DNA of 64,000 bases. Origin: Bacteroidales bacterium (GTDB taxonomy: Bacteria > Bacteroidota > Bacteroidia > Bacteroidales > Muribaculaceae). The stretch spans positions 1-64,000 of the forward strand of contig JAAVFI010000011.1 in NCBI GenBank assembly GCA_014800815.1. The letters run 5' to 3'. The position numbers were made by a program, and so were the translations under genes. The notes under the pieces are model-generated. The model saw nothing but the letters and a program-made list of their open reading frames with translations, was not told where the DNA came from and did not search any database. The first letter of the stretch is position 1; each line of letters begins with the position of its first letter. This document shows, piece after piece, positions 1-64,000 of this stretch.

Positions 1-81
1 CTCTTGTACTACTCTTAGTCTATTGTAATCGTTTCAATGTTCTCTTTGGCGTCTCGGGAGCGTCGTTCCCGAAAGCGAGTG

Positions 82-114
82 CAAAGTTACAACCTCAATC
101 GGGCAGTTTCCAAA
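82..114 (-). promoter_or_regulatory. Bacteroidetes-type promoter for a leftward gene off the window
   Basis: On the minus strand the -7 box reads TAACTTTG (82-89) and a -33 TTTG lies at 111-114 with a 21-base spacer, close to the known Bacteroidetes consensus TTTG-N19-21-TAnnTTTG. No minus-strand ATG is present between it and position 1, so the 5' leader runs at least about 75 bases and the gene is outside the window. Confidence 0.65.
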
Positions 115-358
115 TTTTCGAGCCACTTTAACACTTATTTAACATTTGAGCGCGAACTTTTTGAGGTTTTGTGACATATATGGAGAGCTATATGTTATTG
201 AAATACACGCTGATACCGCTCTACAGGGGCTTCTGAGCGGCAAAATGCCATTTTTCGGTGTTGTTCACGGTATTTTTTTGCCCGGGGAAATCGAGATGTG
301 CGAAAAAAATGCGAAAAAATTTACTTGGTGCCGTTTTCGGGCCTTCGGGATAATGAAA

Positions 359-388
359 CTCCCGTGCAATTTTTCGATTACACGGGAG
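359..388 (-). terminator. Hairpin terminator after ispF
   Basis: Perfect 8-bp stem (CTCCCGTG 359-366 with CACGGGAG 381-388) and an A/T-rich 14-base loop, 27 bases past the ispF stop codon. The T-run is weak, so termination efficiency is uncertain. Confidence 0.55.
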
Positions 389-414
389 GAAAATTTCGTT
401 GTCGGAGGGTATTT

Positions 415-906
415 TTATGCTTCGGCGAGCAAGACTGTGGCGAGAGCGGCTATGCCTTCTTTGCGTCCGGTGAAGCCGAGATGCTCGGTGGTGGTGGCTT
501 TGACGCTTACGCGGTTGAGCGGGAGACCGAGGTCGGCAGCGACGTTGGCGCGCATTGCTGCTATGTGGGGAAGCATTTTCGGAGCCTGTGCTATTATGGT
601 GATATCGGCGTTGGCGGGGATGAATCCTTCGCGCCCTACTATCGCCACTACTTCGCGGAGGAGCATTCGCGAGTCGGCGCCTTTCCAGCGGGGGTCGGTG
701 TCGGGGAAGTGGAGTCCGATGTCGCCGAGGCAGGCTGCTCCGAGTATGGCGTCGGATAGCGCATGGAGAGCGACGTCGGCGTCGCTGTGGCCGAGGAGTC
801 CTTTTTCGTAGGGGATGTTTACGCCGCAGACTATACAGGGGCGATCTTCGACGAGGCGATGTACGTCGAATCCGTTGCCGGTGCGGAAGGGGGGCAGCTG
901 TACCAT
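415..906 (-). CDS. ispF: 2-C-methyl-D-erythritol 2,4-cyclodiphosphate synthase
   Basis: Catalyses the cyclisation step of the non-mevalonate (MEP) isoprenoid pathway in the cytoplasm, acting as a trimer. The 163 residues match the usual 155-165. The metal site is visible as D14-V-H16 near the N-terminus with H48 as third ligand, and the family signatures GHSDAD (39-44) and [11 protein letters not shown] (138-148) are intact. It is the last gene of a leftward run porU paralogue - porV - ispF, 27 bases after porV, so it is probably co-transcribed with type IX secretion genes. I recall a similar porU-porV-ispF order in Porphyromonas, but cannot check that here. A second MEP-pathway-like gene, the Dxs-like protein, lies at the other end of the window. 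Confidence 0.97.
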
Positions 907-933
907 TCTACTCTTATATATTAATATAATGTA

Positions 934-2145
934 TCAGCGGCGACGACCCATGAGGTCGCGGAGACCGTCCATGTCGAATGTGAGTGAGAAGCGGAGTGTC
1001 TGGTCGAGAGGTGAGGTCTGCGCTGTAGCCATCATGTAGGATGCGTCGAGGCGGACTACGTTGAGCGAGAATCCTGCGCCGAGGCCGAAGTACTGACGGT
1101 TGCCTTTGAACTGGTTTTCGTAGTAGTAGCCTGCGCGGAGGAAGAACTGCTGGTTGTAGGAGTATTCTGCACCGAGCGACCAGGTGATTTCGCGGAATTC
1201 TTCTTTCATGCCGCCGGGAGCGTCGGAGAATGACTTGAATATGCCGGTGATGGGCGACATGTTCTTCCAGTCTTCGAGCTTGGTGATGTATTCTTCTTCT
1301 CCTTCGATGCCGTCGGCGAAGTCGAGACGACGGGGCTTGGCGGGCACGAGGAGTTTGTTGAGGTCAAGGCTGAGTGCGAGTGTGTGGTAGTCGGCGAGTG
1401 GGAACATGAATGTGGTACCCAGACGGAGGTTGGTGGGGAGGAATGCGGGGTTGTCGCCGCCGTCGTAGGATACTTTGGTACCGATATTGGAGATGTTCCA
1501 GCCCCACGACCACTGACATTCGTTTCGTCCTATGATAGGATATGTGGTGTAGTAGCCTGCGATGTCGGCAGAGAATGCCGAAGCTCCGGTATTCTGATCG
1601 CCGGCATATGAGTCGGAGAATCCGAGGGCGGAATATATGTAACGGAATACAACGCCCATTGAGAATTTCTCGGAGAGTTTGCGTGAGTAGCCGATATCGA
1701 ACGACATTTCGTAGGGGTTGAGGGTCTGGCCTACGATGTCGGGCTCGGTGCTTGTGGATACTTCGCCGAGGGAGAAGTAGCGGAGCGACGCACTAATTGC
1801 CTGATTGTCGGACGAACCTATTTTATAGTAGCCCGAGAGGTCGGCAAGGAAGATGTCGTTGACGAGTTTGCGGAGCCACGGTGTGTAGTTAAGCGACACG
1901 GCGGCCTGGCTGTAAGCGAAAGCGTATTTAGAAGGGTTCCAGAACTGGCTGTTGGCATCGGGGTCGGTGGCAGCACCGAGGTCGCCCATAGATGCACCGC
2001 GGGCATCGGGGGCGATGCTCAGCGAGGTGACACCTGTTTCGATAGGGTTGAACTCGTTTTTACCGTCCTGAGCGGAAGCTGCGAATGCTGCGCCACAGGC
2101 AAGGAGGCTTATAGTCAGTCGAGTGCGGATATTCATAGTCATCAT
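934..2145 (-). CDS. porV: Type IX secretion outer-membrane protein PorV (LptO)
   Basis: PorV is a FadL-like beta-barrel of the outer membrane that collects cargo proteins leaving the type IX translocon and delivers them to the PorU sortase. The 403-residue protein starts with a signal peptide (basic NIRTR, hydrophobic stretch to about residue 25, then ASAQ). It then shows the family hallmark region TGVTSLSIAPDARGASMGDLGAATDPD, seen here near residues 38-64, followed by alternating barrel strands to the C-terminus. Three closely spaced Met codons (1, 2, 4) leave the exact start uncertain. It sits 86 bases downstream of a porU-type gene and 27 bases upstream of ispF, consistent with one operon. 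The DARGASMGD segment makes PorV more likely than PorQ or PorP. Confidence 0.93.
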   Translation of the reverse strand: MMTMNIRTRLTISLLACGAAFAASAQDGKNEFNPIETGVTSLSIAPDARGASMGDLGAATDPDANSQFWNPSKYAFAYSQAAVSLNYTPWLRKLVNDIFLADLSGYYKIGSSDNQAISASLRYFSLGEVSTSTEPDIVGQTLNPYEMSFDIGYSRKLSEKFSMGVVFRYIYSALGFSDSYAGDQNTGASAFSADIAGYYTTYPIIGRNECQWSWGWNISNIGTKVSYDGGDNPAFLPTNLRLGTTFMFPLADYHTLALSLDLNKLLVPAKPRRLDFADGIEGEEEYITKLEDWKNMSPITGIFKSFSDAPGGMKEEFREITWSLGAEYSYNQQFFLRAGYYYENQFKGNRQYFGLGAGFSLNVVRLDASYMMATAQTSPLDQTLRFSLTFDMDGLRDLMGRRR

Positions 2146-2231
2146 ATTAATCGGTGCGCCGGGTAAGAGAGAGATTTTTGCCGGCGCACCTTATTATATA
2201 TAACTGCGTATTCGCAAGTTTATTGTGTCTG

Positions 2232-5200
2232 TCACTTTATGATAATGAAGTCGACGGTATTGGAGCCGCCCTTCGCACCGGCTGTAGAGGCCTTGATGTG
2301 TGCGCTGTATGAGCCGTCGGGCACTTTGGTGCCGTCGATGCCTGTGAAGTCCCACGAGAATGGGAAGGTGACGCTGCGGGAGAAGACAGTGGCGCCTTTG
2401 CTGTCGGTGATTATGAGATGACTGTCGGTGAGGTCGGTGCCCTTGGTGTCGAGGTCGAAGTCGGCCGATGTGCGCAGGGGGCCGGCGGCGTCGAGCGAGA
2501 GTACGGGGTCGAGAGGTGCGGCGATTACGTCGAAGTCGATAGTGGCCGAAGTGGATTCACCGCAGTTGTTCACCGCCTTGAGGGTGAGCGAGTGGCGTCC
2601 GTCGGGGAGTTTGAATATCTTCGACGAGAGGTATGCCTTTCCGTCGATGAAGCGGATTGAGCTTATAGCCTCAGGATAGCTTACATGGCCGTCGAGGACG
2701 AGGCTTGTAGAGGGGGCGATCTTAAATGTACTATAAGCCAGACCTGTTGCCGAGGGTACGATGATGGCGTTTACTTCAATGTCGGAGCTGATGATATCGC
2801 CTGAGTTGAACTCGGGGGTGTCGATATAGAAAGCTTCGATAACCGGGGCGGAGGTATCGACATCGGAGTCGGCCGAGGGTTCGGTGGCAATGAGTACTTT
2901 GTCGGTGGCACCTGCGGCCTGCTTGGCGTCGGAGTCGGAAATGGCAGTTATCACCACGCGGTTGTATGCGCCGGTGCGTGCGGGGACGGGGACCGGAGCT
3001 GAGAGGGAGATGCGTCCGGCAGAAACGGTGGCCGGGATTGATACCATTATATCATCGTCGCACGTTACGCTTACTGCGGGTGAGCCCTGGTTGGATTTGC
3101 GAATTTCGGGGCTTTCGTACACATCGATTATTGCGGCGCCGTTGAACGATGTGAGGGTTTCGCCCTTGGCGTTGGTGACGCGAGCCTCAATGGCGAGATT
3201 GGCAAGGGGGTCTGCGGTGATGTTGCTATCGCTGATTTTTTCTCCGAATTTATCAATTGCGATAGAGTAATCCGGCACACCGATGGGTATTGAGGGGTCG
3301 CCGCAGAAGTTGTAGCATAGGGTGTTGTTGGCAAGCGCGGAACTCATGCGTCCACCGCCTTCGGCAATAAGTTTGTTGCGGGCGAGGCGGAAGATGTCGC
3401 CGCCGGTAGTACCTGCGGCAGCCTTGCGGTATTGGTCGGCAACTGCAACGTTGAGGGTGCGGTTAGGCTCGAGATATACCGAGCGACAAGCAGCGATAAT
3501 ACCTATCATACCCCCAGACTCCTTGTAGAGCATCTTCTCGCAGAGGGCGTTGGGGAGGAAGTCCATTGTCCAAGTGCTGCAGGTAGAGAGCATGGCCAGG
3601 GGATAGTGATGATATGTATAGGCCTCGAGGGTGTTGACGTCGTAGATGTCGGAGCCTGTGAGGGAGCGCGAGTCGGCGTGACCCGAGTAGTTGAAGAAGC
3701 CTGTGCCGCGGCCCAGAGCGTGGTGGATGAGGGTGTGCTGCTGCTCGGCACTCGAGCCGATGAGCGGATAGAGAATGAGGTCGGCACGGGTTGCGCTCAT
3801 TTCGGGGCGACCGTAGGTGAGCACCGAGTCGACCTGATTTGCCTGAAGTATGTGGGCCTGCTCATCGCCCTTATCACTGATGAAGACAGCGTGTAGATAT
3901 CCGCGGGCTGACATGGGGCTGAGAAGCTGTTCGCGTATCTTTGTATTTACCGCGCGGCCAACAGAGGGATTGTCAACGGGTATACGTCCTACTGATACGT
4001 TGAGGAGCTGGGTGGTGGCCATTGAGGATATGGTGAAGTCATCGGAGAGCATACCGAAGAACTGGTCAGCACAGGCGTTTGTGGTAGGGTCTTTTGCGGC
4101 TTCCGCAGACTCTACCTGGAATGAGACGAGGTAATCCCCCTTGTCATGGACGAGGAAGCGGTTATCCCATACAGGACGTCCGTAGAGAGTTATGTATCGG
4201 AGTTTGTCAGGATTACGGTCGTAGAACATTTTAGCGAGACGTCGGAATGCGCCCGGGTGGCGTATGCCGTAGGAGAATTCATTGAATATATCGTCCTGGA
4301 CAGCCACAACGACATCGAATCCGCGGAGTTGGGTGTGAATTGCGGCAAGCTCCTGAGCGGCAGGGAGATTTGTTTCAGTTGTGACGATAAGCATGTCGGG
4401 AGTTTTCTCCGCGTGGAGGTTGGTATGACGTACTTCCTGCGGATTCGACACCTTGCGGTGCTTGGCTGAGGTATCGAAGGCAATGAATTTCATATTACCG
4501 CTTCCGGGGATTGAAAGACGATAGCGCCCGGACCCTGAGTCGGCGATAAGCTCGAAGTCCTTCACGGCCCAAGTCTCGGTGACATTCCATACTTTTGTAT
4601 TGCTGTCGGCACCTTCGATACGGAATTCCTGTCCGGCAGAGATGTTATAGAGGTCGATGTAGAGAGGGGATTCGCGCAGAATGTTCTTTCGGGGATATAG
4701 TGCATATACACGGTCGATAGCCGCATATTCTCCTGAGAATGTGGTCGGAACTGTGATGTGGTATTTTACAATGGCATCGTCGAGCGGATAGGAGGCAGAG
4801 GAGGTGAATGTAACCATGCCTGAGCCGGTCTCGTATTTCTTCCCGGAACTGCTGTTGATGGTGGATGCGCTGTAGTTCTTCTGGGTAGAAGGTGTCAGAC
4901 CATCAATTTTTGAAGAGAATGCCGCCGAATATTCAATTTTCACGGCAGACTCATAGCGTATATAACCGTATTCGTTGCCTTTATAAAAATCGCGGATTCG
5001 GAAAGTGTGTGTCTCTGTGTCGCCGGGATTGAGTTCCGGGCCGTGGAAGAACACACCGCCACGAGTTGGATTCTGGACGTCTTCTTCCTGAAGGTCTATG
5101 CAGTAATGCCAGTCGAGGACGTTACCTCCTGAATATTTGTATTTAGATACTACGGGTGCCGATGCTTTGCGGCTGTCGGTAAGAAAATAGTAAGAGTGTG

Positions 5201-5606
5201 TATCGTAGTAGCTGAGAGAGAAGGTGGGAAGCAGGAGATTGCTTGTCACCTTGTTTGTCATGCCGCGTCGTGTGCCTTCACCGTAGAAGAGAACTCTCCC
5301 ATCGTTGGTGTGCATGAATGCAGCAACAGGGAGGTCGTCGGGATACGAGTCGTCGGCTCTATGGTTGGATGCACCAATGGCACCACGGCCCCAAACGGTG
5401 ACGTCCGCAGGATTAGAGAAGCCCATAGCCCGCAATTCGTCGTAGCTTATCTCGAAAATCGAAGTTGTATCAACTTCAACTTTCACCCAATGACCTTCGG
5501 ACAGTACCGATGAACTCGCATAGTGCGAGGCGGGATATGCTTGGCTTTCTGTCGGCCAAGACAGGCCGGCAAGAACTAATGAGAGGGGTAGCAATAAATT
5601 TTTCAT
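2232..5606 (-). CDS. PorU-type type IX secretion sortase paralogue (peptidase C25 family)
   Basis: A 1124-residue secreted protein of the gingipain-like C25 family, related to PorU, the surface sortase that removes type IX sorting tails and joins cargo to lipopolysaccharide. A signal peptide (KNLLLPLSLVLAGLSWPTESQA) is followed by the PorU N-terminal region (SVLSEGHWVKVEVDTTSIFEISYDEL). The catalytic pair is visible: His in YSGHAD at residue 643 and Cys in STCST at residue 676. The spacing is 33, the same as in the second PorU-type protein here and, from memory, in P. gingivalis PorU. The C-terminal Ig-like/FlgD-like portion is less well conserved than in the paralogue at 6955-10374. It lies directly upstream of porV. 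Which paralogue is the main sortase cannot be decided from sequence. Confidence 0.85.
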   Translation of the reverse strand: MKNLLLPLSLVLAGLSWPTESQAYPASHYASSSVLSEGHWVKVEVDTTSIFEISYDELRAMGFSNPADVTVWGRGAIGASNHRADDSYPDDLPVAAFMHTNDGRVLFYGEGTRRGMTNKVTSNLLLPTFSLSYYDTHSYYFLTDSRKASAPVVSKYKYSGGNVLDWHYCIDLQEEDVQNPTRGGVFFHGPELNPGDTETHTFRIRDFYKGNEYGYIRYESAVKIEYSAAFSSKIDGLTPSTQKNYSASTINSSSGKKYETGSGMVTFTSSASYPLDDAIVKYHITVPTTFSGEYAAIDRVYALYPRKNILRESPLYIDLYNISAGQEFRIEGADSNTKVWNVTETWAVKDFELIADSGSGRYRLSIPGSGNMKFIAFDTSAKHRKVSNPQEVRHTNLHAEKTPDMLIVTTETNLPAAQELAAIHTQLRGFDVVVAVQDDIFNEFSYGIRHPGAFRRLAKMFYDRNPDKLRYITLYGRPVWDNRFLVHDKGDYLVSFQVESAEAAKDPTTNACADQFFGMLSDDFTISSMATTQLLNVSVGRIPVDNPSVGRAVNTKIREQLLSPMSARGYLHAVFISDKGDEQAHILQANQVDSVLTYGRPEMSATRADLILYPLIGSSAEQQHTLIHHALGRGTGFFNYSGHADSRSLTGSDIYDVNTLEAYTYHHYPLAMLSTCSTWTMDFLPNALCEKMLYKESGGMIGIIAACRSVYLEPNRTLNVAVADQYRKAAAGTTGGDIFRLARNKLIAEGGGRMSSALANNTLCYNFCGDPSIPIGVPDYSIAIDKFGEKISDSNITADPLANLAIEARVTNAKGETLTSFNGAAIIDVYESPEIRKSNQGSPAVSVTCDDDIMVSIPATVSAGRISLSAPVPVPARTGAYNRVVITAISDSDAKQAAGATDKVLIATEPSADSDVDTSAPVIEAFYIDTPEFNSGDIISSDIEVNAIIVPSATGLAYSTFKIAPSTSLVLDGHVSYPEAISSIRFIDGKAYLSSKIFKLPDGRHSLTLKAVNNCGESTSATIDFDVIAAPLDPVLSLDAAGPLRTSADFDLDTKGTDLTDSHLIITDSKGATVFSRSVTFPFSWDFTGIDGTKVPDGSYSAHIKASTAGAKGGSNTVDFIIIK

Positions 5607-5647
5607 AATGACTGGTTCTGGAGAGATGTATATGCTTTTGTTAAGCT

Positions 5648-6220
5648 CTATTTGATCCGTATCGAAAGAGCTGAAACCGAATTAATTGTTACTTCGAGGG
5701 TTGTGTTGTCGACCGGTTGAAATGGCTCAAGAGAGAAGTCGGTGAAGACGAGTATGTCTCCGGTCTTGAACGTGATATGGCGCGAGAGCTGAGATATTGT
5801 GCTGTCGACCTGCAGGTCGGCGAAGGCGAATGTGCGTGTCTGCTCCATGACGGGAGCGTCGCTGCCTATGGGAGTGAGTGTGGCGCTGAGAGTAATCTCG
5901 GCGAGATTGGCCACAGGGAGCCATTGGCCCGGCGAGAATGCCCTGTCGAGCACAAAGGCGGGGAGTCCGGGGTCGGATGGGGAGTTGGGTACGGGCGTGA
6001 GGATGTTGAAGGGAGCGAGGGAGTCGTAATACGACGACGCCGATTTTTCACGGATATTCATGCCGAGACGGCTCAGGCGCACGGCCGGCGCTACGGTCGA
6101 GCGCCAGTCTGCAAAAGGTTCGGGTACAAAGACAGGTTCACCGGGTCGCAATACCGCCGAGTCGACACCCGGGGTAAGTCTGAGACCGTTGTTGCTGCGA
6201 GAAATACAGAAAATCTTCAT
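5648..6220 (-). CDS. Degenerate fumarylacetoacetate hydrolase-like protein, probably non-catalytic
   Basis: A 190-residue soluble protein without a signal peptide. The start MKIFCISRSN, the segment PVFVPEPFADWRSTVAPAV and especially VRLSRLGMNIREKSASSYYD resemble FAH-family enzymes (typical form: DYEVELVVRI-RLGK-I-E-FA-RYYDAV). In the family, two glutamates of the E-x-E segment bind the catalytic metal. Here the matching positions read T and A (STVAPAV), so metal-dependent hydrolysis or hydratase activity is doubtful. The start codon overlaps the rex stop by 4 bases and porU follows after 41 bases, so it is the middle gene of rex-x-porU-porV. The family assignment is by eye and its present role is unknown. 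Confidence 0.6.
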   Translation of the reverse strand: MKIFCISRSNNGLRLTPGVDSAVLRPGEPVFVPEPFADWRSTVAPAVRLSRLGMNIREKSASSYYDSLAPFNILTPVPNSPSDPGLPAFVLDRAFSPGQWLPVANLAEITLSATLTPIGSDAPVMEQTRTFAFADLQVDSTISQLSRHITFKTGDILVFTDFSLEPFQPVDNTTLEVTINSVSALSIRIK

Positions 6221-6885
6221 TTAACGCCGTCCTGCTCTATAAGTGAAAGGCGGTTGTACATAACCGCGAGATGTGAATAAATTGATGTATTGGAGATTAC
6301 CACTCCTTCGGGTACGCGTATGCGGGAGGGGGTAAAATTCCAGATAGCACGCACACCTGCGGCGGCAAGATCGTCGGCGGCCTCCTGAGCAGCTTCGACG
6401 GGCAGGGCTATGATGCCTATCTTCACATTGAGGTCGCGCACGAGTCGGGCCGTGCGTTCGCGATGGAAAATCTTCACGCCGCTTATCTCCGTGCCTACGA
6501 GGTTGGGGTTGATGTCGACACCGGCCACGATATTGAGGCCGTAGCGGTGCAGGCCTGAGTCGGCAATAAGTGCCGCGCCGAGGCTGCCTACGCCCATCAT
6601 CACCGCATTGTGCGAGCGGTCGAAACCGAGATAGTCGCGGAGGGCCTGCTCGAGGTCGTCCACATTATATCCGATACGTGTCTTGCCGCGGATACCTAAA
6701 AACGAAAGGTCCTTGGCAATCTGCGAGGGGTCCACGTCAAGAGCCTCGGCGATTTTGGTCGTCGAGATCGTGGCCACCTCGGCACGCTTCAGTGTCGAAA
6801 GGTATGCAAGATACCAGGGCAGGCGGCGCAACGTGGGCTCCGGAAGGATATCCGGAGCCCGGTTGACGTTAACTTTTTCGTTCAT
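6217..6885 (-). CDS. rex: Redox-sensing transcriptional repressor Rex
   Basis: Rex senses the NADH/NAD+ ratio and represses fermentation and respiration genes when NAD+ is high. The 222 residues fit the family. A winged-helix DNA-binding domain covers about 15-85 (LPWYLAYL..., TTKIAEALDVDPSQIAKDLSFLG). Next comes a Rossmann fold with GVGSLG at 98-103 and an acidic D124 after beta-2 (AGVDINP) for the adenosine ribose. The C-terminal helix (SHLAVMYNRLS) is the domain-swap helix of the dimer. A TAATTTTG box lies only five bases before the ATG, so the transcript is leaderless or nearly so. It heads a leftward block with the FAH-like gene (4-base overlap). I saw no convincing Rex operator next to it. 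Confidence 0.96.
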   Translation of the reverse strand: MNEKVNVNRAPDILPEPTLRRLPWYLAYLSTLKRAEVATISTTKIAEALDVDPSQIAKDLSFLGIRGKTRIGYNVDDLEQALRDYLGFDRSHNAVMMGVGSLGAALIADSGLHRYGLNIVAGVDINPNLVGTEISGVKIFHRERTARLVRDLNVKIGIIALPVEAAQEAADDLAAAGVRAIWNFTPSRIRVPEGVVISNTSIYSHLAVMYNRLSLIEQDGVK

Positions 6886-6890
6886 AGGTG

Positions 6891-6898
6891 CAAAATTA
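6891..6898 (-). promoter_or_regulatory. -7 box for rex
   Basis: TAATTTTG on the minus strand, 5 bases upstream of the rex ATG, matching TAnnTTTG. No good -33 TTTG at the expected distance. It implies a very short or absent leader. Confidence 0.5.
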
Positions 6899-6954
6899 CA
6901 GAAAATTCCTGAAATTTTTATTGAATATGAATAAAAACAAGCCTAATCAGAGCC

Positions 6955-9900
6955 TCACTTTGCCGTGACGGCTATTCGGCGCGATGCTGTTTCATATGTC
7001 TGACCGTCGGACGTTATCCAGGCGCGATATAGGTAGATGCCGCGGTTTACGCGACGGCCTGATGTATCGGTGAGATCCCAGGTGACGGGCACCGAGAGGA
7101 ACATATCGCTGCGGCCGGAGGCCGAACCGCTCCATACGGGCGAGCCTACGAGGTTGTAGACCGTGACGTAGACGGTGACCATCTGGTCGGGCTGGTCGTG
7201 CGAGAGGTAGAAGTTGGCCTGTGTGGAAGCCGGGTTGGCATCGGTGTAGACATCATAGACCTTAGGCGCAAGGTTTTCCTGCACGAAAAATTCTATTTCT
7301 TTCGAAGCCGAGTTGCCGGCTGTATCCCATACTTTGAGCGAGAGGGTGTGGTTGCCCGCCTGCAGTTCATCTATCGGGTAATTGATTACACCGGAGGGTG
7401 AGCCGTCGGATGAGGGGGTGTAGTAGTAGGGAACGTCGGTAAAGGACTTATTGCCGTCGACAGTTACGGTTATCTGGTGTCCGATGCCGGCGTTTGACAC
7501 GTTTATGCCAACGTCGTCGCGCACGGAGGCGATGAGCATGGGTGACTGATTGACCACGCTACCGTTGGTGAATGAGCTGTGGTTGAGCACCATTGACTCG
7601 ATGACGGGGGCGTTCTTATCGGGCTCGCGGCTTTCGTCGTAGCCATATACGTAGAAGTCGCGCCAGAGACCCGTAGCCTCGGTATCGTCTTCGGTAGAAT
7701 AGGCGTAGAGCGACATTGTGGCGGGTCGGAAGTTCTGAGCTATCTCCGAGGGCATGGCTACGTTGAGAGAGAAGCGTCCGTCGCGCACCTGTGCCGAACC
7801 GGCGTAGACTCGCTCACCATAGTCTTCGAAGTGCTCTATGGTGCCTGCTTCGCCGTGGCCGAGGGTGGAGAGCGAGCGCTCGGAGTCGTATATTTCGAGG
7901 CTTATCACACCGTTGAAATTCTCGAGGAGAGATCCGTCGGGGGCCGTGACGCATCCTGCCACATCTATGCGGCCGAGGGCGGGGAGGATGTGCTGCTCGT
8001 CGGAGTCGACGGGGAGTCCGCCGATGCTGTCGACACGCACTACATTTGAGGGCATGGCCAGGCGGAGCGCCGGGTCGCCGATGAAGACGTAGCGCAGGCG
8101 GTTGCTGTCGGCTGCGGGAGTGCCGTCGCTCGAGCGGATATCGTTCTTAGCGCGGCGGTAAATCTCACCGGGGGTGAGCAGACGTCCGTGACCGTCGCGC
8201 TGGGCGAGGGCGCGGCCCATAGCTGCCGAGAGGAGGCCGTTGTCGCTGATATACACGGGACGCACGGCGCTGATGATGCCGATGGCACCGCCGTAGCGTT
8301 CCTTATATAGAATCTCACCGCCCGAAATGTCATTGCCGTCGATACGCAGGAAGTCGCAGGTGGCGGCATAGATGAATGGCCAGTGGCGGAGATACATATT
8401 GTTGAGGTCGGAGTAGGACAGCTGATTCTCGTGGGTCCAGCCGGTGGTATTGGCATGGCCGATGAAGTTCCACCACACTACGCCTTCGTCGAGATAGCGG
8501 AACATGGCGGCGCGCGCCTCGGGGAACGACGAGCCTACAAAGGGGTAGGCATCCATATATACTTTGCGGAGGAAGTGCTGCTGCCCTTCGGCCTTGGTAA
8601 GCCCGCTGATGAGGGTTTCGGTCTGCTGGAGGTGGATACCGTTGTCCTGGTCATCGGCGAGGAACATGAAGCGGTGCTTCCACGCTGTTTTCTGCGAGCT
8701 GAGGGCGTACTGGAGGGCTTTGTCCACAACGGTGCGTGCTTCGTCGACCGATACCACGGGGATTCGGCCTATTGCTATGGAGAGTGCGTCGCGGCGGGTG
8801 TCGAGGCCCGAGCCATCGGCAAGCATGGCGGTGATATCGTCGGAGCAATAGCCTGTATTGTCGGAGAGTGAGGCCGACTCGGCCTGCGGCATCCACGACG
8901 GTATGGTAGGATACGACGGAGCCACAGCCGAGCGGCCGCGGTTGTCGATAGTGGTTCGGCCCATGAGCAGGGCGTAGCGGAGAGTGCGGCCGTCGCCTGC
9001 GAGACCACGGTCGTAGAGCATCTTGAAATAACGGCGGAAGGCTCCGGGGTCGGGCGAGCCGGAGGCAAATTCGTCGTAGATATCATCGGCGAGCACCACT
9101 TTTACTGTGAGCGTGTCGGCCGACGAGCGGTGGAATTCGGCAAGGCGTTCGGCCTGGTCGGCGAATGCTGCGGGGGTGACAATGACCATGTCGAGGTCGC
9201 GGTCGGCGTGCAGATTCTGAGTCTTGACGCGGCCTACCGTGCGGGGCGCGGGTATAGATGCACCGGGGTTCCACGCGGCATAACGGCGCTCGGTGGCGCG
9301 GCCTGTATCCCACGATGCCAGGCCTGAGGCTACGGCGGTATTTACAATCTTGATATCTCTTGCGTCGGTCACATCCCATACGGTGGTCTGTGCGTTGGCT
9401 CCGGCGAGTGCAAGCTGTGGCGCAGCGCTTGAGAATGACAGATAGCCGGCGGCAGGGATGCGGAGGTCGGCGGTATAGTTGAGGTTGATGCTGTTGAGCC
9501 ATGCGCCGGTGCAACTTCCGGCGGTGGTAAAGGTGATGCCGACAATGGCGTTGTTGCCGCCGATATATGTAAATGTATGCACGGGAGTGGCAAGGACTCC
9601 GTGCACATAGTGGCTCGTACCTTTGATATCCACGCGCTCGGTGTTGTTGCGGGGGAGCGACTGGCTGTTGACCGAGAAGGCGAGCGAACCAGTAGCACCA
9701 GAAAGCGCTCCGAAGAAGGATGTGCGCATGCTCGCGGGCCCTTCGACGGCACCGGGTGTGGGCAGCGTGATGTTGCGTGAGCGGGTATAGCGGAAGTCTT
9801 CGCCGAGCATCAGCGGGCCTGCCTCGCCGGGAACGGCGGTCTGCTCGAGTTCGTGGTGGGCGATAGCGGTATAGGTGGTCTGAGGCGACGAGGCACCGGC

Positions 9901-10374
9901 AGTAGCCGTAGTCTGAAATTCACGGAGCGGGGTATCTTCGCCGGGAACGCCTACGTAGTAGTAGCCGTAGTCGGAGTAATCGTTCTGGACACGATATTTC
10001 ACGCCGCCGGCCGTAGTGGCGTAGTCTTTCGAGCCTAAGGCGTAGAATACCAACCCCTTGTCGGTGAGCACCGACTGAGTCTGGGGCAAGTCGTCGATAT
10101 ATGTGGAGGCCGAAAGTTCATCGGGGAGGCGGCGGCCTCCGTAGCCGAACACACGCACCTGCGAGGCATCGGAGAAGCCCCACGAGCGGAGTGTGGCGAG
10201 CGGTATCATATAGAGCCCGTCGTCGTCAACGGCAACCTTGATAAAACTGCCCGATGCCAGTACCGAGGTATCGGTATATGACTGCAGCGGAAGGGCACGC
10301 GCTCCCTCCGCTCCGGCAAGGAGCATTACTACAAGTGAGAAAATATATGTGCGGAAAGAGTAAAATTTCATCAT
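6955..10374 (-). CDS. porU: Type IX secretion system sortase PorU (peptidase C25 family)
   Basis: A 1139-residue cell-surface cysteine peptidase of the C25 family. PorU cleaves the C-terminal sorting domain of type IX cargo and transfers it to anionic lipopolysaccharide. A signal peptide (FRTYIFSLVVMLLAGAEGARA) is followed by the PorU N-terminal domain (TSVLASGSFIKVAVDDDGLY). The catalytic dyad is His640 in FIGHAN and Cys673 in AATCDF. The C-terminus carries a FlgD-like Ig domain ending VTWDLTDTSGRRVNRGIYLYRAW, as in canonical PorU. For that reason I give this copy, rather than the one beside porV, the symbol. It follows a GH25 gene after 26 bases. The window therefore encodes two potentially active sortases of almost equal length. 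Confidence 0.88.
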   Translation of the reverse strand: MMKFYSFRTYIFSLVVMLLAGAEGARALPLQSYTDTSVLASGSFIKVAVDDDGLYMIPLATLRSWGFSDASQVRVFGYGGRRLPDELSASTYIDDLPQTQSVLTDKGLVFYALGSKDYATTAGGVKYRVQNDYSDYGYYYVGVPGEDTPLREFQTTATAGASSPQTTYTAIAHHELEQTAVPGEAGPLMLGEDFRYTRSRNITLPTPGAVEGPASMRTSFFGALSGATGSLAFSVNSQSLPRNNTERVDIKGTSHYVHGVLATPVHTFTYIGGNNAIVGITFTTAGSCTGAWLNSINLNYTADLRIPAAGYLSFSSAAPQLALAGANAQTTVWDVTDARDIKIVNTAVASGLASWDTGRATERRYAAWNPGASIPAPRTVGRVKTQNLHADRDLDMVIVTPAAFADQAERLAEFHRSSADTLTVKVVLADDIYDEFASGSPDPGAFRRYFKMLYDRGLAGDGRTLRYALLMGRTTIDNRGRSAVAPSYPTIPSWMPQAESASLSDNTGYCSDDITAMLADGSGLDTRRDALSIAIGRIPVVSVDEARTVVDKALQYALSSQKTAWKHRFMFLADDQDNGIHLQQTETLISGLTKAEGQQHFLRKVYMDAYPFVGSSFPEARAAMFRYLDEGVVWWNFIGHANTTGWTHENQLSYSDLNNMYLRHWPFIYAATCDFLRIDGNDISGGEILYKERYGGAIGIISAVRPVYISDNGLLSAAMGRALAQRDGHGRLLTPGEIYRRAKNDIRSSDGTPAADSNRLRYVFIGDPALRLAMPSNVVRVDSIGGLPVDSDEQHILPALGRIDVAGCVTAPDGSLLENFNGVISLEIYDSERSLSTLGHGEAGTIEHFEDYGERVYAGSAQVRDGRFSLNVAMPSEIAQNFRPATMSLYAYSTEDDTEATGLWRDFYVYGYDESREPDKNAPVIESMVLNHSSFTNGSVVNQSPMLIASVRDDVGINVSNAGIGHQITVTVDGNKSFTDVPYYYTPSSDGSPSGVINYPIDELQAGNHTLSLKVWDTAGNSASKEIEFFVQENLAPKVYDVYTDANPASTQANFYLSHDQPDQMVTVYVTVYNLVGSPVWSGSASGRSDMFLSVPVTWDLTDTSGRRVNRGIYLYRAWITSDGQTYETASRRIAVTAK

Positions 10375-10400
10375 AACTATCTAAAATAACGTCCTAAGAG

Positions 10401-11159
10401 CTATTTTATTGTATCGGACAGAGCCCGCGTCCACGCCTCCCACTCAGAGCGCGAACCGTTGAAAGTATTGAGGTCGACGAGGCCTTTGACGCCCGGAATT
10501 TTCGAGCAGTGGCTGTGCTGCCAGAATCGCCATGAGCGGCGAGAGAGAGGCGGGTCGGAGAAGGAGCATATCCACACCTCGGGCTCTTCGGGGAGGCCGA
10601 CGTCGAAACGATCGTGCACGAAGCGCCAATAGCCGTTTTTATTGGTGTAAATCAACACTTTGTATCCGGCGGCACGCAATTCGGCCACCATGGCCTCGAG
10701 GCGCGCTCCTACCACCGGGGTATCGAATACGGCAGGATTGCCGTACTCCTCCACGTCGATAGCGAGTGGCAGATCGAGGTTGCAGCCCTCGATTGCGTTG
10801 AGGAAATTTGCTGCCTGACGGCGGCCTTCACAGTCGAAGCGGAAGAAGTGATAGGCTCCCACAGGGATGCCGGCGAGGCGCGATGCCGCATAGTTTCGGG
10901 CAAAGGCCGCATCGCGGAAGCCGTGCCCCTCGCTTGCCTTGAGATAGGCAAAGTCGATGCCGAAAGCCTTGAGGCTGTCGAAGTCGGGGACGCCGTTGTG
11001 AGCCGAGAGGTCGACACCCATTACGGGGTAGCGGCTACGGTCGACATCCACATGTCTGAGAGCCGGCTTCATAAAGCGCCACACACCGAGTGCCACCACA
11101 CCGAGTGCAGCGACAACGACTATCGTAATGCCTATACGGCGCGAGATTGCATTATCCAT
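10401..11159 (-). CDS. GH25-family lysozyme (muramidase), membrane anchored
   Basis: Predicted to hydrolyse the beta-1,4 bond between N-acetylmuramic acid and N-acetylglucosamine in peptidoglycan. The 252-residue protein has a single N-terminal membrane segment (about 9-29) that probably anchors it to the inner membrane facing the periplasm. The GH25 barrel follows, with GVDLSAHNG (Asp50), LKASEG (73-78), GAYHFFR (101-107) and the catalytic DxE as AIDVEE (Asp135, Glu137). The C-terminal FWQHSHCSKIPGV...DLN is typical of the fold's last strands. A TAAATTTG box lies 8 bases before the ATG. It precedes porU by 26 bases and the two may be co-transcribed. Confidence 0.93.
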   Translation of the reverse strand: MDNAISRRIGITIVVVAALGVVALGVWRFMKPALRHVDVDRSRYPVMGVDLSAHNGVPDFDSLKAFGIDFAYLKASEGHGFRDAAFARNYAASRLAGIPVGAYHFFRFDCEGRRQAANFLNAIEGCNLDLPLAIDVEEYGNPAVFDTPVVGARLEAMVAELRAAGYKVLIYTNKNGYWRFVHDRFDVGLPEEPEVWICSFSDPPLSRRSWRFWQHSHCSKIPGVKGLVDLNTFNGSRSEWEAWTRALSDTIK

Positions 11160-11167
11160 TGCTGATA

Positions 11168-11175
11168 CAAATTTA
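11168..11175 (-). promoter_or_regulatory. -7 box for the GH25 lysozyme gene
   Basis: TAAATTTG on the minus strand 8 bases before the ATG. No clear -33 element. Confidence 0.45.
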
Positions 11176-11277
11176 CGAAATTATCCGAAAAACCTGCCGT
11201 ATAACATAATTTTCCTTTTGATTTTTTCACTAATTTTACGGCGTTGACTTAACACTACCTTAAAACACCTCAATACC

Positions 11278-12393
11278 ATGGTAATCGGAATTCCCAAAGA
11301 AATCAAAAACAACGAGAACCGCGTGGGCATGACTCCCGCAGGTGTCTACGAACTCGTTCACCACGGCCACACCGTGTACGTTCAGCACACTGCCGGCGAA
11401 GGCAGCGGCTTCGACGACGCGGAGTACGAGCGGGCCGGCGCCACTATCCTTCCGACGATAGAAGACGTGTACGCTACCGCTGAAATGATAATCAAGGTAA
11501 AAGAACCTATCGCACCCGAATACAAACTCGTGCGCAAGGGGCAGCTCCTCTTCACTTACTTCCACTTCGCCTGCGACCGCGAACTCACCGATGCCATGCT
11601 CGAATCGGGTGCCGTGTGCCTTGCATACGAGACTGTTACGGGACCTCTGGGCGGTCTTCCGCTGCTTATACCTATGAGTGAGGTTGCAGGACGAATGTCG
11701 GTCCAGCAGGCTGCGCGCTTCCTCGAAAAACCGCAGGGCGGCCGCGGAGTGCTCATCGGAGGAGTCCCCGGAGTTCGCCCCGCCCGCATACTCGTGCTCG
11801 GCGGCGGTGTGGTAGGCCGCAACGCCGCGCTTATGGCCGCAGGCCTCGGTGCGGAAGTGACTATCACCGACATATCGCTGCCCACTCTCCGCCACATAGC
11901 GGAAGTGATGCCTAAGAATGTGACTACGCTCTACTCATCGCGCCACAATATCGAAAAAGAACTTCCGACGGTCGATGCCGTTATCGGCTCCGTACTTATC
12001 CCCGGCGCCAAGGCACCGCACCTCATCACCGCCGATATGCTCAAACTCATGCGTCCGGGCACGGTACTCGTCGACGTTGCCATAGACCAGGGCGGATGCT
12101 TCGAGACCTCACATCCCACCACTCACTCCGACCCAGTGTACACCGTAGACGGCATTCTGCACTATGCCGTAGCCAATATCCCCGGCGCGGTGCCCTATAC
12201 ATCGACTCTCGCTCTCACCAACGTTACCCTCCCCTACGCGCTCCGTCTCGCCGATAAGGGTTGGCGCGAAGCCTGCCGCGCCGACAAGGGCCTCGAGAAC
12301 GGTCTCAACGTGGTAGACGGACATATCACTTTCAAGGCCGTAGCCGAAGCTTTCGACCTCCCCTACACTCCCGCCGCCGATTTCATCAGATAA
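11278..12393 (+). CDS. ald: Alanine dehydrogenase
   Basis: Interconverts L-alanine and pyruvate plus ammonia with NAD(H), a cytoplasmic hexameric enzyme. The 371 residues are family-standard. Visible are the N-terminal signature [17 protein letters not shown] with pyruvate-binding Arg15, Lys75 in VKEP, the catalytic His96 (FHFACD), the dinucleotide motif GGGVVG (175-180) with Asp198 (TDIS) for the NAD ribose, and the active-site Asp270 in AIDQGG. The gene is alone on the plus strand, divergent from the GH25 gene. It is followed 22 bases after its stop by a strong hairpin inside the first copy of a 150-bp repeat. Proton-translocating transhydrogenase alpha subunits are related, but length and motifs favour Ald. 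Confidence 0.96.
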
Positions 12394-12403
12394 TTTTCGC
12401 AAA

Positions 12404-12555
12404 CGGATATAACGCAACCGAGGCGCCTACTTCACAGTGGCGCCTCGATTGCTAATAAACCAATCATTATCACATATCTTGCAATGTATATATGAAACAG
12501 CGGGGGTGTGGAAATAGTTCATGAGCAGGGCAAAAAATTTGAGATTTTATAAATT
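12404..12555 (+). repeat. 150-bp direct repeat, copy 1 (contains ald terminator)
   Basis: First of three near-identical direct copies (others at 12738-12888 and 13973-14107). Each carries GATATAACGCAACC, a hairpin, then GCTAATAAACCAATCATTAT and GCAATGTATATATGAAACAG. The hairpin here pairs 12416-12427 with 12439-12450, 12 bp with one mismatch around an 11-base loop. It lies just after ald and could end its transcript. Confidence 0.85.
12416..12450 (+). terminator. Hairpin in repeat copy 1, downstream of ald
   Basis: Arms AACCGAGGCGCC and GGCGCCTCGATT around an 11-base loop. There is no strong T-run directly after it, so it may be a structural element of the repeat rather than a classical intrinsic terminator. 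Confidence 0.5.
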
Positions 12556-12565
12556 CTCTATGCGT

Positions 12566-12603
12566 TGCGTATTTTTACGCAGTGCATTGCGTAAAAATAC
12601 GCA
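12566..12603. repeat. Perfect 16-bp nested palindrome of TGCGTA/TACGCA words
   Basis: Arm TGCGTATTTTTACGCA (12566-12581), a 6-base spacer, then its exact reverse complement (12588-12603). Each arm is itself a 5-bp palindrome around a T/A tract. Further TGCGT words lie just outside at 12561 and about 12610. It falls between repeat copies 1 and 2, downstream of the Fic gene. Confidence 0.85.
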
Positions 12604-12737
12604 GTGGACTGCGTAAATCACAAAAATCCTTGTAAACATCTAAATACAAAACTCTTATAAAACATACTTAAACGCATATATGCCCAATTCCTGCATATAT
12701 TGGAGTATATTTACTGAAATAAGATATATCCCGCACA

Positions 12738-12888
12738 CGGATATAACGCAACCGAGGCACCTACTTCACAGTGGCGCCTCGATTGCTAATAAACCAATCA
12801 TTATCACATTTCTTGCAATGTATATATGAAACAGCGGGGAGGGTAAAAAAGTTCGTCGGCGGGGCAAAAAATTTGAGATTTTATAAAT
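12738..12888 (+). repeat. 150-bp direct repeat, copy 2, downstream flank of the Fic gene
   Basis: Same core as copies 1 and 3. One arm base of the hairpin has changed (GAGGCACC against GGCGCCTC). The tail GGCAAAAAATTTGAGATTTT matches copy 1, while the segment AGTTCG.CGGCGGGGC matches copy 3. It ends about 20 bases before the Fic stop codon region. Confidence 0.85.
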
Positions 12889-12908
12889 ATTCTTTGCTTT
12901 GCACAAAT

Positions 12909-13898
12909 TTACGCAGGCTTCGGCTTATACAGCACACTCCAATATCCGGTCTTGTTGCTACCCACGCGCTCAATCCACCCGGCGGCTTTCATGTTGCTGA
13001 GAATCTTCTTTACGCCATTATCTGTCATCCCGACTTTCTCGGCAAGTTCAAGACGCGTGAGGCGTGGATTATCTGCAAGTAACCGTAATATCGCAAGGTC
13101 GGATTTATTGGGTACTTTATTGGGTACTTTATTGGGTACTTCTTCTTTAAGATTCTTCTGAAGAGTCCTCAGAATTTCGTTGAGCATGAAGTCGATGAAT
13201 GGCCCGGACTGCCCTTCGGATGTAGACGCAGCAATAGCGTTGTAATACTCTTGCTGATTTGCGTATACCATGTTCTCGACGGGAAGATGCTCAAAGAGCG
13301 GATTCAGACGTCCAAGAATAAGTGATTGCCACAGTCGCCCGGTACGTCCGTTTCCATCGGAGAAAGGATGTATAAATTCAAATTCGTAGTGGAATACGCA
13401 CGAACGAATCAGCAGATGGTCTTTCGATTTTTTGAGCCACGCAAAAAGGTCGCCCATCAGTTCGGGTACACGTTGTGGCAGGGGCGCCATGTGAACAAGG
13501 CACGCCTCGCCGAAAACGCCGACCCCGCCACAGCGGTATCGTCCGGCATCATCGGTAAGTGCCTCCATCATAATACTATGAGCTTTAAGCAAATCCTTTT
13601 CTGAGAATGGATTTAGCTGAGAATAGAGGTCATAAACTCGGATAGCGTTTTTCACCTCCTGAATCTGACGGATAGGCGCAACTACTCGTTTGCCGTTGAT
13701 AATATCTCTTACCTCATCCTCACTGAGAGTGTTGCCTTCGATAGCGAGTGACGAGTGAATAGTCTTGATGCGGTTGGCTTTGCGAAGCATCAGGCCATGC
13801 TCACCCTCCAAAGCGATGTTGTGCCGCTCCAAAAGTGCGGATATTTCCGCGATTCGGTTGATCGCTTCTGCCGATACGTTGAATGGAGGGGTTGCCAT
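12909..13898 (-). CDS. Fic-family protein (probable AMPylating enzyme) with C-terminal winged helix
   Basis: Fic proteins usually transfer AMP from ATP to a target protein hydroxyl. The 329-residue protein has the full motif HPFSDGNGRTGR (177-188). It also has an N-terminal auto-inhibitory helix SLAIEGN (50-56; S-x-x-x-E-G), so it belongs to the group in which the inhibitory helix is in the same chain before the Fic core. After a linker of three perfect VPNK units (254-265, encoded by a 12-bp tandem repeat at 13104-13139), a winged helix (about 266-325) suggests DNA binding. The gene is bracketed by two copies of a 150-bp repeat and its GC content seems somewhat lower than its neighbours', suggesting later acquisition. 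Target unknown. No separate antitoxin is seen. Confidence 0.93.
   Translation of the reverse strand: MATPPFNVSAEAINRIAEISALLERHNIALEGEHGLMLRKANRIKTIHSSLAIEGNTLSEDEVRDIINGKRVVAPIRQIQEVKNAIRVYDLYSQLNPFSEKDLLKAHSIMMEALTDDAGRYRCGGVGVFGEACLVHMAPLPQRVPELMGDLFAWLKKSKDHLLIRSCVFHYEFEFIHPFSDGNGRTGRLWQSLILGRLNPLFEHLPVENMVYANQQEYYNAIAASTSEGQSGPFIDFMLNEILRTLQKNLKEEVPNKVPNKVPNKSDLAILRLLADNPRLTRLELAEKVGMTDNGVKKILSNMKAAGWIERVGSNKTGYWSVLYKPKPA
13104..13139 (-). repeat. 12-bp tandem repeat (3 perfect units) inside the Fic gene
   Basis: TTTATTGGGTAC three times in a row on the plus strand, in frame with the Fic gene and encoding VPNK repeats in the linker between the Fic core and winged helix. Unit gain or loss would change linker length without a frameshift. 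Confidence 0.9.
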
Positions 13899-13926
13899 AA
13901 GCCTACGCGTTTATTTCGTTAGATTG

Positions 13927-13934
13927 CAAAGATA
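13927..13934 (-). promoter_or_regulatory. -7 box for the Fic gene
   Basis: TATCTTTG on the minus strand, 28 bases before the Fic ATG, matching TAnnTTTG. The -33 element is not clear. Confidence 0.5.
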
Positions 13935-13972
13935 CAAAAATTTCTTGGGTAAGTCACTAAAATCCCGCAGAC

Positions 13973-14107
13973 CGATATAACGCAACCGAGGCGCCTACTT
14001 CACAGTGGCGCCTCGGTTGCTAATAAACCAATCATTATCACATATCTTGCAATGTATATATGAAACAGCGGGGAGAGTAAAAAAGTTCGACGGCGGGGCG
14101 AAAAAAA
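13973..14107 (+). repeat. 150-bp direct repeat, copy 3, upstream flank of the Fic gene
   Basis: Third copy of the repeat. Here the hairpin stem is a perfect 12 bp (AACCGAGGCGCC with GGCGCCTCGGTT). It is followed by the same GCTAATAAACCAATCATTAT and GCAATGTATATATGAAACAG blocks. It lies between the divergent Fic and endonuclease genes. Confidence 0.85.
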
Positions 14108-14151
14108 TTATTTTTTATTTCTGCGGTGGTCTGTGTTACATGTTTTTTGCC

Positions 14152-14159
14152 TAAATTTG
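14152..14159 (+). promoter_or_regulatory. -7 box for the endonuclease I gene
   Basis: TAAATTTG, 29 bases before the chosen ATG at 14189. It lies downstream of the alternative ATG at 14126, which argues for the later start. Confidence 0.55.
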
Positions 14160-14188
14160 CATCTACTTTACCCGCTAAAATCAAGCAG

Positions 14189-15853
14189 ATGAAAATTACC
14201 CGCATAATCTCAGCGGCAATAGCCGGATGTATGTCAATAGCAGCGGCTGCCGTGGCCCCGAACGGATACTACTCTACGCTCAACGGCAAGAAAGCTGCCG
14301 AGCTGAAGACGGCTGCTTCCAACCTTGTGAAAAATTTCACGACTGTATCGTCGTACACCGCTCTCCCCGACTACTTCAAGCGTACTGATGTGCGCCCGGG
14401 CACCAACTACTGGTGGGATATGTACTCCGACATGGATGTATCTACCAATATCACTTTCGGAAAGTATATGAACCGCGAGCACTCTTTCCCTAAAAGCTGG
14501 TGGGGCGGTTCAACTTCGACTACGGCATATGTCGACCTCAACCACCTCTACCCCGGTGAGGCTAAGGCCAACCAGGCCAAAAGCAACTATCCCCTCGGTA
14601 TGGTGGATGACTCGTCGAAACCGAGTTTCGACAACGGTGTGACTAAGGTCGGCTATCCCGTCAACGGTCAGGGCGGCGGCGCCAAGTATGTGTTCGAGCC
14701 TGCCGATGAGTATAAGGGCGATTTTGCGCGTACATATTTCTATATGGTCACCTGCTATCAGGACCTGAAGTGGAGCTACACTTATATGCTCAACCAGAAC
14801 CTCTACCCCACTCTAAACCAGTGGTCGGTAAATCTGCTGCTGAAGTGGCACCGCGAAGACCCCGTGAGCCAGAAAGAAATTCAGCGAAACGACCAGGTAT
14901 ACCAGATTCAGAACAACCGCAATCCCTTCATCGACCTCCCCGAACTCGCCGAATATATCTGGGGTGAAAAGGTTGGCGAAAACTTCACTCCCGGCTCTGT
15001 GATAGTGACTCCGACCGGCGAACCCGAACTCACAGCTCCTGTAAAGGATATGGCGCTCGACTTCGGCGAGGTGGCTCTCGGCGACAAGGTGGTATCGCAC
15101 CTGTTTGTCAGCGGTAAAGATCTAGGTGGCACTATACGCGTACAGTTCTATACGGGCGATGCGTCGATGTATTCGTCGCCTATCTCTCAGATTCCCGCAT
15201 CGCAGGTGTGCTCGCCAGCAGGATACTGGCTCGACATCACCTACAATCCGACAGCAGCAGGCGATCACACTTCGCGCGTGCTCCTCTCGGGCGACTTCGG
15301 CTCGCGCGCCGTTTCGCTCCACGGCAACTGCCTGCCGGTGCCCACTCTCACCGCTTGTACCGCAACCGCACCCACCGATATCGAGGATGACCGCTATGTG
15401 GCCAACTGGACAGCACCTGAAAATGAGGTCATCGACTACTTCATAGTAACCCGCACACGCTACGCAGGCGGCGATGCAGTGACCGAAGAAGTTCTCGCCG
15501 AAAGCAACTATGCCGAAATCACGGGTTTCGATGAGTCGGACAGCGAGTCGTACGCCGTACAGTCGGTTCGTCTCAACCACCGCTCACCGATGTCTAACGT
15601 CGTATTCGTCAACCACTCGGGAGTATCGGGCGTGAGCGTATCGCAGCCTCTTGTAGTTCACACCTTCCCCGGCACTATCCGCTTTATCTGCTCCGAACCT
15701 CAGAGCGGCTGCCGCATCTACGATACCATGGGCCGTCTCGTAAAGGCTCTCGACACCGTAGAACAGAACCTTGACATCGACATCGCTGCCGGTATCTACC
15801 TTATTGTCACCGACCAGCACCCCGCACCCGTTAAAGTATCCGTAAGCTACTGA
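14189..15853 (+). CDS. Secreted endonuclease I-type nuclease with type IX sorting tail
   Basis: A 554-residue exported nuclease, predicted to degrade DNA or RNA at the cell surface or outside. I chose the ATG at 14189 because it starts a good signal peptide (KITRIISAAIAGCMSIAAAAVA) and lies after the TAAATTTG promoter box. The upstream ATG at 14126 gives a non-signal extension. The endonuclease I core shows NREHSFPKSWW (95-105) and DLNHLYPGEAKAN (116-128), the His/Asn positions of the beta-beta-alpha metal site. After the nuclease come Ig/fibronectin-like regions and a C-terminal sorting domain (CRIYDTMGRLVKAL...AAGIYLIV), so it is a likely client of PorV/PorU. Its TGA shares a base with the next ATG, implying translational coupling. 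Confidence 0.9.
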   Translation: MKITRIISAAIAGCMSIAAAAVAPNGYYSTLNGKKAAELKTAASNLVKNFTTVSSYTALPDYFKRTDVRPGTNYWWDMYSDMDVSTNITFGKYMNREHSFPKSWWGGSTSTTAYVDLNHLYPGEAKANQAKSNYPLGMVDDSSKPSFDNGVTKVGYPVNGQGGGAKYVFEPADEYKGDFARTYFYMVTCYQDLKWSYTYMLNQNLYPTLNQWSVNLLLKWHREDPVSQKEIQRNDQVYQIQNNRNPFIDLPELAEYIWGEKVGENFTPGSVIVTPTGEPELTAPVKDMALDFGEVALGDKVVSHLFVSGKDLGGTIRVQFYTGDASMYSSPISQIPASQVCSPAGYWLDITYNPTAAGDHTSRVLLSGDFGSRAVSLHGNCLPVPTLTACTATAPTDIEDDRYVANWTAPENEVIDYFIVTRTRYAGGDAVTEEVLAESNYAEITGFDESDSESYAVQSVRLNHRSPMSNVVFVNHSGVSGVSVSQPLVVHTFPGTIRFICSEPQSGCRIYDTMGRLVKALDTVEQNLDIDIAAGIYLIVTDQHPAPVKVSVSY

Positions 15854-17037
15854 TGTACCTCTCACCTGTTATCGACTCAACGGCCCTATGGCTCCTGTGT
15901 GCATGCGCACTTTGCGTGCTCATGCTTGCTACCATATACTTTGCAAGAGTACGCAACGTAGTTTCATTCCGTCGCAAAGCCGACGCCGAGCGCCCCGACA
16001 AACCCGACGAGGACTATCTGCCTGCGTCGGTGATAGTCTACTCCGACGGCTCGGCTGAGAATCTTGAGATACTCCTCCGCTCTATCCTCGCCCAGGACTA
16101 TCCCACGGCATTCGAGGTGATAGTAATAAATGAAGGCGAGTCGCCCGACGTTCGCGACACCGTGTCGATGCTCCGCGCGTCGCACCCCAATATCTACCTC
16201 ACTTTCACTCCCGAGGGTGTGGTGAATCTCAGCCGCAAGAAGCTGGGCATCACTCTCGGGGTCAAGGCTGCCCGCTACGATGTGGTGGTGCTCACCACTA
16301 CGTCGGCAGTAATCACGTCGGACCACTGGCTCAAACGCATGATGCAGCCTTTCGGACGCAACAACGGCATAGACATAGTGCTCGGCTTTGCAACGGTCGA
16401 CCCCGAGGAAGACGATGCCTACGGCAAGCGCCGCCGCGCGTTCGACTTCGTGGCCGACAATGTGCGCTGGCTCGCAGTTGCCGCCGCCGGCAAGCCCTTC
16501 CGCGGCACGGAGCACAACATCGCCTACCGCAAGGAAACTTTCATGGCCAACAAGGGCTTTGCCCGCGCGCTCAACCTTCACTACGGCGACGACGATATCT
16601 TTGTGAGCGAAATCGTGCGCCCCGGCAATACGGCTCTCGAGCTTTCTGAAGACTCTATCGTACAACTGCGTCAGGGCAATCATCCGCGAATGTTCCGCGA
16701 AAGAGTTCTCCGCCGCTACTTCACCGAGGGCTTCATACGCCGTCGTCCGCGCTTCCTCCACTCCCTCACGGGTTGGCTCCAGATAGCGGCTATAGCGCTC
16801 GCTGCGGCCGCCGGATATGTCGGCTACCCCAACATGCAGCCAACGATAGTTGCAGCCGTTATCATCATAATAATGCTTATCCTCGACATCTGGGTATGGC
16901 GCGCGGCAATGAAGGCTCTCCGTTCACGCAACCTCCGCTTCACCCTACCCTGGTTCTCGATAACCTACCCCTTCCGCAAAATCACCGGCAGAATACATTC
17001 ACGCTTCGGCCACGGCAAGAAGTACACGTGGAATTAA
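15853..17037 (+). CDS. Membrane-bound family 2 glycosyltransferase
   Basis: A 394-residue inner-membrane protein with one N-terminal membrane helix (about 9-30), a cytoplasmic GT-A domain and two C-terminal membrane helices (about 306-322 and 333-351). GT2 features are visible: ASVIVYSDGSAENLEILLRSI, VVVLTTTSAVITSDHWL in the metal/nucleotide-sugar region, GDDDIFVSEIV as the acceptor-side acidic motif, and QLRQGNHPRMFRERVLRRYF like the Q-x-x-RW region of processive GTs. Sugar donor and acceptor cannot be named. The ATG overlaps the stop of the secreted nuclease gene by one base, so the two are co-translated although no functional link is obvious. Confidence 0.85.
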   Translation: MYLSPVIDSTALWLLCACALCVLMLATIYFARVRNVVSFRRKADAERPDKPDEDYLPASVIVYSDGSAENLEILLRSILAQDYPTAFEVIVINEGESPDVRDTVSMLRASHPNIYLTFTPEGVVNLSRKKLGITLGVKAARYDVVVLTTTSAVITSDHWLKRMMQPFGRNNGIDIVLGFATVDPEEDDAYGKRRRAFDFVADNVRWLAVAAAGKPFRGTEHNIAYRKETFMANKGFARALNLHYGDDDIFVSEIVRPGNTALELSEDSIVQLRQGNHPRMFRERVLRRYFTEGFIRRRPRFLHSLTGWLQIAAIALAAAAGYVGYPNMQPTIVAAVIIIIMLILDIWVWRAAMKALRSRNLRFTLPWFSITYPFRKITGRIHSRFGHGKKYTWN

Positions 17038-17040
17038 GCG

Positions 17041-18195
17041 CTACAGCTCAGGGGTGCCGTACACCCCGTTGATGAAGATACGGAACAGCGAATCGGCTAC
17101 GCGGTAGCCGTCGTCACCCTTTGTTATGAGGCCCGCTTTGGTGAGTTTTTGGAGGGCACTCTGCACTGCACTTGCCGACGTAAGTGAATTACGCTTTATG
17201 AACTCGCTTCCCAGCGGGCTCTTCACTACCTTTTCGGCGGCCAGAGCAAAGAGGAGCATCTTTTGGCTCACACTCACATTGGAGAGAATCTCCCTGTAGA
17301 TAATCTCATTGGCTGCCAGCATGCCGCAGACAGACCGATGCACCGTATCCATGCCGCAGAGGTCGCCCTCGGGCGTGTCGACAAAGGCGCCGTTCATCAC
17401 GCGCTGCATATAGAACGTATTACCGTCGAACAGTCGGCTTGCCCAACGAATGGGTTCGGCCTCTATGCCGCGACCGTGCTCGGCAAACATCTGCCGTGCG
17501 AAGTCGACGTATAAATCCTCCTGAATAGGGCCGAGGTGCATGATCTCCGCAGAGTTGTAGAATGGGCGCTTGGACGATACAAACATCTCTTGCAGGAGGG
17601 TCTGCTCGCTCCCCGCAAAAACAAACGAGGCATTGCTCATGCGCTGCATATAGCTGCGAAGAATGGCCTCGGCATTCTTCTCGGGGTACTTCGTGATCTG
17701 CTGAAATTCATCAATAACGATGATGACGGGCTTTTCGCTCTGCTCTATGTAGCCGAATATTTCCTCGAGAGTATATTCGGGATGCTTTATATCGCCGAGC
17801 TGCAGGTTGAATGTAGGAGTGCCGGTAATCGCATCGAAGCCGAAGGTGCCTTTGAGCGATTTCAGCGCGGCCAGGAAGCCGCGAACCTTAGCCTGACTTT
17901 TAGATAGCAAAGTATTGAAAATCTCCTTGCCGAGCAGGTAGGTAAATTCGCCGAGAGAATTTGTCTGGAGGATATCAAAGAAGAAGACAAGATACTCGTC
18001 ACCCTTTATCTCCTGCGAATCGTAGAGCGAAACATATACCAGTGAGGTCTTACCCATACGACGCGGAGATATGAGCACTACGTTACGGCCGTTGAGCACT
18101 GCCGATGTGAGCTTGGCCTGCTCCGTAACACGGTCGCAGAAATAAGGCCGGCTGATTCTATGGCCTAATATAAAGGGGTTGCGAGGCTTGTCCAT
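17041..18195 (-). CDS. AAA-family P-loop ATPase of the archaeal-ATPase-like group
   Basis: A 384-residue cytoplasmic ATPase. Start chosen at MDKPRNPFILG (18195), the usual N-terminus for this Bacteroidetes-rich family. The extension up to 18291 would read through the palindromic upstream region and the promoter. Walker A is ISPRRMGKTSLV and Walker B is PVIIVIDEFQQI. A sensor region FVFAGSEQTLL and a C-terminal winged-helix-like part (LTSASAVQSALQKLTKAGLI) follow. The cellular role of these proteins is poorly known, and DNA-related functions have been suggested. It is convergent with the glycosyltransferase gene (3 bases between stops). Its upstream region has a run of 14-bp-spaced palindromes overlapping a TACCTTTG box, suggestive of self-regulation. 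Confidence 0.85.
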   Translation of the reverse strand: MDKPRNPFILGHRISRPYFCDRVTEQAKLTSAVLNGRNVVLISPRRMGKTSLVYVSLYDSQEIKGDEYLVFFFDILQTNSLGEFTYLLGKEIFNTLLSKSQAKVRGFLAALKSLKGTFGFDAITGTPTFNLQLGDIKHPEYTLEEIFGYIEQSEKPVIIVIDEFQQITKYPEKNAEAILRSYMQRMSNASFVFAGSEQTLLQEMFVSSKRPFYNSAEIMHLGPIQEDLYVDFARQMFAEHGRGIEAEPIRWASRLFDGNTFYMQRVMNGAFVDTPEGDLCGMDTVHRSVCGMLAANEIIYREILSNVSVSQKMLLFALAAEKVVKSPLGSEFIKRNSLTSASAVQSALQKLTKAGLITKGDDGYRVADSLFRIFINGVYGTPEL

Positions 18196-18235
18196 ATCTT
18201 TTATTTTCTGCAAAAATAGCACATTACACCCAATT

Positions 18236-18276
18236 ATGCAAATCGAATAATGCGATTCGCATAATTGCATATGCAA
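18236..18276. repeat. Three palindromic units at 14-bp spacing upstream of the AAA ATPase
   Basis: Units start at 18236 (ATGCAAATCGAAT), 18250 (ATGCGATTCGCAT, perfect 6-bp arms) and 18264 (containing TTGCATATGCAA, perfect 12-bp palindrome). The last overlaps the promoter box at 18274. Same core at 24021. A likely protein-binding array. Confidence 0.7.
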
Positions 18277-18281
18277 AGGTA
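18274..18281 (-). promoter_or_regulatory. -7 box for the AAA ATPase gene
   Basis: TACCTTTG on the minus strand, giving a leader of about 70-75 bases that contains the palindromic array. The upstream part of the promoter lies within the 19-bp terminator stem of the preceding gene. Confidence 0.55.
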
Positions 18282-18332
18282 TCCGAAACACAAAGGAGCG
18301 CGCCGCTGTGGCACGCTCCTTTGTGTTTCGGA
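18282..18332 (-). terminator. Very strong 19-bp hairpin between secreted-protein operon and ATPase
   Basis: Perfect 19-bp stem (18282-18300 with 18314-18332) around a 13-base loop, 17 bases after the stop of the 493-residue secreted protein. No long T-run follows on either strand. It probably ends the leftward three-gene transcript and insulates the ATPase promoter directly behind it. Confidence 0.75.
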
Positions 18333-18348
18333 GTATATTCGGGGGAAA

Positions 18349-19830
18349 TCAATACACTACTTTGGAGGTAGTCTTGCCCTGGCGGCGGATGTAGATGTTG
18401 CCGCTTACGGGCTGCTCTACGGGGAGGCCCTGAAGGTTGTAGAATCGTACTTCGGAGTCGTTGTCGATGACTACATCTTCCACGCCGCTTGACACGGTGC
18501 CGGTGGCGATGTCGTAGACAAGGCGGTCGGAGACCTCGGTTTCACCTGCGAGGGTGTATACCAGTTCAACACCGATAGTCTTCACATCGGCAGAGAGATT
18601 CTGCAGATATACGTAGCGGCGTTCGTTGTGGTCGCCACCCTGAGAGAAGAAATTGTAGTTGCTGAAGGTATAGGGCACTAGTGCCATGTCGGAGTTGATC
18701 CAGCGGTAGTCGGCGGGGGTGAACACGTAAGGTTCGCCGTCGATATAGAAGCGGAACGAGAGGCAGTCCTTTGGCAGAGATTCGCCGGCGGTGTCGACGC
18801 TCTCGGATGCAAAGATGAACTCAGTCTCACCGGAGGAGTTCAGGTCGTAGCTGATGAAAGTGGGAGCTGCAGGTTTGGTAGCCTGAATCTCGGTGGGAGT
18901 CAGCACAAGGTTGTGATAGCGTGTTAGGATGTCGTAGCTTGAGCCGTCGCTTGTCACGGTGCTCATTATCACATCTCCGTCGGCTGCGGTGATTGTCTTG
19001 GTGCTTTCGTCAACAGCAACGGGTAATGTCAGAGGAAGGTCCTGTCCGAGCAGTGCCGAGAACGCTATAGGCTCGTCGTTTGCAAAATAGGCCTGCACCT
19101 GGAATGATTTTGCGGAGTATTCACCGTCGGTCTTTTCGAGTTTTACCCAGCTGTCGGGATATTTGGGCACGAAACCTTTTACCCACATTGTGTCGTCGCC
19201 TTCCTTATATCCGGCTGCAGTTGTGAGAGTCTCGGCGGTTTCGGTGCCGAACACATAGCTGTAGCTATAGTACGAAAGTTGGCTGTCGACATTGTCGGCG
19301 GGGATGAAGCGGAGGTCCTTGGCATTCTGATATACCTCAACAGAGTTGGTGGCATTGCAGATACCGAACATGGGGAATGCTTCCGAACTTCTGAGCGAAA
19401 TCACGCCGTCGTCGGCCACGTCGAAGACGAGGGGCTGAGTGTAGAACTCTGTTTCCGACGGACCTGCCTGACCCAGACTGTTGAGAGTATAGAGAGCCAC
19501 GGGGATATCTACGTTGGGGAAATAGAATACCCACTGGCCGGCTTCTACAGTAATGGTCTTGGCCTCCTTGTCGTAGGTACCCTTTACGTAAGCGGGCATC
19601 TCGCGACGGAGGAGCAGGTTGGGGAAATATACAGTATTATCATCGGCAAAGACTATCTTCTGAGCCGAATGATAGTCGCCCATAAATCCGAACAGATTGT
19701 CGAAGTTTTCAAAGTCGGCGTAGTATTCGAGGACTTTGCCTGCGGGCTGCTCGGTGATGATGTCGGAAGCCACTGCCGGCTGTAGAGCCGGCAGCAGCGC
19801 GATAAGAGAAATCAGATGTTTCTTCAACAT
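18349..19830 (-). CDS. Secreted protein with type IX sorting domain, function unknown
   Basis: A 493-residue exported protein. It has a signal peptide (LKKHLISLIALLPALQPAVA) and a C-terminal type IX sorting tail: VRFYNLQGLPVEQPVSGNIYIRRQGKTTSKVVY has the usual FYNLQG, G-x-IYI and K-x-V pattern. The middle is rich in beta-strand and aromatic residues, without a domain I recognise. It is the last of three consecutive, same-strand type IX cargo genes (gap 13 bases to the next), so they are probably one operon exported together. A strong hairpin terminator follows its stop. Confidence 0.75.
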   Translation of the reverse strand: MLKKHLISLIALLPALQPAVASDIITEQPAGKVLEYYADFENFDNLFGFMGDYHSAQKIVFADDNTVYFPNLLLRREMPAYVKGTYDKEAKTITVEAGQWVFYFPNVDIPVALYTLNSLGQAGPSETEFYTQPLVFDVADDGVISLRSSEAFPMFGICNATNSVEVYQNAKDLRFIPADNVDSQLSYYSYSYVFGTETAETLTTAAGYKEGDDTMWVKGFVPKYPDSWVKLEKTDGEYSAKSFQVQAYFANDEPIAFSALLGQDLPLTLPVAVDESTKTITAADGDVIMSTVTSDGSSYDILTRYHNLVLTPTEIQATKPAAPTFISYDLNSSGETEFIFASESVDTAGESLPKDCLSFRFYIDGEPYVFTPADYRWINSDMALVPYTFSNYNFFSQGGDHNERRYVYLQNLSADVKTIGVELVYTLAGETEVSDRLVYDIATGTVSSGVEDVVIDNDSEVRFYNLQGLPVEQPVSGNIYIRRQGKTTSKVVY

Positions 19831-19843
19831 AAATATGCTTTAA

Positions 19844-21787
19844 TTATTTAACAAGGACCTTGGCACCGTTTACGATATAGAGGCCTGCGGGGAGAGCCTT
19901 CACATCGGCTGCGCTTGCGTTGCGTGCTACGCGGATACCCTGGAGGTTGTAAACGTCGGCGGTGTCGGCACCTGCGGTAAGTACATTGTCAACGCCGGAG
20001 TTATCTTTAGCCTTAACTTCTACAGTGGTGTCGGCAGTTGTTTCGAATGTGTAGGTTCCTTCTACGGCTTCGAGTTCAGCATCGCCAACCTTGACTGTGA
20101 TTTCTGCTTCGCAGTCTTCAGAAGGTGTGAGGGTGAAGAGGGTGGGACCGACAGCGACTGCGGGAGCGGTGAGGTCTACCTCGGTAATGATGTCCTGCGA
20201 TACTTCGAGGGCGTCGAGGAGCTCTTCGTCAACATCGAAAGTTACGGTGTGTGTGCCGGGGTCGTTGTCGAAGAAGAATTTGTACACGTCATTGTGAGCT
20301 ACTTTTTCGTCCTCACGATACTTGGCGCCGTCGTAGGATGCGGGAAGTATTTCAGCGTTTTTATAAGAGACGAGGTTTGAATAGAGGCCGGAATAGGTGC
20401 TCAGGTATATAGAGAACTCGCCGTCCTGTTCGCGGAAGTTGAATACATTATAGCCGCTGGTCAGGCTTTCTGTAACATCGAAATTTTTGAATCCGCACGT
20501 TACATAGTCGAGAGAAGCCAGATCCATATCATCCACGTACACTACAATTTGATTGTTGCGTTCAATCTTGATTGCTTCGATGGTGTAGGTAACACCTTCT
20601 TTGAGATAAAGACTTGCTTCGTGATACCACGACCAGTTGTAGTCCTCCAGATAGTCGTAGCCTTCGCTATCGGTGAGTTTGGTTATTTCCCAACCGGGAG
20701 CCTGAGTGATTTCGAGGTGGTTGCTCTTCTTGGTAGCTTTGATAGTGTTTTCACCTTCAACGAATGTGTAGTCGTCGTAGTTGTATTCGGCAACGACACC
20801 TTCCGCACCGGTTACGTTTACAGTAACGGTATACACGCTGAGTTTCGCGCCTTCAATCACGATATTGTGGTCGCAATCTATACCGTCGATAGTCAGCTGT
20901 GAGTACACGTATTTAGTAGAACCATTGTCGGTGAGCTTTGTCACTTCGTAGTTGTTGTCGTCAAGACCGATAGCAACCACAGCCATGGGAGCTACTTCGA
21001 ATCCTTCTTCGGTAAGGCATGCAGCGATGTCGTCTACATCGGTGCCGTTGACACGGATGTACTTTACAATTTCCTTGGGAGCGTCGAGTGCGATAGTAAC
21101 CTTGTATTTCAAATCTTCGGGGTAGTTTGCAAGCACTTCGATATTCTCAGCGTAAGCAGGCTCGTCGCCTGACTTGTCTACAAGATTAACTGAGAAGCCC
21201 GACGAACTCTTGGTAGCTTCCTTACCGTCGACGAGTACTTTGTAAAGACCCTCTCCGTAGTTGCGGGGTTTGATCTGGAGAAGAGACTCTTTCTCAGGGT
21301 TGTAGGGTATTGTGATAGTATTGGTCTCAGGGTTGAACGTCTTGGCGTCGGCACGCTGGATAGTCACCTTCGAGCAGTCGTCCATTGTGATAGTCACCGA
21401 CTTATTGCGGTATTCCGCTTCAGAAGCACATACTATGGTGTAGGGATTATAGAAAGTGCTTTCGCCATAGATATAGAACCAGTCTGAATTGCTCATAGTG
21501 TATGGAGAATCACCATCACGGTCTTTGAAACTGAAAATATCTTCAGAATTGGCCGGTTTTGCGTAGAATACGAGATTGTCGGGAACTTTCACAATATTTT
21601 CACCCTCAACGAGAGTCACTGACTCGCATTTTTCGGGGTCGAATGTATCGTTGAAGCCTACGGATTCGCCTATGCATGCCAGCACTCTATCGGCGCCGGT
21701 CACATTGATGATGAGGTCTTTATCCTCGGCACTTGCCATGAGCGAGCATGCAAGCATGGCCACGAATGCCAAATATATTCTCTTCAT
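19844..21787 (-). CDS. Secreted repeat-containing protein with type IX sorting domain, function unknown
   Basis: A 647-residue exported protein with a signal peptide (KRIYLAFVAMLACSLMASA). The body repeats a loose unit of about 90-100 residues. It contains phrases such as INVTGADRVLACIGESVGFNDTF..., VNVTGAEGVVAEYNYDDYTFVEGENTI and TITVEAKxN-like ends, suggesting tandem beta-sandwich domains. The C-terminal tail ADVYNLQGIRVARNASAADVKALPAGLYIVNGAKVLVK is a textbook type IX sorting signal. It is acidic overall. Middle gene of the cargo trio (gaps 13 and 36 bases). No enzyme motif is visible, so an adhesive or structural role is possible but only inferred. Confidence 0.75.
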   Translation of the reverse strand: MKRIYLAFVAMLACSLMASAEDKDLIINVTGADRVLACIGESVGFNDTFDPEKCESVTLVEGENIVKVPDNLVFYAKPANSEDIFSFKDRDGDSPYTMSNSDWFYIYGESTFYNPYTIVCASEAEYRNKSVTITMDDCSKVTIQRADAKTFNPETNTITIPYNPEKESLLQIKPRNYGEGLYKVLVDGKEATKSSSGFSVNLVDKSGDEPAYAENIEVLANYPEDLKYKVTIALDAPKEIVKYIRVNGTDVDDIAACLTEEGFEVAPMAVVAIGLDDNNYEVTKLTDNGSTKYVYSQLTIDGIDCDHNIVIEGAKLSVYTVTVNVTGAEGVVAEYNYDDYTFVEGENTIKATKKSNHLEITQAPGWEITKLTDSEGYDYLEDYNWSWYHEASLYLKEGVTYTIEAIKIERNNQIVVYVDDMDLASLDYVTCGFKNFDVTESLTSGYNVFNFREQDGEFSIYLSTYSGLYSNLVSYKNAEILPASYDGAKYREDEKVAHNDVYKFFFDNDPGTHTVTFDVDEELLDALEVSQDIITEVDLTAPAVAVGPTLFTLTPSEDCEAEITVKVGDAELEAVEGTYTFETTADTTVEVKAKDNSGVDNVLTAGADTADVYNLQGIRVARNASAADVKALPAGLYIVNGAKVLVK

Positions 21788-21823
21788 GATTGGAATAGGA
21801 TTAAATTATATAAGTATATGTGA

Positions 21824-23818
21824 TTATTTTACAGCCTTGAGGGTAGTAGCACCTACGGTTACTATGAGTACACCCTTGGCATCGACAGGCAGAGTCACGA
21901 GATTATTGCAAGAGCTGTCGGATGCTACAAGACGACCGAGAGAATCGTATACTGCAATGCTGTCGGCATTGGGATTGACTACTACGAGCTCGCCGTTGCG
22001 CACGAATACTTTGGGCTGAACGGCAGCTGCTTCGGCAGCGTCGACCCCGGCAGAGGGTACTGAGTAGGTGTAGTCCTTAGAGTACGAGCTGCGTACGTAT
22101 TCGTCGACAGAGAAGTGCTCTGAGTCCCAGAGTTCTTTTACGGCTCTGAGCTTCACGCTGACATTGCCGCCGCAGAGATAGCTCTGAATGGGGAGCTCGA
22201 CTTCGTTCTTTTCAGTCTTGAGAGAAGTGTAGGGAACACTGATTTTCTCACCGGCCTTGAGGTCCTGAGTGATGAGGATGTTGTTGATGTAGAGGTAACC
22301 GGCTTTCGAGCAAATTTCAACCACGGTGTTGGGTGCGCCATTGGAGAGGTCGACCTGTACATTTGTCCATTCTGCGGGGAGTTCGTCGGTAGTCTTGGAG
22401 CTGAGTACCTTTGTCTCTTCTTCCGAAACGTACTGGAGCAGACGGATCACAGCCTTGCACTCGTCGAGGAGGTCGATGGGCTGGCCGTAGAGGTCTACCG
22501 ATACAGATACCTTACCGCCGTTGGCAGAGAAATCGCAGATAGGAGATTCGAGGTAAGCAAGTTCGCCGTAGTGCTGGTAGTAGTATCCCACGAGGCCGTA
22601 TGCGCCGCTGATGTGCACCGGATTTTCGGCAATCCAACCCGGCTGATACAGAATTTCGTCGAGTTCTTCATACGCAGAGGTGAGTTCTTCGGGAGCGGTG
22701 TATGTACCGGTCGATACGAGGTCATCGAAGTTTTCGTCAGAGATTACATAAGTCATGTCGGAAGTAGCCTCGTAGGTACGGTCGGCAAGCACTTCGTAGT
22801 ACTGGGTACCGGGAACGGCGTCCCAGGAGAGCTTGATTGTGTTGTGATCGGTAAGCTCGAACTTCACTTCACCCGGAGTGTCAAGACCGTTGACTTTCAC
22901 GGGGTTTGATTCGGGAGATTTGTCTGCACCCTTCACGGCTCTCACAGTGTAGTAGTATGTGGCGCCGGAGGTATCGAAGTCGCTGAAAGTATAGCTTGTA
23001 CCGCTGGCCTTGAGGTCTTTGGCTACGTAAGTGCGGGTTTTGTTGCGGTCGTAGGCTATAGTGAAGAGGTCGAGAGTGTAGGAGTCGGCACCTGCAACGG
23101 GCTCCCAATGAGCGGTGAAGCCGTTAGAAGAGAAGTTGTCGAAGTCGGTAGCGACGGGAGCTTCTACCTTGGGGTCGAGGAATTTGATTTCGATATCATC
23201 GAAGTAGATCGAGGCATCGTAGCCGCTGAACTGGAAGAAGTAAGATGTCGACTTTCGTTCCTTATCGAAAACGAATTTATATTCACCCCATTCTTGATAG
23301 TCATAGGCATATTCATTGTCGAAGGTGCGCGGATTATCAGGATCTGAGCAATCTACTACATATACCTGTGCCCAGTCGAAGTTATACTCTTTATCAGCCA
23401 AGTAAGCGCGGAAAGTAACTACGAGAGGTTTGCCATTCTGCGGGATTTCGAGAACGGGAGTACAGAGACAGGCGAGAGCACTTGCCTTCATGTCGATATA
23501 TGCACAGCCGTCGGCCTGGCTGAGACCGACAGAAGACCAATATGGTGCAGAGGTAAGTTCGGGATTGACCCAACCTTCTTCGATTGCTTCAGGAGCATCA
23601 AAGCTTCCTGCAGTAAACTTCGAGAAGTCTTCGGAAAGAATAAGAGTCTTATTGTAGAATTCTGCCTCGTCTTCAATCAACGGATTAGGTGCCGGGAGTA
23701 TGCGGCTGATTACCTTAGGTTTTTGAGCAAGAACACGGGCGGGAAGAGCAGCATTATCAGCAATGCCTGTAAATGAAATACTTGCAATTATCGCAAGCGA
23801 GAGTAAAGATCTCTTCAT
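21824..23818 (-). CDS. Secreted fibronectin/choice-of-anchor-type protein with type IX sorting domain
   Basis: A 664-residue exported protein with a signal peptide (KRSLLSLAIIASISFTGIA). Two jelly-roll-like segments (about 57-210, with WVNPELTSAPYWSSVG; and about 350-535, with GWIAENPVHISGAYGLVGYY) resemble cleaved-adhesin / choice-of-anchor J domains. Between them lie fibronectin type III-like modules (FSSNGFTAHWEPVAGADSYTLDLF; TIKLSWDAVPGTQYYEVLAD). The tail SIAVYDSLGRLVAS...DAKGVLIVTVG...KAVK is a type IX sorting signal. It is the first gene of the cargo trio. Upstream is only a weak promoter-like box (TAACTTCG, 23850-23857). Binding of proteins or glycans is plausible but not shown. Confidence 0.8.
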   Translation of the reverse strand: MKRSLLSLAIIASISFTGIADNAALPARVLAQKPKVISRILPAPNPLIEDEAEFYNKTLILSEDFSKFTAGSFDAPEAIEEGWVNPELTSAPYWSSVGLSQADGCAYIDMKASALACLCTPVLEIPQNGKPLVVTFRAYLADKEYNFDWAQVYVVDCSDPDNPRTFDNEYAYDYQEWGEYKFVFDKERKSTSYFFQFSGYDASIYFDDIEIKFLDPKVEAPVATDFDNFSSNGFTAHWEPVAGADSYTLDLFTIAYDRNKTRTYVAKDLKASGTSYTFSDFDTSGATYYYTVRAVKGADKSPESNPVKVNGLDTPGEVKFELTDHNTIKLSWDAVPGTQYYEVLADRTYEATSDMTYVISDENFDDLVSTGTYTAPEELTSAYEELDEILYQPGWIAENPVHISGAYGLVGYYYQHYGELAYLESPICDFSANGGKVSVSVDLYGQPIDLLDECKAVIRLLQYVSEEETKVLSSKTTDELPAEWTNVQVDLSNGAPNTVVEICSKAGYLYINNILITQDLKAGEKISVPYTSLKTEKNEVELPIQSYLCGGNVSVKLRAVKELWDSEHFSVDEYVRSSYSKDYTYSVPSAGVDAAEAAAVQPKVFVRNGELVVVNPNADSIAVYDSLGRLVASDSSCNNLVTLPVDAKGVLIVTVGATTLKAVK

Positions 23819-24020
23819 AGAAAAGAAGTAAATGTTAAGTATTGTGGCGCGAAGTTAGCTATAATTATGGATATATGCAAGGTATTTCGCTATTTTCTAC
23901 ACAAAACGCTTGCATTTTGCCTTGATGCTATACACCATACCACGAAAAGTAATCTATAAATCAGCAATTTACTCTTTTAACACTGTACTATATTTTTTAG
24001 AGATTATATATACACAAATT

Positions 24021-24047
24021 ATGCGATTCGCATTATGTGAACCGCAT
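24021..24047. repeat. Two palindromic units at 14-bp spacing between mutS and the cargo operon
   Basis: ATGCGATTCGCAT at 24021-24033 is identical to the middle unit upstream of the AAA ATPase. A related ATGTGAACCGCAT follows at 24035-24047. It lies about 200 bases upstream of the first cargo gene and 32 bases after the mutS stop. Confidence 0.65.
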
Positions 24048-24078
24048 AATCTGAATAATATCGTGTAAAACGTGTGGC

Positions 24079-26742
24079 TTAGTCGTGCTTCCCGGTGAGG
24101 ATTCCACGGATATCGTGGAGCTTGGTGAGAGCCTCGAGCGGAGTCAGGCGGTTGATATCTACACCGAGCAGCTCGTCTCGCACCTGGGAGAGTACGGGGT
24201 CATCGAGCTGGAAGAACGACAGCTGCATGCCTGCTACAGTATCGGAGGCAGGTGTGGATATGCGCGCTTTGCCCTTGCGCTCTTTTTTGGCAGGTGTACT
24301 GTCGGAAGGTGCGGCTTCGGGGGCTTCGTCGCGACTCGCTTCGAGCTGTGCGAGCACGGCGTCGGCACGCTTCACTATAGACTGGGGCATGCCGGCGAGC
24401 TTGGCTACATGGATACCGAAACTGTGTTCGCTTCCGCCGCGTGCGAGCTTGCGAAGAAACACTACTTTGCCGTCGATTTCGCGGACGGATACGTTGTAGT
24501 TGACGATACGCTCGTAGAGCGCTTCCATGTCGTTGAGCTCGTGGTAGTGGGTAGCAAACAGGGTCTTGGGATGCAGACCGCCGTGATTGTGTATGTGCTC
24601 CACTATGGCCCAGGCTATGGAGATGCCGTCGTAGGTGGATGTTCCGCGACCGAGCTCATCGAAGAGTATAAGCGAGCGCTCGCTCATATTATTAAGGATT
24701 GAGGCGGCTTCGTTCATCTCCACCATGAAGGTAGATTCGCCCAGTGAAATATTGTCGCTCGCTCCCACACGGGTGAAAATTTTGTCGACAACGCCGATGT
24801 GTGCCGACTCGGCAGCGACGAAGCTGCCTATCTGCGCCATTATGACGTTGAGCGCGGTCTGACGCAGCAAGGCCGATTTACCCGACATATTGGGGCCGGT
24901 AATCATCATAATCTGCGTACCGCTATTCGATAGTTCCACCGAGTTGGTGATGTACGGTTCGCCCGGAGGCAACTGCTTCTCTATCACCGGGTGACGGGCC
25001 TCGGTGAGACGTAGGTCAAGCGAGTCGTCGACCACAGGGCGGTTGTAGCGGTTCTCTATGGCCACACGCGTAAAGGCGTTGAGCACATCGAGCCTTGCGA
25101 GCAGCGATGCGTCGAGCTGCAGAGCGGGGATGTACTGCGCAACGGCGGCAACGAGTTCGGCGTAGAGGCGGTTCTGGAGCGCTTCGATTTTCTCCTGTGC
25201 GCCCAGTATCTGCTCTTCGTAGTCCTTGAGTTCGGGGGTGATATATCGCTCGGCATTCACGAGAGTCTGCTTGCGTATCCACTCCGCAGGCACCTTGGAC
25301 TTGTGGGTGTTTGTCACCTCTATATAGTAGCCGAATACATTGTTGTATCCGATTTTGAGCGAAGGTATGCCTGTAGCCTCCACCTCGCGGGCCTGTAGCT
25401 TGGCGAGGTAGTCCTTGCCCTCGTATGCTATCGAGCGGAGGCGGTCGAGCTCTTCGTTCACACCGTGGCATATTATGTCGCCGCGCGACGCCGTTCCGGC
25501 GGCATCGTCGGGGATTTCGCGGGATATACGCTCGCGTATGCTTTCGCATGGATTGAGCTGGTCGGCCACGGCCTTGAGCTGCTGCAGACCCGAGGCGGCG
25601 CATAGCTTGCGCAGCGGCTCTATGGCGGCGAGGGCGTTGCGTACCTGTATGAGTTCGCGGGGTGAGATGCGGTCGCAGGCCACTTTTGTGACAAGTCGCT
25701 CAAGGTCACCGACACTCTTGAGGAGTTCGGCCATGGTATCGCGGTCGTCGGGATTACGAAAGAAATATTCCACCACATCGAGTCGCTCGTTGATAGCTTT
25801 GGGGTCGCGCAGAGGCATCTGCAGCCAGCGGCGGAGCATACGCGCTCCCATAGGTGTGAGGGTGCGGTCGATGACGCCGAGGAGGCTCTTGCCTTCGCTG
25901 TCGAGGGGCTCGAAAAGCTCGAGATTGCGTATGGTGAAGCGGTCGAGGCGCACGCTCTTGCCTTCGTCGAGGCGTGATATAGAGGTGATGTGAGCGGTGC
26001 GTGTGTGCTGGGTGAGGTCGAGGTAGTGGAGGATAGCGCCGGCGGCAACTATGGCAGCGTGCATGCGGTCGAGACCGAAACCTTTGAGCGATGTAGTGCC
26101 GAACTGCTTGCGCAGGCGTTCGTCGGCCGCATCGGAGGTAAAGAGCCAGTCTTCCATCTCGAAGCTCAGATACTGCTGAGAGAACTCCGAGAGGCGGCCG
26201 CGCAGTCCGCGCTGCACCAGAAGCTCCTTCGGCGCCATATTGCCGAGGGTCTTGTCGATATACGCCTGCGAGCCCTCGGTGGCAAGAAATTCGCCGGTGG
26301 ATATGTCGAGGAGGGCGAGTCCGCAGGTGGTCTTGCCGAAATGTACGGCGGCGAGGAAGTTGTTCTCGCGGCGCGACAGCACATTGTCGCCCATAGCCAC
26401 ACCGGGGGTGACAAGCTCTGTGATACCGCGCTTGACGAGTTTCTTGGTGAGCTTGGGGTCTTCGAGCTGCTCGCAGATAGCCACACGCTTGCCGGCACGG
26501 ACGAGCTTGGGGAGGTAGCTGTCGAGTGCATGGTGCGGGAAGCCGGCGAGCTCCACATGCTGGGCTGCACCGTTTGCCCGTCGTGTAAGTGTTATGCCGA
26601 GTATCTCCGACGCCACAATGGCATCGTCGGAAAAAGTCTCATAAAAGTCGCCCACACGGAAAAGCAGTATCGCATCGGGATGCTTTGTCTTCATCTCCGA
26701 GTACTGCTTCATCAGAGGGGTTTCTACATATTTTTTTGCCAC
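24079..26742 (-). CDS. mutS: DNA mismatch repair ATPase MutS
   Basis: Recognises mispaired or unpaired bases and starts mismatch repair with MutL. The 887 residues fit MutS1. The N-terminal mismatch-reading motif is seen as GDFYETF (Phe33-x-Glu35), in a domain starting [25 protein letters not shown]. Core and clamp domains follow. The C-terminal ABC-type ATPase has Walker A GPNMSGKS (616-623), [12 protein letters not shown] as Walker B/signature, and [19 protein letters not shown] low-complexity stretch precedes the C-terminal dimerisation helix. It ends 26 bases downstream of a small membrane protein gene. No promoter of its own was evident. Confidence 0.98.
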
Positions 26743-26768
26743 AGGAATCTGAGAATTTCGTTAATGAC

Positions 26769-27155
26769 TTACTTGCCGATTTTGCTCTCGCGCGAGGGTA
26801 TAGCTATGGAAGTGATAGCCTGGATAGCGGCGCCTGCGAGGGTGAACGCGAGCCAGTCGCGGAGCTGTGCCCCGGGGTAGAAAAGGAAGAAAGCGGCCAC
26901 GCAGAAGAATATCGCGCTCCAGCTTTCGATGCGGTGGAAGCGCTTGAGGCGCATGTCGCTGCCGCGGTAGGGGGTGAACAGGCGCGCTATGAGCAGAATA
27001 AGCGCACCGGCCGAATATACATACGGATACGCTTGCTGCGCCCATGCCGTATTCATCATGAAGAAGGGCACGAGGGTGGCAAGAAGTATCAACAGAAGCC
27101 CTGCAGGGGCTACGACCGATGTGAGCACCGATCGGAGTGCGGAATTATTTTTCAC
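26769..27155 (-). CDS. Small integral membrane protein, function unknown
   Basis: About 128 residues if translation starts at a GTG (27155) that overlaps the end of the FtsB-like gene. The longer ATG version (27203) adds a proline-rich, non-conserved-looking stretch inside the neighbouring gene, so I prefer the GTG. Four hydrophobic segments are visible: SVVAPAGLLLILLATLVPFF, YVYSAGALILLIARLF, SWSAIFFCVAAFFLFY and LAFTLAGAAIQAITSIAI. It has no recognised domain. It lies between ftsB/divIC and mutS on the same strand and is probably co-transcribed with ftsB and lptD. Confidence 0.65.
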   Translation of the reverse strand: MKNNSALRSVLTSVVAPAGLLLILLATLVPFFMMNTAWAQQAYPYVYSAGALILLIARLFTPYRGSDMRLKRFHRIESWSAIFFCVAAFFLFYPGAQLRDWLAFTLAGAAIQAITSIAIPSRESKIGK

Positions 27156-27474
27156 TGGGTACGGGGGGTGTTTCGGTAAATATAAATACGTCCTCGCCGG
27201 CACGTTTCATGCCATACTGCTCGCGCACGACCTGCTCCATGAGGTCGCGGTCGGAGGCCAGACGGCTGTTGAGGTCGCGGTAGTAGAGCATGGTGTCGCG
27301 GTTTGCTTCGAGCTCGGCGCGGAGGCTGTCGATAGTGCGGTCGTAGTCGATACTCTGAAACACCGTATTCTCACCCGAGAATGCAATGTAGCAGAAGGCG
27401 GCGATGCACACCAGGGTGACCGGCGAAAGGAAGCGTCGGCACCACGACCATATTGAGGAAAGTTTTGAGTTCAT
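27145..27474 (-). CDS. Septum formation initiator family protein (FtsB/DivIC-like)
   Basis: A 109-residue bitopic membrane protein of the divisome. It has a short cytoplasmic start, one membrane helix (about 17-34, FLSPVTLVCIAAFCYIAF), and then a periplasmic coiled coil (DYDRTIDSLRAELEANRDTMLYYRDLNSRLASDRDLMEQVVREQYGMKRAGEDVFIF). The ending REQYGMKRAGEDVFIF is typical of the family. FtsB/DivIC bridges FtsL and FtsQ during cell division. The start lies 4 bases after the lptD stop, so the two are co-transcribed. Confidence 0.9.
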   Translation of the reverse strand: MNSKLSSIWSWCRRFLSPVTLVCIAAFCYIAFSGENTVFQSIDYDRTIDSLRAELEANRDTMLYYRDLNSRLASDRDLMEQVVREQYGMKRAGEDVFIFTETPPVPSEK

Positions 27475-27478
27475 AATA

Positions 27479-30268
27479 TCAATACCAGGTAATACCGTTG
27501 GAGAGTGAAGAGCGCTTGTCGTACTTGAGGTCGGAGAGCATCGACGAGTTGACTGAAATATGGAAGTTATAGCTCTTGTAGGGGCCTACGGGCACGAAGC
27601 TCGCACTCATGGTGAAACAGTGGAGGTCGCGCGATATATTGCAGTTCATGTACGCTATGCGGTGAGTATCGAAGTTGTAAGATGCCGAGAAGGAGAAGTT
27701 CCACGCCGAGGTCGGGCGGATATTTCCCGACAACGAGAGGTTCTGGGTTATTTTGCCGTCGAACTCCATTTTGTCGTAGTTGAAGGCACCGTAGCCATAG
27801 TTCACCGAGTAGTTGAGGCTCAGGCTCCACGGCACGGTCCACTTGGCATAGCCGTTGGAGTTCATCTCCACATCGCCGGCGCCGTGGTCGTGGTTGTGGC
27901 CACTGCGGTCGTCCGACTCGCGGTTGTTATCGGAGGAGGAGTTGTTATTGTTGTCGGTGCCGGGGTCTTCTTTCTTGTTTTTGCGCTTGAACGTATCGTT
28001 GTTGAACGTATAGCTGAACGATGTACCCGTGCGCTGCAGACGGCCTATGCCCTTACCTGCGGCGAGGCGTGTCTTGTTGATTTTCACGGGCGTACCGGCC
28101 GAATTGAGTCCGTAGGTATATACATCCCACGTTGCCGATAGATTGAGGTTGAAGCTCTTGGTGAGGCGCAGGAGTATCGACGTGGAGAGGTCGCTCCAGT
28201 TGAGCGAGTCGGCGGCGAAGTTGTAGCTCTGGCTCACATTGAGGTTCTCAATCAGCGAAATCTTCTTCTCGCCGATTGAGTCGTTGCTCGACTTCACCTT
28301 CATCTCAAGATTATTGGCAAGGGAGTACGACACCGACCCGGTCTTGCCCGCGCTCGGCACTCCGAAGAGAGCGTTGGGGAAGAGGCTGTACTGGCGGTTC
28401 TGAATCTGTCCGCGGCTGTCGGTGTAGTTGTACGAGCCGTAGTAGCCGAAGAAAGGCGAGGAGAAGTCGGGCGAACCGTTAAACGACAGCGACGGCGTGA
28501 GTACGTATCGTATCATCTTGATTTTCTTGCCTATGGCACCAAGCGGCTGGAAGAAGGCATACACCTTGGTGTCAAGAGCCACCGAGGCCGTGAAATCCCA
28601 CACGTTGTAGAAGCCGTAGGTGGTGTCCATAAGCTCGATAGCCTGCTGATCGTCCCACGAGCGGCGCACCTTGCGGGTATACATTCGGTCGTTGAGATTC
28701 AGCGACGGTGTGAAGTTGAAGTATTTCAGCACATTGAAGGTAGCCGACACAGGCACACGGTGCTGCATGGCATTGCGCCAGTCCTTGATAAGGCTCTTCT
28801 TGAAAAATTCGTCCTGCTTCGACGTAAGCGAGTTCTGGAAAAGACCGCTGTACGACAGCTTTATCTTCTCATACCACTTCTCGGCACCCACGGCTCGCTT
28901 GCGCTTGAAGGGATAGACCTGCGACATGGAGATAGTGATATTGGGGAACGATACTGCAAGAGTGGAGTCCTGAGAGCGCTGCGATATGTTGAAGGTGGTG
29001 GAGAGGCTCCACTTGGAGTTGGGTATGCGGTAGGTCATGTTCACGGTCGAACTCTTGGTGTTCTCGGTGAACGCCGACGAATAGTAGGAGTTGAGGTCGT
29101 TTCGCGAGTAGCCCGATGTGGCGAAGTTGACACTTGCCGAAAGCGACATGTTGGGGTTGAACTTGGAGTCCTGCGAGTGGCTCCAGACTATCTGGAAGTT
29201 GGTCTGTGTGGAGTAGTCGGGCGAGCCTTTCTCTCCCGTAATAGTCTTGAGATAGGATGCGTTGAACGAGCCTGAGTACTTATATCTGCGGGCGTAGCTC
29301 GAGCGGGCGCTGAGTCCCCACGAACCTTTGGTGTACACTTCGCCGGTGAGGGCGAGGTCGACATTGTCGTTGATAGCGAAGTAGTAGCCGCCGTCGCGGA
29401 GATAGAAACCGCGGTTGTAGTCGTCGCCGAAGGTGGGCACTATCACGCCGGAAGCGTACTTGTCGGTAAAGGGGAAGTAGCCGAAGGGCACCGCCAGAGG
29501 AAGGGGAAGGCCGGCGAGCACCATGTAGGCAGGGCCTACCACGATATTCTTGCCGGGACGCACCTTGGCTTTGGTGAGCTGGAAGTAGAAGTGAGGATTG
29601 TCGTGGTGGTCGCAGGTAGTATAGCGTCCGTCCTTGATATAGAATTCGTCGTCGGTACCCTTTTTGGTCCGGCCACCTGTAAGGTAGCCCTCGCCTTGCT
29701 GGGTCACGACGTTGGTGATATATCCTTTCTGAGTCTTGAAATTATAGCGCATGGTGGCAGCCTCGTAGTCGGTGCCGTTCTCGTTGAATACGGGTTTGCC
29801 GATTACTTCTCCCGTGGAGTCGGTGCGGCCCACGGCGAAGACGCTGTTGTCGGTGAGGTCCATGCGTATCTCGGCGGCGTCGAGCTTGATATCGCCGTAG
29901 CTCACAGAGCCGTCGCCGTACATGTAGGCCGTATCGCGGCGGACTATGCACATGGAGTCGGTCGACGAGAATACCACGGGAGCATCGAGGTCGGTCTTGA
30001 CATATCTCACGCGCGAGGGGGATGTTTGGTTGGCAGGCAGAGGTGCCGAAGGAACTACGAGGAGGGAGTCGCCGTCCACGGTATCCGTACCGATAACCGA
30101 CGGTACTTCAATCTGTTGGAGCAAGTCTGCCAGGGTATCGCCCACAGTGTCGGGAGCTACAGCAAGACGCGAGGTCACATCTTCTGTATCCGAGTCTCCC
30201 GACCCCCATACAGAAAAGGCGAAGAACGCGGCAAAAAGGGCCGCTATATATATCACCAGGCTTCTCAC
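27479..30268 (-). CDS. lptD: Bacteroidetes LPS-assembly outer-membrane protein LptD
   Basis: Predicted outer-membrane beta-barrel that inserts lipopolysaccharide into the outer leaflet. The 929-residue protein has a signal peptide (RSLVIYIAALFAAFFAFSVWG). A periplasmic OstA/LptA-like beta-jellyroll follows at about 90-250 (FSSTDSMCIVRRDTAYMYGDGSVSYGDIKLDAAEI ... TCDHHDNPHFYFQLTKAKV), then a large barrel of alternating aromatic strands. An acidic, Asn/Ser-rich and His-rich loop (KKEDPGTDNNNNSSSDN ... HNHDHGAG) near residue 770-805 is unusual and probably exposed. Its promoter (30293) is divergent from the TPR gene. ftsB follows after 4 bases. Confidence 0.88.
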   Translation of the reverse strand: MRSLVIYIAALFAAFFAFSVWGSGDSDTEDVTSRLAVAPDTVGDTLADLLQQIEVPSVIGTDTVDGDSLLVVPSAPLPANQTSPSRVRYVKTDLDAPVVFSSTDSMCIVRRDTAYMYGDGSVSYGDIKLDAAEIRMDLTDNSVFAVGRTDSTGEVIGKPVFNENGTDYEAATMRYNFKTQKGYITNVVTQQGEGYLTGGRTKKGTDDEFYIKDGRYTTCDHHDNPHFYFQLTKAKVRPGKNIVVGPAYMVLAGLPLPLAVPFGYFPFTDKYASGVIVPTFGDDYNRGFYLRDGGYYFAINDNVDLALTGEVYTKGSWGLSARSSYARRYKYSGSFNASYLKTITGEKGSPDYSTQTNFQIVWSHSQDSKFNPNMSLSASVNFATSGYSRNDLNSYYSSAFTENTKSSTVNMTYRIPNSKWSLSTTFNISQRSQDSTLAVSFPNITISMSQVYPFKRKRAVGAEKWYEKIKLSYSGLFQNSLTSKQDEFFKKSLIKDWRNAMQHRVPVSATFNVLKYFNFTPSLNLNDRMYTRKVRRSWDDQQAIELMDTTYGFYNVWDFTASVALDTKVYAFFQPLGAIGKKIKMIRYVLTPSLSFNGSPDFSSPFFGYYGSYNYTDSRGQIQNRQYSLFPNALFGVPSAGKTGSVSYSLANNLEMKVKSSNDSIGEKKISLIENLNVSQSYNFAADSLNWSDLSTSILLRLTKSFNLNLSATWDVYTYGLNSAGTPVKINKTRLAAGKGIGRLQRTGTSFSYTFNNDTFKRKNKKEDPGTDNNNNSSSDNNRESDDRSGHNHDHGAGDVEMNSNGYAKWTVPWSLSLNYSVNYGYGAFNYDKMEFDGKITQNLSLSGNIRPTSAWNFSFSASYNFDTHRIAYMNCNISRDLHCFTMSASFVPVGPYKSYNFHISVNSSMLSDLKYDKRSSLSNGITWY

Positions 30269-30292
30269 TGCTCAAATGACGGTTTATCTCGG

Positions 30293-30300
30293 CAAAGATA
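30293..30300 (-). promoter_or_regulatory. -7 box for lptD
   Basis: TATCTTTG on the minus strand, 24 bases before the lptD ATG. Divergent from the promoter at 30355. Confidence 0.55.
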
Positions 30301-30354
30301 CGAATTTTTAGCAGCATAACGGCTCTTGAAGTCGCTCTATTAATCCTTTTTTGC

Positions 30355-30362
30355 TAATTTTG
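30355..30362 (+). promoter_or_regulatory. -7 box for the TPR gene (leaderless)
   Basis: TAATTTTG ending 4 bases before the ATG at 30367, so the transcript should start at or next to the start codon. Confidence 0.5.
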
Positions 30363-30366
30363 CGAT

Positions 30367-30630
30367 ATGAACTACACTGACATACGCAAACTCATTTCGG
30401 CAAACCGCCTCGCCGAGGCCGCCGCACTCCTGCCCTCTCCCTCCGAGGCCAAGGACGCCGAGGCTCTATATCTGCTCGGACGCATTGCCTGGAAAGAGGG
30501 CCGCAAGACCGACGCCATTTCGCTCTACAATGCCGCTCTCGCTCTCGACCCTGAGTCGGAGGCCGCAGTGGCTCTGGAGCAGGCTTCGGGCATTATGGAC
30601 TTCTATCATCGCGACTTGTACAATCCTTAA
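30367..30630 (+). CDS. Small TPR-repeat protein
   Basis: An 87-residue cytoplasmic protein with one clear tetratricopeptide unit and part of another (AEALYLLGRIAWKEGRKTDAISLYNAALALDPESEAAVAL, about 29-68). The tail ASGIMDFYHRDLYNP is a conserved-looking aromatic end. TPR units mediate protein contacts, and the partner is unknown. It is transcribed alone from a leaderless promoter and closed by a hairpin 28 bases after the stop. It is divergent from lptD. Confidence 0.75.
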   Translation: MNYTDIRKLISANRLAEAAALLPSPSEAKDAEALYLLGRIAWKEGRKTDAISLYNAALALDPESEAAVALEQASGIMDFYHRDLYNP

Positions 30631-30658
30631 CCTGAAAAAATCTATCCGTCTTAACGCA

Positions 30659-30688
30659 CACGAGGCGCCCCGCAGGGGGTGCCTCGTG
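30659..30688 (+). terminator. Hairpin terminator after the TPR gene
   Basis: 11-bp stem (CACGAGGCGCC 30659-30669 with GGTGCCTCGTG 30678-30688, one G-U pair), 8-base loop, followed by GCTTATTTAT. Confidence 0.75.
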
Positions 30689-30719
30689 CTTATTTATGTG
30701 CGGTATGTTATTTCGATTT

Positions 30720-30883
30720 AAGTAAGTCTTGTAAATTAGTTTATATTACAATTTGAAGTAGTTATGAGCGAGATTCGTACTTGCGAAGAAGGACTTATGG
30801 GGCTCCATAACGACTGATAAGTAAGCACGAAGATTGCCATAACTACTCAAAGAGTGATATAAAATAATTTTCATGACTTACTT
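30720..30883. mobile_element. 164-bp long-palindromic intergenic element, copy A
   Basis: Begins AAGTAAGTCTTG and ends with the imperfect inverse CATGACTTACTT, with terminal inverted repeats of about 23 bp. The inverted symmetry continues inward, for example TTTGAAGTAG.TATGAG against the inverse of CATAACTACTCAAA, to a centre TTATGG-GGCT-CCATAA. It differs from copy B (51514-51677) at about 10 of 164 positions and has no coding capacity. Its right end contains the last Lys codon and TAA of the BY-kinase gene. It behaves like a MITE or a palindromic intergenic unit. Confidence 0.85.
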
Positions 30884-33250
30884 GTCGGTAGAAGTGTAAC
30901 CGTAACCGTAGGTGCGATTCTTCTTACCATAGTGTCCGTACTCGCCGTAGCGGCGGTACATGTAGGAGTTCGACACCATGTCCACACCGTTGAGCACGAG
31001 GTAGACAGAACTGAATTTACCGGCTTTGATGGCATCGTGGAGCACGCGCAGGCTCTTCTTGGAGGAGAAGTTGGCACGCGAAACGTAGAGCTGCAGGTCG
31101 GAGTGACGGAGAATGAGATAGGTATCGGAAATCACGCCTACGGGAGCGGAGTCGAGTATCACGTAGTCGAACTCTGCGCAGAGCGCTGCAATGAGGCGGT
31201 CCATATTCTCGGACATGAGGAGTTCGTTGGGGTTCGGCGGTACGGGGCCTGCGGGGAGTACGTAGAGATTATCGTTATACTTGCTCTTCACCACGAGCTT
31301 GCCGAGGTCCTTTTCCTGACCTGAAAGATATGTGGTGACGCCGCGGCGGTTGTCGAGGCCGAAACGGTGCGCGAGCATGGGACGGCGGAGGTCCATACCC
31401 ACTACCACCACTTTCTTGCCCATAAGGGCGTAGGTGAGTGCGAGGTTGGTGGCAACGAATGTCTTACCTTCACCCGACACTGTAGAGGTGAGGAGTATCA
31501 CCTTGCTGTCTACGCCGGAGCGTGTAAAGGAGATATTGTTGCGGAGCAGGCGGAAAAGCTCGGCTATAGGAGTGGATACGTTTTCGCCGACAACGACGGT
31601 ATCGTCGCCTTTCACATCGCCCTTGCAGATTTCACCGAGGATGGGCACATTGGTGAGGCGCGAGAGCTCTTCCTGATCGGCGAAGTTGGGGAACATCACT
31701 CGCTTGAAGAAGATGACTACGGCGGGAATGCCGACACCCAGGAGTAAAGCAAGAACTAATATGAACATTCTCGACGGCGACACGGGACCGGTGCCGGTGG
31801 GGTCGTCGATAAGACGGGCGGTATTTGTGGCAAGAGTCTTCTGCAGAGCTATTTCTTCACGGCGCTGAAGGAGGAAGGTGTAGATGTTTACCTTCACCTG
31901 CTGCTCGCGGAAGATTTCCTGCAGGCCTTTGTCAACTGTAGGAGTGGATGCGAGGCGGCCGATACTTACGCTTTCGAGCTGATTGATAGAGTTGCGCTTG
32001 GCGGCAAGGCTGCGCTTGGCGGCGTCAAGATTCTGGAGGATACGCACCTTGTCGCGGCTCAGTTCTTCCTGCATCGAGCGTACGAGCGGATTGTTGGGGG
32101 TCGAACCTTCGAGTGTGCGGTTGAGCTGGCTCACCTTGCGGTTGTAAGCCTCTATAATCTGCGTGATTGTAGGATTGTTGACGGCGGCCGGAAGGGTCTC
32201 GTATGTATCTGACATCGACACCCCGCGTTCTATCTCATTGAATACCAGCATCTCGGCATCTACCTCGGCGAGCTGCTTCTCGTAGTCGCTACGGCGGTTG
32301 AGGTTGATATTCGACTGAGTGTGCATATCGGTGATTCCGTGAGCCTGACGATAGGCCTGAAGTCGGTTTTCCACGTCTTTGAGTTCGTCGGAAATCATCA
32401 CGAGGCGGTCAAGGATGAAGGCCTCGGTCTGAACGGCCGAACGGTTTTTGTCTTCAATGATTTCGCGGTTGTAGAACTCGAGGAGCACATCTATGATATC
32501 GCTGCCGCGCTTTACAATCTGGTCGAGAAGACTTATGCGCATGATTTTCTCGGAGTTCTTGGCAAACTCGATGCTGAGAGCGCCCGAGAGGCGGGCGGCA
32601 GCCACACGCGGATTTACGATAGTAATGATCTGCACACCCTCAACTTCCGAAACAACGGGCGACGGAGAGAGAGTTACAGTACCGTGCGAAAGCTCTATAT
32701 CGAGGGGAAGCGACACGTCTTTAAGTGTCTTTTCCTCTTTTACTTCCTTGAATTTTGTCTTGACTTCGACATCGAATTTACCGTCGGCCTTGGGCTTTAC
32801 GGTAAGGTGGATAGGCTCGGTGAGTGCGCGGAGCGACATGGAGTCGAGCGACGCATTGATAGGATTGTTCTGATACAGAGGGATGTTGCGGAGTGTGCCC
32901 TTTGCATAGTAGGAGTATGAGAGATTGAGCGAATCTACAATCTTGATGAGGTTGTTGCGCGACTTGAGCACCTCGAGCTCGGTCTCGTCGATATAATTTT
33001 TGAGAGCCACCATAGGGTCGGTAGCATTCATGGAGAACGCATTCTCGCTCGTCTGGTCTTCGCTCAGGTACACCGAGGCATCAATTCGGTAGACGGGTAT
33101 CTTGGAGGCGCAGTAGAACCATGCACCGATGATGCACACCACAACACTTAATACAAACCACTTCCAGTTTGCAAGATAGGCAAGAAGCAGCCCGGTGGTG
33201 TCGAAACTTTCTTCGTCGCGGTCTTCAATATTGTTGATATCGGGATTCAT
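30878..33250 (-). CDS. Wzc-type polysaccharide co-polymerase / bacterial tyrosine kinase
   Basis: A 790-residue inner-membrane protein that would control chain length and export of a surface polysaccharide through reversible tyrosine phosphorylation. It has a Wzz-type N-terminal domain with a membrane helix (about 31-49), a long periplasmic coiled-coil region (about 270-440), and a second membrane helix (MFILVLALLLGVGIPAVVIFF). The BY-kinase domain follows: Walker A SGEGKT (Lys596), Walker A' VVGMDLRRPML and Walker B YVILDSAPVG. The tail is a tyrosine cluster (YMYRRYGEYGHYGKKNRTYGYGY), the usual autophosphorylation site. Its last codons AAG-TAA lie inside repeat copy A. The Wza-like gene is 13 bases upstream. 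No glycosyltransferase cluster is adjacent. Confidence 0.93.
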   Translation of the reverse strand: MNPDINNIEDRDEESFDTTGLLLAYLANWKWFVLSVVVCIIGAWFYCASKIPVYRIDASVYLSEDQTSENAFSMNATDPMVALKNYIDETELEVLKSRNNLIKIVDSLNLSYSYYAKGTLRNIPLYQNNPINASLDSMSLRALTEPIHLTVKPKADGKFDVEVKTKFKEVKEEKTLKDVSLPLDIELSHGTVTLSPSPVVSEVEGVQIITIVNPRVAAARLSGALSIEFAKNSEKIMRISLLDQIVKRGSDIIDVLLEFYNREIIEDKNRSAVQTEAFILDRLVMISDELKDVENRLQAYRQAHGITDMHTQSNINLNRRSDYEKQLAEVDAEMLVFNEIERGVSMSDTYETLPAAVNNPTITQIIEAYNRKVSQLNRTLEGSTPNNPLVRSMQEELSRDKVRILQNLDAAKRSLAAKRNSINQLESVSIGRLASTPTVDKGLQEIFREQQVKVNIYTFLLQRREEIALQKTLATNTARLIDDPTGTGPVSPSRMFILVLALLLGVGIPAVVIFFKRVMFPNFADQEELSRLTNVPILGEICKGDVKGDDTVVVGENVSTPIAELFRLLRNNISFTRSGVDSKVILLTSTVSGEGKTFVATNLALTYALMGKKVVVVGMDLRRPMLAHRFGLDNRRGVTTYLSGQEKDLGKLVVKSKYNDNLYVLPAGPVPPNPNELLMSENMDRLIAALCAEFDYVILDSAPVGVISDTYLILRHSDLQLYVSRANFSSKKSLRVLHDAIKAGKFSSVYLVLNGVDMVSNSYMYRRYGEYGHYGKKNRTYGYGYTSTDK

Positions 33251-33263
33251 GCGTCAGATAAGA

Positions 33264-34112
33264 TTACTTGGAAAGGTTTATAATACCGATGATGAGAGAG
33301 GCCAGCGACGACATACCGCCGACTACGGTAATCGTGGATGTTACGGCAGGATTGAGCGACCATGCGTTGGATCGGAGCGACTTATTGGGCTCGACGTAGA
33401 TAAAATCGTTCTGCTGCAGTACGTAGTAGGGGGAGAGAAGCAAGTCTTTATCATGAAGATTGAGACGATGCACCTCGCGGGTACCGTCGGCATTGGTGCG
33501 ATAGAGGAGGATGTTCTCACGGTCGCCCTTGATGTCGAGGTCGCCGGCCATAGAAATAGCCTCGAGGAAAGTCATGCGCTCGTTCTTCGACTGATACACA
33601 CCGGGTAGCTTCACGGCACCTGCCACTGTCACGCGGAAGTTCATCAGGCGGATATCAATCTGCGGACGCTCGGTGACGTACTTGGGATAGATAGCCTCGC
33701 ACAGTTCGTCGGCAACCTGCTGCTTGTGCAGGCCGGCCACTTTGACCTTTCCGACAATAGGGAAGTCGATGCAACCGTCGGCATTTACGAGATAGTACTC
33801 CGTAGACACTTCCATACCGCTGTTGCCATAGGTATTCAGTGTACGTGAGATGTTGATTATCTTGCCGTCGGCGTCGATATATTTACCCTTGTTGAAGGGA
33901 GCCATTGCCGCCATATTCGCGCCGGTAACTTCTATATTCAGAAGGTCGCCAACGGTTATTACAGGGTCGCCAACAGTAGGAACTGCGGAGAGCACCTCTG
34001 CGGGAATGGTTTCTGCTTCAACGAGATAAGGCACTTTTTTGGGTGCAGAACAGCTTGCCAGCAAAAATACGGCCACAGCTGTAAAAAGCATATTGCGATG
34101 TAAAACTTTCAT
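33264..34112 (-). CDS. Wza-like polysaccharide export lipoprotein
   Basis: A 282-residue outer-membrane polysaccharide export protein, partner of the BY-kinase 13 bases downstream. The lipoprotein signal ends in LLASC (Cys21). The export (Poly_export/SLBB) region shows VTVGDLLNIEVTGANMAAMAPFNKG, IVGKVKVAGLHKQQVADELCEAIYP and FRVTVAGAVKLPGVYQSKNERMTFLEAISMAGDLD. A C-terminal hydrophobic helix (TITVVGGMSSLASLIIGIINL) matches the outer-membrane pore helix of Bacteroidetes Wza proteins. A TATCTTTG box at 34178 gives a leader of about 60 bases. Confidence 0.92.
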   Translation of the reverse strand: MKVLHRNMLFTAVAVFLLASCSAPKKVPYLVEAETIPAEVLSAVPTVGDPVITVGDLLNIEVTGANMAAMAPFNKGKYIDADGKIINISRTLNTYGNSGMEVSTEYYLVNADGCIDFPIVGKVKVAGLHKQQVADELCEAIYPKYVTERPQIDIRLMNFRVTVAGAVKLPGVYQSKNERMTFLEAISMAGDLDIKGDRENILLYRTNADGTREVHRLNLHDKDLLLSPYYVLQQNDFIYVEPNKSLRSNAWSLNPAVTSTITVVGGMSSLASLIIGIINLSK

Positions 34113-34177
34113 TTTACAGATAGGAAGTAAACCTACAGTTTTTATTATTCAATTCAGCTAAAAAGTGTTAGCGTCGG

Positions 34178-34185
34178 CAAAGATA
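34178..34185 (-). promoter_or_regulatory. -7 box for the Wza-like / BY-kinase operon
   Basis: TATCTTTG on the minus strand, 66 bases before the ATG of the export lipoprotein gene. Confidence 0.55.
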
Positions 34186-34246
34186 CGCATTTTTTCCCTA
34201 TCTACCAATATTTGTCAGGCTTTATAGCGCAGTTGTGTTCGGCAAC

Positions 34247-36121
34247 TTATTTGCCCAACGATTGCATCTCTACCAGACGGCGATAGTAGCCTTTGGCCCC
34301 GGGGGCAAGAAGTTCGTCGTGAGTGCCGCTCTCCACTATTCGCCCTTCGTGCATCACACAGATGAGGTCGGCGCGACGTATGGTAGCGAGGCGGTGGGCT
34401 ATGACGAGGGTCGTACGCCCCTCCATGAGGCGGTCGAGAGCCTGCTGAACGAGGGCTTCGCTCTCGCTGTCGAGTGCCGACGTAGCCTCGTCGAGAATGA
34501 GGATGGCGGGATTTTTGAGCACGGCGCGGGCTATGGAGATGCGCTGACGCTGACCGCCCGACAGTCGGCATCCGCGGTCGCCGACTGAAGTATCGTAGCC
34601 GTTTTCCGTGGCCATAATGAACTCGTCGGCATTGGCTATGCGGGCGGCGGCACGCACCTGTTCGAGGGTAGCGCCCTCGACTCCGAATGCTATGTTGTTG
34701 AAAATAGTATCGTTGAAGAGTATCGCCTCCTGATTCACATTGCCCATGAGCGAGCGGAGGTCGTGCACGCCGAGTTCTCTCACATCGGTGCCGCCGACGC
34801 TTACCGAACCCTTGCGCACGTCGTAGAAGCGAGGGATGAGATCGGCCATGGTGGATTTACCGCTACCCGACTGACCTACAAGGGCTACCGTAGCTCCCGG
34901 ACGTATGTCGAGGCTCACATCGGAGAGCACGTCGGTAGTGCCGTCGTAGGAGAATGTAACGTCGTCGAAACGCACGCCTACAGGAGCACCCGTCGCGGGT
35001 ATGGCTTTAGGTTTCGCGGGGTCGGCGATAGGATTTTTCGCACCGAGAATCTTGTCCACGCGATCCATGGAAGCGAGGCCCTTCTGTATGGCGTAGCTTG
35101 CCTTGGAGAGGTCTTTGGCAGGATTGATGATGCTGTAGAAAATCACCATGTAGTAGATGAAGTCGGGGGCATTGAGGCTCGACTTGCCCGAAAGTATCAG
35201 GCTGCCGCCGAACCACAGGATAATGGCAATGGCGGTAGTGCCGAGGAATTCGCTCATAGGGTGCGCAAGCGACTGGCGGCGAGCCACTTTATTGGAGAGG
35301 TGGTAGAACTCCTGGTTCTCTCCGTGGAAGCGCGCGCACATCTTGTCTTCTGCATTGAAAGCCTTGATGATGCGGAGTCCGCCGAGAGTTTCTTCGATAG
35401 TGGACATGAGCACACCCCACTGGGTCTGGCCCTCGTAGGAGGTGCGCTTGAGGCGCTTGCCAACCTTACCCATGACGTATCCGGCCAGAGGGAGCAGGAT
35501 GAATACAAACACGGTGAGCTGCCACGAAATAGCAATCATCATACCGAGACACACGATAATCATCACCGGATTTTTAAACATCATATCGAGCGATGCCATA
35601 ATCGAGTTTTCGATTTCGGCCACGTCGCCGCTCATGCGGGCCATGACGTCGCCCTTGCGCTCGGCGGTGAAGAAGCCTATGGGCAGTACGGTGATTTTAT
35701 CGTACACATAGTTGCGGATATCGCGCACGATACCCGAGCGCATGGGGATGATGAAGTACGAACTCAGATATGCCGTGCCGGTCTTAAGAGCCGTTAGCAC
35801 TACGAGCGCTGCGGCAAGTATGCCGAGCGTGGCCGAGGCACCGCACTGCTCTATAAGTACCTGAGTATAATAGTAGAAGTTGTTGAACGCCACCTCCTTG
35901 AGCGACCCGTCGCTGAGGTGCATATACACGTAGTGACTCTCGCGGATTTTGAAGAGCATCTCGAGAATCGGTATAATGAGCGCGAAGGAGAAAAGCGTGA
36001 GAAATGCCGTGAGAAGATTAAAGAGCACATTGAGTGCCAGATACTTCTTATAGGGCGGCACGAAGCGTCGGAGAAGGCTTAAGAAACCGTTCATTAAATG
36101 TTTTAATTTATTTATAATCAA
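34247..36121 (-). CDS. MsbA-like ABC exporter (fused permease and ATPase)
   Basis: A 624-residue inner-membrane half-transporter working as a homodimer, probably flipping a lipid or lipid-linked substrate such as lipid A. Six membrane helices lie in roughly the first 330 residues (PPYKKYLALNVLFNLLTAFLTLFSFALIIPILEMLF is the first hairpin). The ATPase domain has Walker A GQSGSGKST, Q-loop NVNQEAILFND, signature LSGGQRQRISIARA, Walker B ILILDEATSALD and the switch IAHRLATI. MsbA is the best-known member of this shape, but lipid versus drug substrate cannot be set from sequence. Its ATG overlaps the end of the rsmF-like gene by 4 bases, implying coupling. Confidence 0.9.
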   Translation of the reverse strand: MIINKLKHLMNGFLSLLRRFVPPYKKYLALNVLFNLLTAFLTLFSFALIIPILEMLFKIRESHYVYMHLSDGSLKEVAFNNFYYYTQVLIEQCGASATLGILAAALVVLTALKTGTAYLSSYFIIPMRSGIVRDIRNYVYDKITVLPIGFFTAERKGDVMARMSGDVAEIENSIMASLDMMFKNPVMIIVCLGMMIAISWQLTVFVFILLPLAGYVMGKVGKRLKRTSYEGQTQWGVLMSTIEETLGGLRIIKAFNAEDKMCARFHGENQEFYHLSNKVARRQSLAHPMSEFLGTTAIAIILWFGGSLILSGKSSLNAPDFIYYMVIFYSIINPAKDLSKASYAIQKGLASMDRVDKILGAKNPIADPAKPKAIPATGAPVGVRFDDVTFSYDGTTDVLSDVSLDIRPGATVALVGQSGSGKSTMADLIPRFYDVRKGSVSVGGTDVRELGVHDLRSLMGNVNQEAILFNDTIFNNIAFGVEGATLEQVRAAARIANADEFIMATENGYDTSVGDRGCRLSGGQRQRISIARAVLKNPAILILDEATSALDSESEALVQQALDRLMEGRTTLVIAHRLATIRRADLICVMHEGRIVESGTHDELLAPGAKGYYRRLVEMQSLGK

Positions 36122-37476
36122 CGTCCCATACGCAGACGCATGTGGTCCGGTATGAGATTATTGGCACGTCGGCCTATATTTTTGGCAAAACCGAGAGGTC
36201 GGGCGCCATAGCATGGAGTTACAAAGCCCTTGGGAAGACCGTCGGGGAGGTCGCTAAGACTCTCGCCGCGGAGGAAACGCAGAGCAGCGTCGAGGTCGAG
36301 ATCAAACGCCGCGAAAGAGTCGGGACGCAAGTCGGCGCTCAACGCCAGTTCGTGCAGCGGCGCGAGGTCGCGTCCTTTAGGCTCGGCCACGGGCAATCCG
36401 CCGCGCAGCAGCGTCACCGTCGATGCGAGTTTGTCGATGAAAGCGGCATGAATACGTGGACGAATCTCGATGCGTCCGCCCGCCTCGACTTCTATAAATC
36501 TGTCGGCATCAGCGATATGACTCTTCACAAACTCGCCGCACGCCGCAAATTTCTTTTCCTTATATTGTGCATGACTGCCGTTGCCGGGTTTGCGCACGGC
36601 AGCAATAAATATACCCTCGCCTCGGATATGTCCCGGCGTAAATCTATAGCAGTGATGCGGAGTGTCGATACCCTTGAGCACCCCTTCGAAGCAGTCGAGG
36701 CCGAGGTCGACGCTCTCGGCGTCGAATTCATCGGCAAGGAAAGCTATATTCTCCTCATTCTCAGAGCGGTTGAATGTGCATGTACTGTAGATAAGCACCC
36801 CTCCCGGCCTGAGCGACTGCCAGAGGTCGGAAAGTATGGCACGCTGAGTAGCGGCACACGAGGCCACAAGCCCCTCCGACCACTGCGCTACCGCCTCAGG
36901 CTCCTTACGCATCATGCCCTCGCCGGAGCACGGCGCATCAACGGCCACGATATCGAAAGCCTCCTCCAGACGGCCGAAGCGCGACGCATCGCCGCGGACT
37001 ACGGCAACATTCGAGGCTCCGTATTTGGCAATATTTTCATAGAGGATATTGGCACGGTGTCGGTCAAGCTCGTTGGCGACAACAAAATCGTCGCTCCTCA
37101 GAGCCTCAAGCGCCGAGATAGTCTTACCTCCCGGCGCAGCACAAGCGTCGAGGTAGCGCAACGGACTCTCATCGAAATATTTTCCGACAATCCGTCTTAC
37201 AGCCTCAGTATAAATCATCGACGACGCCTCCTGCACATAGTAGAGTCCCTGATGCCATGCGGGATCGGCGGCAAAGAGAGGACGTTCGGCAAGATACCGC
37301 CCCTGTGCGCACCAGGGCACAACATCAGCATCGGCAGCAGGCGCACACCCCTTGAGGGCATTGTCGCGCACGCTCACCTGCGGAGGAGCCGTGAGTGCGG
37401 CAAGCAAAGGCCCGGCAAAATCATCGCCGAGGCTCCGCAACATCTCTATAAACTTGGGAGGCAATTCTGTTTTCAC
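36118..37476 (-). CDS. RsmF/NSUN-family rRNA (cytosine-C5) methyltransferase
   Basis: About 452 residues if started at the GTG at 37476 (VKTELPPKFIEMLRSLG). An upstream ATG at 37503 would lie before the likely transcription start, because the -7 box TATCTTTG is at 37481-37488. The protein would methylate a cytosine of rRNA using SAM. The SAM-binding motif is LDACAAPGGKT. The two catalytic cysteines appear in DAPCSGEGMMRKEP (motif IV) and YSTCTFNRSENEENI (motif VI). The C-terminal part (VTPCYGARPLGFAKN, LIPDHMRLRMG) resembles the PUA/RNA-binding end of RsmF-type proteins. The exact target site is not known. Confidence 0.9.
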   Translation of the reverse strand: MKTELPPKFIEMLRSLGDDFAGPLLAALTAPPQVSVRDNALKGCAPAADADVVPWCAQGRYLAERPLFAADPAWHQGLYYVQEASSMIYTEAVRRIVGKYFDESPLRYLDACAAPGGKTISALEALRSDDFVVANELDRHRANILYENIAKYGASNVAVVRGDASRFGRLEEAFDIVAVDAPCSGEGMMRKEPEAVAQWSEGLVASCAATQRAILSDLWQSLRPGGVLIYSTCTFNRSENEENIAFLADEFDAESVDLGLDCFEGVLKGIDTPHHCYRFTPGHIRGEGIFIAAVRKPGNGSHAQYKEKKFAACGEFVKSHIADADRFIEVEAGGRIEIRPRIHAAFIDKLASTVTLLRGGLPVAEPKGRDLAPLHELALSADLRPDSFAAFDLDLDAALRFLRGESLSDLPDGLPKGFVTPCYGARPLGFAKNIGRRANNLIPDHMRLRMGR

Positions 37477-37480
37477 ACCG

Positions 37481-37488
37481 CAAAGATA
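37481..37488 (-). promoter_or_regulatory. -7 box deciding the RsmF-like start
   Basis: TATCTTTG on the minus strand, only 4 bases upstream of the GTG start. It argues for leaderless translation from GTG or an internal ATG, not from the upstream ATG at 37503. Confidence 0.5.
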
Positions 37489-37538
37489 GCGAAAATCTCC
37501 CACATCCCCCCGCTTTTGGCAAAAGCGACCAATATAAT

Positions 37539-37556
37539 CTAATTTTCATGACTTAC
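37539..37556. repeat. Solo end of the 164-bp intergenic element
   Basis: CTAATTTTCATGACTTAC, an 18-base exact match to the right terminal repeat of copy B (51514-51677), without the rest of the element. Confidence 0.65.
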
Positions 37557-37616
37557 ATAGTATCATTATGCGCATCATCTCCCTGCCGCAATTATTTCAT
37601 CAGTCAGCAGATGAAT

Positions 37617-37676
37617 GGTATTTAATACCAATTTAAGTGCTGTATTTGAAAAAAAAATCCAAATACAGCACTTAAA
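37617..37676. repeat. Two palindromes in the 330-bp gap before the toxin-antitoxin genes
   Basis: GGTATT-T-AATACC (37617-37629) is a perfect 6-bp palindrome. It is followed by a perfect 17-bp stem (37632-37648 with 37660-37676) around an A-rich 11-base loop. No gene is seen between 37489 and 37833. The stem could act as a terminator on either strand. Confidence 0.7.
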
Positions 37677-37732
37677 ATTTAAATAATTCTCATTTTATGC
37701 CTGAAAATTTCCGACTCTACCTCCCCGCACCG

Positions 37733-37811
37733 ACTATAATCAACTTACAACTTTATTATAGTTAAACATAGTTAATGCGTGTACCAAAATGGATACCATT
37801 CGTTATATTTG
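37733..37811 (+). promoter_or_regulatory. Promoter and candidate operator of the toxin-antitoxin pair
   Basis: A TATATTTG -7 box at 37804-37811 lies 22 bases before the antitoxin ATG. Upstream are an inverted repeat ACTATAAT (37733-37740) / ATTATAGT (37755-37762) and a direct repeat ATAGTTAA (37758 and 37768), plausible sites for antitoxin autoregulation. Confidence 0.45.
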
Positions 37812-37833
37812 CAGATATAATAAATTGTAGACT

Positions 37834-38067
37834 ATGGAAATTGTTAGCGCACGAGATTTCAGAACAAATCAGTCAAAGATTCTGGCAAAGGCTTTAAAAG
37901 GAGAGTCGGTATTACTTTCCTCTCGTATGGGCATGTTCAAGATTACACCAATTACCGAAGAAGACTCCATGACAAATCGCATATGCGAAGGTCTTAAAGA
38001 AGTTCAACAGATCGAAGCAGGAAACATACATGCCAAATCAGCAAAAGATTTCCTGAATGAGCTTTGA
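37834..38067 (+). CDS. Type II antitoxin, Phd/YefM-like
   Basis: A 77-residue protein. The first half (MEIVSARDFRTNQSKILAKALKGESVLLSSRMGMFKITPI) matches the Phd/YefM fold that binds the operator. The second half (NRICEGLKEVQQIEAGNIHAKSAKDFLNEL) is the acidic helical part that masks the toxin. The stop overlaps the toxin start by 11 bases, the usual coupled layout. Lower GC content than the surroundings suggests mobility. Confidence 0.85.
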   Translation: MEIVSARDFRTNQSKILAKALKGESVLLSSRMGMFKITPITEEDSMTNRICEGLKEVQQIEAGNIHAKSAKDFLNEL

Positions 38068-38401
38068 TATAAGAACCACTCCAAGATTTGAGCGTTCGGC
38101 CAAAGCTCTTTTCAAGAGATATCGATCACTGAAAACAGATATCGGTGAACTGATAGCCGCATTGGAAAACAACCCATTCCAGGGAGATGAACTCACTCCC
38201 GGCATAAGGAAGATACGCATGGCTATTACTTCCAAAGGTCGTGGGAAGTCCGGTGGCGCAAGAGTAATTACCTATACAATAGTAGTTTCTGAAAATGAGG
38301 GGCGAGTTTACCTTATAGATATATATGACAAATCAGACTACTCTACAGTCGAACTATCCACAATAATTAAAGTAGTCGCTGACATTGAACCTGCAAAGTA
38401 A
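38057..38401 (+). CDS. RelE/ParE-superfamily toxin
   Basis: A 114-residue toxin, probably a ribosome-dependent mRNA nuclease. FDIRTTPRFERSAKALFKRYRSLKTDIGELIAALENNPFQGDELTPGIRKIRMAI is the typical helix-helix-strand start. GKSGGARVITYTIVVSENEGRVYLIDIYDKSDYSTV contains the central strands with basic residues (GARVITY, YDKSDYST) used for RNA contact or catalysis in YafQ/HigB-like members. It pairs with the overlapping antitoxin. It is convergent with the efflux operon (4 bases between stops). Gyrase-directed ParE activity cannot be excluded. Confidence 0.85.
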   Translation: MSFDIRTTPRFERSAKALFKRYRSLKTDIGELIAALENNPFQGDELTPGIRKIRMAITSKGRGKSGGARVITYTIVVSENEGRVYLIDIYDKSDYSTVELSTIIKVVADIEPAK

Positions 38402-38405
38402 GCCT

Positions 38406-39803
38406 CTACCTCCCCGCACTATCCTGCCAGCCGCCACCGAGGACTTTGTAGAGCTGGACGAGGGCGAGGTATTCGTCGCGCACGGCATTGCTCACACCCA
38501 CCTGCGCATCAAAGTAGCGGCGCTGGGCATCAAGCACATCGATATAATTTAGCACACCCATATTATACTGGGCATAAGCCAGATTGGCGTATTTGCGGGC
38601 AGCTTCAAGCAGGTCGCGGCGGCGTGCCGTTGTCTGCCGCATATTGCGGAAGGTGACCACAGCGTCGTCCACCTCACGGAAAGCGTTTAGCACGGTCTGC
38701 TCATATTTATAGCGGCTCTGGTCGTAGGCGGCGATAGCGGCGCGGTATTTGCGCTTGTTGCGGCCGAAATCGAGGATAGTGCCGGTGATGCTGCCGACGA
38801 CAAACGAGAAAGGCGAGCGCAACAGATTGGCGAAATCATTGTCCTCGGCACCACCCGTAAGCCCTATTCTGAGGTTGGGAAAGCGGTCGGCATAAGCCAC
38901 ACCTACGGCGGCGAGAGCACTGCGGAGCGACGACTCGGCGGCACGGATATCGGGGCGGCGCTGAAGCAGAGTCGAGGGTAGACCCACGGGAATAGTTTCG
39001 GGCAACGGTTCCTCAAGCATCAGATTGTTGCGCTTGAGTTCCTCGGCGGGAAAACGGCCCATAAGCAGCGTTATGGCATTCTTCTGCACCTCGATGCGAC
39101 GCTCAAGGCCAGGTATAAGCGCAGCCGTGGTAGCATATTCCACCTCGGCCTGGCGGTACACAGTCTCGGGCGTAAGACCTCCCTCGAAGCGGAGTTTGGC
39201 CTTCTTGAGATTTTCCTCGCGTGTATAGAGCGTACGTCTTACAATCGAGAGCTCATTGTCGAGCGCTATAAGATTGAAATACGCCGTAGCGGCTTCGGCA
39301 ATCAGCGATATGCGCAGGGCTCGACGGTTCTCTACCGAAGCAAGGAAATCGGCCTCGCCTTTTTTGCGGGCCCAACGCAGACCGCCCCAGAGGTCGACCT
39401 CCCAACGAATCGTCAGATTAAGACCGATTTCAGGGTCGACGATATCATTTTCATGATAGTACTTATTGGTTTCGCGGTTGGCGTATGCATTTGCCCCGAT
39501 TGTCGGGAAGAAATTGGAGGCCGTGAGGCCGTAGAGCTCATTCAGACGCTCCATGGTAGCACCTGCTGCAGCGAGGTCACGGTTGTGCGAGAGCGTCTCC
39601 GATATTATATATACGAGGGCGGAGTCGGAGTACACCTTCCACCAGTCCACATCGGCGAGAGTGAGCGAGTCGGTGGTCTGCCCCTCGATGTGGGCGGGGA
39701 GTTCGAGCTCAGGCTTCTGCAGATTTTTCACACCGGAGCACGAGGTGCCGGCGAGCACTACAAGAGCCGATACTATGCTGAGTATTATATTTCTGCGCTT
39801 CAT
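38406..39803 (-). CDS. RND efflux outer-membrane channel (TolC/OprM-like lipoprotein)
   Basis: A 465-residue outer-membrane factor of a tripartite efflux pump. The lipoprotein signal ends LAGTSCSG, so the channel is lipid anchored. Two tandem OEP domains follow (about 55-240 and 260-455), with characteristic stretches RWEVDLWGGLRWARKKGEADFLASVENRR and QYNMGVLNYIDVLDAQRRYFDAQ. The start overlaps the RND pump stop by 4 bases, so the three genes adaptor-pump-channel form one leftward operon. The substrate is unknown. Confidence 0.94.
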   Translation of the reverse strand: MKRRNIILSIVSALVVLAGTSCSGVKNLQKPELELPAHIEGQTTDSLTLADVDWWKVYSDSALVYIISETLSHNRDLAAAGATMERLNELYGLTASNFFPTIGANAYANRETNKYYHENDIVDPEIGLNLTIRWEVDLWGGLRWARKKGEADFLASVENRRALRISLIAEAATAYFNLIALDNELSIVRRTLYTREENLKKAKLRFEGGLTPETVYRQAEVEYATTAALIPGLERRIEVQKNAITLLMGRFPAEELKRNNLMLEEPLPETIPVGLPSTLLQRRPDIRAAESSLRSALAAVGVAYADRFPNLRIGLTGGAEDNDFANLLRSPFSFVVGSITGTILDFGRNKRKYRAAIAAYDQSRYKYEQTVLNAFREVDDAVVTFRNMRQTTARRRDLLEAARKYANLAYAQYNMGVLNYIDVLDAQRRYFDAQVGVSNAVRDEYLALVQLYKVLGGGWQDSAGR

Positions 39804-42800
39804 TTTGCCTGTTTTTTGCGTCGGTTAGTGAACTTATTGACCATTACGAAGAAGAACGGCACGAATAATATACCTACAGTCACCGCTACTATCATACCGA
39901 AGAACACTCCTGTGCCGATATCACGGCGTGCGGCCGAACCCGGACCCGAAGCTATGACGAGCGGGAAAAGACCGAGGATAAAGGCAAGCGAGGTCATGAC
40001 GATAGGACGGAACCGCAGGCGCGCGGCCGTGATTGCGGCGCGGGCGGCATCCGCACCCTTCTCCACTTCCTCCTTGGCAAATTCCACAATAAGAATTGCG
40101 TTCTTCGCCACAAGACCCACGAGCATCACCAGACCGATCTGGAAGTACACATTGTTCTCAAGACCGCAGATTGCCACACCCGCGTAAGCGCCGACGCCGG
40201 CCACGGGGAGCGAGAGGATAACGGCCAGAGGCACCGACCAGCTCTCGTAGAGTGCTGCAAGGAAGAGGAATACGAAGAGGAATGCGAGGCCGAGCACAAG
40301 TGCGGTATTGCCGCTGCCGTGCTTCTGCTGATAGGAGAGGCCCGACCATTCCACGCCGATATCCGACGGAAGATGTTCGGCCACAATCTGCTCGAGTTTA
40401 TCCATAGCCTGACCGGTAGAATAGCCGTGAGCGGCTTCGCCCGTTACGGTGGCGGCGTTGAACATATTGAATCGTCCTACAGTACCGGGGCCCGCTGTAT
40501 AGTGGCTTGTGCCGAGCGAAGTTATTGGCACCATTGTGCCGTCGCGGCCACGCACCGAGAAGAGGTTGAGATTATTGCGGTTGGCACGGTATGGAGCCTC
40601 AGCCTGCAGATACACGCGGTAAATGCGGTTGAACATATTGAAGTCGTTGACATACACCGAACCCGTAAAGGCCTTCATCGTCGAGAAGATATCGCTCATA
40701 GGCACACCCTGGAGCTTGGCGCGGTCGCGGTCCACATCGAAGAAAAGCTGGGGAATATTCGATTGCAGCGAAGTGGAGATTGAGGAGAATTCCTTGCACT
40801 GCGAGGCATAATACTTGAGAGTATCCACAGCGTTGGCGAGGTCTGTATACGACGCGTCGCCGCGCGCCTCAAGCACCATTTCAAAACCGCCCGACGTACC
40901 GAGACCCGGGATAATGGCGGGAGTGAAGAAGTAGACATTCGCCTCGGGATATTCGGCTATTTCCTCACGGATGCGTTCGCGAAGCTCGGCAAGAGAGTTC
41001 GTACCGCGCTTGTCGGCTTCCTTGAGAATGACGGTGAGGGTGGCATGCGACTGGTTTGTGCCCGTGCGGGCCGACGAGCCTGTCACATTCAGCACATATT
41101 CTACATCATGGTCCGACTGCAGGAAAGTAATGGCGCGATCGGTCACCTCGCGTGTGCGCTCAATGGTCGAACCCTCGGGGAGCTCGAGCTCGACGGTGAA
41201 ATAGCCCTGGTCTTCGGGCGACATAAAGCTCGAAGGCACAAGCGCATTACCTATATATATAGCCACGAGCGCGAGACCGAAGGCCGCTATCATGCGGCGC
41301 GGATGACGCAGTGTGCGGCCTATCATCTTGCAGTAGAATCGGTTGCCGCGGGCAAGCCAATAGTTGATGAGGCGGAAGAAGCGGGGCTTGCGGCGACCGT
41401 TGTCGGGTCGGATAAGCATGGAGCACATCACTGGCGAGAGTGTCAGCGCTACAATAGTGGAGATAATCACCGATACCGCGATAGTAATGGTAAACTGGCG
41501 GTAGAGCTGACCGGTGATGCCGGGGAGGAAGCTCACCGGCACGAACACGGCACAGAGTACCAGCGACATGGCAATAAGTGCCGAACCGAGACCGTCCATA
41601 GCCCTGCGGGTAGCCTCCTTAGGGTCGCAGTGGTCTTTCTCCATGATGCGGTCGACATTCTCCACCACGACAATGGCGTCGTCCACCACTATACCGATAG
41701 CAAGGATAAGGCCTAAGAGGGTGAGCATATTGAGCGAGAAGCCGAAGATGAGCATCACGCCGAAAGTACCTATCAGCGATATAGGCACCGCGATGACCGG
41801 AATAAGTGTCGCGCGCCAGTTCTGGAGCGAGAGGAATACCACGAGAATCACCAGAATCAGAGCCTCGAAGAATGTGCGGTACACATGGTGGATAGACTCC
41901 GATATGTAGGTGGTCATATCGAAAGGAATGGTGTACGAAAGACCCTCGGGGAAAGTACGGCTGATATCGGCCATAGTCTTCTTCACCTGTCCGGCCACGT
42001 CCATTGCATTGGAGCCGGGGAGCATATTTATCTCGAGAATGGCTGCGTTGCCACCGTTGATACCGCTCTCGGTAGAGTAGCTCGAGGCTTCGAGAGTGAC
42101 GCGGGCAACGTCTTTAAGGCGGATAATAGAGCCGTCTTTATTAGCCCTTATCACAATATCTTCAAACTCTGTCACCGACGACAAACGGCCTCGCGCGATG
42201 ATAGGCACCGTAAGGTCGACACCCGAGATAGGCGCCTGGCCGAGCACACCGGCCGCCGACTCGCGGTTCTGGTCCTTGATAGCGGAAGTGATATCCTGCA
42301 CGGTGATGCCGAGGTCGGCGAGCTTGTCGGGCTGCACGTATATCTGCATGGCGTAGTAGCGGCCGCCCACATTGCGGATGCCGCCCACACCGGGCACACG
42401 GCGCAGCAGGTCGAGAACGTTGAGAGTGGCGTAGTTGGAGAGGTAGATTTCGTCGAACTTCGGGTCAGACGAAAGCAACGCTATGGTCATGAGCTTGTTG
42501 GCTGTCTCCTTCTCTACGCTGATACCGTTCTGCACCACCTCGGCCGGAAGGCGCGACTCGGCCTTCTTCACGCGGTTCTGCACATCGACGGCGGCGAGTT
42601 CGGGGTCTACATCAATATCAAATGTAATCTTTGCCGAAAAGCCGCCCGAGTTCGAGCTCGTCGAATTCATATATATCATGCCGGGAGTACCGTTGAGCTC
42701 CTGCTCTATAGGGGTAGCCACAGCCTGAGTCACCGTCATGGCATCGGCGCCGGGGTAGGATGCCGACACACTCACCACCGGGGGGACAATCTCGGGATAC

Positions 42801-42904
42801 TGGTCGATAGGAAGCATCACCAGACCTATCGAACCCAGTATGACTATCACGATAGAAATTACTATCGAGAATACGGGGTGATCAAGGAAAAAATTCTTTT
42901 TCAT
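39800..42904 (-). CDS. RND-family multidrug efflux pump, AcrB-like (HAE1)
   Basis: A 1034-residue inner-membrane, proton-driven drug pump working as a trimer. It has twelve membrane helices in the usual 1+5+1+5 arrangement and two large periplasmic loops. Visible HAE1 marks are FLDHPVFSIVISIVIVILGSIGLVMLPIDQYPEIVPP at the N-terminus, GIVVDDAIVVVENVDRIM with the proton-relay aspartates in helix 4, and GLVAKNAILIVEFAKE in helix 10. Length and motifs are standard for AcrB/MexB-type pumps. It is 15 bases downstream of the adaptor gene and overlaps the channel gene. Confidence 0.96.
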   Translation of the reverse strand: MKKNFFLDHPVFSIVISIVIVILGSIGLVMLPIDQYPEIVPPVVSVSASYPGADAMTVTQAVATPIEQELNGTPGMIYMNSTSSNSGGFSAKITFDIDVDPELAAVDVQNRVKKAESRLPAEVVQNGISVEKETANKLMTIALLSSDPKFDEIYLSNYATLNVLDLLRRVPGVGGIRNVGGRYYAMQIYVQPDKLADLGITVQDITSAIKDQNRESAAGVLGQAPISGVDLTVPIIARGRLSSVTEFEDIVIRANKDGSIIRLKDVARVTLEASSYSTESGINGGNAAILEINMLPGSNAMDVAGQVKKTMADISRTFPEGLSYTIPFDMTTYISESIHHVYRTFFEALILVILVVFLSLQNWRATLIPVIAVPISLIGTFGVMLIFGFSLNMLTLLGLILAIGIVVDDAIVVVENVDRIMEKDHCDPKEATRRAMDGLGSALIAMSLVLCAVFVPVSFLPGITGQLYRQFTITIAVSVIISTIVALTLSPVMCSMLIRPDNGRRKPRFFRLINYWLARGNRFYCKMIGRTLRHPRRMIAAFGLALVAIYIGNALVPSSFMSPEDQGYFTVELELPEGSTIERTREVTDRAITFLQSDHDVEYVLNVTGSSARTGTNQSHATLTVILKEADKRGTNSLAELRERIREEIAEYPEANVYFFTPAIIPGLGTSGGFEMVLEARGDASYTDLANAVDTLKYYASQCKEFSSISTSLQSNIPQLFFDVDRDRAKLQGVPMSDIFSTMKAFTGSVYVNDFNMFNRIYRVYLQAEAPYRANRNNLNLFSVRGRDGTMVPITSLGTSHYTAGPGTVGRFNMFNAATVTGEAAHGYSTGQAMDKLEQIVAEHLPSDIGVEWSGLSYQQKHGSGNTALVLGLAFLFVFLFLAALYESWSVPLAVILSLPVAGVGAYAGVAICGLENNVYFQIGLVMLVGLVAKNAILIVEFAKEEVEKGADAARAAITAARLRFRPIVMTSLAFILGLFPLVIASGPGSAARRDIGTGVFFGMIVAVTVGILFVPFFFVMVNKFTNRRKKQAK

Positions 42905-42919
42905 CAGGTCTGCCTCCTT

Positions 42920-44107
42920 TTACTCTGAATCTGCTTCCGGGGCTGCGGCTACGGGGCGCACCTTCATGCCATGGTGCAGTTTGTGAAAACCTTCCACCAC
43001 AAGGCTCTCGCCGGCAGCAAGGCCGCGTTCAACTATTATTTCATTGCCGATTTCAGGACCTGTCTCCACATAGCGGCGCTCCACCACGCTGTCGGGGCGC
43101 ACTATATATACGTAGGCACCGCCCTTCTCTGTCTCGATAGCCTTAGCAGGGATATCAATGGCATCGGCACGCACATCCACAAGAACTTTCACGCGGGTAA
43201 ATTCACCCGGGAGCAGAGTGCGCGAAGGGTTGGGCATGGCGGCACGCACCTGGAAAGTACCTGTCGTCGGGTCTACCTGCGGCGAAGCGAAGTCCACCAG
43301 GCCGCGGTGAGGATATTCGGTACCGTCGGAGAGAGTCACGGTCACATAGGCATCCTGACGTTCGGTATCGTCGGTATGGCCGAGATTCACATTGCGGTCC
43401 TTGCTCTTGAGATAGTCGAGTGAAGTCATCGAGAAATTCACCATTACAGTGTCGCTCTTCACAACAGTAGCGAGCAGCGACTGACCCGAAGTACCCACAA
43501 GGGCACCGATATCAGCCTTGCGCTCGGTGATATAGCCCGAGATAGGACTCGTCACTTTGGTATATCCGAGAGTGAGCTCGGCCTGCATAAGGTCGGCGCG
43601 GGCCACCGATTCCTCTGCCTTGGCACTCTCGTAAGCTGCCTCGGCATTGTCGAGGTCGAGCTGCGATGCAGCGTTCTGCTCATATAGCGGACGGATACGT
43701 GCAAGGTCGCGGCTCGCTTTATTTAGCTGCGCAGTAGCCTTATTGAGCTGTGCACGGGCCTTTTCGGCGCGGGCTTTATATACCTGCGGGTCGATCTGGA
43801 AAAGAGTCTGACCCTTCTCCACATACGTACCTTCCTGGAAGAACATCTTCTCGAGATATCCCTCCACGCGGGCGCGGACTTCTACAAAGTGCTGAGGGGC
43901 GATGCGGCCTACATATTCGCCATAGATATTCACATCTTTCTGCTCTACAGGCTGAACCGATACAACAGGCAGAGTCTCCTGTGGCTTGTCTTTCTTTAAA
44001 AGAGCGACCAGCAGCCATACAAGACCGGCAGCAACACAGACGCACGCAACCGTGAGGACTACACGTCGACTCAGGCCACGCCTTACACTTATCTTTTTGA
44101 TATCCAT
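42920..44107 (-). CDS. RND efflux periplasmic adaptor (AcrA/MexA-like)
   Basis: About 395 residues from MDIKKISV at 44107, chosen because the ATG at 44149 adds a non-signal extension. The membrane-fusion protein links the pump and the outer channel. It has an N-terminal membrane anchor (RRVVLTVACVCVAAGLVWLLVALL) rather than a lipobox, a lipoyl-like domain (VRARVEGYLEKMFFQEGTYVEKGQTLFQIDP), an alpha-helical hairpin of repeats KARAQLNKATAQLNKASRDLARI, then barrel and membrane-proximal domains. It is first in the operon. Two overlapping promoter-like boxes lie upstream (TACATTTG 44173-44180 and TAATTTTG 44181-44188). Confidence 0.94.
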   Translation of the reverse strand: MDIKKISVRRGLSRRVVLTVACVCVAAGLVWLLVALLKKDKPQETLPVVSVQPVEQKDVNIYGEYVGRIAPQHFVEVRARVEGYLEKMFFQEGTYVEKGQTLFQIDPQVYKARAEKARAQLNKATAQLNKASRDLARIRPLYEQNAASQLDLDNAEAAYESAKAEESVARADLMQAELTLGYTKVTSPISGYITERKADIGALVGTSGQSLLATVVKSDTVMVNFSMTSLDYLKSKDRNVNLGHTDDTERQDAYVTVTLSDGTEYPHRGLVDFASPQVDPTTGTFQVRAAMPNPSRTLLPGEFTRVKVLVDVRADAIDIPAKAIETEKGGAYVYIVRPDSVVERRYVETGPEIGNEIIVERGLAAGESLVVEGFHKLHHGMKVRPVAAAPEADSE

Positions 44108-44255
44108 TATATTGACTGAATGCACTATCGCCTTGGCGACATTAAACAATGTGAGGAATTAAATTTCGTGCACAAATGTACAAAATTATAACGAAGTAGA
44201 TAAAAGAAAAGTTCGATATACTCAACAAAATAAGCCAAATCTCGCTTTTATGTGT

Positions 44256-44263
44256 TATCTTTG
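44256..44263 (+). promoter_or_regulatory. -7 box for the dGTPase gene
   Basis: TATCTTTG, 27 bases before the ATG at 44291. It excludes the further upstream ATG at 44252 as a usable start. Confidence 0.55.
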
Positions 44264-44290
44264 CAGAATCCTCTAATTAACTTAATTCCT

Positions 44291-45637
44291 ATGGCCCGAA
44301 TGAACTGGGAAAGGCTGATAAACGACAAACGATTCGGCCTCGAAGACTACCACGATCCTAAAAAGAATCTTACCCGCACCGACTTCCGGCGCGACTACGA
44401 CCGTCTCGTGTTTTCATCGCCCTTCCGACGCCTCCAGAACAAGACCCAGGTCTTCCCTCTGCCGGGCAGTATCTTCGTGCACAACCGCCTCACACACTCC
44501 ATGGAGGTATCTTGCGTAGGTAAATCCATGGCCGACAACATTGCAGTAGCGCTCAAACGACGATACACTGCCCAAGGCGCTCCCGCCGAGCACTTCGACC
44601 ACCTTGGCGATATCGTAGCCGCGGCCTGCCTCGCACACGACCTCGGCAACCCGCCTTTCGGACACTCCGGCGAAAAAGCCATAGGCACATATTTCAGCGA
44701 GGGTGAGGGCCTGAAACTCAAGCCGATGTTCACGCGCGAGCAGTGGGCCGACCTCATCAACTTCGAGGGCAACGCCAACGCATTCCGTCTGCTCACTCAC
44801 CAGTTCAACGGACGCCGCCGCGGAGGATTCGCCATGACATACTCGATGCTCGCCTCCATAGTGAAGTACCCATTCGAGTCGGTGATATCGCCCAAAGGCA
44901 AATTCGGTTTCTTCACCACCGAGAAAGACGACTTCAGGCGCGTGGCCGACGAACTCGGCATGCTGCGCCTATCGGCCGACGGCGAGCCTCTGCGCTACGC
45001 CCGACACCCGCTCGTCTACATCGTGGAGGCTGCCGACGACATCTGCTACGAAGTGATGGATCTCGAAGACGCGCACAAACTCAAGATTCTATCCACCGAC
45101 GAAGTTACCTCGCTCCTGCTCGGATTCTTCGATAAAGACCGCCGCGAGCACATGTTCGACGTAATGAAGAGCGTCGACGATCCCAACGAGAAGATTGCCT
45201 ACCTGCGCTCCTGCGTCGTAGGGGCACTCGTAGAACAATGTGCGCAGACCTTTATAGACAACGAAGACGCCATACTCGAAGGACGCTTCGAAGGCTCGCT
45301 GCTCAGCCACATCCGCCCGCTCGAAGGCGATGCCTACAAGGCTTGCTGCAAGGTGTCTTACGAAAAGATATACCGCGCAGGCGAGGTTGTCGACATCGAA
45401 CTCGCCGGTAACCGCATCATCACCTTCCTCCTCGAGCGCCTCGTGAGCGCGGTCCTCGAGCCCGAACTACACTACTCTCACCTCCTCCTCGCAAAATTCC
45501 CGCAACAATACGACACACAGTCGCCCACACAGTTCGGCAAAATACAGGCTGTGCTCGACCACGTTTCGGCCATGACCGACGTATACGCCCTCGACCTCTA
45601 CCGCAAGCTCAACGGCATGTCGCTCCCTGCTGTATAA
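44291..45637 (+). CDS. dgt: Deoxyguanosinetriphosphate triphosphohydrolase (HD domain)
   Basis: About 448 residues from MARMNWERL (44291); MNWERL (44300) is also possible. Hydrolyses dGTP, or dNTPs more widely, to the nucleoside and triphosphate, adjusting nucleotide pools. The HD metal site is visible as NRLTHSMEVS and AACLAHDLGNPPFGHSGEKA (His-Asp). The N-terminal FRRDYDRLVFSSPFRRLQNKTQVFPL is the family signature for nucleotide binding. The C-terminal half contains DDICYEVMDLEDAH. It is first in a plus-strand run with the TPM protein 15 bases later. True substrate preference cannot be told from sequence. Confidence 0.93.
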   Translation: MARMNWERLINDKRFGLEDYHDPKKNLTRTDFRRDYDRLVFSSPFRRLQNKTQVFPLPGSIFVHNRLTHSMEVSCVGKSMADNIAVALKRRYTAQGAPAEHFDHLGDIVAAACLAHDLGNPPFGHSGEKAIGTYFSEGEGLKLKPMFTREQWADLINFEGNANAFRLLTHQFNGRRRGGFAMTYSMLASIVKYPFESVISPKGKFGFFTTEKDDFRRVADELGMLRLSADGEPLRYARHPLVYIVEAADDICYEVMDLEDAHKLKILSTDEVTSLLLGFFDKDRREHMFDVMKSVDDPNEKIAYLRSCVVGALVEQCAQTFIDNEDAILEGRFEGSLLSHIRPLEGDAYKACCKVSYEKIYRAGEVVDIELAGNRIITFLLERLVSAVLEPELHYSHLLLAKFPQQYDTQSPTQFGKIQAVLDHVSAMTDVYALDLYRKLNGMSLPAV

Positions 45638-45652
45638 CTCTCAAATAATATT

Positions 45653-46927
45653 ATGCGACGTTCACTCTTCCTTATATTCCTGCTCACACTCTCCCTCCCT
45701 GTGCTTGCCCGCACATGGAAAGTATCCGATATACCCAACGTACACCTCGCGGACAGCACACAGTTTGTCTCCGACCCCGACGAAATTCTCTCACCCGACG
45801 CAAAAGCTGCCATAAACAGCTCAATGCGCTCCATACGCAAGAGCACCTCCGCCGAAGCTGTAGTCGTAATTGTAGATGACATCGACGGTGGCGACATCGA
45901 CGGCTTCGCCACAGAACTCTTCACCGACTGGGGGCTCGGAAAGAAAGACGTAGACAACGGCCTCCTCATACTCGTGGCCAAAGACCTCCGCCGTGCCGCT
46001 ATCCGCCCCGGATACGGCCTTGAAGGAGTGCTCCCCGATATTACCTGCGCCGCTATCCTGCGCGAAGATATGTTTCCCCGCTTCCGCGAGGGCGACTACG
46101 GCGCCGGACTTGCTGCCGCCTCGCAGACAATATCCACCATACTCACCGACCCCGACGCGGCAGCAGAGATACGCTCGCGCCTCGAAGACCCCGACTACAA
46201 CGGAGGCACCGGCGAAGACGACCTCGACTTCTTCCAGGTCTACCTCATATTCATGGCCGTACTCTCTGTCGCACTCGTCATCATTCTCCTCCTCACCCTT
46301 GCAGGCACACGCGGCAAGAGTCGTCACGACCGCTATCTTGCCCTCGCCAAACTCAAATCGCCCTACCTCGCCCTCTCGTTCCTCGGCCTCGGCATGCCCC
46401 TGTTAGCATCCCTGCCCCTCATTATCATCCTCTATCATCTGCGCAACAGCCCCCACAAGTGCCCCAACTGCGGCACTTCCATGAAGAAGATAGATGAGGT
46501 GCACGACAACGAATATCTCAATCCCACACAGGACCTCGAGGAGCGCCTCGGCTCAGTAGACTACGACGTGTGGCTCTGCCCCTCGTGCGGCGAGACCGAC
46601 ATCGAGCAATACGTAACACCCGCGTCAGGCTACTCTCAGTGCCCCTACTGCCACGCCTACGCCTCGCGCCTCGTGCGCCGACGCATACTGCGCCAGCCCA
46701 CCACAGCGCTCAAAGGCTTCGGCGTAAACGAATACACATGCCTCAACTGCCACAAAGACCACGACGACCACTTCGAGCTCCCGAAACTCGACGTAGCTCC
46801 CGCCGTAATAGCCGGAAGCATACTCGGCAGCAGCCGTAGAGGAGGTGGATTCGGTGGAGGAGGATTCGGTGGCGGCAGTTTCGGCGGCGGTATGACCGGC
46901 GGCGGTGGTGCTTCGGGCGGCTGGTAA
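45653..46927 (+). CDS. TPM-domain membrane protein with zinc-ribbon insert and Gly-rich tail
   Basis: A 424-residue envelope protein. A signal peptide (RRSLFLIFLLTLSLPVLA) is followed by a TPM domain (about 35-165, SDPDEILSPDAKAAINSSMRSI ... VDNGLLILVAKDLRRAAIRPGYGLEGVLPD), which in relatives is periplasmic. Two membrane helices (about 197-217 and 244-264) follow. A cysteine-rich region has four CxxC-type knuckles (KCPNCGTS, LCPSCGET, QCPYCHAY, TCLNCHKDHDDH). It ends in a glycine-rich tail GGGFGGGGFGGGSFGGGMTGGGG. The YgcG-type TPM plus Gly-tail layout is common. The multiple zinc-ribbon-like knuckles are an extra feature. Function unknown. Confidence 0.8.
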   Translation: MRRSLFLIFLLTLSLPVLARTWKVSDIPNVHLADSTQFVSDPDEILSPDAKAAINSSMRSIRKSTSAEAVVVIVDDIDGGDIDGFATELFTDWGLGKKDVDNGLLILVAKDLRRAAIRPGYGLEGVLPDITCAAILREDMFPRFREGDYGAGLAAASQTISTILTDPDAAAEIRSRLEDPDYNGGTGEDDLDFFQVYLIFMAVLSVALVIILLLTLAGTRGKSRHDRYLALAKLKSPYLALSFLGLGMPLLASLPLIIILYHLRNSPHKCPNCGTSMKKIDEVHDNEYLNPTQDLEERLGSVDYDVWLCPSCGETDIEQYVTPASGYSQCPYCHAYASRLVRRRILRQPTTALKGFGVNEYTCLNCHKDHDDHFELPKLDVAPAVIAGSILGSSRRGGGFGGGGFGGGSFGGGMTGGGGASGGW

Positions 46928-46950
46928 TTGCCCGCTTCGAAAAATTTTCT

Positions 46951-46958
46951 TACTTTTG
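46951..46958 (+). promoter_or_regulatory. -7 box for rsmA
   Basis: TACTTTTG, 26 bases before the rsmA ATG. Confidence 0.45.
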
Positions 46959-46984
46959 CACCCTAAAACCGAAAAAGCAGAGCT

Positions 46985-47782
46985 ATGGCAGGAGTAAAAC
47001 CAAAGAAGGCCCTCGGCCAGCATTTTCTTACCGACCTAAATGTGGCCGACAGGATAGCATCAACTCTCGATGACTACCCCGACTCTCCCGTGCTCGAAGT
47101 AGGACCAGGCATGGGCGTTCTCACTCGTTTCCTCCTCGAAAAGCATCCCGCCGATAAAGTATCTGTCGCCGAGATAGATACCGAAAGTATCGACTGGCTC
47201 CGCACTCATCTGCCCGAACCTCAGCCGCGAATCATCGAAGGCGACTTCCTTCAGATGGATTTGGCCGAACTCTATCCCGGCGATGAGAAATTCTGCGTTC
47301 TCGGCAACTATCCCTACAACATTTCATCTCAGATCTTCTTCAAAGTCCTCGACTATAAAGACCGCGTAGAATGCTGCTCAGGCATGCTCCAGCGCGAAGT
47401 GGCCGAACGTCTTGCCGCCGCCCCCGGCACTAAAGCCCGCGGAATACTCAGCGTACTCCTCCAGGCATGGTACAGCGTCGACTACCTCTTCACCGTTTCG
47501 GAGCACGTATTCAATCCGCCGCCAAAAGTCAAGTCGGGAGTAATAAAAATGGTGCGCAACAGCGTGACAGACCTCGGATGCGACGAGGCCCTCTTCAAGA
47601 CCGTTGTAAAGACCACCTTCGGCCAGCGCCGAAAGACCCTGCGAAACAGTGTACGCTCACTACTTCCCGCAGGCTCCGTTCTCCCCGAAGACGACCCCAT
47701 GGGCGGTAAAAGACCCGAACAACTCTCGGTAGATGAATTTATTGAACTGACCAACAAGGTAGCAGCACTCCGCAAGGCATGA
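46985..47782 (+). CDS. rsmA: 16S rRNA (adenine-N6,N6)-dimethyltransferase RsmA (KsgA)
   Basis: Dimethylates the two adjacent adenines in the 3'-terminal helix of 16S rRNA using SAM, a late step of 30S assembly. The 265 residues are family-standard. Motifs: KKALGQHFLTDLNVADRIAS at the N-terminus, SAM-binding LEVGPGMGVLT, acidic EID after beta-2, and the catalytic GNYPYNISSQIFFK. The C-terminal helical domain contains PPPKVKSGVIKM and FGQRRKTLRNS. Its stop overlaps the mgtE start by 4 bases, so the two are coupled. Confidence 0.97.
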   Translation: MAGVKPKKALGQHFLTDLNVADRIASTLDDYPDSPVLEVGPGMGVLTRFLLEKHPADKVSVAEIDTESIDWLRTHLPEPQPRIIEGDFLQMDLAELYPGDEKFCVLGNYPYNISSQIFFKVLDYKDRVECCSGMLQREVAERLAAAPGTKARGILSVLLQAWYSVDYLFTVSEHVFNPPPKVKSGVIKMVRNSVTDLGCDEALFKTVVKTTFGQRRKTLRNSVRSLLPAGSVLPEDDPMGGKRPEQLSVDEFIELTNKVAALRKA

Positions 47783-49137
47783 AAGAGTACACCGACGAAT
47801 ATCTCGAACACATTCAGCAGATAATCGCTGCCAACGACACCGAAAAGGCACGCGAAGAACTTGCCTCTCTACACCCGGCCGACATCGCCGAGCTATATCA
47901 GAAACTCGACCTTGAGGAAGCCGAATATCTTTTCAGCCTTCTCGACGAAGAAACCGCCGCCGACGTACTCATGGAGCTTGACGAAGACGACCGTCTCAAG
48001 CTCATCAGCGACATGCCCGCCGAGGAAATCGCCAAGCAGATCGACCACCTCGACACCGACGACGCCGTCGACCTCATACAGCAACTCGACGAGGAAGAGC
48101 GCGACGAAATCCTCTCGCACATCGACGACGTGGAGCAGGCAGGCGACATTATTGACCTCCTGAAATACGACGAAGACACCGCCGGCGGCCTCATGGGCAA
48201 GGAGATGATAGTCGTAAACGAAAACTGGTCGATGCCCGAGTGCATACGCCAGATGCGCGTGCAGGCCGAGGAAATGGACGAAATATACTACGTCTACGTC
48301 GTCGACAACGACAATAAGCTCCGGGGCACCCTCCCCCTCAAGATGATGCTCACGCATCCTTCGGTCTCGAAGATCAAGCACGTAATGGAGACCGACCCCG
48401 TAAGCGTCAAGGTAGACACCCCTATTGACGAAGTTGCTCTCGACTTCGAGAAATACGACCTTGTGGCAATGCCCGTAGTAGACTCCATAGGCCGTCTGCT
48501 CGGACAGATTACCGTCGACGACGTCATGGACCAGGTCCGCGAAGCCAGCGAACGCGACTATCAGCTCGCCGCAGGTATCTCCTCCGACGTCGATACCGAC
48601 GACTCCATCCTCGCCCAGACCAAAGCCCGCATACCATGGCTCCTCATAGGCATCGCATCAGGCTTGCTCGCATCAGTCATCCTCAGCACATTCGAGGTAC
48701 AGCTTCAGGCAGTCACCACACTCGCACTCTTCATTCCTATTATCGGCGGTACGGGAGGTAACGTCGGCGTACAGGCATCGGCAATCGTCGTTCAGGGTCT
48801 CGCCAACGGCTCCCTCGACATCAAGCACTTTGCCACACAGCTCGGCAAAGAACTGCTCATAGGCCTGCTTAACGCCACCGTAATAAGCTCCGTAGTATTC
48901 ATCTACAACCTCATTACGCTTCCCGGAGAGTTTGCCGTGACCATGTCGGTAGCCACATCACTGTTCATAGTGGTGATTATAGCCACCCTGCTCGGCACCG
49001 TGGTACCGCTGACTCTTGAGAAACTGAAAATCAACCCTGCACTCGCCACAGGCCCCTTCATTCAGATATCGAACGACATCCTCGGCCTCATCATCTACGT
49101 GCATATTTCAACAATGTTCCTGCGCCTGTTCAGTTAG
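47779..49137 (+). CDS. mgtE: Magnesium transporter MgtE
   Basis: A 452-residue inner-membrane Mg2+ channel gated by cytoplasmic Mg2+. The N domain (about 1-130) is built of MgtE repeats (LHPADIAELYQKLDLEEAEYLFSLLDEETAADVLMELDEDDR). Two CBS domains (about 135-260) follow, with a plug helix (SDVDTDDSILAQTKARIPWL). Five membrane helices end the protein (IASGLLASVILSTFEV, LALFIPIIGGTGGNVGVQAS with the pore GGTGGNVG..AS, and three more). Its stop overlaps the convergent acyltransferase gene by 4 bases. Confidence 0.96.
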   Translation: MKEYTDEYLEHIQQIIAANDTEKAREELASLHPADIAELYQKLDLEEAEYLFSLLDEETAADVLMELDEDDRLKLISDMPAEEIAKQIDHLDTDDAVDLIQQLDEEERDEILSHIDDVEQAGDIIDLLKYDEDTAGGLMGKEMIVVNENWSMPECIRQMRVQAEEMDEIYYVYVVDNDNKLRGTLPLKMMLTHPSVSKIKHVMETDPVSVKVDTPIDEVALDFEKYDLVAMPVVDSIGRLLGQITVDDVMDQVREASERDYQLAAGISSDVDTDDSILAQTKARIPWLLIGIASGLLASVILSTFEVQLQAVTTLALFIPIIGGTGGNVGVQASAIVVQGLANGSLDIKHFATQLGKELLIGLLNATVISSVVFIYNLITLPGEFAVTMSVATSLFIVVIIATLLGTVVPLTLEKLKINPALATGPFIQISNDILGLIIYVHISTMFLRLFS

Positions 49138-50252
49138 GAGATTGCCTTGCGTCGGATCGACGAAGTTCCCACCACCCACTGCCCTCCGGGCAAATAGGAG
49201 ATAAGCAGGCTCGACACCCAGCAGCATACAAATGTACTCACTGCTATAGCGGGTATAGCTATACCCGTAGCAAGCTCAAGATTGGTCTTGAACACCGACA
49301 CCCAGAGCCCGAGCCAGAATATGTGCATGAGATACATACCGTAGCTAAGTTCGGAAAGTTGAAGTATGATACGAGGAGTCCTCTCTTTCTTTATACAGGT
49401 AAAGAGAAGAAATGCTCCCGTTGTAAGCATAAGGCAGTTGAATGTGCAGAACGACCACCCGATTTCGAGTTCGGGAGTATCTATTATCTTGCCGGGTATG
49501 GCCTGTATATAGAACGACAGTATAGTCCATACAGCTCCTACCACCGTAAGAAGCGAACCGACGGCAAGACGCTTCTTTGTATCCCACGTCAGATGCACGC
49601 GTATATAGTGCGCGAGCACAAGATAGCCGAGATATCCCGAAAAATACCATAGTGTGTGGAATTCATTCCAGAAACACTGTCCCCACACCTCTCCCGCAAA
49701 ACGGTTGAGATACGGTATAAGGGTAGAAATAACGAACAACACGATAAAGAACCGCTCCTCCTTGGCCGATACCTTGGCAAGCCACGGAGAAATAATAGGG
49801 ATAAACAGATACAGGCCTATCAGCGGATAGATAAACCACAGATGCCCCGCAAGAGTCGGGAAATTCAGCAGTATGCGCGAAAGGTCCTGAGCGGAAGTAG
49901 ACGGGTCTATCTGACCCCAGAACAGAGGCACCGTGCTGTACAGCACCATAAATATGAAGAACGGCGGCAGAATTCTCAGTGCTCTGCGGCGGTAGAATTC
50001 ACGGGCACTCTGGCCTTCCTTCATAGGTACAAGAAGAAATGCCGAAACAATCATAAACAGAGGCACAGCCATACGCGAGAAACCGTCGTAGACCGACACC
50101 CAGAAGCGGTCTGTATCATTCAGAAGCAGCGATTGTGGACCGGCCATATCGGTAGCACCGGGTGCGCCATAGTAATTCTCGGAAGCATGTACAAGCATCA
50201 CAAGGAAGCATGCAAATACCCTTATGTAATCCAGAAAAACGATTCTCTTCAT
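49134..50252 (-). CDS. Acyltransferase-3 family membrane protein
   Basis: A 372-residue integral membrane protein with about ten helices. Family members transfer acetyl, succinyl or other acyl groups to surface sugars, lipids or peptidoglycan. The hallmarks are the N-terminal RIVFLDYIRVFACFLVMLVHASEN, with the Arg and His (MLVHAS) of the active site, then a basic loop YRRRALRILPPFFIFMVLYS. The C-terminal helices contain ELSYGMYLMHIFWLGLWV. Neighbours do not suggest a substrate. It is convergent with mgtE (4-base overlap) and appears to be transcribed alone. Confidence 0.9.
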   Translation of the reverse strand: MKRIVFLDYIRVFACFLVMLVHASENYYGAPGATDMAGPQSLLLNDTDRFWVSVYDGFSRMAVPLFMIVSAFLLVPMKEGQSAREFYRRRALRILPPFFIFMVLYSTVPLFWGQIDPSTSAQDLSRILLNFPTLAGHLWFIYPLIGLYLFIPIISPWLAKVSAKEERFFIVLFVISTLIPYLNRFAGEVWGQCFWNEFHTLWYFSGYLGYLVLAHYIRVHLTWDTKKRLAVGSLLTVVGAVWTILSFYIQAIPGKIIDTPELEIGWSFCTFNCLMLTTGAFLLFTCIKKERTPRIILQLSELSYGMYLMHIFWLGLWVSVFKTNLELATGIAIPAIAVSTFVCCWVSSLLISYLPGGQWVVGTSSIRRKAIS

Positions 50253-50316
50253 ATCCTTTGCTGTGAAACGTGATAATTTTGCAAATTTAGTAAAATTGCT
50301 GAATACCGCAAAATTA

Positions 50317-51042
50317 CTATACCGTAGCTCCTAAGGCCAGAAAAGACACCGAAGCGGGTTTGGCACCGCTCCATGCCAGGGCAAACATTGCCTCCGACAT
50401 CGACGCTCCCGTAGTGATCACATCGTCTACGATAGCCACATCAAGCCCCTCGAGTTCCTCTACATTGCGGCACGCATAGCATCCGCGGATATTCACCGAG
50501 CGCTCCCTGAAGCCCAGGCGCGTCTGCGTACCGTGGCCGCGCAAGGCCACAAGATTATCCCCCACCGGAATATCGAGCACATCACCAATACCTGCCGCTA
50601 TCTCACAGCTCTGATTATACCCGCGACGCATGCGTTTCAGCACATACATAGGCATGGGCAGAAGCACATCGAGCCCCTTCACAGCCTGCGAATCGCTGCT
50701 CATAAGCAGATCGCGCGCAAAGATAGCCCCCATGCGTCGGAGCATGGCAGGACGGTCGTCGTACTTACCCTTACGGATTATCGACGCATATTCATCTGAC
50801 GGATTATAGCTGTACCACGCTCTGACAATGCCGACAGGAAACGGTGCGTTGGTGAGCGCTGCCGGATTTTCAAACAATTCAGGCCCTGTGAGACGGTGTC
50901 GCGGAAGCGAAGCCATACACCCGAAGCACACATCCTCCTCCTTTTCCGTAAGCAGATTGCCGCATACGGCACAAGTGCGTGGAAGCAGGCACGTATCGCA
51001 CCACAACCTCGCCTCGCGCTTTATAATATCGACAAGACCCAT
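50317..51042 (-). CDS. ComF-family phosphoribosyltransferase-like protein
   Basis: A 241-residue protein of the ComF/GntX family, linked in other bacteria to DNA uptake or DNA metabolism. The N-terminal zinc finger appears as CDTCLLPRTCAVCG ... DVCFGC. The C-terminal phosphoribosyltransferase fold has the PRPP loop VAIVDDVITTGASM and upstream VLLPMPMYVLKRMRRGYNQSCEIAAGI. The start overlaps the stop of the upstream small gene by one base (TGATG arrangement), so translation is coupled. It is the last gene of the leftward helicase-meaB-DUF1573-x-comF run. Confidence 0.93.
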   Translation of the reverse strand: MGLVDIIKREARLWCDTCLLPRTCAVCGNLLTEKEEDVCFGCMASLPRHRLTGPELFENPAALTNAPFPVGIVRAWYSYNPSDEYASIIRKGKYDDRPAMLRRMGAIFARDLLMSSDSQAVKGLDVLLPMPMYVLKRMRRGYNQSCEIAAGIGDVLDIPVGDNLVALRGHGTQTRLGFRERSVNIRGCYACRNVEELEGLDVAIVDDVITTGASMSEAMFALAWSGAKPASVSFLALGATV

Positions 51043-51512
51043 CAGAGCAAGAGTCTTTCGATGCGGTTGCCCGGCTTGATGTTGAGGCTGAACGCAGCAC
51101 TGCGTCCCGTAGCCTCGCTGCGGTAGTTGAAGTGATACCGCTCCTGCCCGAAACAGTCGAGGGTGGCATAGGCCGCAGTAGCCTCACTGCCGCTGCTTCC
51201 CTTTCCGGGCACAAGACGTTCCTCCACAGTCACGTCAAATCCTATGACAGTCACGGCCAGACTGCACGCTCCCGTAGCCATATCCACTCCCGTAAGTCCG
51301 AAGCGGTGCAGCTCGAGTTCGCCCTTATCATTGACCACCGCAACAATTCCGGGGTCCGACGGCGCGGCATCGTCGCGGAGCGTACAGGCGAAAAGAAACG
51401 TGCGCGCAGCACCGCGGTTCGAAGGCATCGACGCGGCGGCAATCACCGCTGCTGCAATGAAAGCCGTTATTATATAGAATTCTACCGTGGTGAAGAAACT
51501 CGCAAGTATCAT
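51042..51512 (-). CDS. Small membrane-anchored protein of unknown function
   Basis: 156 residues with a single N-terminal hydrophobic segment (FYIITAFIAAAVIAAASM, about 12-29) and a beta-rich, probably periplasmic remainder. Phrases such as PGIVAVVNDKGELELHRFGL and ERYHFNYRSEATGRSAAFSLNIKPG are visible. I recognise no domain. The ATG lies immediately next to intergenic element copy B (one base between), so the element forms the whole leader on the operon mRNA. It is coupled to comF by a one-base overlap. Confidence 0.65.
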   Translation of the reverse strand: MILASFFTTVEFYIITAFIAAAVIAAASMPSNRGAARTFLFACTLRDDAAPSDPGIVAVVNDKGELELHRFGLTGVDMATGACSLAVTVIGFDVTVEERLVPGKGSSGSEATAAYATLDCFGQERYHFNYRSEATGRSAAFSLNIKPGNRIERLLL

Positions 51513-51513
51513 T

Positions 51514-51677
51514 AAGTAAGTCTTGTAAATTAGTTTCTATTACAATTTGAAGTAGGTATGAGCAAGATTCGTACTTGCGAAGAAGAAGTTATGGGGTTCC
51601 ATAATGACTGATGAGCAAGCACGAAGATTGCCATAACTACTCAAAGAGTGATATAAACTAATTTTCATGACTTACTT
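51514..51677. mobile_element. 164-bp long-palindromic intergenic element, copy B
   Basis: Second full copy (copy A at 30720-30883; about 10 differences in 164). Terminal repeats are AAGTAAGTCTTGTAAATTAG and the inverse of CTAATTTTCATGACTTACTT. The inner symmetry converges on TTATGG-GGTT-CCATAA near 51592-51607. It lies between DUF1573 and the 156-residue gene within one operon. A further TTAGTAAGTCTTACTTACTT fragment links its right end to the AAG-TAA of the DUF1573 gene. Confidence 0.85.
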
Positions 51678-51689
51678 AGTAAGTCTTAC

Positions 51690-52094
51690 TTACTTCGGCA
51701 CTACCATACCGGTAAGGCGCAGCGAGATATTCTCGGCCTTACCGTCGGCATTCTTCACGCGGAGGCGCACCTCCTTGTCCTGCTCGCCCTTCTGTCCCTT
51801 AGGGTCGTACACCACCTTGATATCGGCGGTCTCGCCGGGTTTGAGCGGGCGGCGCGGATACTCGGGAGTGGTACAGCCGCACGAGGGCACCGCCTGAATG
51901 ATTGACACAGGCTGCTTGCCCGTTACCTTCATTCGATAGATATGGGTCACGGCGGGGCCGTTGGCCTTCACTGTGCCGAACTCATACACGAGAGTATCTA
52001 TGCTCACACCCACCTTATCGCCCGGCACACGGCGGTCGGCAAAAGCTGTCACGGCCACAAAAGCCATGAAAATCATCAATATTACTTTCTTCAT
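51690..52094 (-). CDS. Secreted DUF1573 protein
   Basis: A 134-residue exported protein: signal peptide (KKVILMIFMAFVAVTAFA) and one DUF1573 beta-sandwich (ETVYEFGTVKANGPAVTHIYRMKVTGKQPVSIIQAVPSCGCTTPEYPRRPLKPGETADIKVVYDPKGQKG-like region). It has the family's SCGCTTPEY motif. These Ig-like proteins are abundant in Bacteroidetes and their role is not well defined. It is flanked on both sides by forms of the AAGTAAGTC intergenic element: its own stop reads AAG-TAA next to copy B, and the 33-bp miniature lies just before its ATG. Confidence 0.88.
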   Translation of the reverse strand: MKKVILMIFMAFVAVTAFADRRVPGDKVGVSIDTLVYEFGTVKANGPAVTHIYRMKVTGKQPVSIIQAVPSCGCTTPEYPRRPLKPGETADIKVVYDPKGQKGEQDKEVRLRVKNADGKAENISLRLTGMVVPK

Positions 52095-52095
52095 C

Positions 52096-52128
52096 AGTAA
52101 GTCCTGTAAATTAGTTATGTGTTTACTT
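52096..52128. repeat. 33-bp miniature form of the intergenic element
   Basis: AGTAAGTCCTGTAAATTAGTT (20 of 21 bases like the left end of the 164-bp element), five bases, then TTTACTT. It fills the whole gap between the meaB stop (AAG-TAA, inside its right end) and the DUF1573 ATG. Confidence 0.65.
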
Positions 52129-53226
52129 ATTTCCCGACTGCATCAGCGCGAAATAGCGGTCGAGCACCGTAGTAGCCGCCGCAAAACTTGAGCGGCGGTT
52201 AGCCAGTACATCGTTCTCGCATGCATTGAGGAGTTTCTGTATCTCAGTATTATCGTAGAAATTCTTGCGGAGCTGTTCGTCGATAGTCTCGTACATCCAC
52301 CAGCGGGCCTGCTCCTGGCGCTTGGCCTCGAAATATCCGTTGGCCTTGACGAACTCGAAGTAGCGGTCTATCATCTCCCACACCTCGGGAATACCGAGCT
52401 CATAGTAGCCCGAATATGTGAGCACCTCAGGGCGCCAGCCCGAAGCCGTAGGCGGGAAAAGGTGGAGTGCCGACCGATACTGAGCCTGCGCCAGAGTGGC
52501 CGGACCCACATTGTCGCCGTCGGCCTTGTTTATCACTATACCGTCGGCCATTTCCATGATACCGCGCTTTATGCCCTGCAGCTCATCGCCCGCACCGGCA
52601 ATCTGTATCAGAAGGAAGAAGTCTACCATAGAGTGAACGGCAGTCTCACTCTGACCCACACCCACGGTCTCCACAAATATATTATTGTATCCCGCAGCCT
52701 CACAGAGCACGATAGTCTCGCGTGTCTTGCGGGCCACACCGCCGAGCGAACCCGCCGAGGGGGAAGGGCGGATAAAAGCTCCGTGATGCTGCGAGAGTTT
52801 CTCCATTCGCGTCTTGTCGCCGAGAATCGAACCCTTGGTACGCTCGCTCGAAGGGTCAATAGCCAGCACGGCCAGTTTGCCGCCGTCGCGCAGCACATGC
52901 AGCCCGAATACATCTATACTCGTACTCTTGCCGGCACCCGGCACACCCGTGATACCTATACGGCGCGAATTGCCCGAATAAGGCAGACACTTCTCTATCA
53001 CCTCCTGCGCAAGAGCGTAGTGATCGGGAGCGAGACTCTCCACGAGAGTCACGGCGCGGCTGAGTATAGTCACGTCGCCCTTGAGTATGCCTTCCACAAG
53101 CTCGCTTACCGACGGCAGAGGCTTGCGGCGGCGCTTAGTCATATAAGGATTCACCACAGGGGGCTGGGCCACACCGCCGTTGACGGTAAGGCCGATGTAT
53201 TGAGAGTCATTTTCAGGATGTTCCAT
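52123..53226 (-). CDS. meaB: Methylmalonyl-CoA mutase-associated GTPase MeaB
   Basis: A 367-residue G3E-type GTPase that loads and protects adenosylcobalamin on methylmalonyl-CoA mutase. That enzyme belongs to the succinate-propionate pathway used by many Bacteroidales. Walker A is GVPGAGKST (94-102). Other marks are AIDPSSERTKGSILGDKTRMEKL (switch and Asp), IFVETVGVGQSE, and NKADGDN as the guanine-specificity motif. The C-terminal arm KRQEQARWWMYETIDEQLRKNFY mediates dimerisation. The mutase genes are not in the window. It is 18 bases downstream of the helicase and ends AAG-TAA inside the miniature repeat. Confidence 0.96.
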   Translation of the reverse strand: MEHPENDSQYIGLTVNGGVAQPPVVNPYMTKRRRKPLPSVSELVEGILKGDVTILSRAVTLVESLAPDHYALAQEVIEKCLPYSGNSRRIGITGVPGAGKSTSIDVFGLHVLRDGGKLAVLAIDPSSERTKGSILGDKTRMEKLSQHHGAFIRPSPSAGSLGGVARKTRETIVLCEAAGYNNIFVETVGVGQSETAVHSMVDFFLLIQIAGAGDELQGIKRGIMEMADGIVINKADGDNVGPATLAQAQYRSALHLFPPTASGWRPEVLTYSGYYELGIPEVWEMIDRYFEFVKANGYFEAKRQEQARWWMYETIDEQLRKNFYDNTEIQKLLNACENDVLANRRSSFAAATTVLDRYFALMQSGNK

Positions 53227-53244
53227 AGTATTATTCTAACCGCT

Positions 53245-55605
53245 TCAGCGGCAAATGAGTTTAGAAATAGCATTAAAAAAAGCAGTCACCGACTCGCGGC
53301 TTTCCACAGGGATGATTACCGCCGGGCCACCCGTTGCGGGGTCGGTGCCTACAAGGCGCGATACAAGCGCCTCAGTGGCCTCGGGCGAACTGAGAGTCGA
53401 GGCGAGCCCCGACAGAAATTTCACACCGTCGCCTATGAGAGCCGACGGCTCGGGCTGAGGTGCGGCAGCGTTCTCGGCTGCCGGAGTCGCTTCGGGTACG
53501 GACGCATCGCTCTCCTCATCAGGTTCGGCACACGCCTGCACCTCATCGGGCGGAAGCATCTCGGCTATAGCCTCAGCTATCAGTGTCAGTCGTCCGTCCG
53601 AGAGAGTTATCTCATCCTCTCCGCCATCGAATATCCCGGCGAAAAGGTCGTTCTTAAATTCAAGAGTCGAGAGCATACGCTCCTCTATAGTGCCCGCCGA
53701 CACCATATTTATCACCTGCACATTCCGCCGCTGCCCCATACGGAACACCCGCGAAATACGCTGCTCGAGCACGGCAGGATTCCAGGGCAGGTCGAGATTT
53801 ATCACTATCGACGCCGCCTGCAGGTTGAGCCCCGTGCTGCCCGCGTCGGTAGAGAGAAATACCCTTACATCAGGGTCGGTGTTGAAACTGTCGGTAAGAT
53901 TGCGCCTGCGCCCCGACGACACCGAGCCGTGGAGATATTCATATCGTATCGACGCACGGTCAAGTTCCTCCGCCACAATACGGGTCATACGCTCCCACTG
54001 GCTGAAAATCACTATCTTCTCATCGCCCGACTCTATCACATCTTTTACAAGCTGCAGAGCCTCCGACACCTTCGTATCCGACCGCGTGCTCTGGTCTACC
54101 ACAAAAGTGCTGTCGCACACCATACGCATGCGGCTCAGCAGCATCAGCAGACGCTTGCGGTCTTTCTCCGAGAGGAAGCGGTAGCGCTGCCACTTACCCA
54201 CCAGCCGTGCCACTACAGAGCGGCACTCGTCGTGCACGGCGCTCTGCTGGGGAGTGACGGGCACATAGAGTATCTTGTCGGTACGCTCGGGAAGCTGAAT
54301 CTCCACATCGCTGCGCCTGCGGCGTATCATACACCCCTTGAGGCGTGCCGAAACCTGCGCAAGATTGCGGTAGCCGGTCACACGGCCCGTAGGCGATACC
54401 GTCACATGGCGGTCCACGAATTCATGGTAAGGTCCGAGAGCGTACTGGTCTACAAACTGCATCACGGAGTAAAGCTCCTCCGGGCGGTTTTCAAGCGGAG
54501 TACCCGAAAGTATCACCGAGTAGTCCGACTCTATGCGCCGTGCAGCCTGCGAAATCTGAGTATTCCAGTTCTTCAATCTCTGCACCTCATCCATTATCAG
54601 CATATCGAAGCGCAGAGTGCCGAATACCTTTATATCATTGGCAAGGGTATGGTACGACACTATCTTATAGTAAGCCTCGTCGGAGTACAGCTCGCGGCGG
54701 CGCGTATGCACACCCTCGATTACTACTGCCTCGGCGCCCGTAAAACGCTCGATTTCCTTCTTCCACTGATATTTGAGCGATGTAGGGCACACTATCAGCA
54801 CCGAAGCCGCCATATTGTTCTGCCTGTATAGTTCGGCAGTGCCTATAGCCTGCACCGTCTTGCCAAGACCCATTTCATCGGCAACGAGCACCTTTCCCGC
54901 CTCGAAAGCAAAGCGTATGCCCTCGGCCTGATAGGGGTAGAGAGTGGTACGGAGAAGTGAATTGATGCGGTCGCTGCTCAAATCATCCATAAGCTCGCTG
55001 CGCCTGCGGCGGTCGCGGGCCTCGAGAATATAATTGAGAGCATCGGGCATACAGTGGAACCGCGGGTCGATACGCCGCGCATTCTCTATAAACGACGGCA
55101 GTTCCGGCACCATACCCGGAGTAGCCACAAGGTCGTCATCGAAAAATCTCAGAGCGGCCACCTGCAGCTCCGCCGGACTCTTGTCGCCCGGATGCAGGCG
55201 CAGTCGCCGGCCCCCTGTATAGGATATATAGAGCATAGGCCGCGAAGGCACATCTCCCGACGGCTCTCGCCCGTTGCTCCGAAGCCACGAAGCCACAGCC
55301 TCAAGATGCTTGCACGTGCCCAGCGACGACGTGCGGAAATCCATACACTCGCAGTTGTTCCACTCACTGCCCTCGCCGTGATACGAAACCCTGTAGACAC
55401 GGTGCGACGAATGGCTCGTAACCGTATATCGTCCCGGAGCCCAGCGCCCCGAAAGCTCGGCCACGTCGAAACCGCCGCGACCGCCCGCCTGGCGGCGCAG
55501 CGCGAGCTGCCACTCTCTGAGCGACATTCCCGCCGGACAGGCACCCGAAGGCATACCGTGTTCCGGCGCAGCGGTATTTCCACCTTTCCTGCTTCTGGAT
55601 TTCAT
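53245..55605 (-). CDS. SNF2-family helicase with N-terminal SWIM zinc finger
   Basis: A 786-residue DNA-dependent ATPase. The N-terminal SWIM finger is C85-x-C87 ... C98-x-H100 (NNCECMDFRTSSLGTCKHLEAV), a DNA- or protein-binding module. The SNF2 core follows: VADEMGLGKTVQAIGTAELY (motif I), IMDEVQRLKN (II), LSGTPLENRPEELYSVMQF (III), and C-terminal lobe IFSQWERMTRI, LSTDAGSTGLNLQAASIVINLD and QRISRVFRMGQRRNVQVI (VI). An acidic Glu/Ala/Pro-rich linker (ACAEPDEESDASVPEATPAAENAAAPQPEPS) precedes a short C-terminal domain. This architecture is common in Bacteroidetes. The role is probably in transcription or repair, not shown here. Confidence 0.92.
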   Translation of the reverse strand: MKSRSRKGGNTAAPEHGMPSGACPAGMSLREWQLALRRQAGGRGGFDVAELSGRWAPGRYTVTSHSSHRVYRVSYHGEGSEWNNCECMDFRTSSLGTCKHLEAVASWLRSNGREPSGDVPSRPMLYISYTGGRRLRLHPGDKSPAELQVAALRFFDDDLVATPGMVPELPSFIENARRIDPRFHCMPDALNYILEARDRRRRSELMDDLSSDRINSLLRTTLYPYQAEGIRFAFEAGKVLVADEMGLGKTVQAIGTAELYRQNNMAASVLIVCPTSLKYQWKKEIERFTGAEAVVIEGVHTRRRELYSDEAYYKIVSYHTLANDIKVFGTLRFDMLIMDEVQRLKNWNTQISQAARRIESDYSVILSGTPLENRPEELYSVMQFVDQYALGPYHEFVDRHVTVSPTGRVTGYRNLAQVSARLKGCMIRRRRSDVEIQLPERTDKILYVPVTPQQSAVHDECRSVVARLVGKWQRYRFLSEKDRKRLLMLLSRMRMVCDSTFVVDQSTRSDTKVSEALQLVKDVIESGDEKIVIFSQWERMTRIVAEELDRASIRYEYLHGSVSSGRRRNLTDSFNTDPDVRVFLSTDAGSTGLNLQAASIVINLDLPWNPAVLEQRISRVFRMGQRRNVQVINMVSAGTIEERMLSTLEFKNDLFAGIFDGGEDEITLSDGRLTLIAEAIAEMLPPDEVQACAEPDEESDASVPEATPAAENAAAPQPEPSALIGDGVKFLSGLASTLSSPEATEALVSRLVGTDPATGGPAVIIPVESRESVTAFFNAISKLICR

Positions 55606-56048
55606 ATTGCAAAATTAATTAAAACACCGTAAAAAAACGCATATACATGTAAAAAACACCAACTTTCAGAAGCTGTGATTGTTATAATTACAGAAACACA
55701 ACCCGGCGAGGCGGTGAGATCGTAATCTCCCTTACTTCGGAAACTGCGGCTGAAATTGCCGCGACGTCCCGCTCAGAACAACAGCACTTTTGTGGCCGAT
55801 ACGTGGCGTAGCGCTCAACTCCACGGTCGGCCATTAATATCGACACAACACCCCCTCTTGCATACATGAAACACTCCGCAATTACTCTGAAACAACCTAT
55901 TACATACCACTCTCGTTCCTTTTAATTTTTATTAATAAAGAAATTTTTCTTTATTTGGTGCGTAACCAAAAAATTTTGCGTACCTTTGCATCCGGTAGAC
56001 AAGGTCTGACCGAAACATAGCAAACTTATTCTCAACACCATATTTTTT
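55606..56048. other. 443-bp intergenic region between the helicase and pckA
   Basis: Divergent promoter region without a gene. It holds the pckA promoter (55981) and, at 55673-55693, a 21-bp imperfect palindrome. The arms of that palindrome, CTGTGATTGT and the inverse of ATAATTACAG, agree at 8 of 10 positions. The palindrome is about 290 bases from the pckA promoter and 70 bases upstream of the helicase start. Confidence 0.6.
55954..55988 (+). promoter_or_regulatory. Promoter of pckA
   Basis: -7 box TACCTTTG at 55981-55988 with a TTTG at 55954-55957 (23-base spacer, a little long). The expected leader is about 55 bases. Confidence 0.6.
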
Positions 56049-57692
56049 ATGAGCAAGATTGAAGAAATCAAGAAAGCCCGTATCGCCGAGGTAAAAGCTG
56101 ACCTCGTTAAGTACGGCATCGAAGGCACCACCGAAGTGCTCTACAACCCCTCGTACGAAGAGCTCTACAAGCTCGAAACCCTCCCCACCCTCGAAGGTTT
56201 CGAAAAAGGCGTTACTACAGAACTCGGAGCTGTAAACGTTATGACCGGCGTTTACACCGGCCGTTCGCCTAAAGACAAATTCATCGTTCTCGACGAAAAG
56301 TCTAAAGACACTATCTGGTGGACAACTCCCGAATACCCCAACGACAACAAGGCTGCTTCTGAAGAAGCTTGGAAAGCCGTTAAGACTCTCGCTGTTGACG
56401 AGCTCAGCAACAAGACTCTCTACGTTGTCGACGGTTTCTGCGGCGCTAACAAAGACACCCGCATGGCAGTTCGCTTCATCATGGAAGTTGCATGGCAGGC
56501 TCACTTCGTGACCAACATGTTCATCCGCCCCACTGCTGAAGAACTCGAAGACTTCACTCCCGACTTCATCGTATACAACGCTTCTAAAGCTAAACTCACC
56601 AACTACAAGGAACTCGGCCTCAACAGCGAGACCGCTGTAGTATTCAACATCTCCTCTCGCGAGCAGGTGATCATCAACACCTGGTACGGTGGCGAAATGA
56701 AGAAAGGTATGTTCTCTATGATGAACTACTACCTTCCCCTCAAGGGCATCGCTTCTATGCACTGCTCTGCCAACACCGACCTCAACGGCGAAAACACCGC
56801 TGTATTCTTCGGCCTCTCCGGTACAGGTAAGACTACCCTCTCTACCGACCCCAAACGTCTCCTCATCGGTGACGACGAACACGGCTGGGACGACAACGGC
56901 GTATTCAACTTCGAAGGCGGCTGCTACGCTAAGGTTATCAACCTCGACAAAGACAGCGAGCCCGACATCTACAACGCTATCCGTCGCGACGCACTCCTCG
57001 AAAACGTTACTGTGGACGCTGAAGGCAAGATCGACTTCGCCGACAAGAGCGTGACTGAGAACACTCGCGTTAGCTATCCTATCGATCACATCGAAAAGAT
57101 CGTTAAGCCCATCTCTCACGGTCCCGCTGCCAAGAACGTAATCTTCCTTTCTGCTGACGCATTCGGTGTACTCCCCCCCGTTTCTATCCTCACACCCGAG
57201 CAGACCAAGTACTACTTCCTCAGCGGCTTCACCGCTAAGCTCGCCGGTACAGAACGCGGCATCACTGAGCCCACTCCCACATTCTCTGCTTGCTTCGGTC
57301 AGGCGTTCCTCGAACTCCACCCCACCAAGTACGCTGAAGAACTCGTTAAGCGCATGCAGCAGTCAGGTGCTAAGGCATACCTCGTAAACACCGGCTGGAA
57401 CGGTACAGGCAAGCGTATCTCTATCAAAGATACCCGCGGTATCATCGACGCTATCCTCGACGGCGCTATCCTCAAGGCTCCCACAAAGAAGCTCCCCATC
57501 TTCGACTTCGAAATTCCTACCGAACTTCCCGGCGTAGATCCCAAGATCCTCGATCCCCGCGACACCTACGCTAACCCCGAAGAATGGACCAAGAAGGCTG
57601 AAGACCTCGCTGCCCGCTTCATCAAGAACTTCAAGAAATACGAAAACAACGAAGCCGGCAAGGCTCTCGTTGCCGCAGGTCCCCAGCTCTAA
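56049..57692 (+). CDS. pckA: ATP-dependent phosphoenolpyruvate carboxykinase
   Basis: Interconverts oxaloacetate plus ATP and phosphoenolpyruvate plus CO2 plus ADP. In succinate-forming Bacteroidales it often runs in the CO2-fixing, ATP-forming direction. The 547 residues are standard. Visible are [14 protein letters not shown] (substrate Arg), [13 protein letters not shown] (P-loop, from G255), [11 protein letters not shown] (metal Asp), NFEGGCYAK and [16 protein letters not shown]. Strong use of C-ending codons such as AAC, ATC, CTC and GAC suggests high expression. It has its own TACCTTTG promoter and a hairpin terminator. Confidence 0.98.
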
Positions 57693-57713
57693 GCTGATTG
57701 CCTGACAATATAA

Positions 57714-57755
57714 GCGCCTCCCCTTGTCTTTCGACAGCGGGAGGCGTTACTTTTA
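57714..57755 (+). terminator. Terminator after pckA
   Basis: 8-bp perfect stem CGCCTCCC (57715-57722) with GGGAGGCG (57739-57746), partly extended inward (TTGTC/GACAG), followed by TTACTTTTAT. Confidence 0.8.
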
Positions 57756-57769
57756 TAGAAAGTTTTCTA

Positions 57770-57777
57770 TACCTTTG
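57770..57777 (+). promoter_or_regulatory. -7 box for the orphan antitoxin-like gene
   Basis: TACCTTTG, 19 bases before the ATG at 57797. Confidence 0.5.
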
Positions 57778-57796
57778 CATACTAAAACTAAACGAT

Positions 57797-58036
57797 ATGG
57801 CAACAGCATTGAATAACAAACGAGAAACAAATCTTATTTCAGAGGCCAATGCCATAACTGTAGAAGTAAGCGAGAATCCTTCTCCATCCGCAGACCCGTG
57901 GTTTAATGACCCTGAAAACATGGCCTCTGTTCAACGCGGCATCGCTGAGATGAAAGCAGGAAAAGGTAGAGCCTATTCAATAGATGAAATAAAGGAGTAC
58001 CTATTCGGCGGTAAATCAACAAAGACAATCGAATGA
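57797..58036 (+). CDS. Orphan antitoxin-like small protein
   Basis: A 79-residue protein. Start chosen at ATG 57797 because it follows the TACCTTTG box. The C-terminal half (DPWFNDPENMASVQRGIAEMKAGKGRAYSIDEIKEYLFG) has the form DP-WF-DP-N-..-AxxxxKAGKGRxYSxDEIKEYL, common to the toxin-binding ends of RelB/YefM-like antitoxins. No toxin follows. An ATG overlapping the stop region (58033) opens only five codons (MIYHN) before a TGA, as if a toxin gene had been lost. An acting regulator without a partner is equally possible. Confidence 0.65.
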   Translation: MATALNNKRETNLISEANAITVEVSENPSPSADPWFNDPENMASVQRGIAEMKAGKGRAYSIDEIKEYLFGGKSTKTIE

Positions 58037-58124
58037 TTTACCATAATTGACATAAAATTTAATTCAAAAAAGATTCTTGGATTAGCAACAATTTGAAAAA
58101 TTTTACGTTGTATATTTACAATGC

Positions 58125-58155
58125 TTGGGTATATAAATTTTTATTTGTACCTTTG
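58125..58155 (+). promoter_or_regulatory. Promoter of a candidate short RNA
   Basis: -33 TTG at 58125-58127, 20-base spacer, -7 TACCTTTG at 58148-58155. It points rightward into a 70-base stretch that ends in a hairpin and T-run, with no open reading frame on that strand. Confidence 0.6.
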
Positions 58156-58160
58156 CATCG

Positions 58161-58230
58161 CTCATCTGTACCCAGAAGGAGTTTCGAGGCTCGGTTTATC
58201 AAGGCATAAATCTGAGCCTTGTGTTTTTAT
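58161..58230 (+). ncRNA. Candidate short noncoding RNA of about 70 nt
   Basis: Predicted from a promoter (58125-58155) followed by a terminator-like hairpin. The 12-bp stem with one bulge pairs 58187-58198 with 58207-58219 around an 8-base loop, then GTGTTTTTAT. It is antisense-oriented to, and 6 bases from, the end of the nuclease-like gene. It could be an sRNA or the remains of a promoter that lost its gene. Confidence 0.4.
58187..58230 (+). terminator. Hairpin and T-run ending the candidate short RNA
   Basis: AGGCTCGGTTTA / TAAATCTGAGCCT stem, then TGTTTTTAT. The T-run is on the plus-strand side only. Confidence 0.6.
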
Positions 58231-58235
58231 ATAAT

Positions 58236-58778
58236 TTAATGTATATCAGGTAACCGTTTGCGGTATTTCTTCAATATAGCTTTTTCACCATATTCTCTAT
58301 TCAGATAGTAGGCTGTGAGCAAAAAATACGCAGATGTATTACCATGCTGAGCTTGAAGGACAATCACATATTTCTCAGATTTATTGTAGATGTATGTTTT
58401 TACTACATTCTTTCGAGCCTTTACGTCTCGCTCAAGCACACTGAAAACAACCACTTTATCTTCAATAACCTCTTCAATATGAGGTTTTATCCAATGTAAA
58501 CGTCGAGACCGGTGTATATCAAACACCCTATGTTTTACTATTTTTCCGTCTTCTTCCTCTATATCAGCCTCTTCTGTTGTAAGATGAATAAATTCTCTAT
58601 CCATGTCTATCAAACCATCGGTTTTCAATGGATAAATTCTCTTATTTCTAAAAGCAAAATTTGGATTGTCCGCTATATCTCTATCAAAAATTTCCCTGAG
58701 AGATATACGCCTATCCTTGTCAGACATAAATGCAATATCTAACAATTCCGGATACTTTTTGAGCTTATTAAAAGGCAT
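58236..58778 (-). CDS. BECR-nuclease-like protein (possible toxin) downstream of DUF3800
   Basis: About 180 residues from MPFNKLKKYPELL (58778), two bases after the DUF3800 stop. An ATG at 58841 gives 201 residues with a 61-base overlap and cannot be excluded. The C-terminal half has the pattern seen in phage-type BECR (barnase/EndoU/colicin E5-RelE) nucleases: RSRRLHWIKPHIEE, KVVVFSVLERD, VKTYIYNKSEKYVIVLQ, YFLLTAYYLNREYGEKAILKKYRKRL. In such domains the conserved basic, Tyr and T-A-Y residues line the active site. The gene is very AT-rich compared with its neighbours. The family call is by eye only. Confidence 0.5.
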   Translation of the reverse strand: MPFNKLKKYPELLDIAFMSDKDRRISLREIFDRDIADNPNFAFRNKRIYPLKTDGLIDMDREFIHLTTEEADIEEEDGKIVKHRVFDIHRSRRLHWIKPHIEEVIEDKVVVFSVLERDVKARKNVVKTYIYNKSEKYVIVLQAQHGNTSAYFLLTAYYLNREYGEKAILKKYRKRLPDIH

Positions 58779-58780
58779 TC

Positions 58781-59473
58781 CTAACGTTTGAGAGATATGT
58801 AGAACAAATTCACTTTCGATGCAGAAAATGGAGATGTACATGTCAGAGGTACAGCCGAATGTCCCTTTACATATTCAATAATTCTGCGCTTGGCTATAAC
58901 ATTACCTTTTATATCCTCTGCTAAAATACGCAAATAATAGTTTATTGCTCCCATTAGGACATCAGCCAATTGTAAAAATACACTTTCATGAGAACGTATA
59001 AATTGGAAATTCCCTATTGAAGTATTGTATTTTAAAATCTCTTTTAACTTATGCAACTTTTCTTGACTACAAGTATCTTTAATATCAAAATAGATATTGT
59101 GTAGAGCAGACATATCTGTCTTATGATGTAACAACTGAAAATACATTCTAAAATAAAAATCATTGAATGTATATTCGGCTCGTGTTTCATCGATCTGTGA
59201 TTTATCAACCACCACTGCTCTAAAATTAAGACCGGATACTGAGAAAAAATATTCTACTAATTCCTGATACATCTGATAAGTCCTATCATGTATACCGGTC
59301 CACTTCCACTCTCCAGTAAAATTATATTTTGCTTTAATTGCCTTTAATTGCTCTCTAATCACTTTTATCTGATTGGAAGCAACGCTCACATATCCATATA
59401 TCATATATGGACGCCCATCATTAGGAAGATGGGTGCTTTCATCGCAATAAATATTAAAAGTCCTTTGTGTCAT
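58781..59473 (-). CDS. DUF3800 protein (RNase H-like fold)
   Basis: A 230-residue protein with the DUF3800 pattern: TFNIYCDESTHL (acidic D-E-S near residue 10), VVVDKSQID, YFDIKDTCSQ, and near the C-terminus FLQLADVLMGAINYYLR with a conserved Asp. The acidic residues are arranged as in RNase H-like nucleases or transposases. DUF3800 genes occur in mobile and defence contexts, and the biochemical role is not settled. A promoter (59484-59513) fits it well. The sequence is strongly AT-rich (a 60-base sample near 59041 has 14 G/C) against GC-rich neighbours, pointing to horizontal gain. Confidence 0.85.
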   Translation of the reverse strand: MTQRTFNIYCDESTHLPNDGRPYMIYGYVSVASNQIKVIREQLKAIKAKYNFTGEWKWTGIHDRTYQMYQELVEYFFSVSGLNFRAVVVDKSQIDETRAEYTFNDFYFRMYFQLLHHKTDMSALHNIYFDIKDTCSQEKLHKLKEILKYNTSIGNFQFIRSHESVFLQLADVLMGAINYYLRILAEDIKGNVIAKRRIIEYVKGHSAVPLTCTSPFSASKVNLFYISLKR

Positions 59474-59483
59474 AACTTAACTA

Positions 59484-59513
59484 CAAAGTTACTATAAAAA
59501 AAATATTTATCAA
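59484..59513 (-). promoter_or_regulatory. Promoter of the DUF3800 cassette
   Basis: Minus-strand -7 TAACTTTG (59484-59491) and -33 TTG (59511-59513), 19-base spacer, 10 bases before the ATG. Confidence 0.6.
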
Positions 59514-59610
59514 CTATAAAATTAATTCATTATATATTCATATACACTATAAGTTCTCTCCTCTCTTCATTTTTCTCCCTAATCTCTAAACTTTATCGGT
59601 TTTTTTGCAT

Positions 59611-59618
59611 TATCTTTG
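59611..59618 (+). promoter_or_regulatory. -7 box for mazG
   Basis: TATCTTTG, 7 bases before the ATG at 59626. It rules out the upstream ATG at 59605. Confidence 0.55.
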
Positions 59619-59625
59619 CAAGACC

Positions 59626-59997
59626 ATGACTACTACCGCATACGACATAAGCCTGCGCGCACTGCAGCAGGAAGTAGACCGCTGGATTACCTCCGTAGGC
59701 GTGCGATACTTCTCGCCGCTTACCAATATGGCTATTCTCACCGAAGAAGTGGGAGAAGTCGCCAGAATCATGGCTCGACGCTACGGCGACCAATCGGCTA
59801 AACAAGGCGAAAAATCCGACCTCGCCGACGAACTTGCCGACGTTCTATGGGTAGTGGCTGCACTCGCAAATCAGTGCGATGTAGACCTCACAGAAGCTTT
59901 CGCACGAAACATCGAAAAGAAGACCGCTCGCGACGCCGCACGCCACATCAACAACCCCAAACTCTCCGCCGAAGCCAACGAAAAAAATCAACAATAG
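59626..59997 (+). CDS. MazG-type nucleotide pyrophosphohydrolase
   Basis: A 123-residue all-alpha NTP pyrophosphohydrolase that hydrolyses (d)NTPs to NMP and pyrophosphate, acting on non-canonical nucleotides. The metal motif is clear: ILTEEVGEVARIMARRYG (E-E-x-x-E) and DLADELADVLWVVAALA (E-x-x-D). The start at 59626 follows a TATCTTTG box. deoC begins 23 bases after its stop, so the two are probably co-transcribed. It is a single short domain, unlike two-domain E. coli MazG. Confidence 0.92.
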   Translation: MTTTAYDISLRALQQEVDRWITSVGVRYFSPLTNMAILTEEVGEVARIMARRYGDQSAKQGEKSDLADELADVLWVVAALANQCDVDLTEAFARNIEKKTARDAARHINNPKLSAEANEKNQQ

Positions 59998-60020
59998 ATA
60001 ACTACATAAAATATACCACT

Positions 60021-60920
60021 ATGTCAGAAACCAACACTCCCGATAAGTACGAGCAGGCAATAGCTGCCAGCCACGTAATTGAAGACGATGCCGCCGTAAG
60101 CGAAGCCGTAAAGAAAATTCTCGACGAACACACCGCTGAAAACGACAACGCCGAAGTTTACAAATTCCTCCTCAACACCATCGACCTCACAACTCTCCGC
60201 GCTGTCGACTCTCCCGCATCAGTAGCTCGATTCACTGAGAACGTAAACAGCTTCGAAGAACTCTTCCCCTCACTCCCCAACGTAGCCGCTATCTGCGTAT
60301 ATCCCAACTTCGCATCTGTAGTCCGCACAGTGCTCGAAGTTAGCGACGTACGCCTCGCCTGCGTATCCGGCGCATTCCCCTCGAGCCAGTCATTCGAAGA
60401 AGTGAAGATTGCCGAAACATCGCTCGCCGTAGCAAACGGCGCCGAAGAAATCGACATCGTATTCAACCTCGGATACTTCTTCGACCACGACTACGAATCC
60501 GTTTGCGACGAAATCGCCGAGCAGAAAGAAGCTTGCCGCGACGCACGCCTCAAGGTAATCCTCGAAAGCGGGGCTCTCAAGACTGCTGCTAACATCAAGA
60601 AAGCATCTGTACTCTCACTCTACTCAGGCGCCGACTTCCTCAAGACATCCACAGGCAAAGAATACCCCGGAGCAAGCCTCGAAGCAGCATACGTTATGTG
60701 CCTCTGCATCAAAGAATACTTTGAGAAGACCGGCAACCGCGTAGGCTTCAAAGCATCAGGCGGCATCCGCACCACTGCCGACGCCGTAGCATACTACACT
60801 CTCGTAAAAGAAGTCCTCGGCGAAGAATGGCTCACCAACGAATACTTCCGTATCGGCGCCTCAAGTCTCGCAAATTCGCTCCTCACAAGCATCGCAGGAC
60901 ACGAAGTAAAGCACTTCTGA
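60021..60920 (+). CDS. deoC: Deoxyribose-phosphate aldolase
   Basis: Cleaves 2-deoxy-D-ribose 5-phosphate into glyceraldehyde 3-phosphate and acetaldehyde in deoxynucleoside salvage. 299 residues from ATG 60021. TIM-barrel motifs include LNTIDLTTL, VAAICVYP, EIDIVFNLGYFF, LKVILESGAL (Lys), the Schiff-base lysine in DFLKTSTGK, and GFKASGGIRTTADA. The N-terminal extension of about 40 acidic residues is longer than in short DeoC forms. It sits between mazG and a membrane-protein pair on the plus strand, a nucleotide-handling context. Confidence 0.96.
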   Translation: MSETNTPDKYEQAIAASHVIEDDAAVSEAVKKILDEHTAENDNAEVYKFLLNTIDLTTLRAVDSPASVARFTENVNSFEELFPSLPNVAAICVYPNFASVVRTVLEVSDVRLACVSGAFPSSQSFEEVKIAETSLAVANGAEEIDIVFNLGYFFDHDYESVCDEIAEQKEACRDARLKVILESGALKTAANIKKASVLSLYSGADFLKTSTGKEYPGASLEAAYVMCLCIKEYFEKTGNRVGFKASGGIRTTADAVAYYTLVKEVLGEEWLTNEYFRIGASSLANSLLTSIAGHEVKHF

Positions 60921-60960
60921 TACATCACTACACTTACCCCGTAAAAACTGAATAGCAGGC

Positions 60961-61551
60961 ATGAAAATCTGGATCTACGTAGACGGTCGTCAAGAAGGAC
61001 CATTCACCCTCGAAGAACTTCTCGACAAACCGGTCACCGAACATACCAAAGTATGGTACGAAGGACTTCCTAAATGGTATCCCGCAGGATATCTCGACGA
61101 AATGCGTCCGCTATTCGACGGAACCCTCGCGGCAAAATCAGCAGCGAATCCCGACGAAAGCGCACCCGCCGAAGAGCCACGCTCCGAAGCCGAAAGCACA
61201 GAGACAACATCCGAAGAAACCATAACAATCGAAGAGACCGCCGCCAACGTAGAAGAAGTTCCCGAAACATTAGCCTCTCGCTACGCTCCCGGCCGACGCT
61301 ACTACCGCCCGCAGCTCGACGAACCATGCCCTCCCACCTACATAGGCTGGAGCATATTCCTCACCATATGCTGCTGCTCACCCGTGAGCCTCGCAGGCCT
61401 CATAGCCTCAATATGCGTCACCAGTTTCTACGGCAACGGACAGCTCAAAAAAGCACAGAAAGCATCCGACATAGCCTGCTGGCTCGTCATGATAAGCTTC
61501 GCTCTCGGCATCATTCCCGTGATGCTCATGTCCGCTTGGTTCGGCCAGTGA
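60961..61551 (+). CDS. GYF_2 (DUF4339) - CD225/dispanin-like membrane protein
   Basis: A 196-residue protein with three parts. An N-terminal GYF_2 domain covers 1-48 (MKIWIYVDGRQEGPFTLEELL ... KVWYEGLPKWYPAGYL). An acidic Glu/Ser/Thr-rich linker covers about 56-105. A CD225/dispanin-type membrane region covers about 119-192 (PPTYIGWSIFLTICCCSPVSLAGLIASI, then a polar loop with Lys, then ACWLVMISFALGIIPVMLM). CD225 includes the eukaryotic IFITM proteins, while the bacterial role is unclear. Its TGA overlaps the GTG start of the DUF2752 gene, so the two membrane proteins are made together. Confidence 0.88.
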   Translation: MKIWIYVDGRQEGPFTLEELLDKPVTEHTKVWYEGLPKWYPAGYLDEMRPLFDGTLAAKSAANPDESAPAEEPRSEAESTETTSEETITIEETAANVEEVPETLASRYAPGRRYYRPQLDEPCPPTYIGWSIFLTICCCSPVSLAGLIASICVTSFYGNGQLKKAQKASDIACWLVMISFALGIIPVMLMSAWFGQ

Positions 61552-61964
61552 AAAACAACCGCAGATATATAAGCCCGACGGCAGCCGCGACACTCATCGC
61601 AGCTGTCGTCGGGCTTGCTATAGCCGCACTATTCTACTACAAAGTCGACCCCGCATCAGGCCTTATGCCTCGCTGCGTATTCCACACACTCACCGGATAC
61701 GACTGCCCCGGATGCGGATTTCAGCGAGCGCTCCATGACCTCCTCCACGGCCACATAGCACAAGCCTGGCACTACAACGCCTTCGCATTTTTTGCACTCC
61801 CCACAGCCATTTTTTACATCATAGTCGAAAGCCTCCGCAAAGAGAGACCACACCTTCATCGCATCGCAACACACCCGCTCATCATCTCCATACTCATGCT
61901 CTCAATCATACTCTGGTGGGTGTTCAGAAATATCAACATTGGGGTGTTGATAAGTGTTGAATAA
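61548..61964 (+). CDS. DUF2752 membrane protein
   Basis: 138 residues from a GTG at 61548 that overlaps the stop of the CD225 gene. Upstream ATGs in the same frame lie inside that gene and would add an Arg-rich out-of-frame shadow. Three hydrophobic segments are visible (AAATLIAAVVGLAIAALFYY, AFAFFALPTAIFYIIVESL, PLIISILMLSIILWWVF). The family motif is GYDCPGCGFQRALHDLLHG (Cys-x-x-Cys-Gly) on the loop after the first helix. The function of DUF2752 is unknown. It is the last gene before the DnaA-box-like region. Confidence 0.88.
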   Translation: MKNNRRYISPTAAATLIAAVVGLAIAALFYYKVDPASGLMPRCVFHTLTGYDCPGCGFQRALHDLLHGHIAQAWHYNAFAFFALPTAIFYIIVESLRKERPHLHRIATHPLIISILMLSIILWWVFRNINIGVLISVE

Positions 61965-62370
61965 GTCCAAAACAACTTTATAACATCTTTATTTGGACTA
62001 TTGACAATAAAGATGTAAGCACAGACGATTCGGAAAATCCAAATTTTCGAACAAGCTTTTTTTCACCCCTTTACAAATACATTCTATACACTATTTACAG
62101 GGTTTTCATCACTCCAAAGTTATCAAAATATCAACTTCCACACTTATCAACACCATGTTGATAACCTGTCTAACCCACTATATACCACCACTATACAATG
62201 TTGATAGCATGTCAACTACCACACATTCATACTCAATAAGCCATAAAAGCAAGAAAAAGCTCGAAAAGTTATCACAGCTTTCAACACCCATTGTTATTAC
62301 TGTTGTATTTTTTGGGTCGGGATGATTTTTAATTAATTATAAAACCAAAAAGAAAATAAAAATAAAAACA
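61930..62370. other. Candidate replication-origin-like region (DnaA-box cluster plus AT-rich stretch)
   Basis: Three exact TTATCAACA sites: 61945-61953 (minus), 62144-62152 (plus) and 62156-62164 (minus). Near matches lie at 61930, 62120 and 62199. They are followed by a strongly AT-rich tract (about 62324-62370). An 11-bp perfect hairpin (61983-61993 with 62006-62016) lies between boxes. TTATCCACA/TTATCAACA is the usual DnaA-box form. The 679 bases from 61965 to 62643 contain no convincing gene. Identity as oriC is not established; the boxes at 62144-62164 also form one inverted repeat that could be an operator. Confidence 0.4.
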
Positions 62371-62437
62371 GATGTCAACAATGTTGAAAACCCGCCGACG
62401 AAAACCGAAGACGACCCAAGAAGGGGGAATAAAAGAA

Positions 62438-62455
62438 CCGGGGGCGCCCCCCCGG
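62438..62455. repeat. G/C-run hairpin
   Basis: CCGGGGGCGCCCCCCCGG, almost self-complementary, standing alone in an AT-rich gap. It may be a terminator, but no transcript clearly runs into it. Confidence 0.45.
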
Positions 62456-62556
62456 CAGAGTCAATAAAAATGTATGTGAAGAATCCTCCTGATGATGCTT
62501 CTGAGTTCTAAATTCAACCCTCCACTAAAGGAGATCAAAATAGTACATGCGGGTCC

Positions 62557-62637
62557 TCAGATTTTCGGATTCGGGAATACTATAGGAACCTCTTGTGTAA
62601 CCCTTGCCAGTTGACATCTTTCGTCAAGAGGAAACAT
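62557..62637 (-). pseudogene. Very short frame after the 58-codon gene, possibly a toxin remnant
   Basis: ATG at 62637, 26 codons (MFPLDERCQLARVTQEVPIV..., then TGA), starting 6 bases after the preceding stop, where a toxin gene would be expected. A second short open stretch follows the stop. There is too little sequence to name a family, so this is only a possibility. Confidence 0.2.
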
Positions 62638-62643
62638 AGGCAC

Positions 62644-62820
62644 TTATTTTTCCCAGGGAAATTTAAATTCTCTCATCTGGCGCATAACTTTCGCTACACG
62701 TTCTTCCTGCTCCGCAGAGAGACTGGGGGTAGGATTTTTTTCTCTCTCTTCAGCCTCATGCACGAAGTCTTCGGCTATTTTGCCTGAGAGGATAGGTACT
62801 GCTTTAATAGGAATAGCCAT
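62644..62820 (-). CDS. Short antitoxin-like protein (58 residues)
   Basis: Begins MAIPIKAVPILSGKIAEDF, then VHEAEEREKNPTPSLSAEQ and EERVAKVMRQMREFKFPWEK. The strand-like start (IPIKAVPIL) and charged helical remainder resemble small type II antitoxins, though I cannot name the family. A good promoter precedes it (62844-62874). No intact toxin follows; only a 26-codon frame is left. GC content is moderate and codons look like normal host codons. Confidence 0.6.
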   Translation of the reverse strand: MAIPIKAVPILSGKIAEDFVHEAEEREKNPTPSLSAEQEERVAKVMRQMREFKFPWEK

Positions 62821-62843
62821 AATGATACCATCTTATTTATTTA

Positions 62844-62874
62844 CAAAATTAATAAAATATATTGACACTCACAA
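62844..62874 (-). promoter_or_regulatory. Promoter of the 58-codon gene
   Basis: Minus-strand -7 TAATTTTG (62844-62851), 20-base spacer, -33 TTG (62872-62874), 23 bases before the ATG. Confidence 0.55.
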
Positions 62875-62912
62875 CTTTATAGTAAGTATGTGTTCTAAAT
62901 TAAAAAAATATA

Positions 62913-62938
62913 CCGGACCCCCACTGAGGGGAGCCCGG
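62913..62938 (-). terminator. Terminator after the Dxs-like gene
   Basis: Minus-strand hairpin CCGG..CCCC / GGGG..CCGG with an internal mismatch, followed by TATATTTTTTTAA, 30 bases past the stop. Confidence 0.7.
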
Positions 62939-62968
62939 CATGATGGTGATAGATTAAAAAGTGAAGGA

Positions 62969-64000
62969 TTATCGGGCCGAAGCAGCTATGGCCGCATCGG
63001 CTATCTGTGAAGGCTCGAGGCCGCACATTTTTATCATTTCATCCGCACGGTAGCGGTTAGGGAACTCCTTCGGCAGACCGAGAGCGAGCACCTTCGTACG
63101 AGCTTCGCCGAGATATGCCGCCACCTTCTGACCGAAGCCGCCGTCCACAATACCGTCCTCTGCGGTGATTACGATATCATAGTCGCGAAGCGAATCGAGA
63201 GTCTCCGTATCGAGAGCCGACAGACAGCGGGGATTGATAAGAGTAGGTTCATAGCCCTTCTCCTTGAGAATATCCGCAGCCTCAGCCATACGGTAGTAGA
63301 AATTACCCGCTCCAATCAGAGCAATGCCCTTGCCCTGACGAGTAACACTGTACGAAGGCTTCGAATAATCCTCCGCAATAGCGCACGAAGCATCGTCCAC
63401 CACAGCACCACCGGGCACGCGTACCACCACAGGCTGAGAAGTCTGCTTGATAGCCCAGTCAGTCATCGCAAGGAACTCCTGGCGGCAAGTAGGAGCAAGG
63501 AAATTGATGCCCGGAATATTGCTTATCATCGCAATATCGAAGAACCCGAGGTGAGTCTCATCATTCATACCGAAGACACCCGTGTGGAATACCTCGAATA
63601 CCGCCGGTTGACCGTTGATAGCCACATCCTGACTCAGCTGGTCGTAGGCTCGCTGAAGGAACGTGCTCACCACTGCGAATACAGGCCTTACACCCTCCTT
63701 CGCCAGGCCGGCAGTCATACCCACAGCCATTTGCTCCGCGATACCTACATCGATAAATCGACGGCCTGCCTCACGCCTGCGTTCAGGCGGAAAACCTACC
63801 GCACCCGGAGTACCGGCAGTAAGCACCGTTATCAGCGGATTCGTAGCCATACGGTCAAGAATATGGTTGGCAAAGACATCTGTATAATCTTCGGCCTGCT
63901 CGCCCGCAGGAGCCTCGTGCAGCGACGCTCCCGTCTTAAGATCGAAAGGACCGTTGTAGTGGAACTTCTCCTTGTCAGCCTCAGCTACAGGCAGACCGAG
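62969..64000 (-). CDS. Dxs-like transketolase-family protein, C-terminal part (cut by window edge)
   Basis: 344 residues visible, and the frame continues past 64000. It resembles the pyrimidine-binding and C-terminal domains of 1-deoxy-D-xylulose-5-phosphate synthase: FHYNGPFDLKTG, RRFIDVGIAEQ, STFLQRAYDQLSQDVAI, PVVVRVPGG and a C-terminal transketolase domain (VVDGGFGQKVAAYL in plus-minus form EDGIVDGGFGQ). Differences from standard Dxs: AEQ is followed by Met instead of His, and the DRAG...DGxTHxG segment reads FHTGVFGMNDETHLG. The Arg and one Asp of that substrate motif are therefore changed, though the Glu of AEQ and one His remain. It could be a divergent Dxs or a different thiamine-diphosphate enzyme. 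Confidence 0.8.
   Translation of the reverse strand, partial: LGLPVAEADKEKFHYNGPFDLKTGASLHEAPAGEQAEDYTDVFANHILDRMATNPLITVLTAGTPGAVGFPPERRREAGRRFIDVGIAEQMAVGMTAGLAKEGVRPVFAVVSTFLQRAYDQLSQDVAINGQPAVFEVFHTGVFGMNDETHLGFFDIAMISNIPGINFLAPTCRQEFLAMTDWAIKQTSQPVVVRVPGGAVVDDASCAIAEDYSKPSYSVTRQGKGIALIGAGNFYYRMAEAADILKEKGYEPTLINPRCLSALDTETLDSLRDYDIVITAEDGIVDGGFGQKVAAYLGEARTKVLALGLPKEFPNRYRADEMIKMCGLEPSQIADAAIAASAR

Follow-up and report, generated by a model that had tools for sequence, protein, structure and literature searches.

A 164-bp Muribaculaceae MITE and the conserved hairpin that it probably shares with IS5-family insertion sequences

Two copies of a 164-bp element, A and B, lie in the window (the whole 64-kb stretch of Muribaculaceae DNA that was analysed; Table 1). 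An earlier note on this DNA had described two units of equal length with about ten differences, and the count agrees: 10 of the 164 positions differ, with an alignment of 94% over 166 nt. Copy B is located between two leftward genes, a DUF1573 gene (51690-52094) and an ORF (51042-51512) whose ATG adjoins the copy. The description of both copies as intergenic holds for copy A only in part, since a leftward gene, ORF 30878-33250, has its stop codon inside the terminal repeat of this copy. The terminal arms of copy A are 37 nt long and 84% complementary, and the inverted symmetry continues beyond them, with small internal loops, to the TTATGG-N4-CCATAA centre; of the proposed single long palindrome, the long inverted symmetry stands, whereas the palindrome itself is interrupted by conserved internal loops. 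The hairpin suggested for the whole unit is borne out by its folding energy, in which copy A reaches -69 kcal/mol against a mean of -28.7 (sd 3.4) for shuffled sequences, none of 200 being as good (z = -11.8). The unit has no coding capacity, as had been reported, its longest open stretch being 43 aa. The 33-bp miniature and the solo end near 37539-37556 noticed beside the two copies are also real, the latter at 37539-37558, within the remnant listed in Table 1.

Table 1. Coordinates of the MITE copies and related features in the window.
Feature	Position	Strand	Remark
Copy A of the MITE	30720..30883	+	164 bp; strand is that of the better-folding hairpin
Left terminal inverted repeat, copy A	30720..30756	+	
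Right terminal inverted repeat, copy A	30847..30883	-	holds the stop codon of leftward ORF 30878-33250
Copy A core, GA/GA loops flanking the TTATGG-N4-CCATAA stem	30785..30817	+	
Copy B of the MITE	51514..51677	+	164 bp; between two leftward genes
Copy B core, GA/GA loops flanking the TTATGG-N4-CCATAA stem	51579..51611	+	
Short end-to-end remnant (the 33-bp miniature)	52095..52130	+	
Solo end, remnant	37530..37558	-	

The element is a MITE. Twenty-five copies in its own genome, with 88-100% identity, span 162-168 of the 168 query positions, and two of these stop at a contig end; partial copies include one spanning 146 positions, a pair of 117-bp pieces at contig ends and one of 80 bp, and a covariance model adds two further copies, both at contig ends. 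The total is about 30 copies (25 near-full-length and about six partial, of which the pieces at contig ends could represent a single copy split in two), plus many short end-to-end remnants. A 20-bp end of the element occurs 96 times in this genome at up to 3 mismatches, compared with 3 occurrences of the reversed pattern. Elsewhere in the genus, 14 of 48 genomes contain DNA matches, many of which span just 30-50 bp, and matches to the hairpin model are present in 95 of the 149 Muribaculaceae genomes sampled. The suggestion of a non-autonomous transposon is supported by these roughly 30 inverted-repeat copies, the matches in relatives and a hairpin common to full-length IS5-family elements. Rfam gave no match in the window at the curated threshold and, at six related loci with E up to 10, just three unrelated sub-threshold matches; the unit is neither restricted to two copies nor explained by an Rfam family. 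No description of the 164-bp element or its hairpin was found in the literature titles and abstract openings searched.

Six IS5-family elements of 1112-1283 bp carry an inward-facing core hairpin at each end. Five of them have identical TNA flanks, like those of the IS1031 group; the sixth, L336, has TAA on one side and TTA on the other, not a duplication. The element at L337 encodes an intact 251-aa transposase that matches NCBIfam NF033580 (177 bits, cut-off 110) as well as PF01609 and PF13340. It belongs to the same family as the IS5 insertion sequences of NF033580, from which the present clade differs by the conserved hairpin inside each end and by its length of 1.1-1.3 kb, versus about 0.9 kb for IS5 relatives without the hairpin. 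At L201, terminal repeats bound a hairpin, a 53-aa frame corresponding to the end of an IS5-type transposase and an inverted hairpin; this locus is a deletion derivative. Among 24 PF01609 matches in seven genomes, the core hairpin is present at two loci, L201 and L217. In the sister IS5 clade no model hit was judged to fall inside the element, and 2 of the 15 hairpin-clade rows in the transposase tree are without a model hit; on this tree the label taken from the motif scan needs five changes, not one.

The outer ~15 bp of the window-family ends are unlike the IS5-type ends. A transposase bounded by AAGTAAGTC ends, proposed as the thing to look for, was not found among the loci examined and the matches listed for the own genome and the genus. 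Two copies of one end in inverted orientation, separated by 450-4000 bp, were met twice among the loci examined, in both cases with other end types and with ordinary genes between them, and the genus-wide end pattern gave no long pair among the matches listed. Scanning for ends in 20 own-genome stretches near solo or paired short ends returned just short remnants, and at E 1e-10 the hairpin-clade transposase matches nothing in the own genome. Of 36 IS5-type MITE relatives, 30 have the same 3 bp on both flanks, where 20.1 would be expected if the two sides were independent.

The core hairpin, with its tandem G-A/G-A internal loops, occurs both in elements with a single hairpin (~165 bp) and in those with two (double-hairpin elements, ~365 bp). 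The stems covary: 24 of the 28 pairs show double changes, the covariation score is 0.741 versus 0.241 when shuffled, and 88.6% of cells are paired, versus 40-45% in slid registers and 60.4% when shuffled (pairing statistics from 32 hairpins with arm identity below 75%). The hairpin model hits copy A at 30752-30853 and copy B at 51546-51647, both on the + strand. A model trained without the AAGTAAG-type families still finds the two window copies (54.5 and 51.4 bits, E ~1e-11; copy A again at 30752-30853, copy B at 51547-51646, both on the + strand), and these are its sole hits across the 64 kb. Since the families of the window's own type were left out of this model, its hits show that the window hairpin is homologous to those of the IS5 elements, and the window element is very probably an IS5-related MITE. 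The hammerhead-like motif CTGATGAG was set aside because other families lack it.

The two strands of the hairpin are not equivalent. One strand is the more stable in all 33 divergent hairpins, and in 29 of the 33 when the arms alone are folded. The closing pair (n = 71, from seven stem types left out of the pattern scan) is G-U in 41 cases, G-C in 26 and A-C in none. Over the whole arms of 34 representatives, one of which is an off-register duplicate, G-U outnumbers A-C by 121 to 63, or by 21 to 8 with 5 ties when scored by element; for the 11-bp stem the G-U excess is similar in slid registers.

The best-folding strand of copy B is antisense to the leftward operon. Single-hairpin copies between co-directional genes divide into 41 antisense and 17 sense (p 0.002), or 31 and 15 without stop-abutting copies, and the same sample held 11 convergent and 19 divergent sites; gene calls there allowed open-ended frames, which makes its gene-start distances unreliable. 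Its inclusion rule was looser than that of a stricter count, which gave 32 antisense to 12 sense (own genome alone, 4 to 3) after 30 hairpins were dropped for absence of the closing repeat. An earlier count had found 9 to 6 in the own genome, a weak bias, 16 to 5 for other single-hairpin elements and 7 to 4 for double-hairpin ones. These three counts overlap and are not independent, and the orientation sample is a non-random one drawn from hit lists, with genes called by longest ORF. The mRNA-level control first proposed is not supported as given, because copy B and the single-hairpin sample lean antisense. From the better folding of one strand in 33 of 33 hairpins and the antisense excess of 41 to 17 we infer a folded-strand module, and it is highly probable that the hairpin has been selected as one folded strand. 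That both hold together, the IS5-related MITE identity and the folded-strand function, we regard as probable.

We propose that the MITE belongs to a superfamily whose hairpin is also that of one Bacteroidales clade of IS5-family insertion sequences. In these insertion sequences the hairpin, some 100 nt long, lies immediately internal to both terminal repeats and runs from the terminus inward. The double-hairpin elements would have arisen when the transposase was lost, and the ~165-bp single-palindrome elements such as copies A and B when one hairpin went as well, in a presumed order of losses; the MITEs would retain the hairpin because they consist of the ends. The hairpin would act as one folded strand, most likely of RNA: a transcript that runs in from a neighbouring host gene would fold it and be stopped, cut or left untranslated, and the element and its transposase would thereby be shielded from outside transcription. 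An effect on transcripts is the putative job that we favour, and such an RNA shield against incoming transcription is possible, if somewhat short of probable. Equally tentatively, these hairpins may form a new class of structured RNA with repeated tandem G-A/G-A loops, integral to both ends of an IS5 (DDE) clade and spread in many copies through Bacteroidales, that silences transcripts running in across either border of the element or, as a folded strand, takes part in a step of transposition.

Known systems, compared here after excerpts of the papers cited, resemble this element in part. The BrickBuilt elements of Porphyromonas gingivalis are likewise IS5-related Bacteroidales MITEs, with IS5-family-like terminal repeats and predicted long stem-loops; MITEs of this type are tied to ISPg elements via their ends, their stem-loops are formed by direct repeats, and, unlike here, the excerpt makes no mention of a hairpin common to insertion-sequence ends (PMC4596501). 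The Correia elements of Neisseria are also hairpin-bearing MITEs, unrelated in sequence, whose hairpins act in transcripts that RNase III cleaves at the repeats, an effect measured there and inferred here (PMC10969869). ISPpu9 is an insertion sequence with a structured region, the 5' region of its transposase mRNA, which regulates expression; it is a different element in which small RNAs take part, whereas the present hairpin occurs at both ends and in MITEs (PMC8450116).

The strongest competitor, which we consider unlikely though well ahead of the others, is that the hairpin works as folded single-stranded DNA, recognised by the transposase or a host factor once one strand is exposed. The subterminal hairpins of IS200/IS605 elements and integron attC sites are recognised as folded single strands. 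Strand asymmetry and wobble pairs would likewise favour one DNA strand, an element has its hairpins in opposite orientation at its two ends, as with binding sites, and the gene-less MITEs retain them. However, the transposase is an IS5-family DDE protein, and we know of no such transposase that uses single strands; the sister IS5 clade, as noted, manages without a model hit inside its elements; and an antisense bias against host transcripts is not predicted. It is much less likely that the hairpin is a functionless by-product of long inverted ends, left by deletion and homogenised in its stems by recombination between the arms. The short end-to-end remnants do point to a palindrome prone to deletion, but the internal loops are mismatched and alike throughout while the stems change by double substitutions, the two hairpins within a single element have different stem sequences around retained loops, and it is always the same strand that is more stable.

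Mobilisation as a Tc1/IS630-type MITE is a still fainter prospect. Around the own copies the flanks are T...A only, where a TA duplication and part of the repeat are indistinguishable, and these flanks are compatible with TA; the hairpin, however, is that of IS5 elements, and this reading was rejected because PF13358 (DDE_3), the sole IS630-type model used, has no match in any of seven genomes, including the own. Very improbable, too, is a cis-regulatory RNA element of the host that was multiplied for the benefit of particular genes. The copies fold strongly and have genes nearby (the nearer one at a median of 14 bp, n = 72). Against this reading stand the neighbouring genes, which vary from copy to copy, the inverted ends, the duplications at the flanks, the remnants left by deletion, and a folded strand that is more often antisense than sense to the genes. 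Least credible is a REPIN-like element mobilised by a Y1 (RAYT) transposase, which shares with the present one an abundant intergenic palindrome and could draw on the one Y1 transposase gene of the own genome, but which was rejected because the 2.2 kb around this gene contain no such ends or TTATGG-N4-CCATAA stem, genome G031 has a ~165-bp AAGTAAG-type family without any Y1_Tnp match, and the terminal repeats, the TNA flanks in relatives and the link to a DDE transposase suit a DDE element and set it apart from REPINs and REP-associated transposases (PMC2817692).

In this element it is the middle that is conserved, and its covarying hairpin persists while the terminal repeats change. MITEs are usually characterised by their ends, and the middle is regarded as leftover. 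Here the conserved hairpin is common to gene-less and full-length elements and accompanies one clade of IS5 transposases. It accounts for a repeat that is very frequent in gut Bacteroidales (the 95 of 149 sampled Muribaculaceae genomes) and lies outside the coverage of Rfam, and it provides a concrete test case for the idea that a structured strand at both ends can insulate an insertion sequence against transcription from the host.

The two window copies of the palindromic MITE, copy A and copy B, lie where the earlier note had placed them, with the size of 164 bp and 10 differences between them; its short form and solo end were likewise recovered (Table). Copy A has terminal arms of 37 nt that are 84% complementary, and folding bears out the long hairpin that had been proposed: copy A reaches -69 kcal/mol, and none of 200 dinucleotide-shuffled sequences folds as well (z = -11.8). 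Neither copy holds an open stretch longer than 43 aa, in agreement with the claimed lack of coding capacity. The plus strand folds better in both (-67.4 versus -55.2 kcal/mol for copy A; -70.3 versus -62.6 for copy B). Copy A is located between convergent genes, and the core strand of copy B, on which its hairpin folds best, is antisense to the surrounding operon.

Features of the window, with coordinates
Feature	Position	Remarks
Copy A	30720-30883	
Copy B	51514-51677	
Stretch adjoining copy B	51678-51697	a further GTAAGTCTTACTTACTT stretch, which may be an older scar left by this family
Short form	~52095-52130	
Solo end	37539-37558	
Second palindrome	37614-37694	35-nt arms (77% complementary), A-rich loop; solo end ~55 bp away; may be a terminator or a further repeat
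Three direct repeats	12385-14150	198 nt; 74-87% identity to the reference copy
Three similar stretches	55959-55992, 57748-57781, 58126-58159	end in TACCTTTGCAT; resemble Bacteroidetes promoters

A genome-wide search for the unit, which the earlier note had proposed, returned further copies in the same genome and in Muribaculaceae relatives. The genome (2.77 Mb, 79 contigs) contains 25 copies spanning 162-168 of 168 query positions, together with partial copies covering 146 positions (one), 117 bp at contig ends (two) and 80 bp (one); a covariance model of the hairpin added two copies at contig ends. Allowing up to 3 mismatches, the 20-bp end has 96 occurrences and its reversed pattern 3. Among the surplus ends, many belong to short end-to-end forms (about 22 to 48 bp) and others are solo ends; we infer both to be scars of deletions through the palindrome.

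The hairpin at the element middle is a conserved structure. Of 33 hairpins chosen, one was omitted and the other 32, all below 75% arm identity, were aligned; their consensus has 28 pairs, 24 of which show at least one double change; 88.6% of the pairing cells are paired, versus 40-45% with partners slid by 1-3 columns and 60.4% after shuffling, and the covariation score is 0.741 (shuffled, 0.241). Two GA/GA loops, separated by two base pairs, surround the apical stem; the constancy of these inner loops is partly by construction because the scan or the row choice demanded them. For the 11-bp stem below them, which neither requirement included, pairing is 77% in the aligned register, 41-51% when the register is shifted and 53% when partners are swapped. 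Of 37 divergent hairpins, 12 also have a complete third GA/GA loop.

DNA matches were found in 15 of the 49 genomes of the genus, its own counted, often over just 30-50 bp, and the middle is common to species even where ends and arms diverge. Named genomes contain at least 107 stretches that fit an exact pattern for the middle; among 80 listed matches, 79 are labelled Muribaculaceae, Muribaculum, Paramuribaculum, Barnesiella, Porphyromonadaceae or Bacteroidales, and one Lachnoclostridium. Two matches fall in viral contigs. One such record pairs with a Paramuribaculum intestinale genome contig (L193/L086); since both are 21834 bp and carry the hairpin, the viral record is probably the P. intestinale contig taken as viral. 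The elements fall into two size classes: single-hairpin elements of about 165 bp, and elements of about 365 bp whose two hairpins are inverted and differ in the apical stem but have the loops in common. The covariance model matched 95 of 149 Muribaculaceae genomes (23 of 30 genera) at E 1e-4, and 5 of 149 genomes sampled evenly across the order at E 0.001 (this genome, another of its family and three from other families), counts that are lower bounds because at most 27 candidates per genome were scored under strict filters.

A link to the IS5 family came from locus L201 of a relative, in which a 53-aa frame corresponding to the end of an IS5-type transposase is enclosed by terminal repeats and a pair of inverted hairpins. 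Searches of Muribaculaceae with this peptide and then a longer one matched 28 of 149 and 74 of 397 genomes, respectively, and yielded six full-length elements of 1112-1283 bp with an inward-facing hairpin inside each end, the core strand being the strand read inward. Five are flanked by identical TNA triplets (TTA three times, TAA and TGA), and the sixth, L336, by TAA and TTA. L337 encodes an intact 251-aa transposase assigned to the IS5 family by Pfam and NCBIfam; the frames of the other five are shorter or interrupted. The left IS5-type end is present in 92 of 122 MITE rows, and among 36 distinct MITEs with both ends, 30 have identical 3-bp flanks (20.1 expected if independent).

A tree of 30 transposase stretches splits into two clades of 15, and the hairpin-bearing elements fall within one of them (support 100/99). 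The motif scan is positive for 11 of its 15 members, a label requiring five changes on the tree, and the covariance model for 13, L329 being counted as the same element as L227; one of the two misses, L221, is truncated by a contig end. Three loci of the other clade gave model matches, outside the element's repeats at L358 and well outside the transposase at L242 and L198, where element boundaries were not located. Other-clade elements with located ends are about 0.9 kb long.

A second model of 23 hairpins, built with the AAGTAAG- and AAGTAAC-type families excluded, matched both copies (54.5 and 51.4 bits) and nothing else in the 64 kb; the window hairpin is therefore homologous to those of other families. 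The outermost ~15 bp of the window family differ from IS5-type ends. The earlier note had suggested looking for a transposase with matching ends, and none bounded by them was found among the matches listed from relatives' loci, the genus and the own genome, where a hairpin-clade transposase was also not matched at E 1e-10. Flanks of the own-genome copies are mostly T...A. For these reasons we file the window element as an IS5-related MITE, no mobiliser with its ends having been found among those matches. One transposase gene of the Y1 type (REP-associated or IS200-type) is also present in this genome (G000:C42:312-656), and the stretch around it lacks the MITE ends.

The nearest described systems are the IS5-related MITEs of Porphyromonas gingivalis (PMC4596501), the Neisseria hairpin MITEs that are cut as RNA (PMC10969869) and an insertion sequence whose leader is structured (PMC8450116). 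No description of the hairpin was found in the literature covered, which mostly excludes subscription journals.

Folding favours one strand in each of 33 divergent hairpins; for 29 the advantage persists after the apex is swapped for an identical loop. Seven types of apical stem were not part of the scan pattern; of their 71 closing pairs, 41 are G-U, 26 are G-C and none is A-C. Single-hairpin copies between co-directional genes, sampled from hit lists, have the core strand antisense in 41 cases versus sense in 17 (p 0.002), or 31 versus 15 (p 0.026) without copies abutting a stop codon; the own genome alone shows a small difference (9 versus 6). Folding as single-stranded DNA during transposition is a possible alternative that would likewise favour one strand, and the orientation bias could come from insertion preference instead. 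Taken together, the strand-biased folding, closing pairs, inward reading and antisense lean suggest that the folded strand, once transcribed, has an effect unwelcome in host operons. Its simplest job would be to block transcripts entering the element from outside. A related IS5 group of ~0.9-kb elements (L347, L348, L350 and L355), whose ends resemble AGAGGGTGTTTCATAAC and in which the motif scan finds no internal core hairpin, provides a natural control for testing the hairpin.
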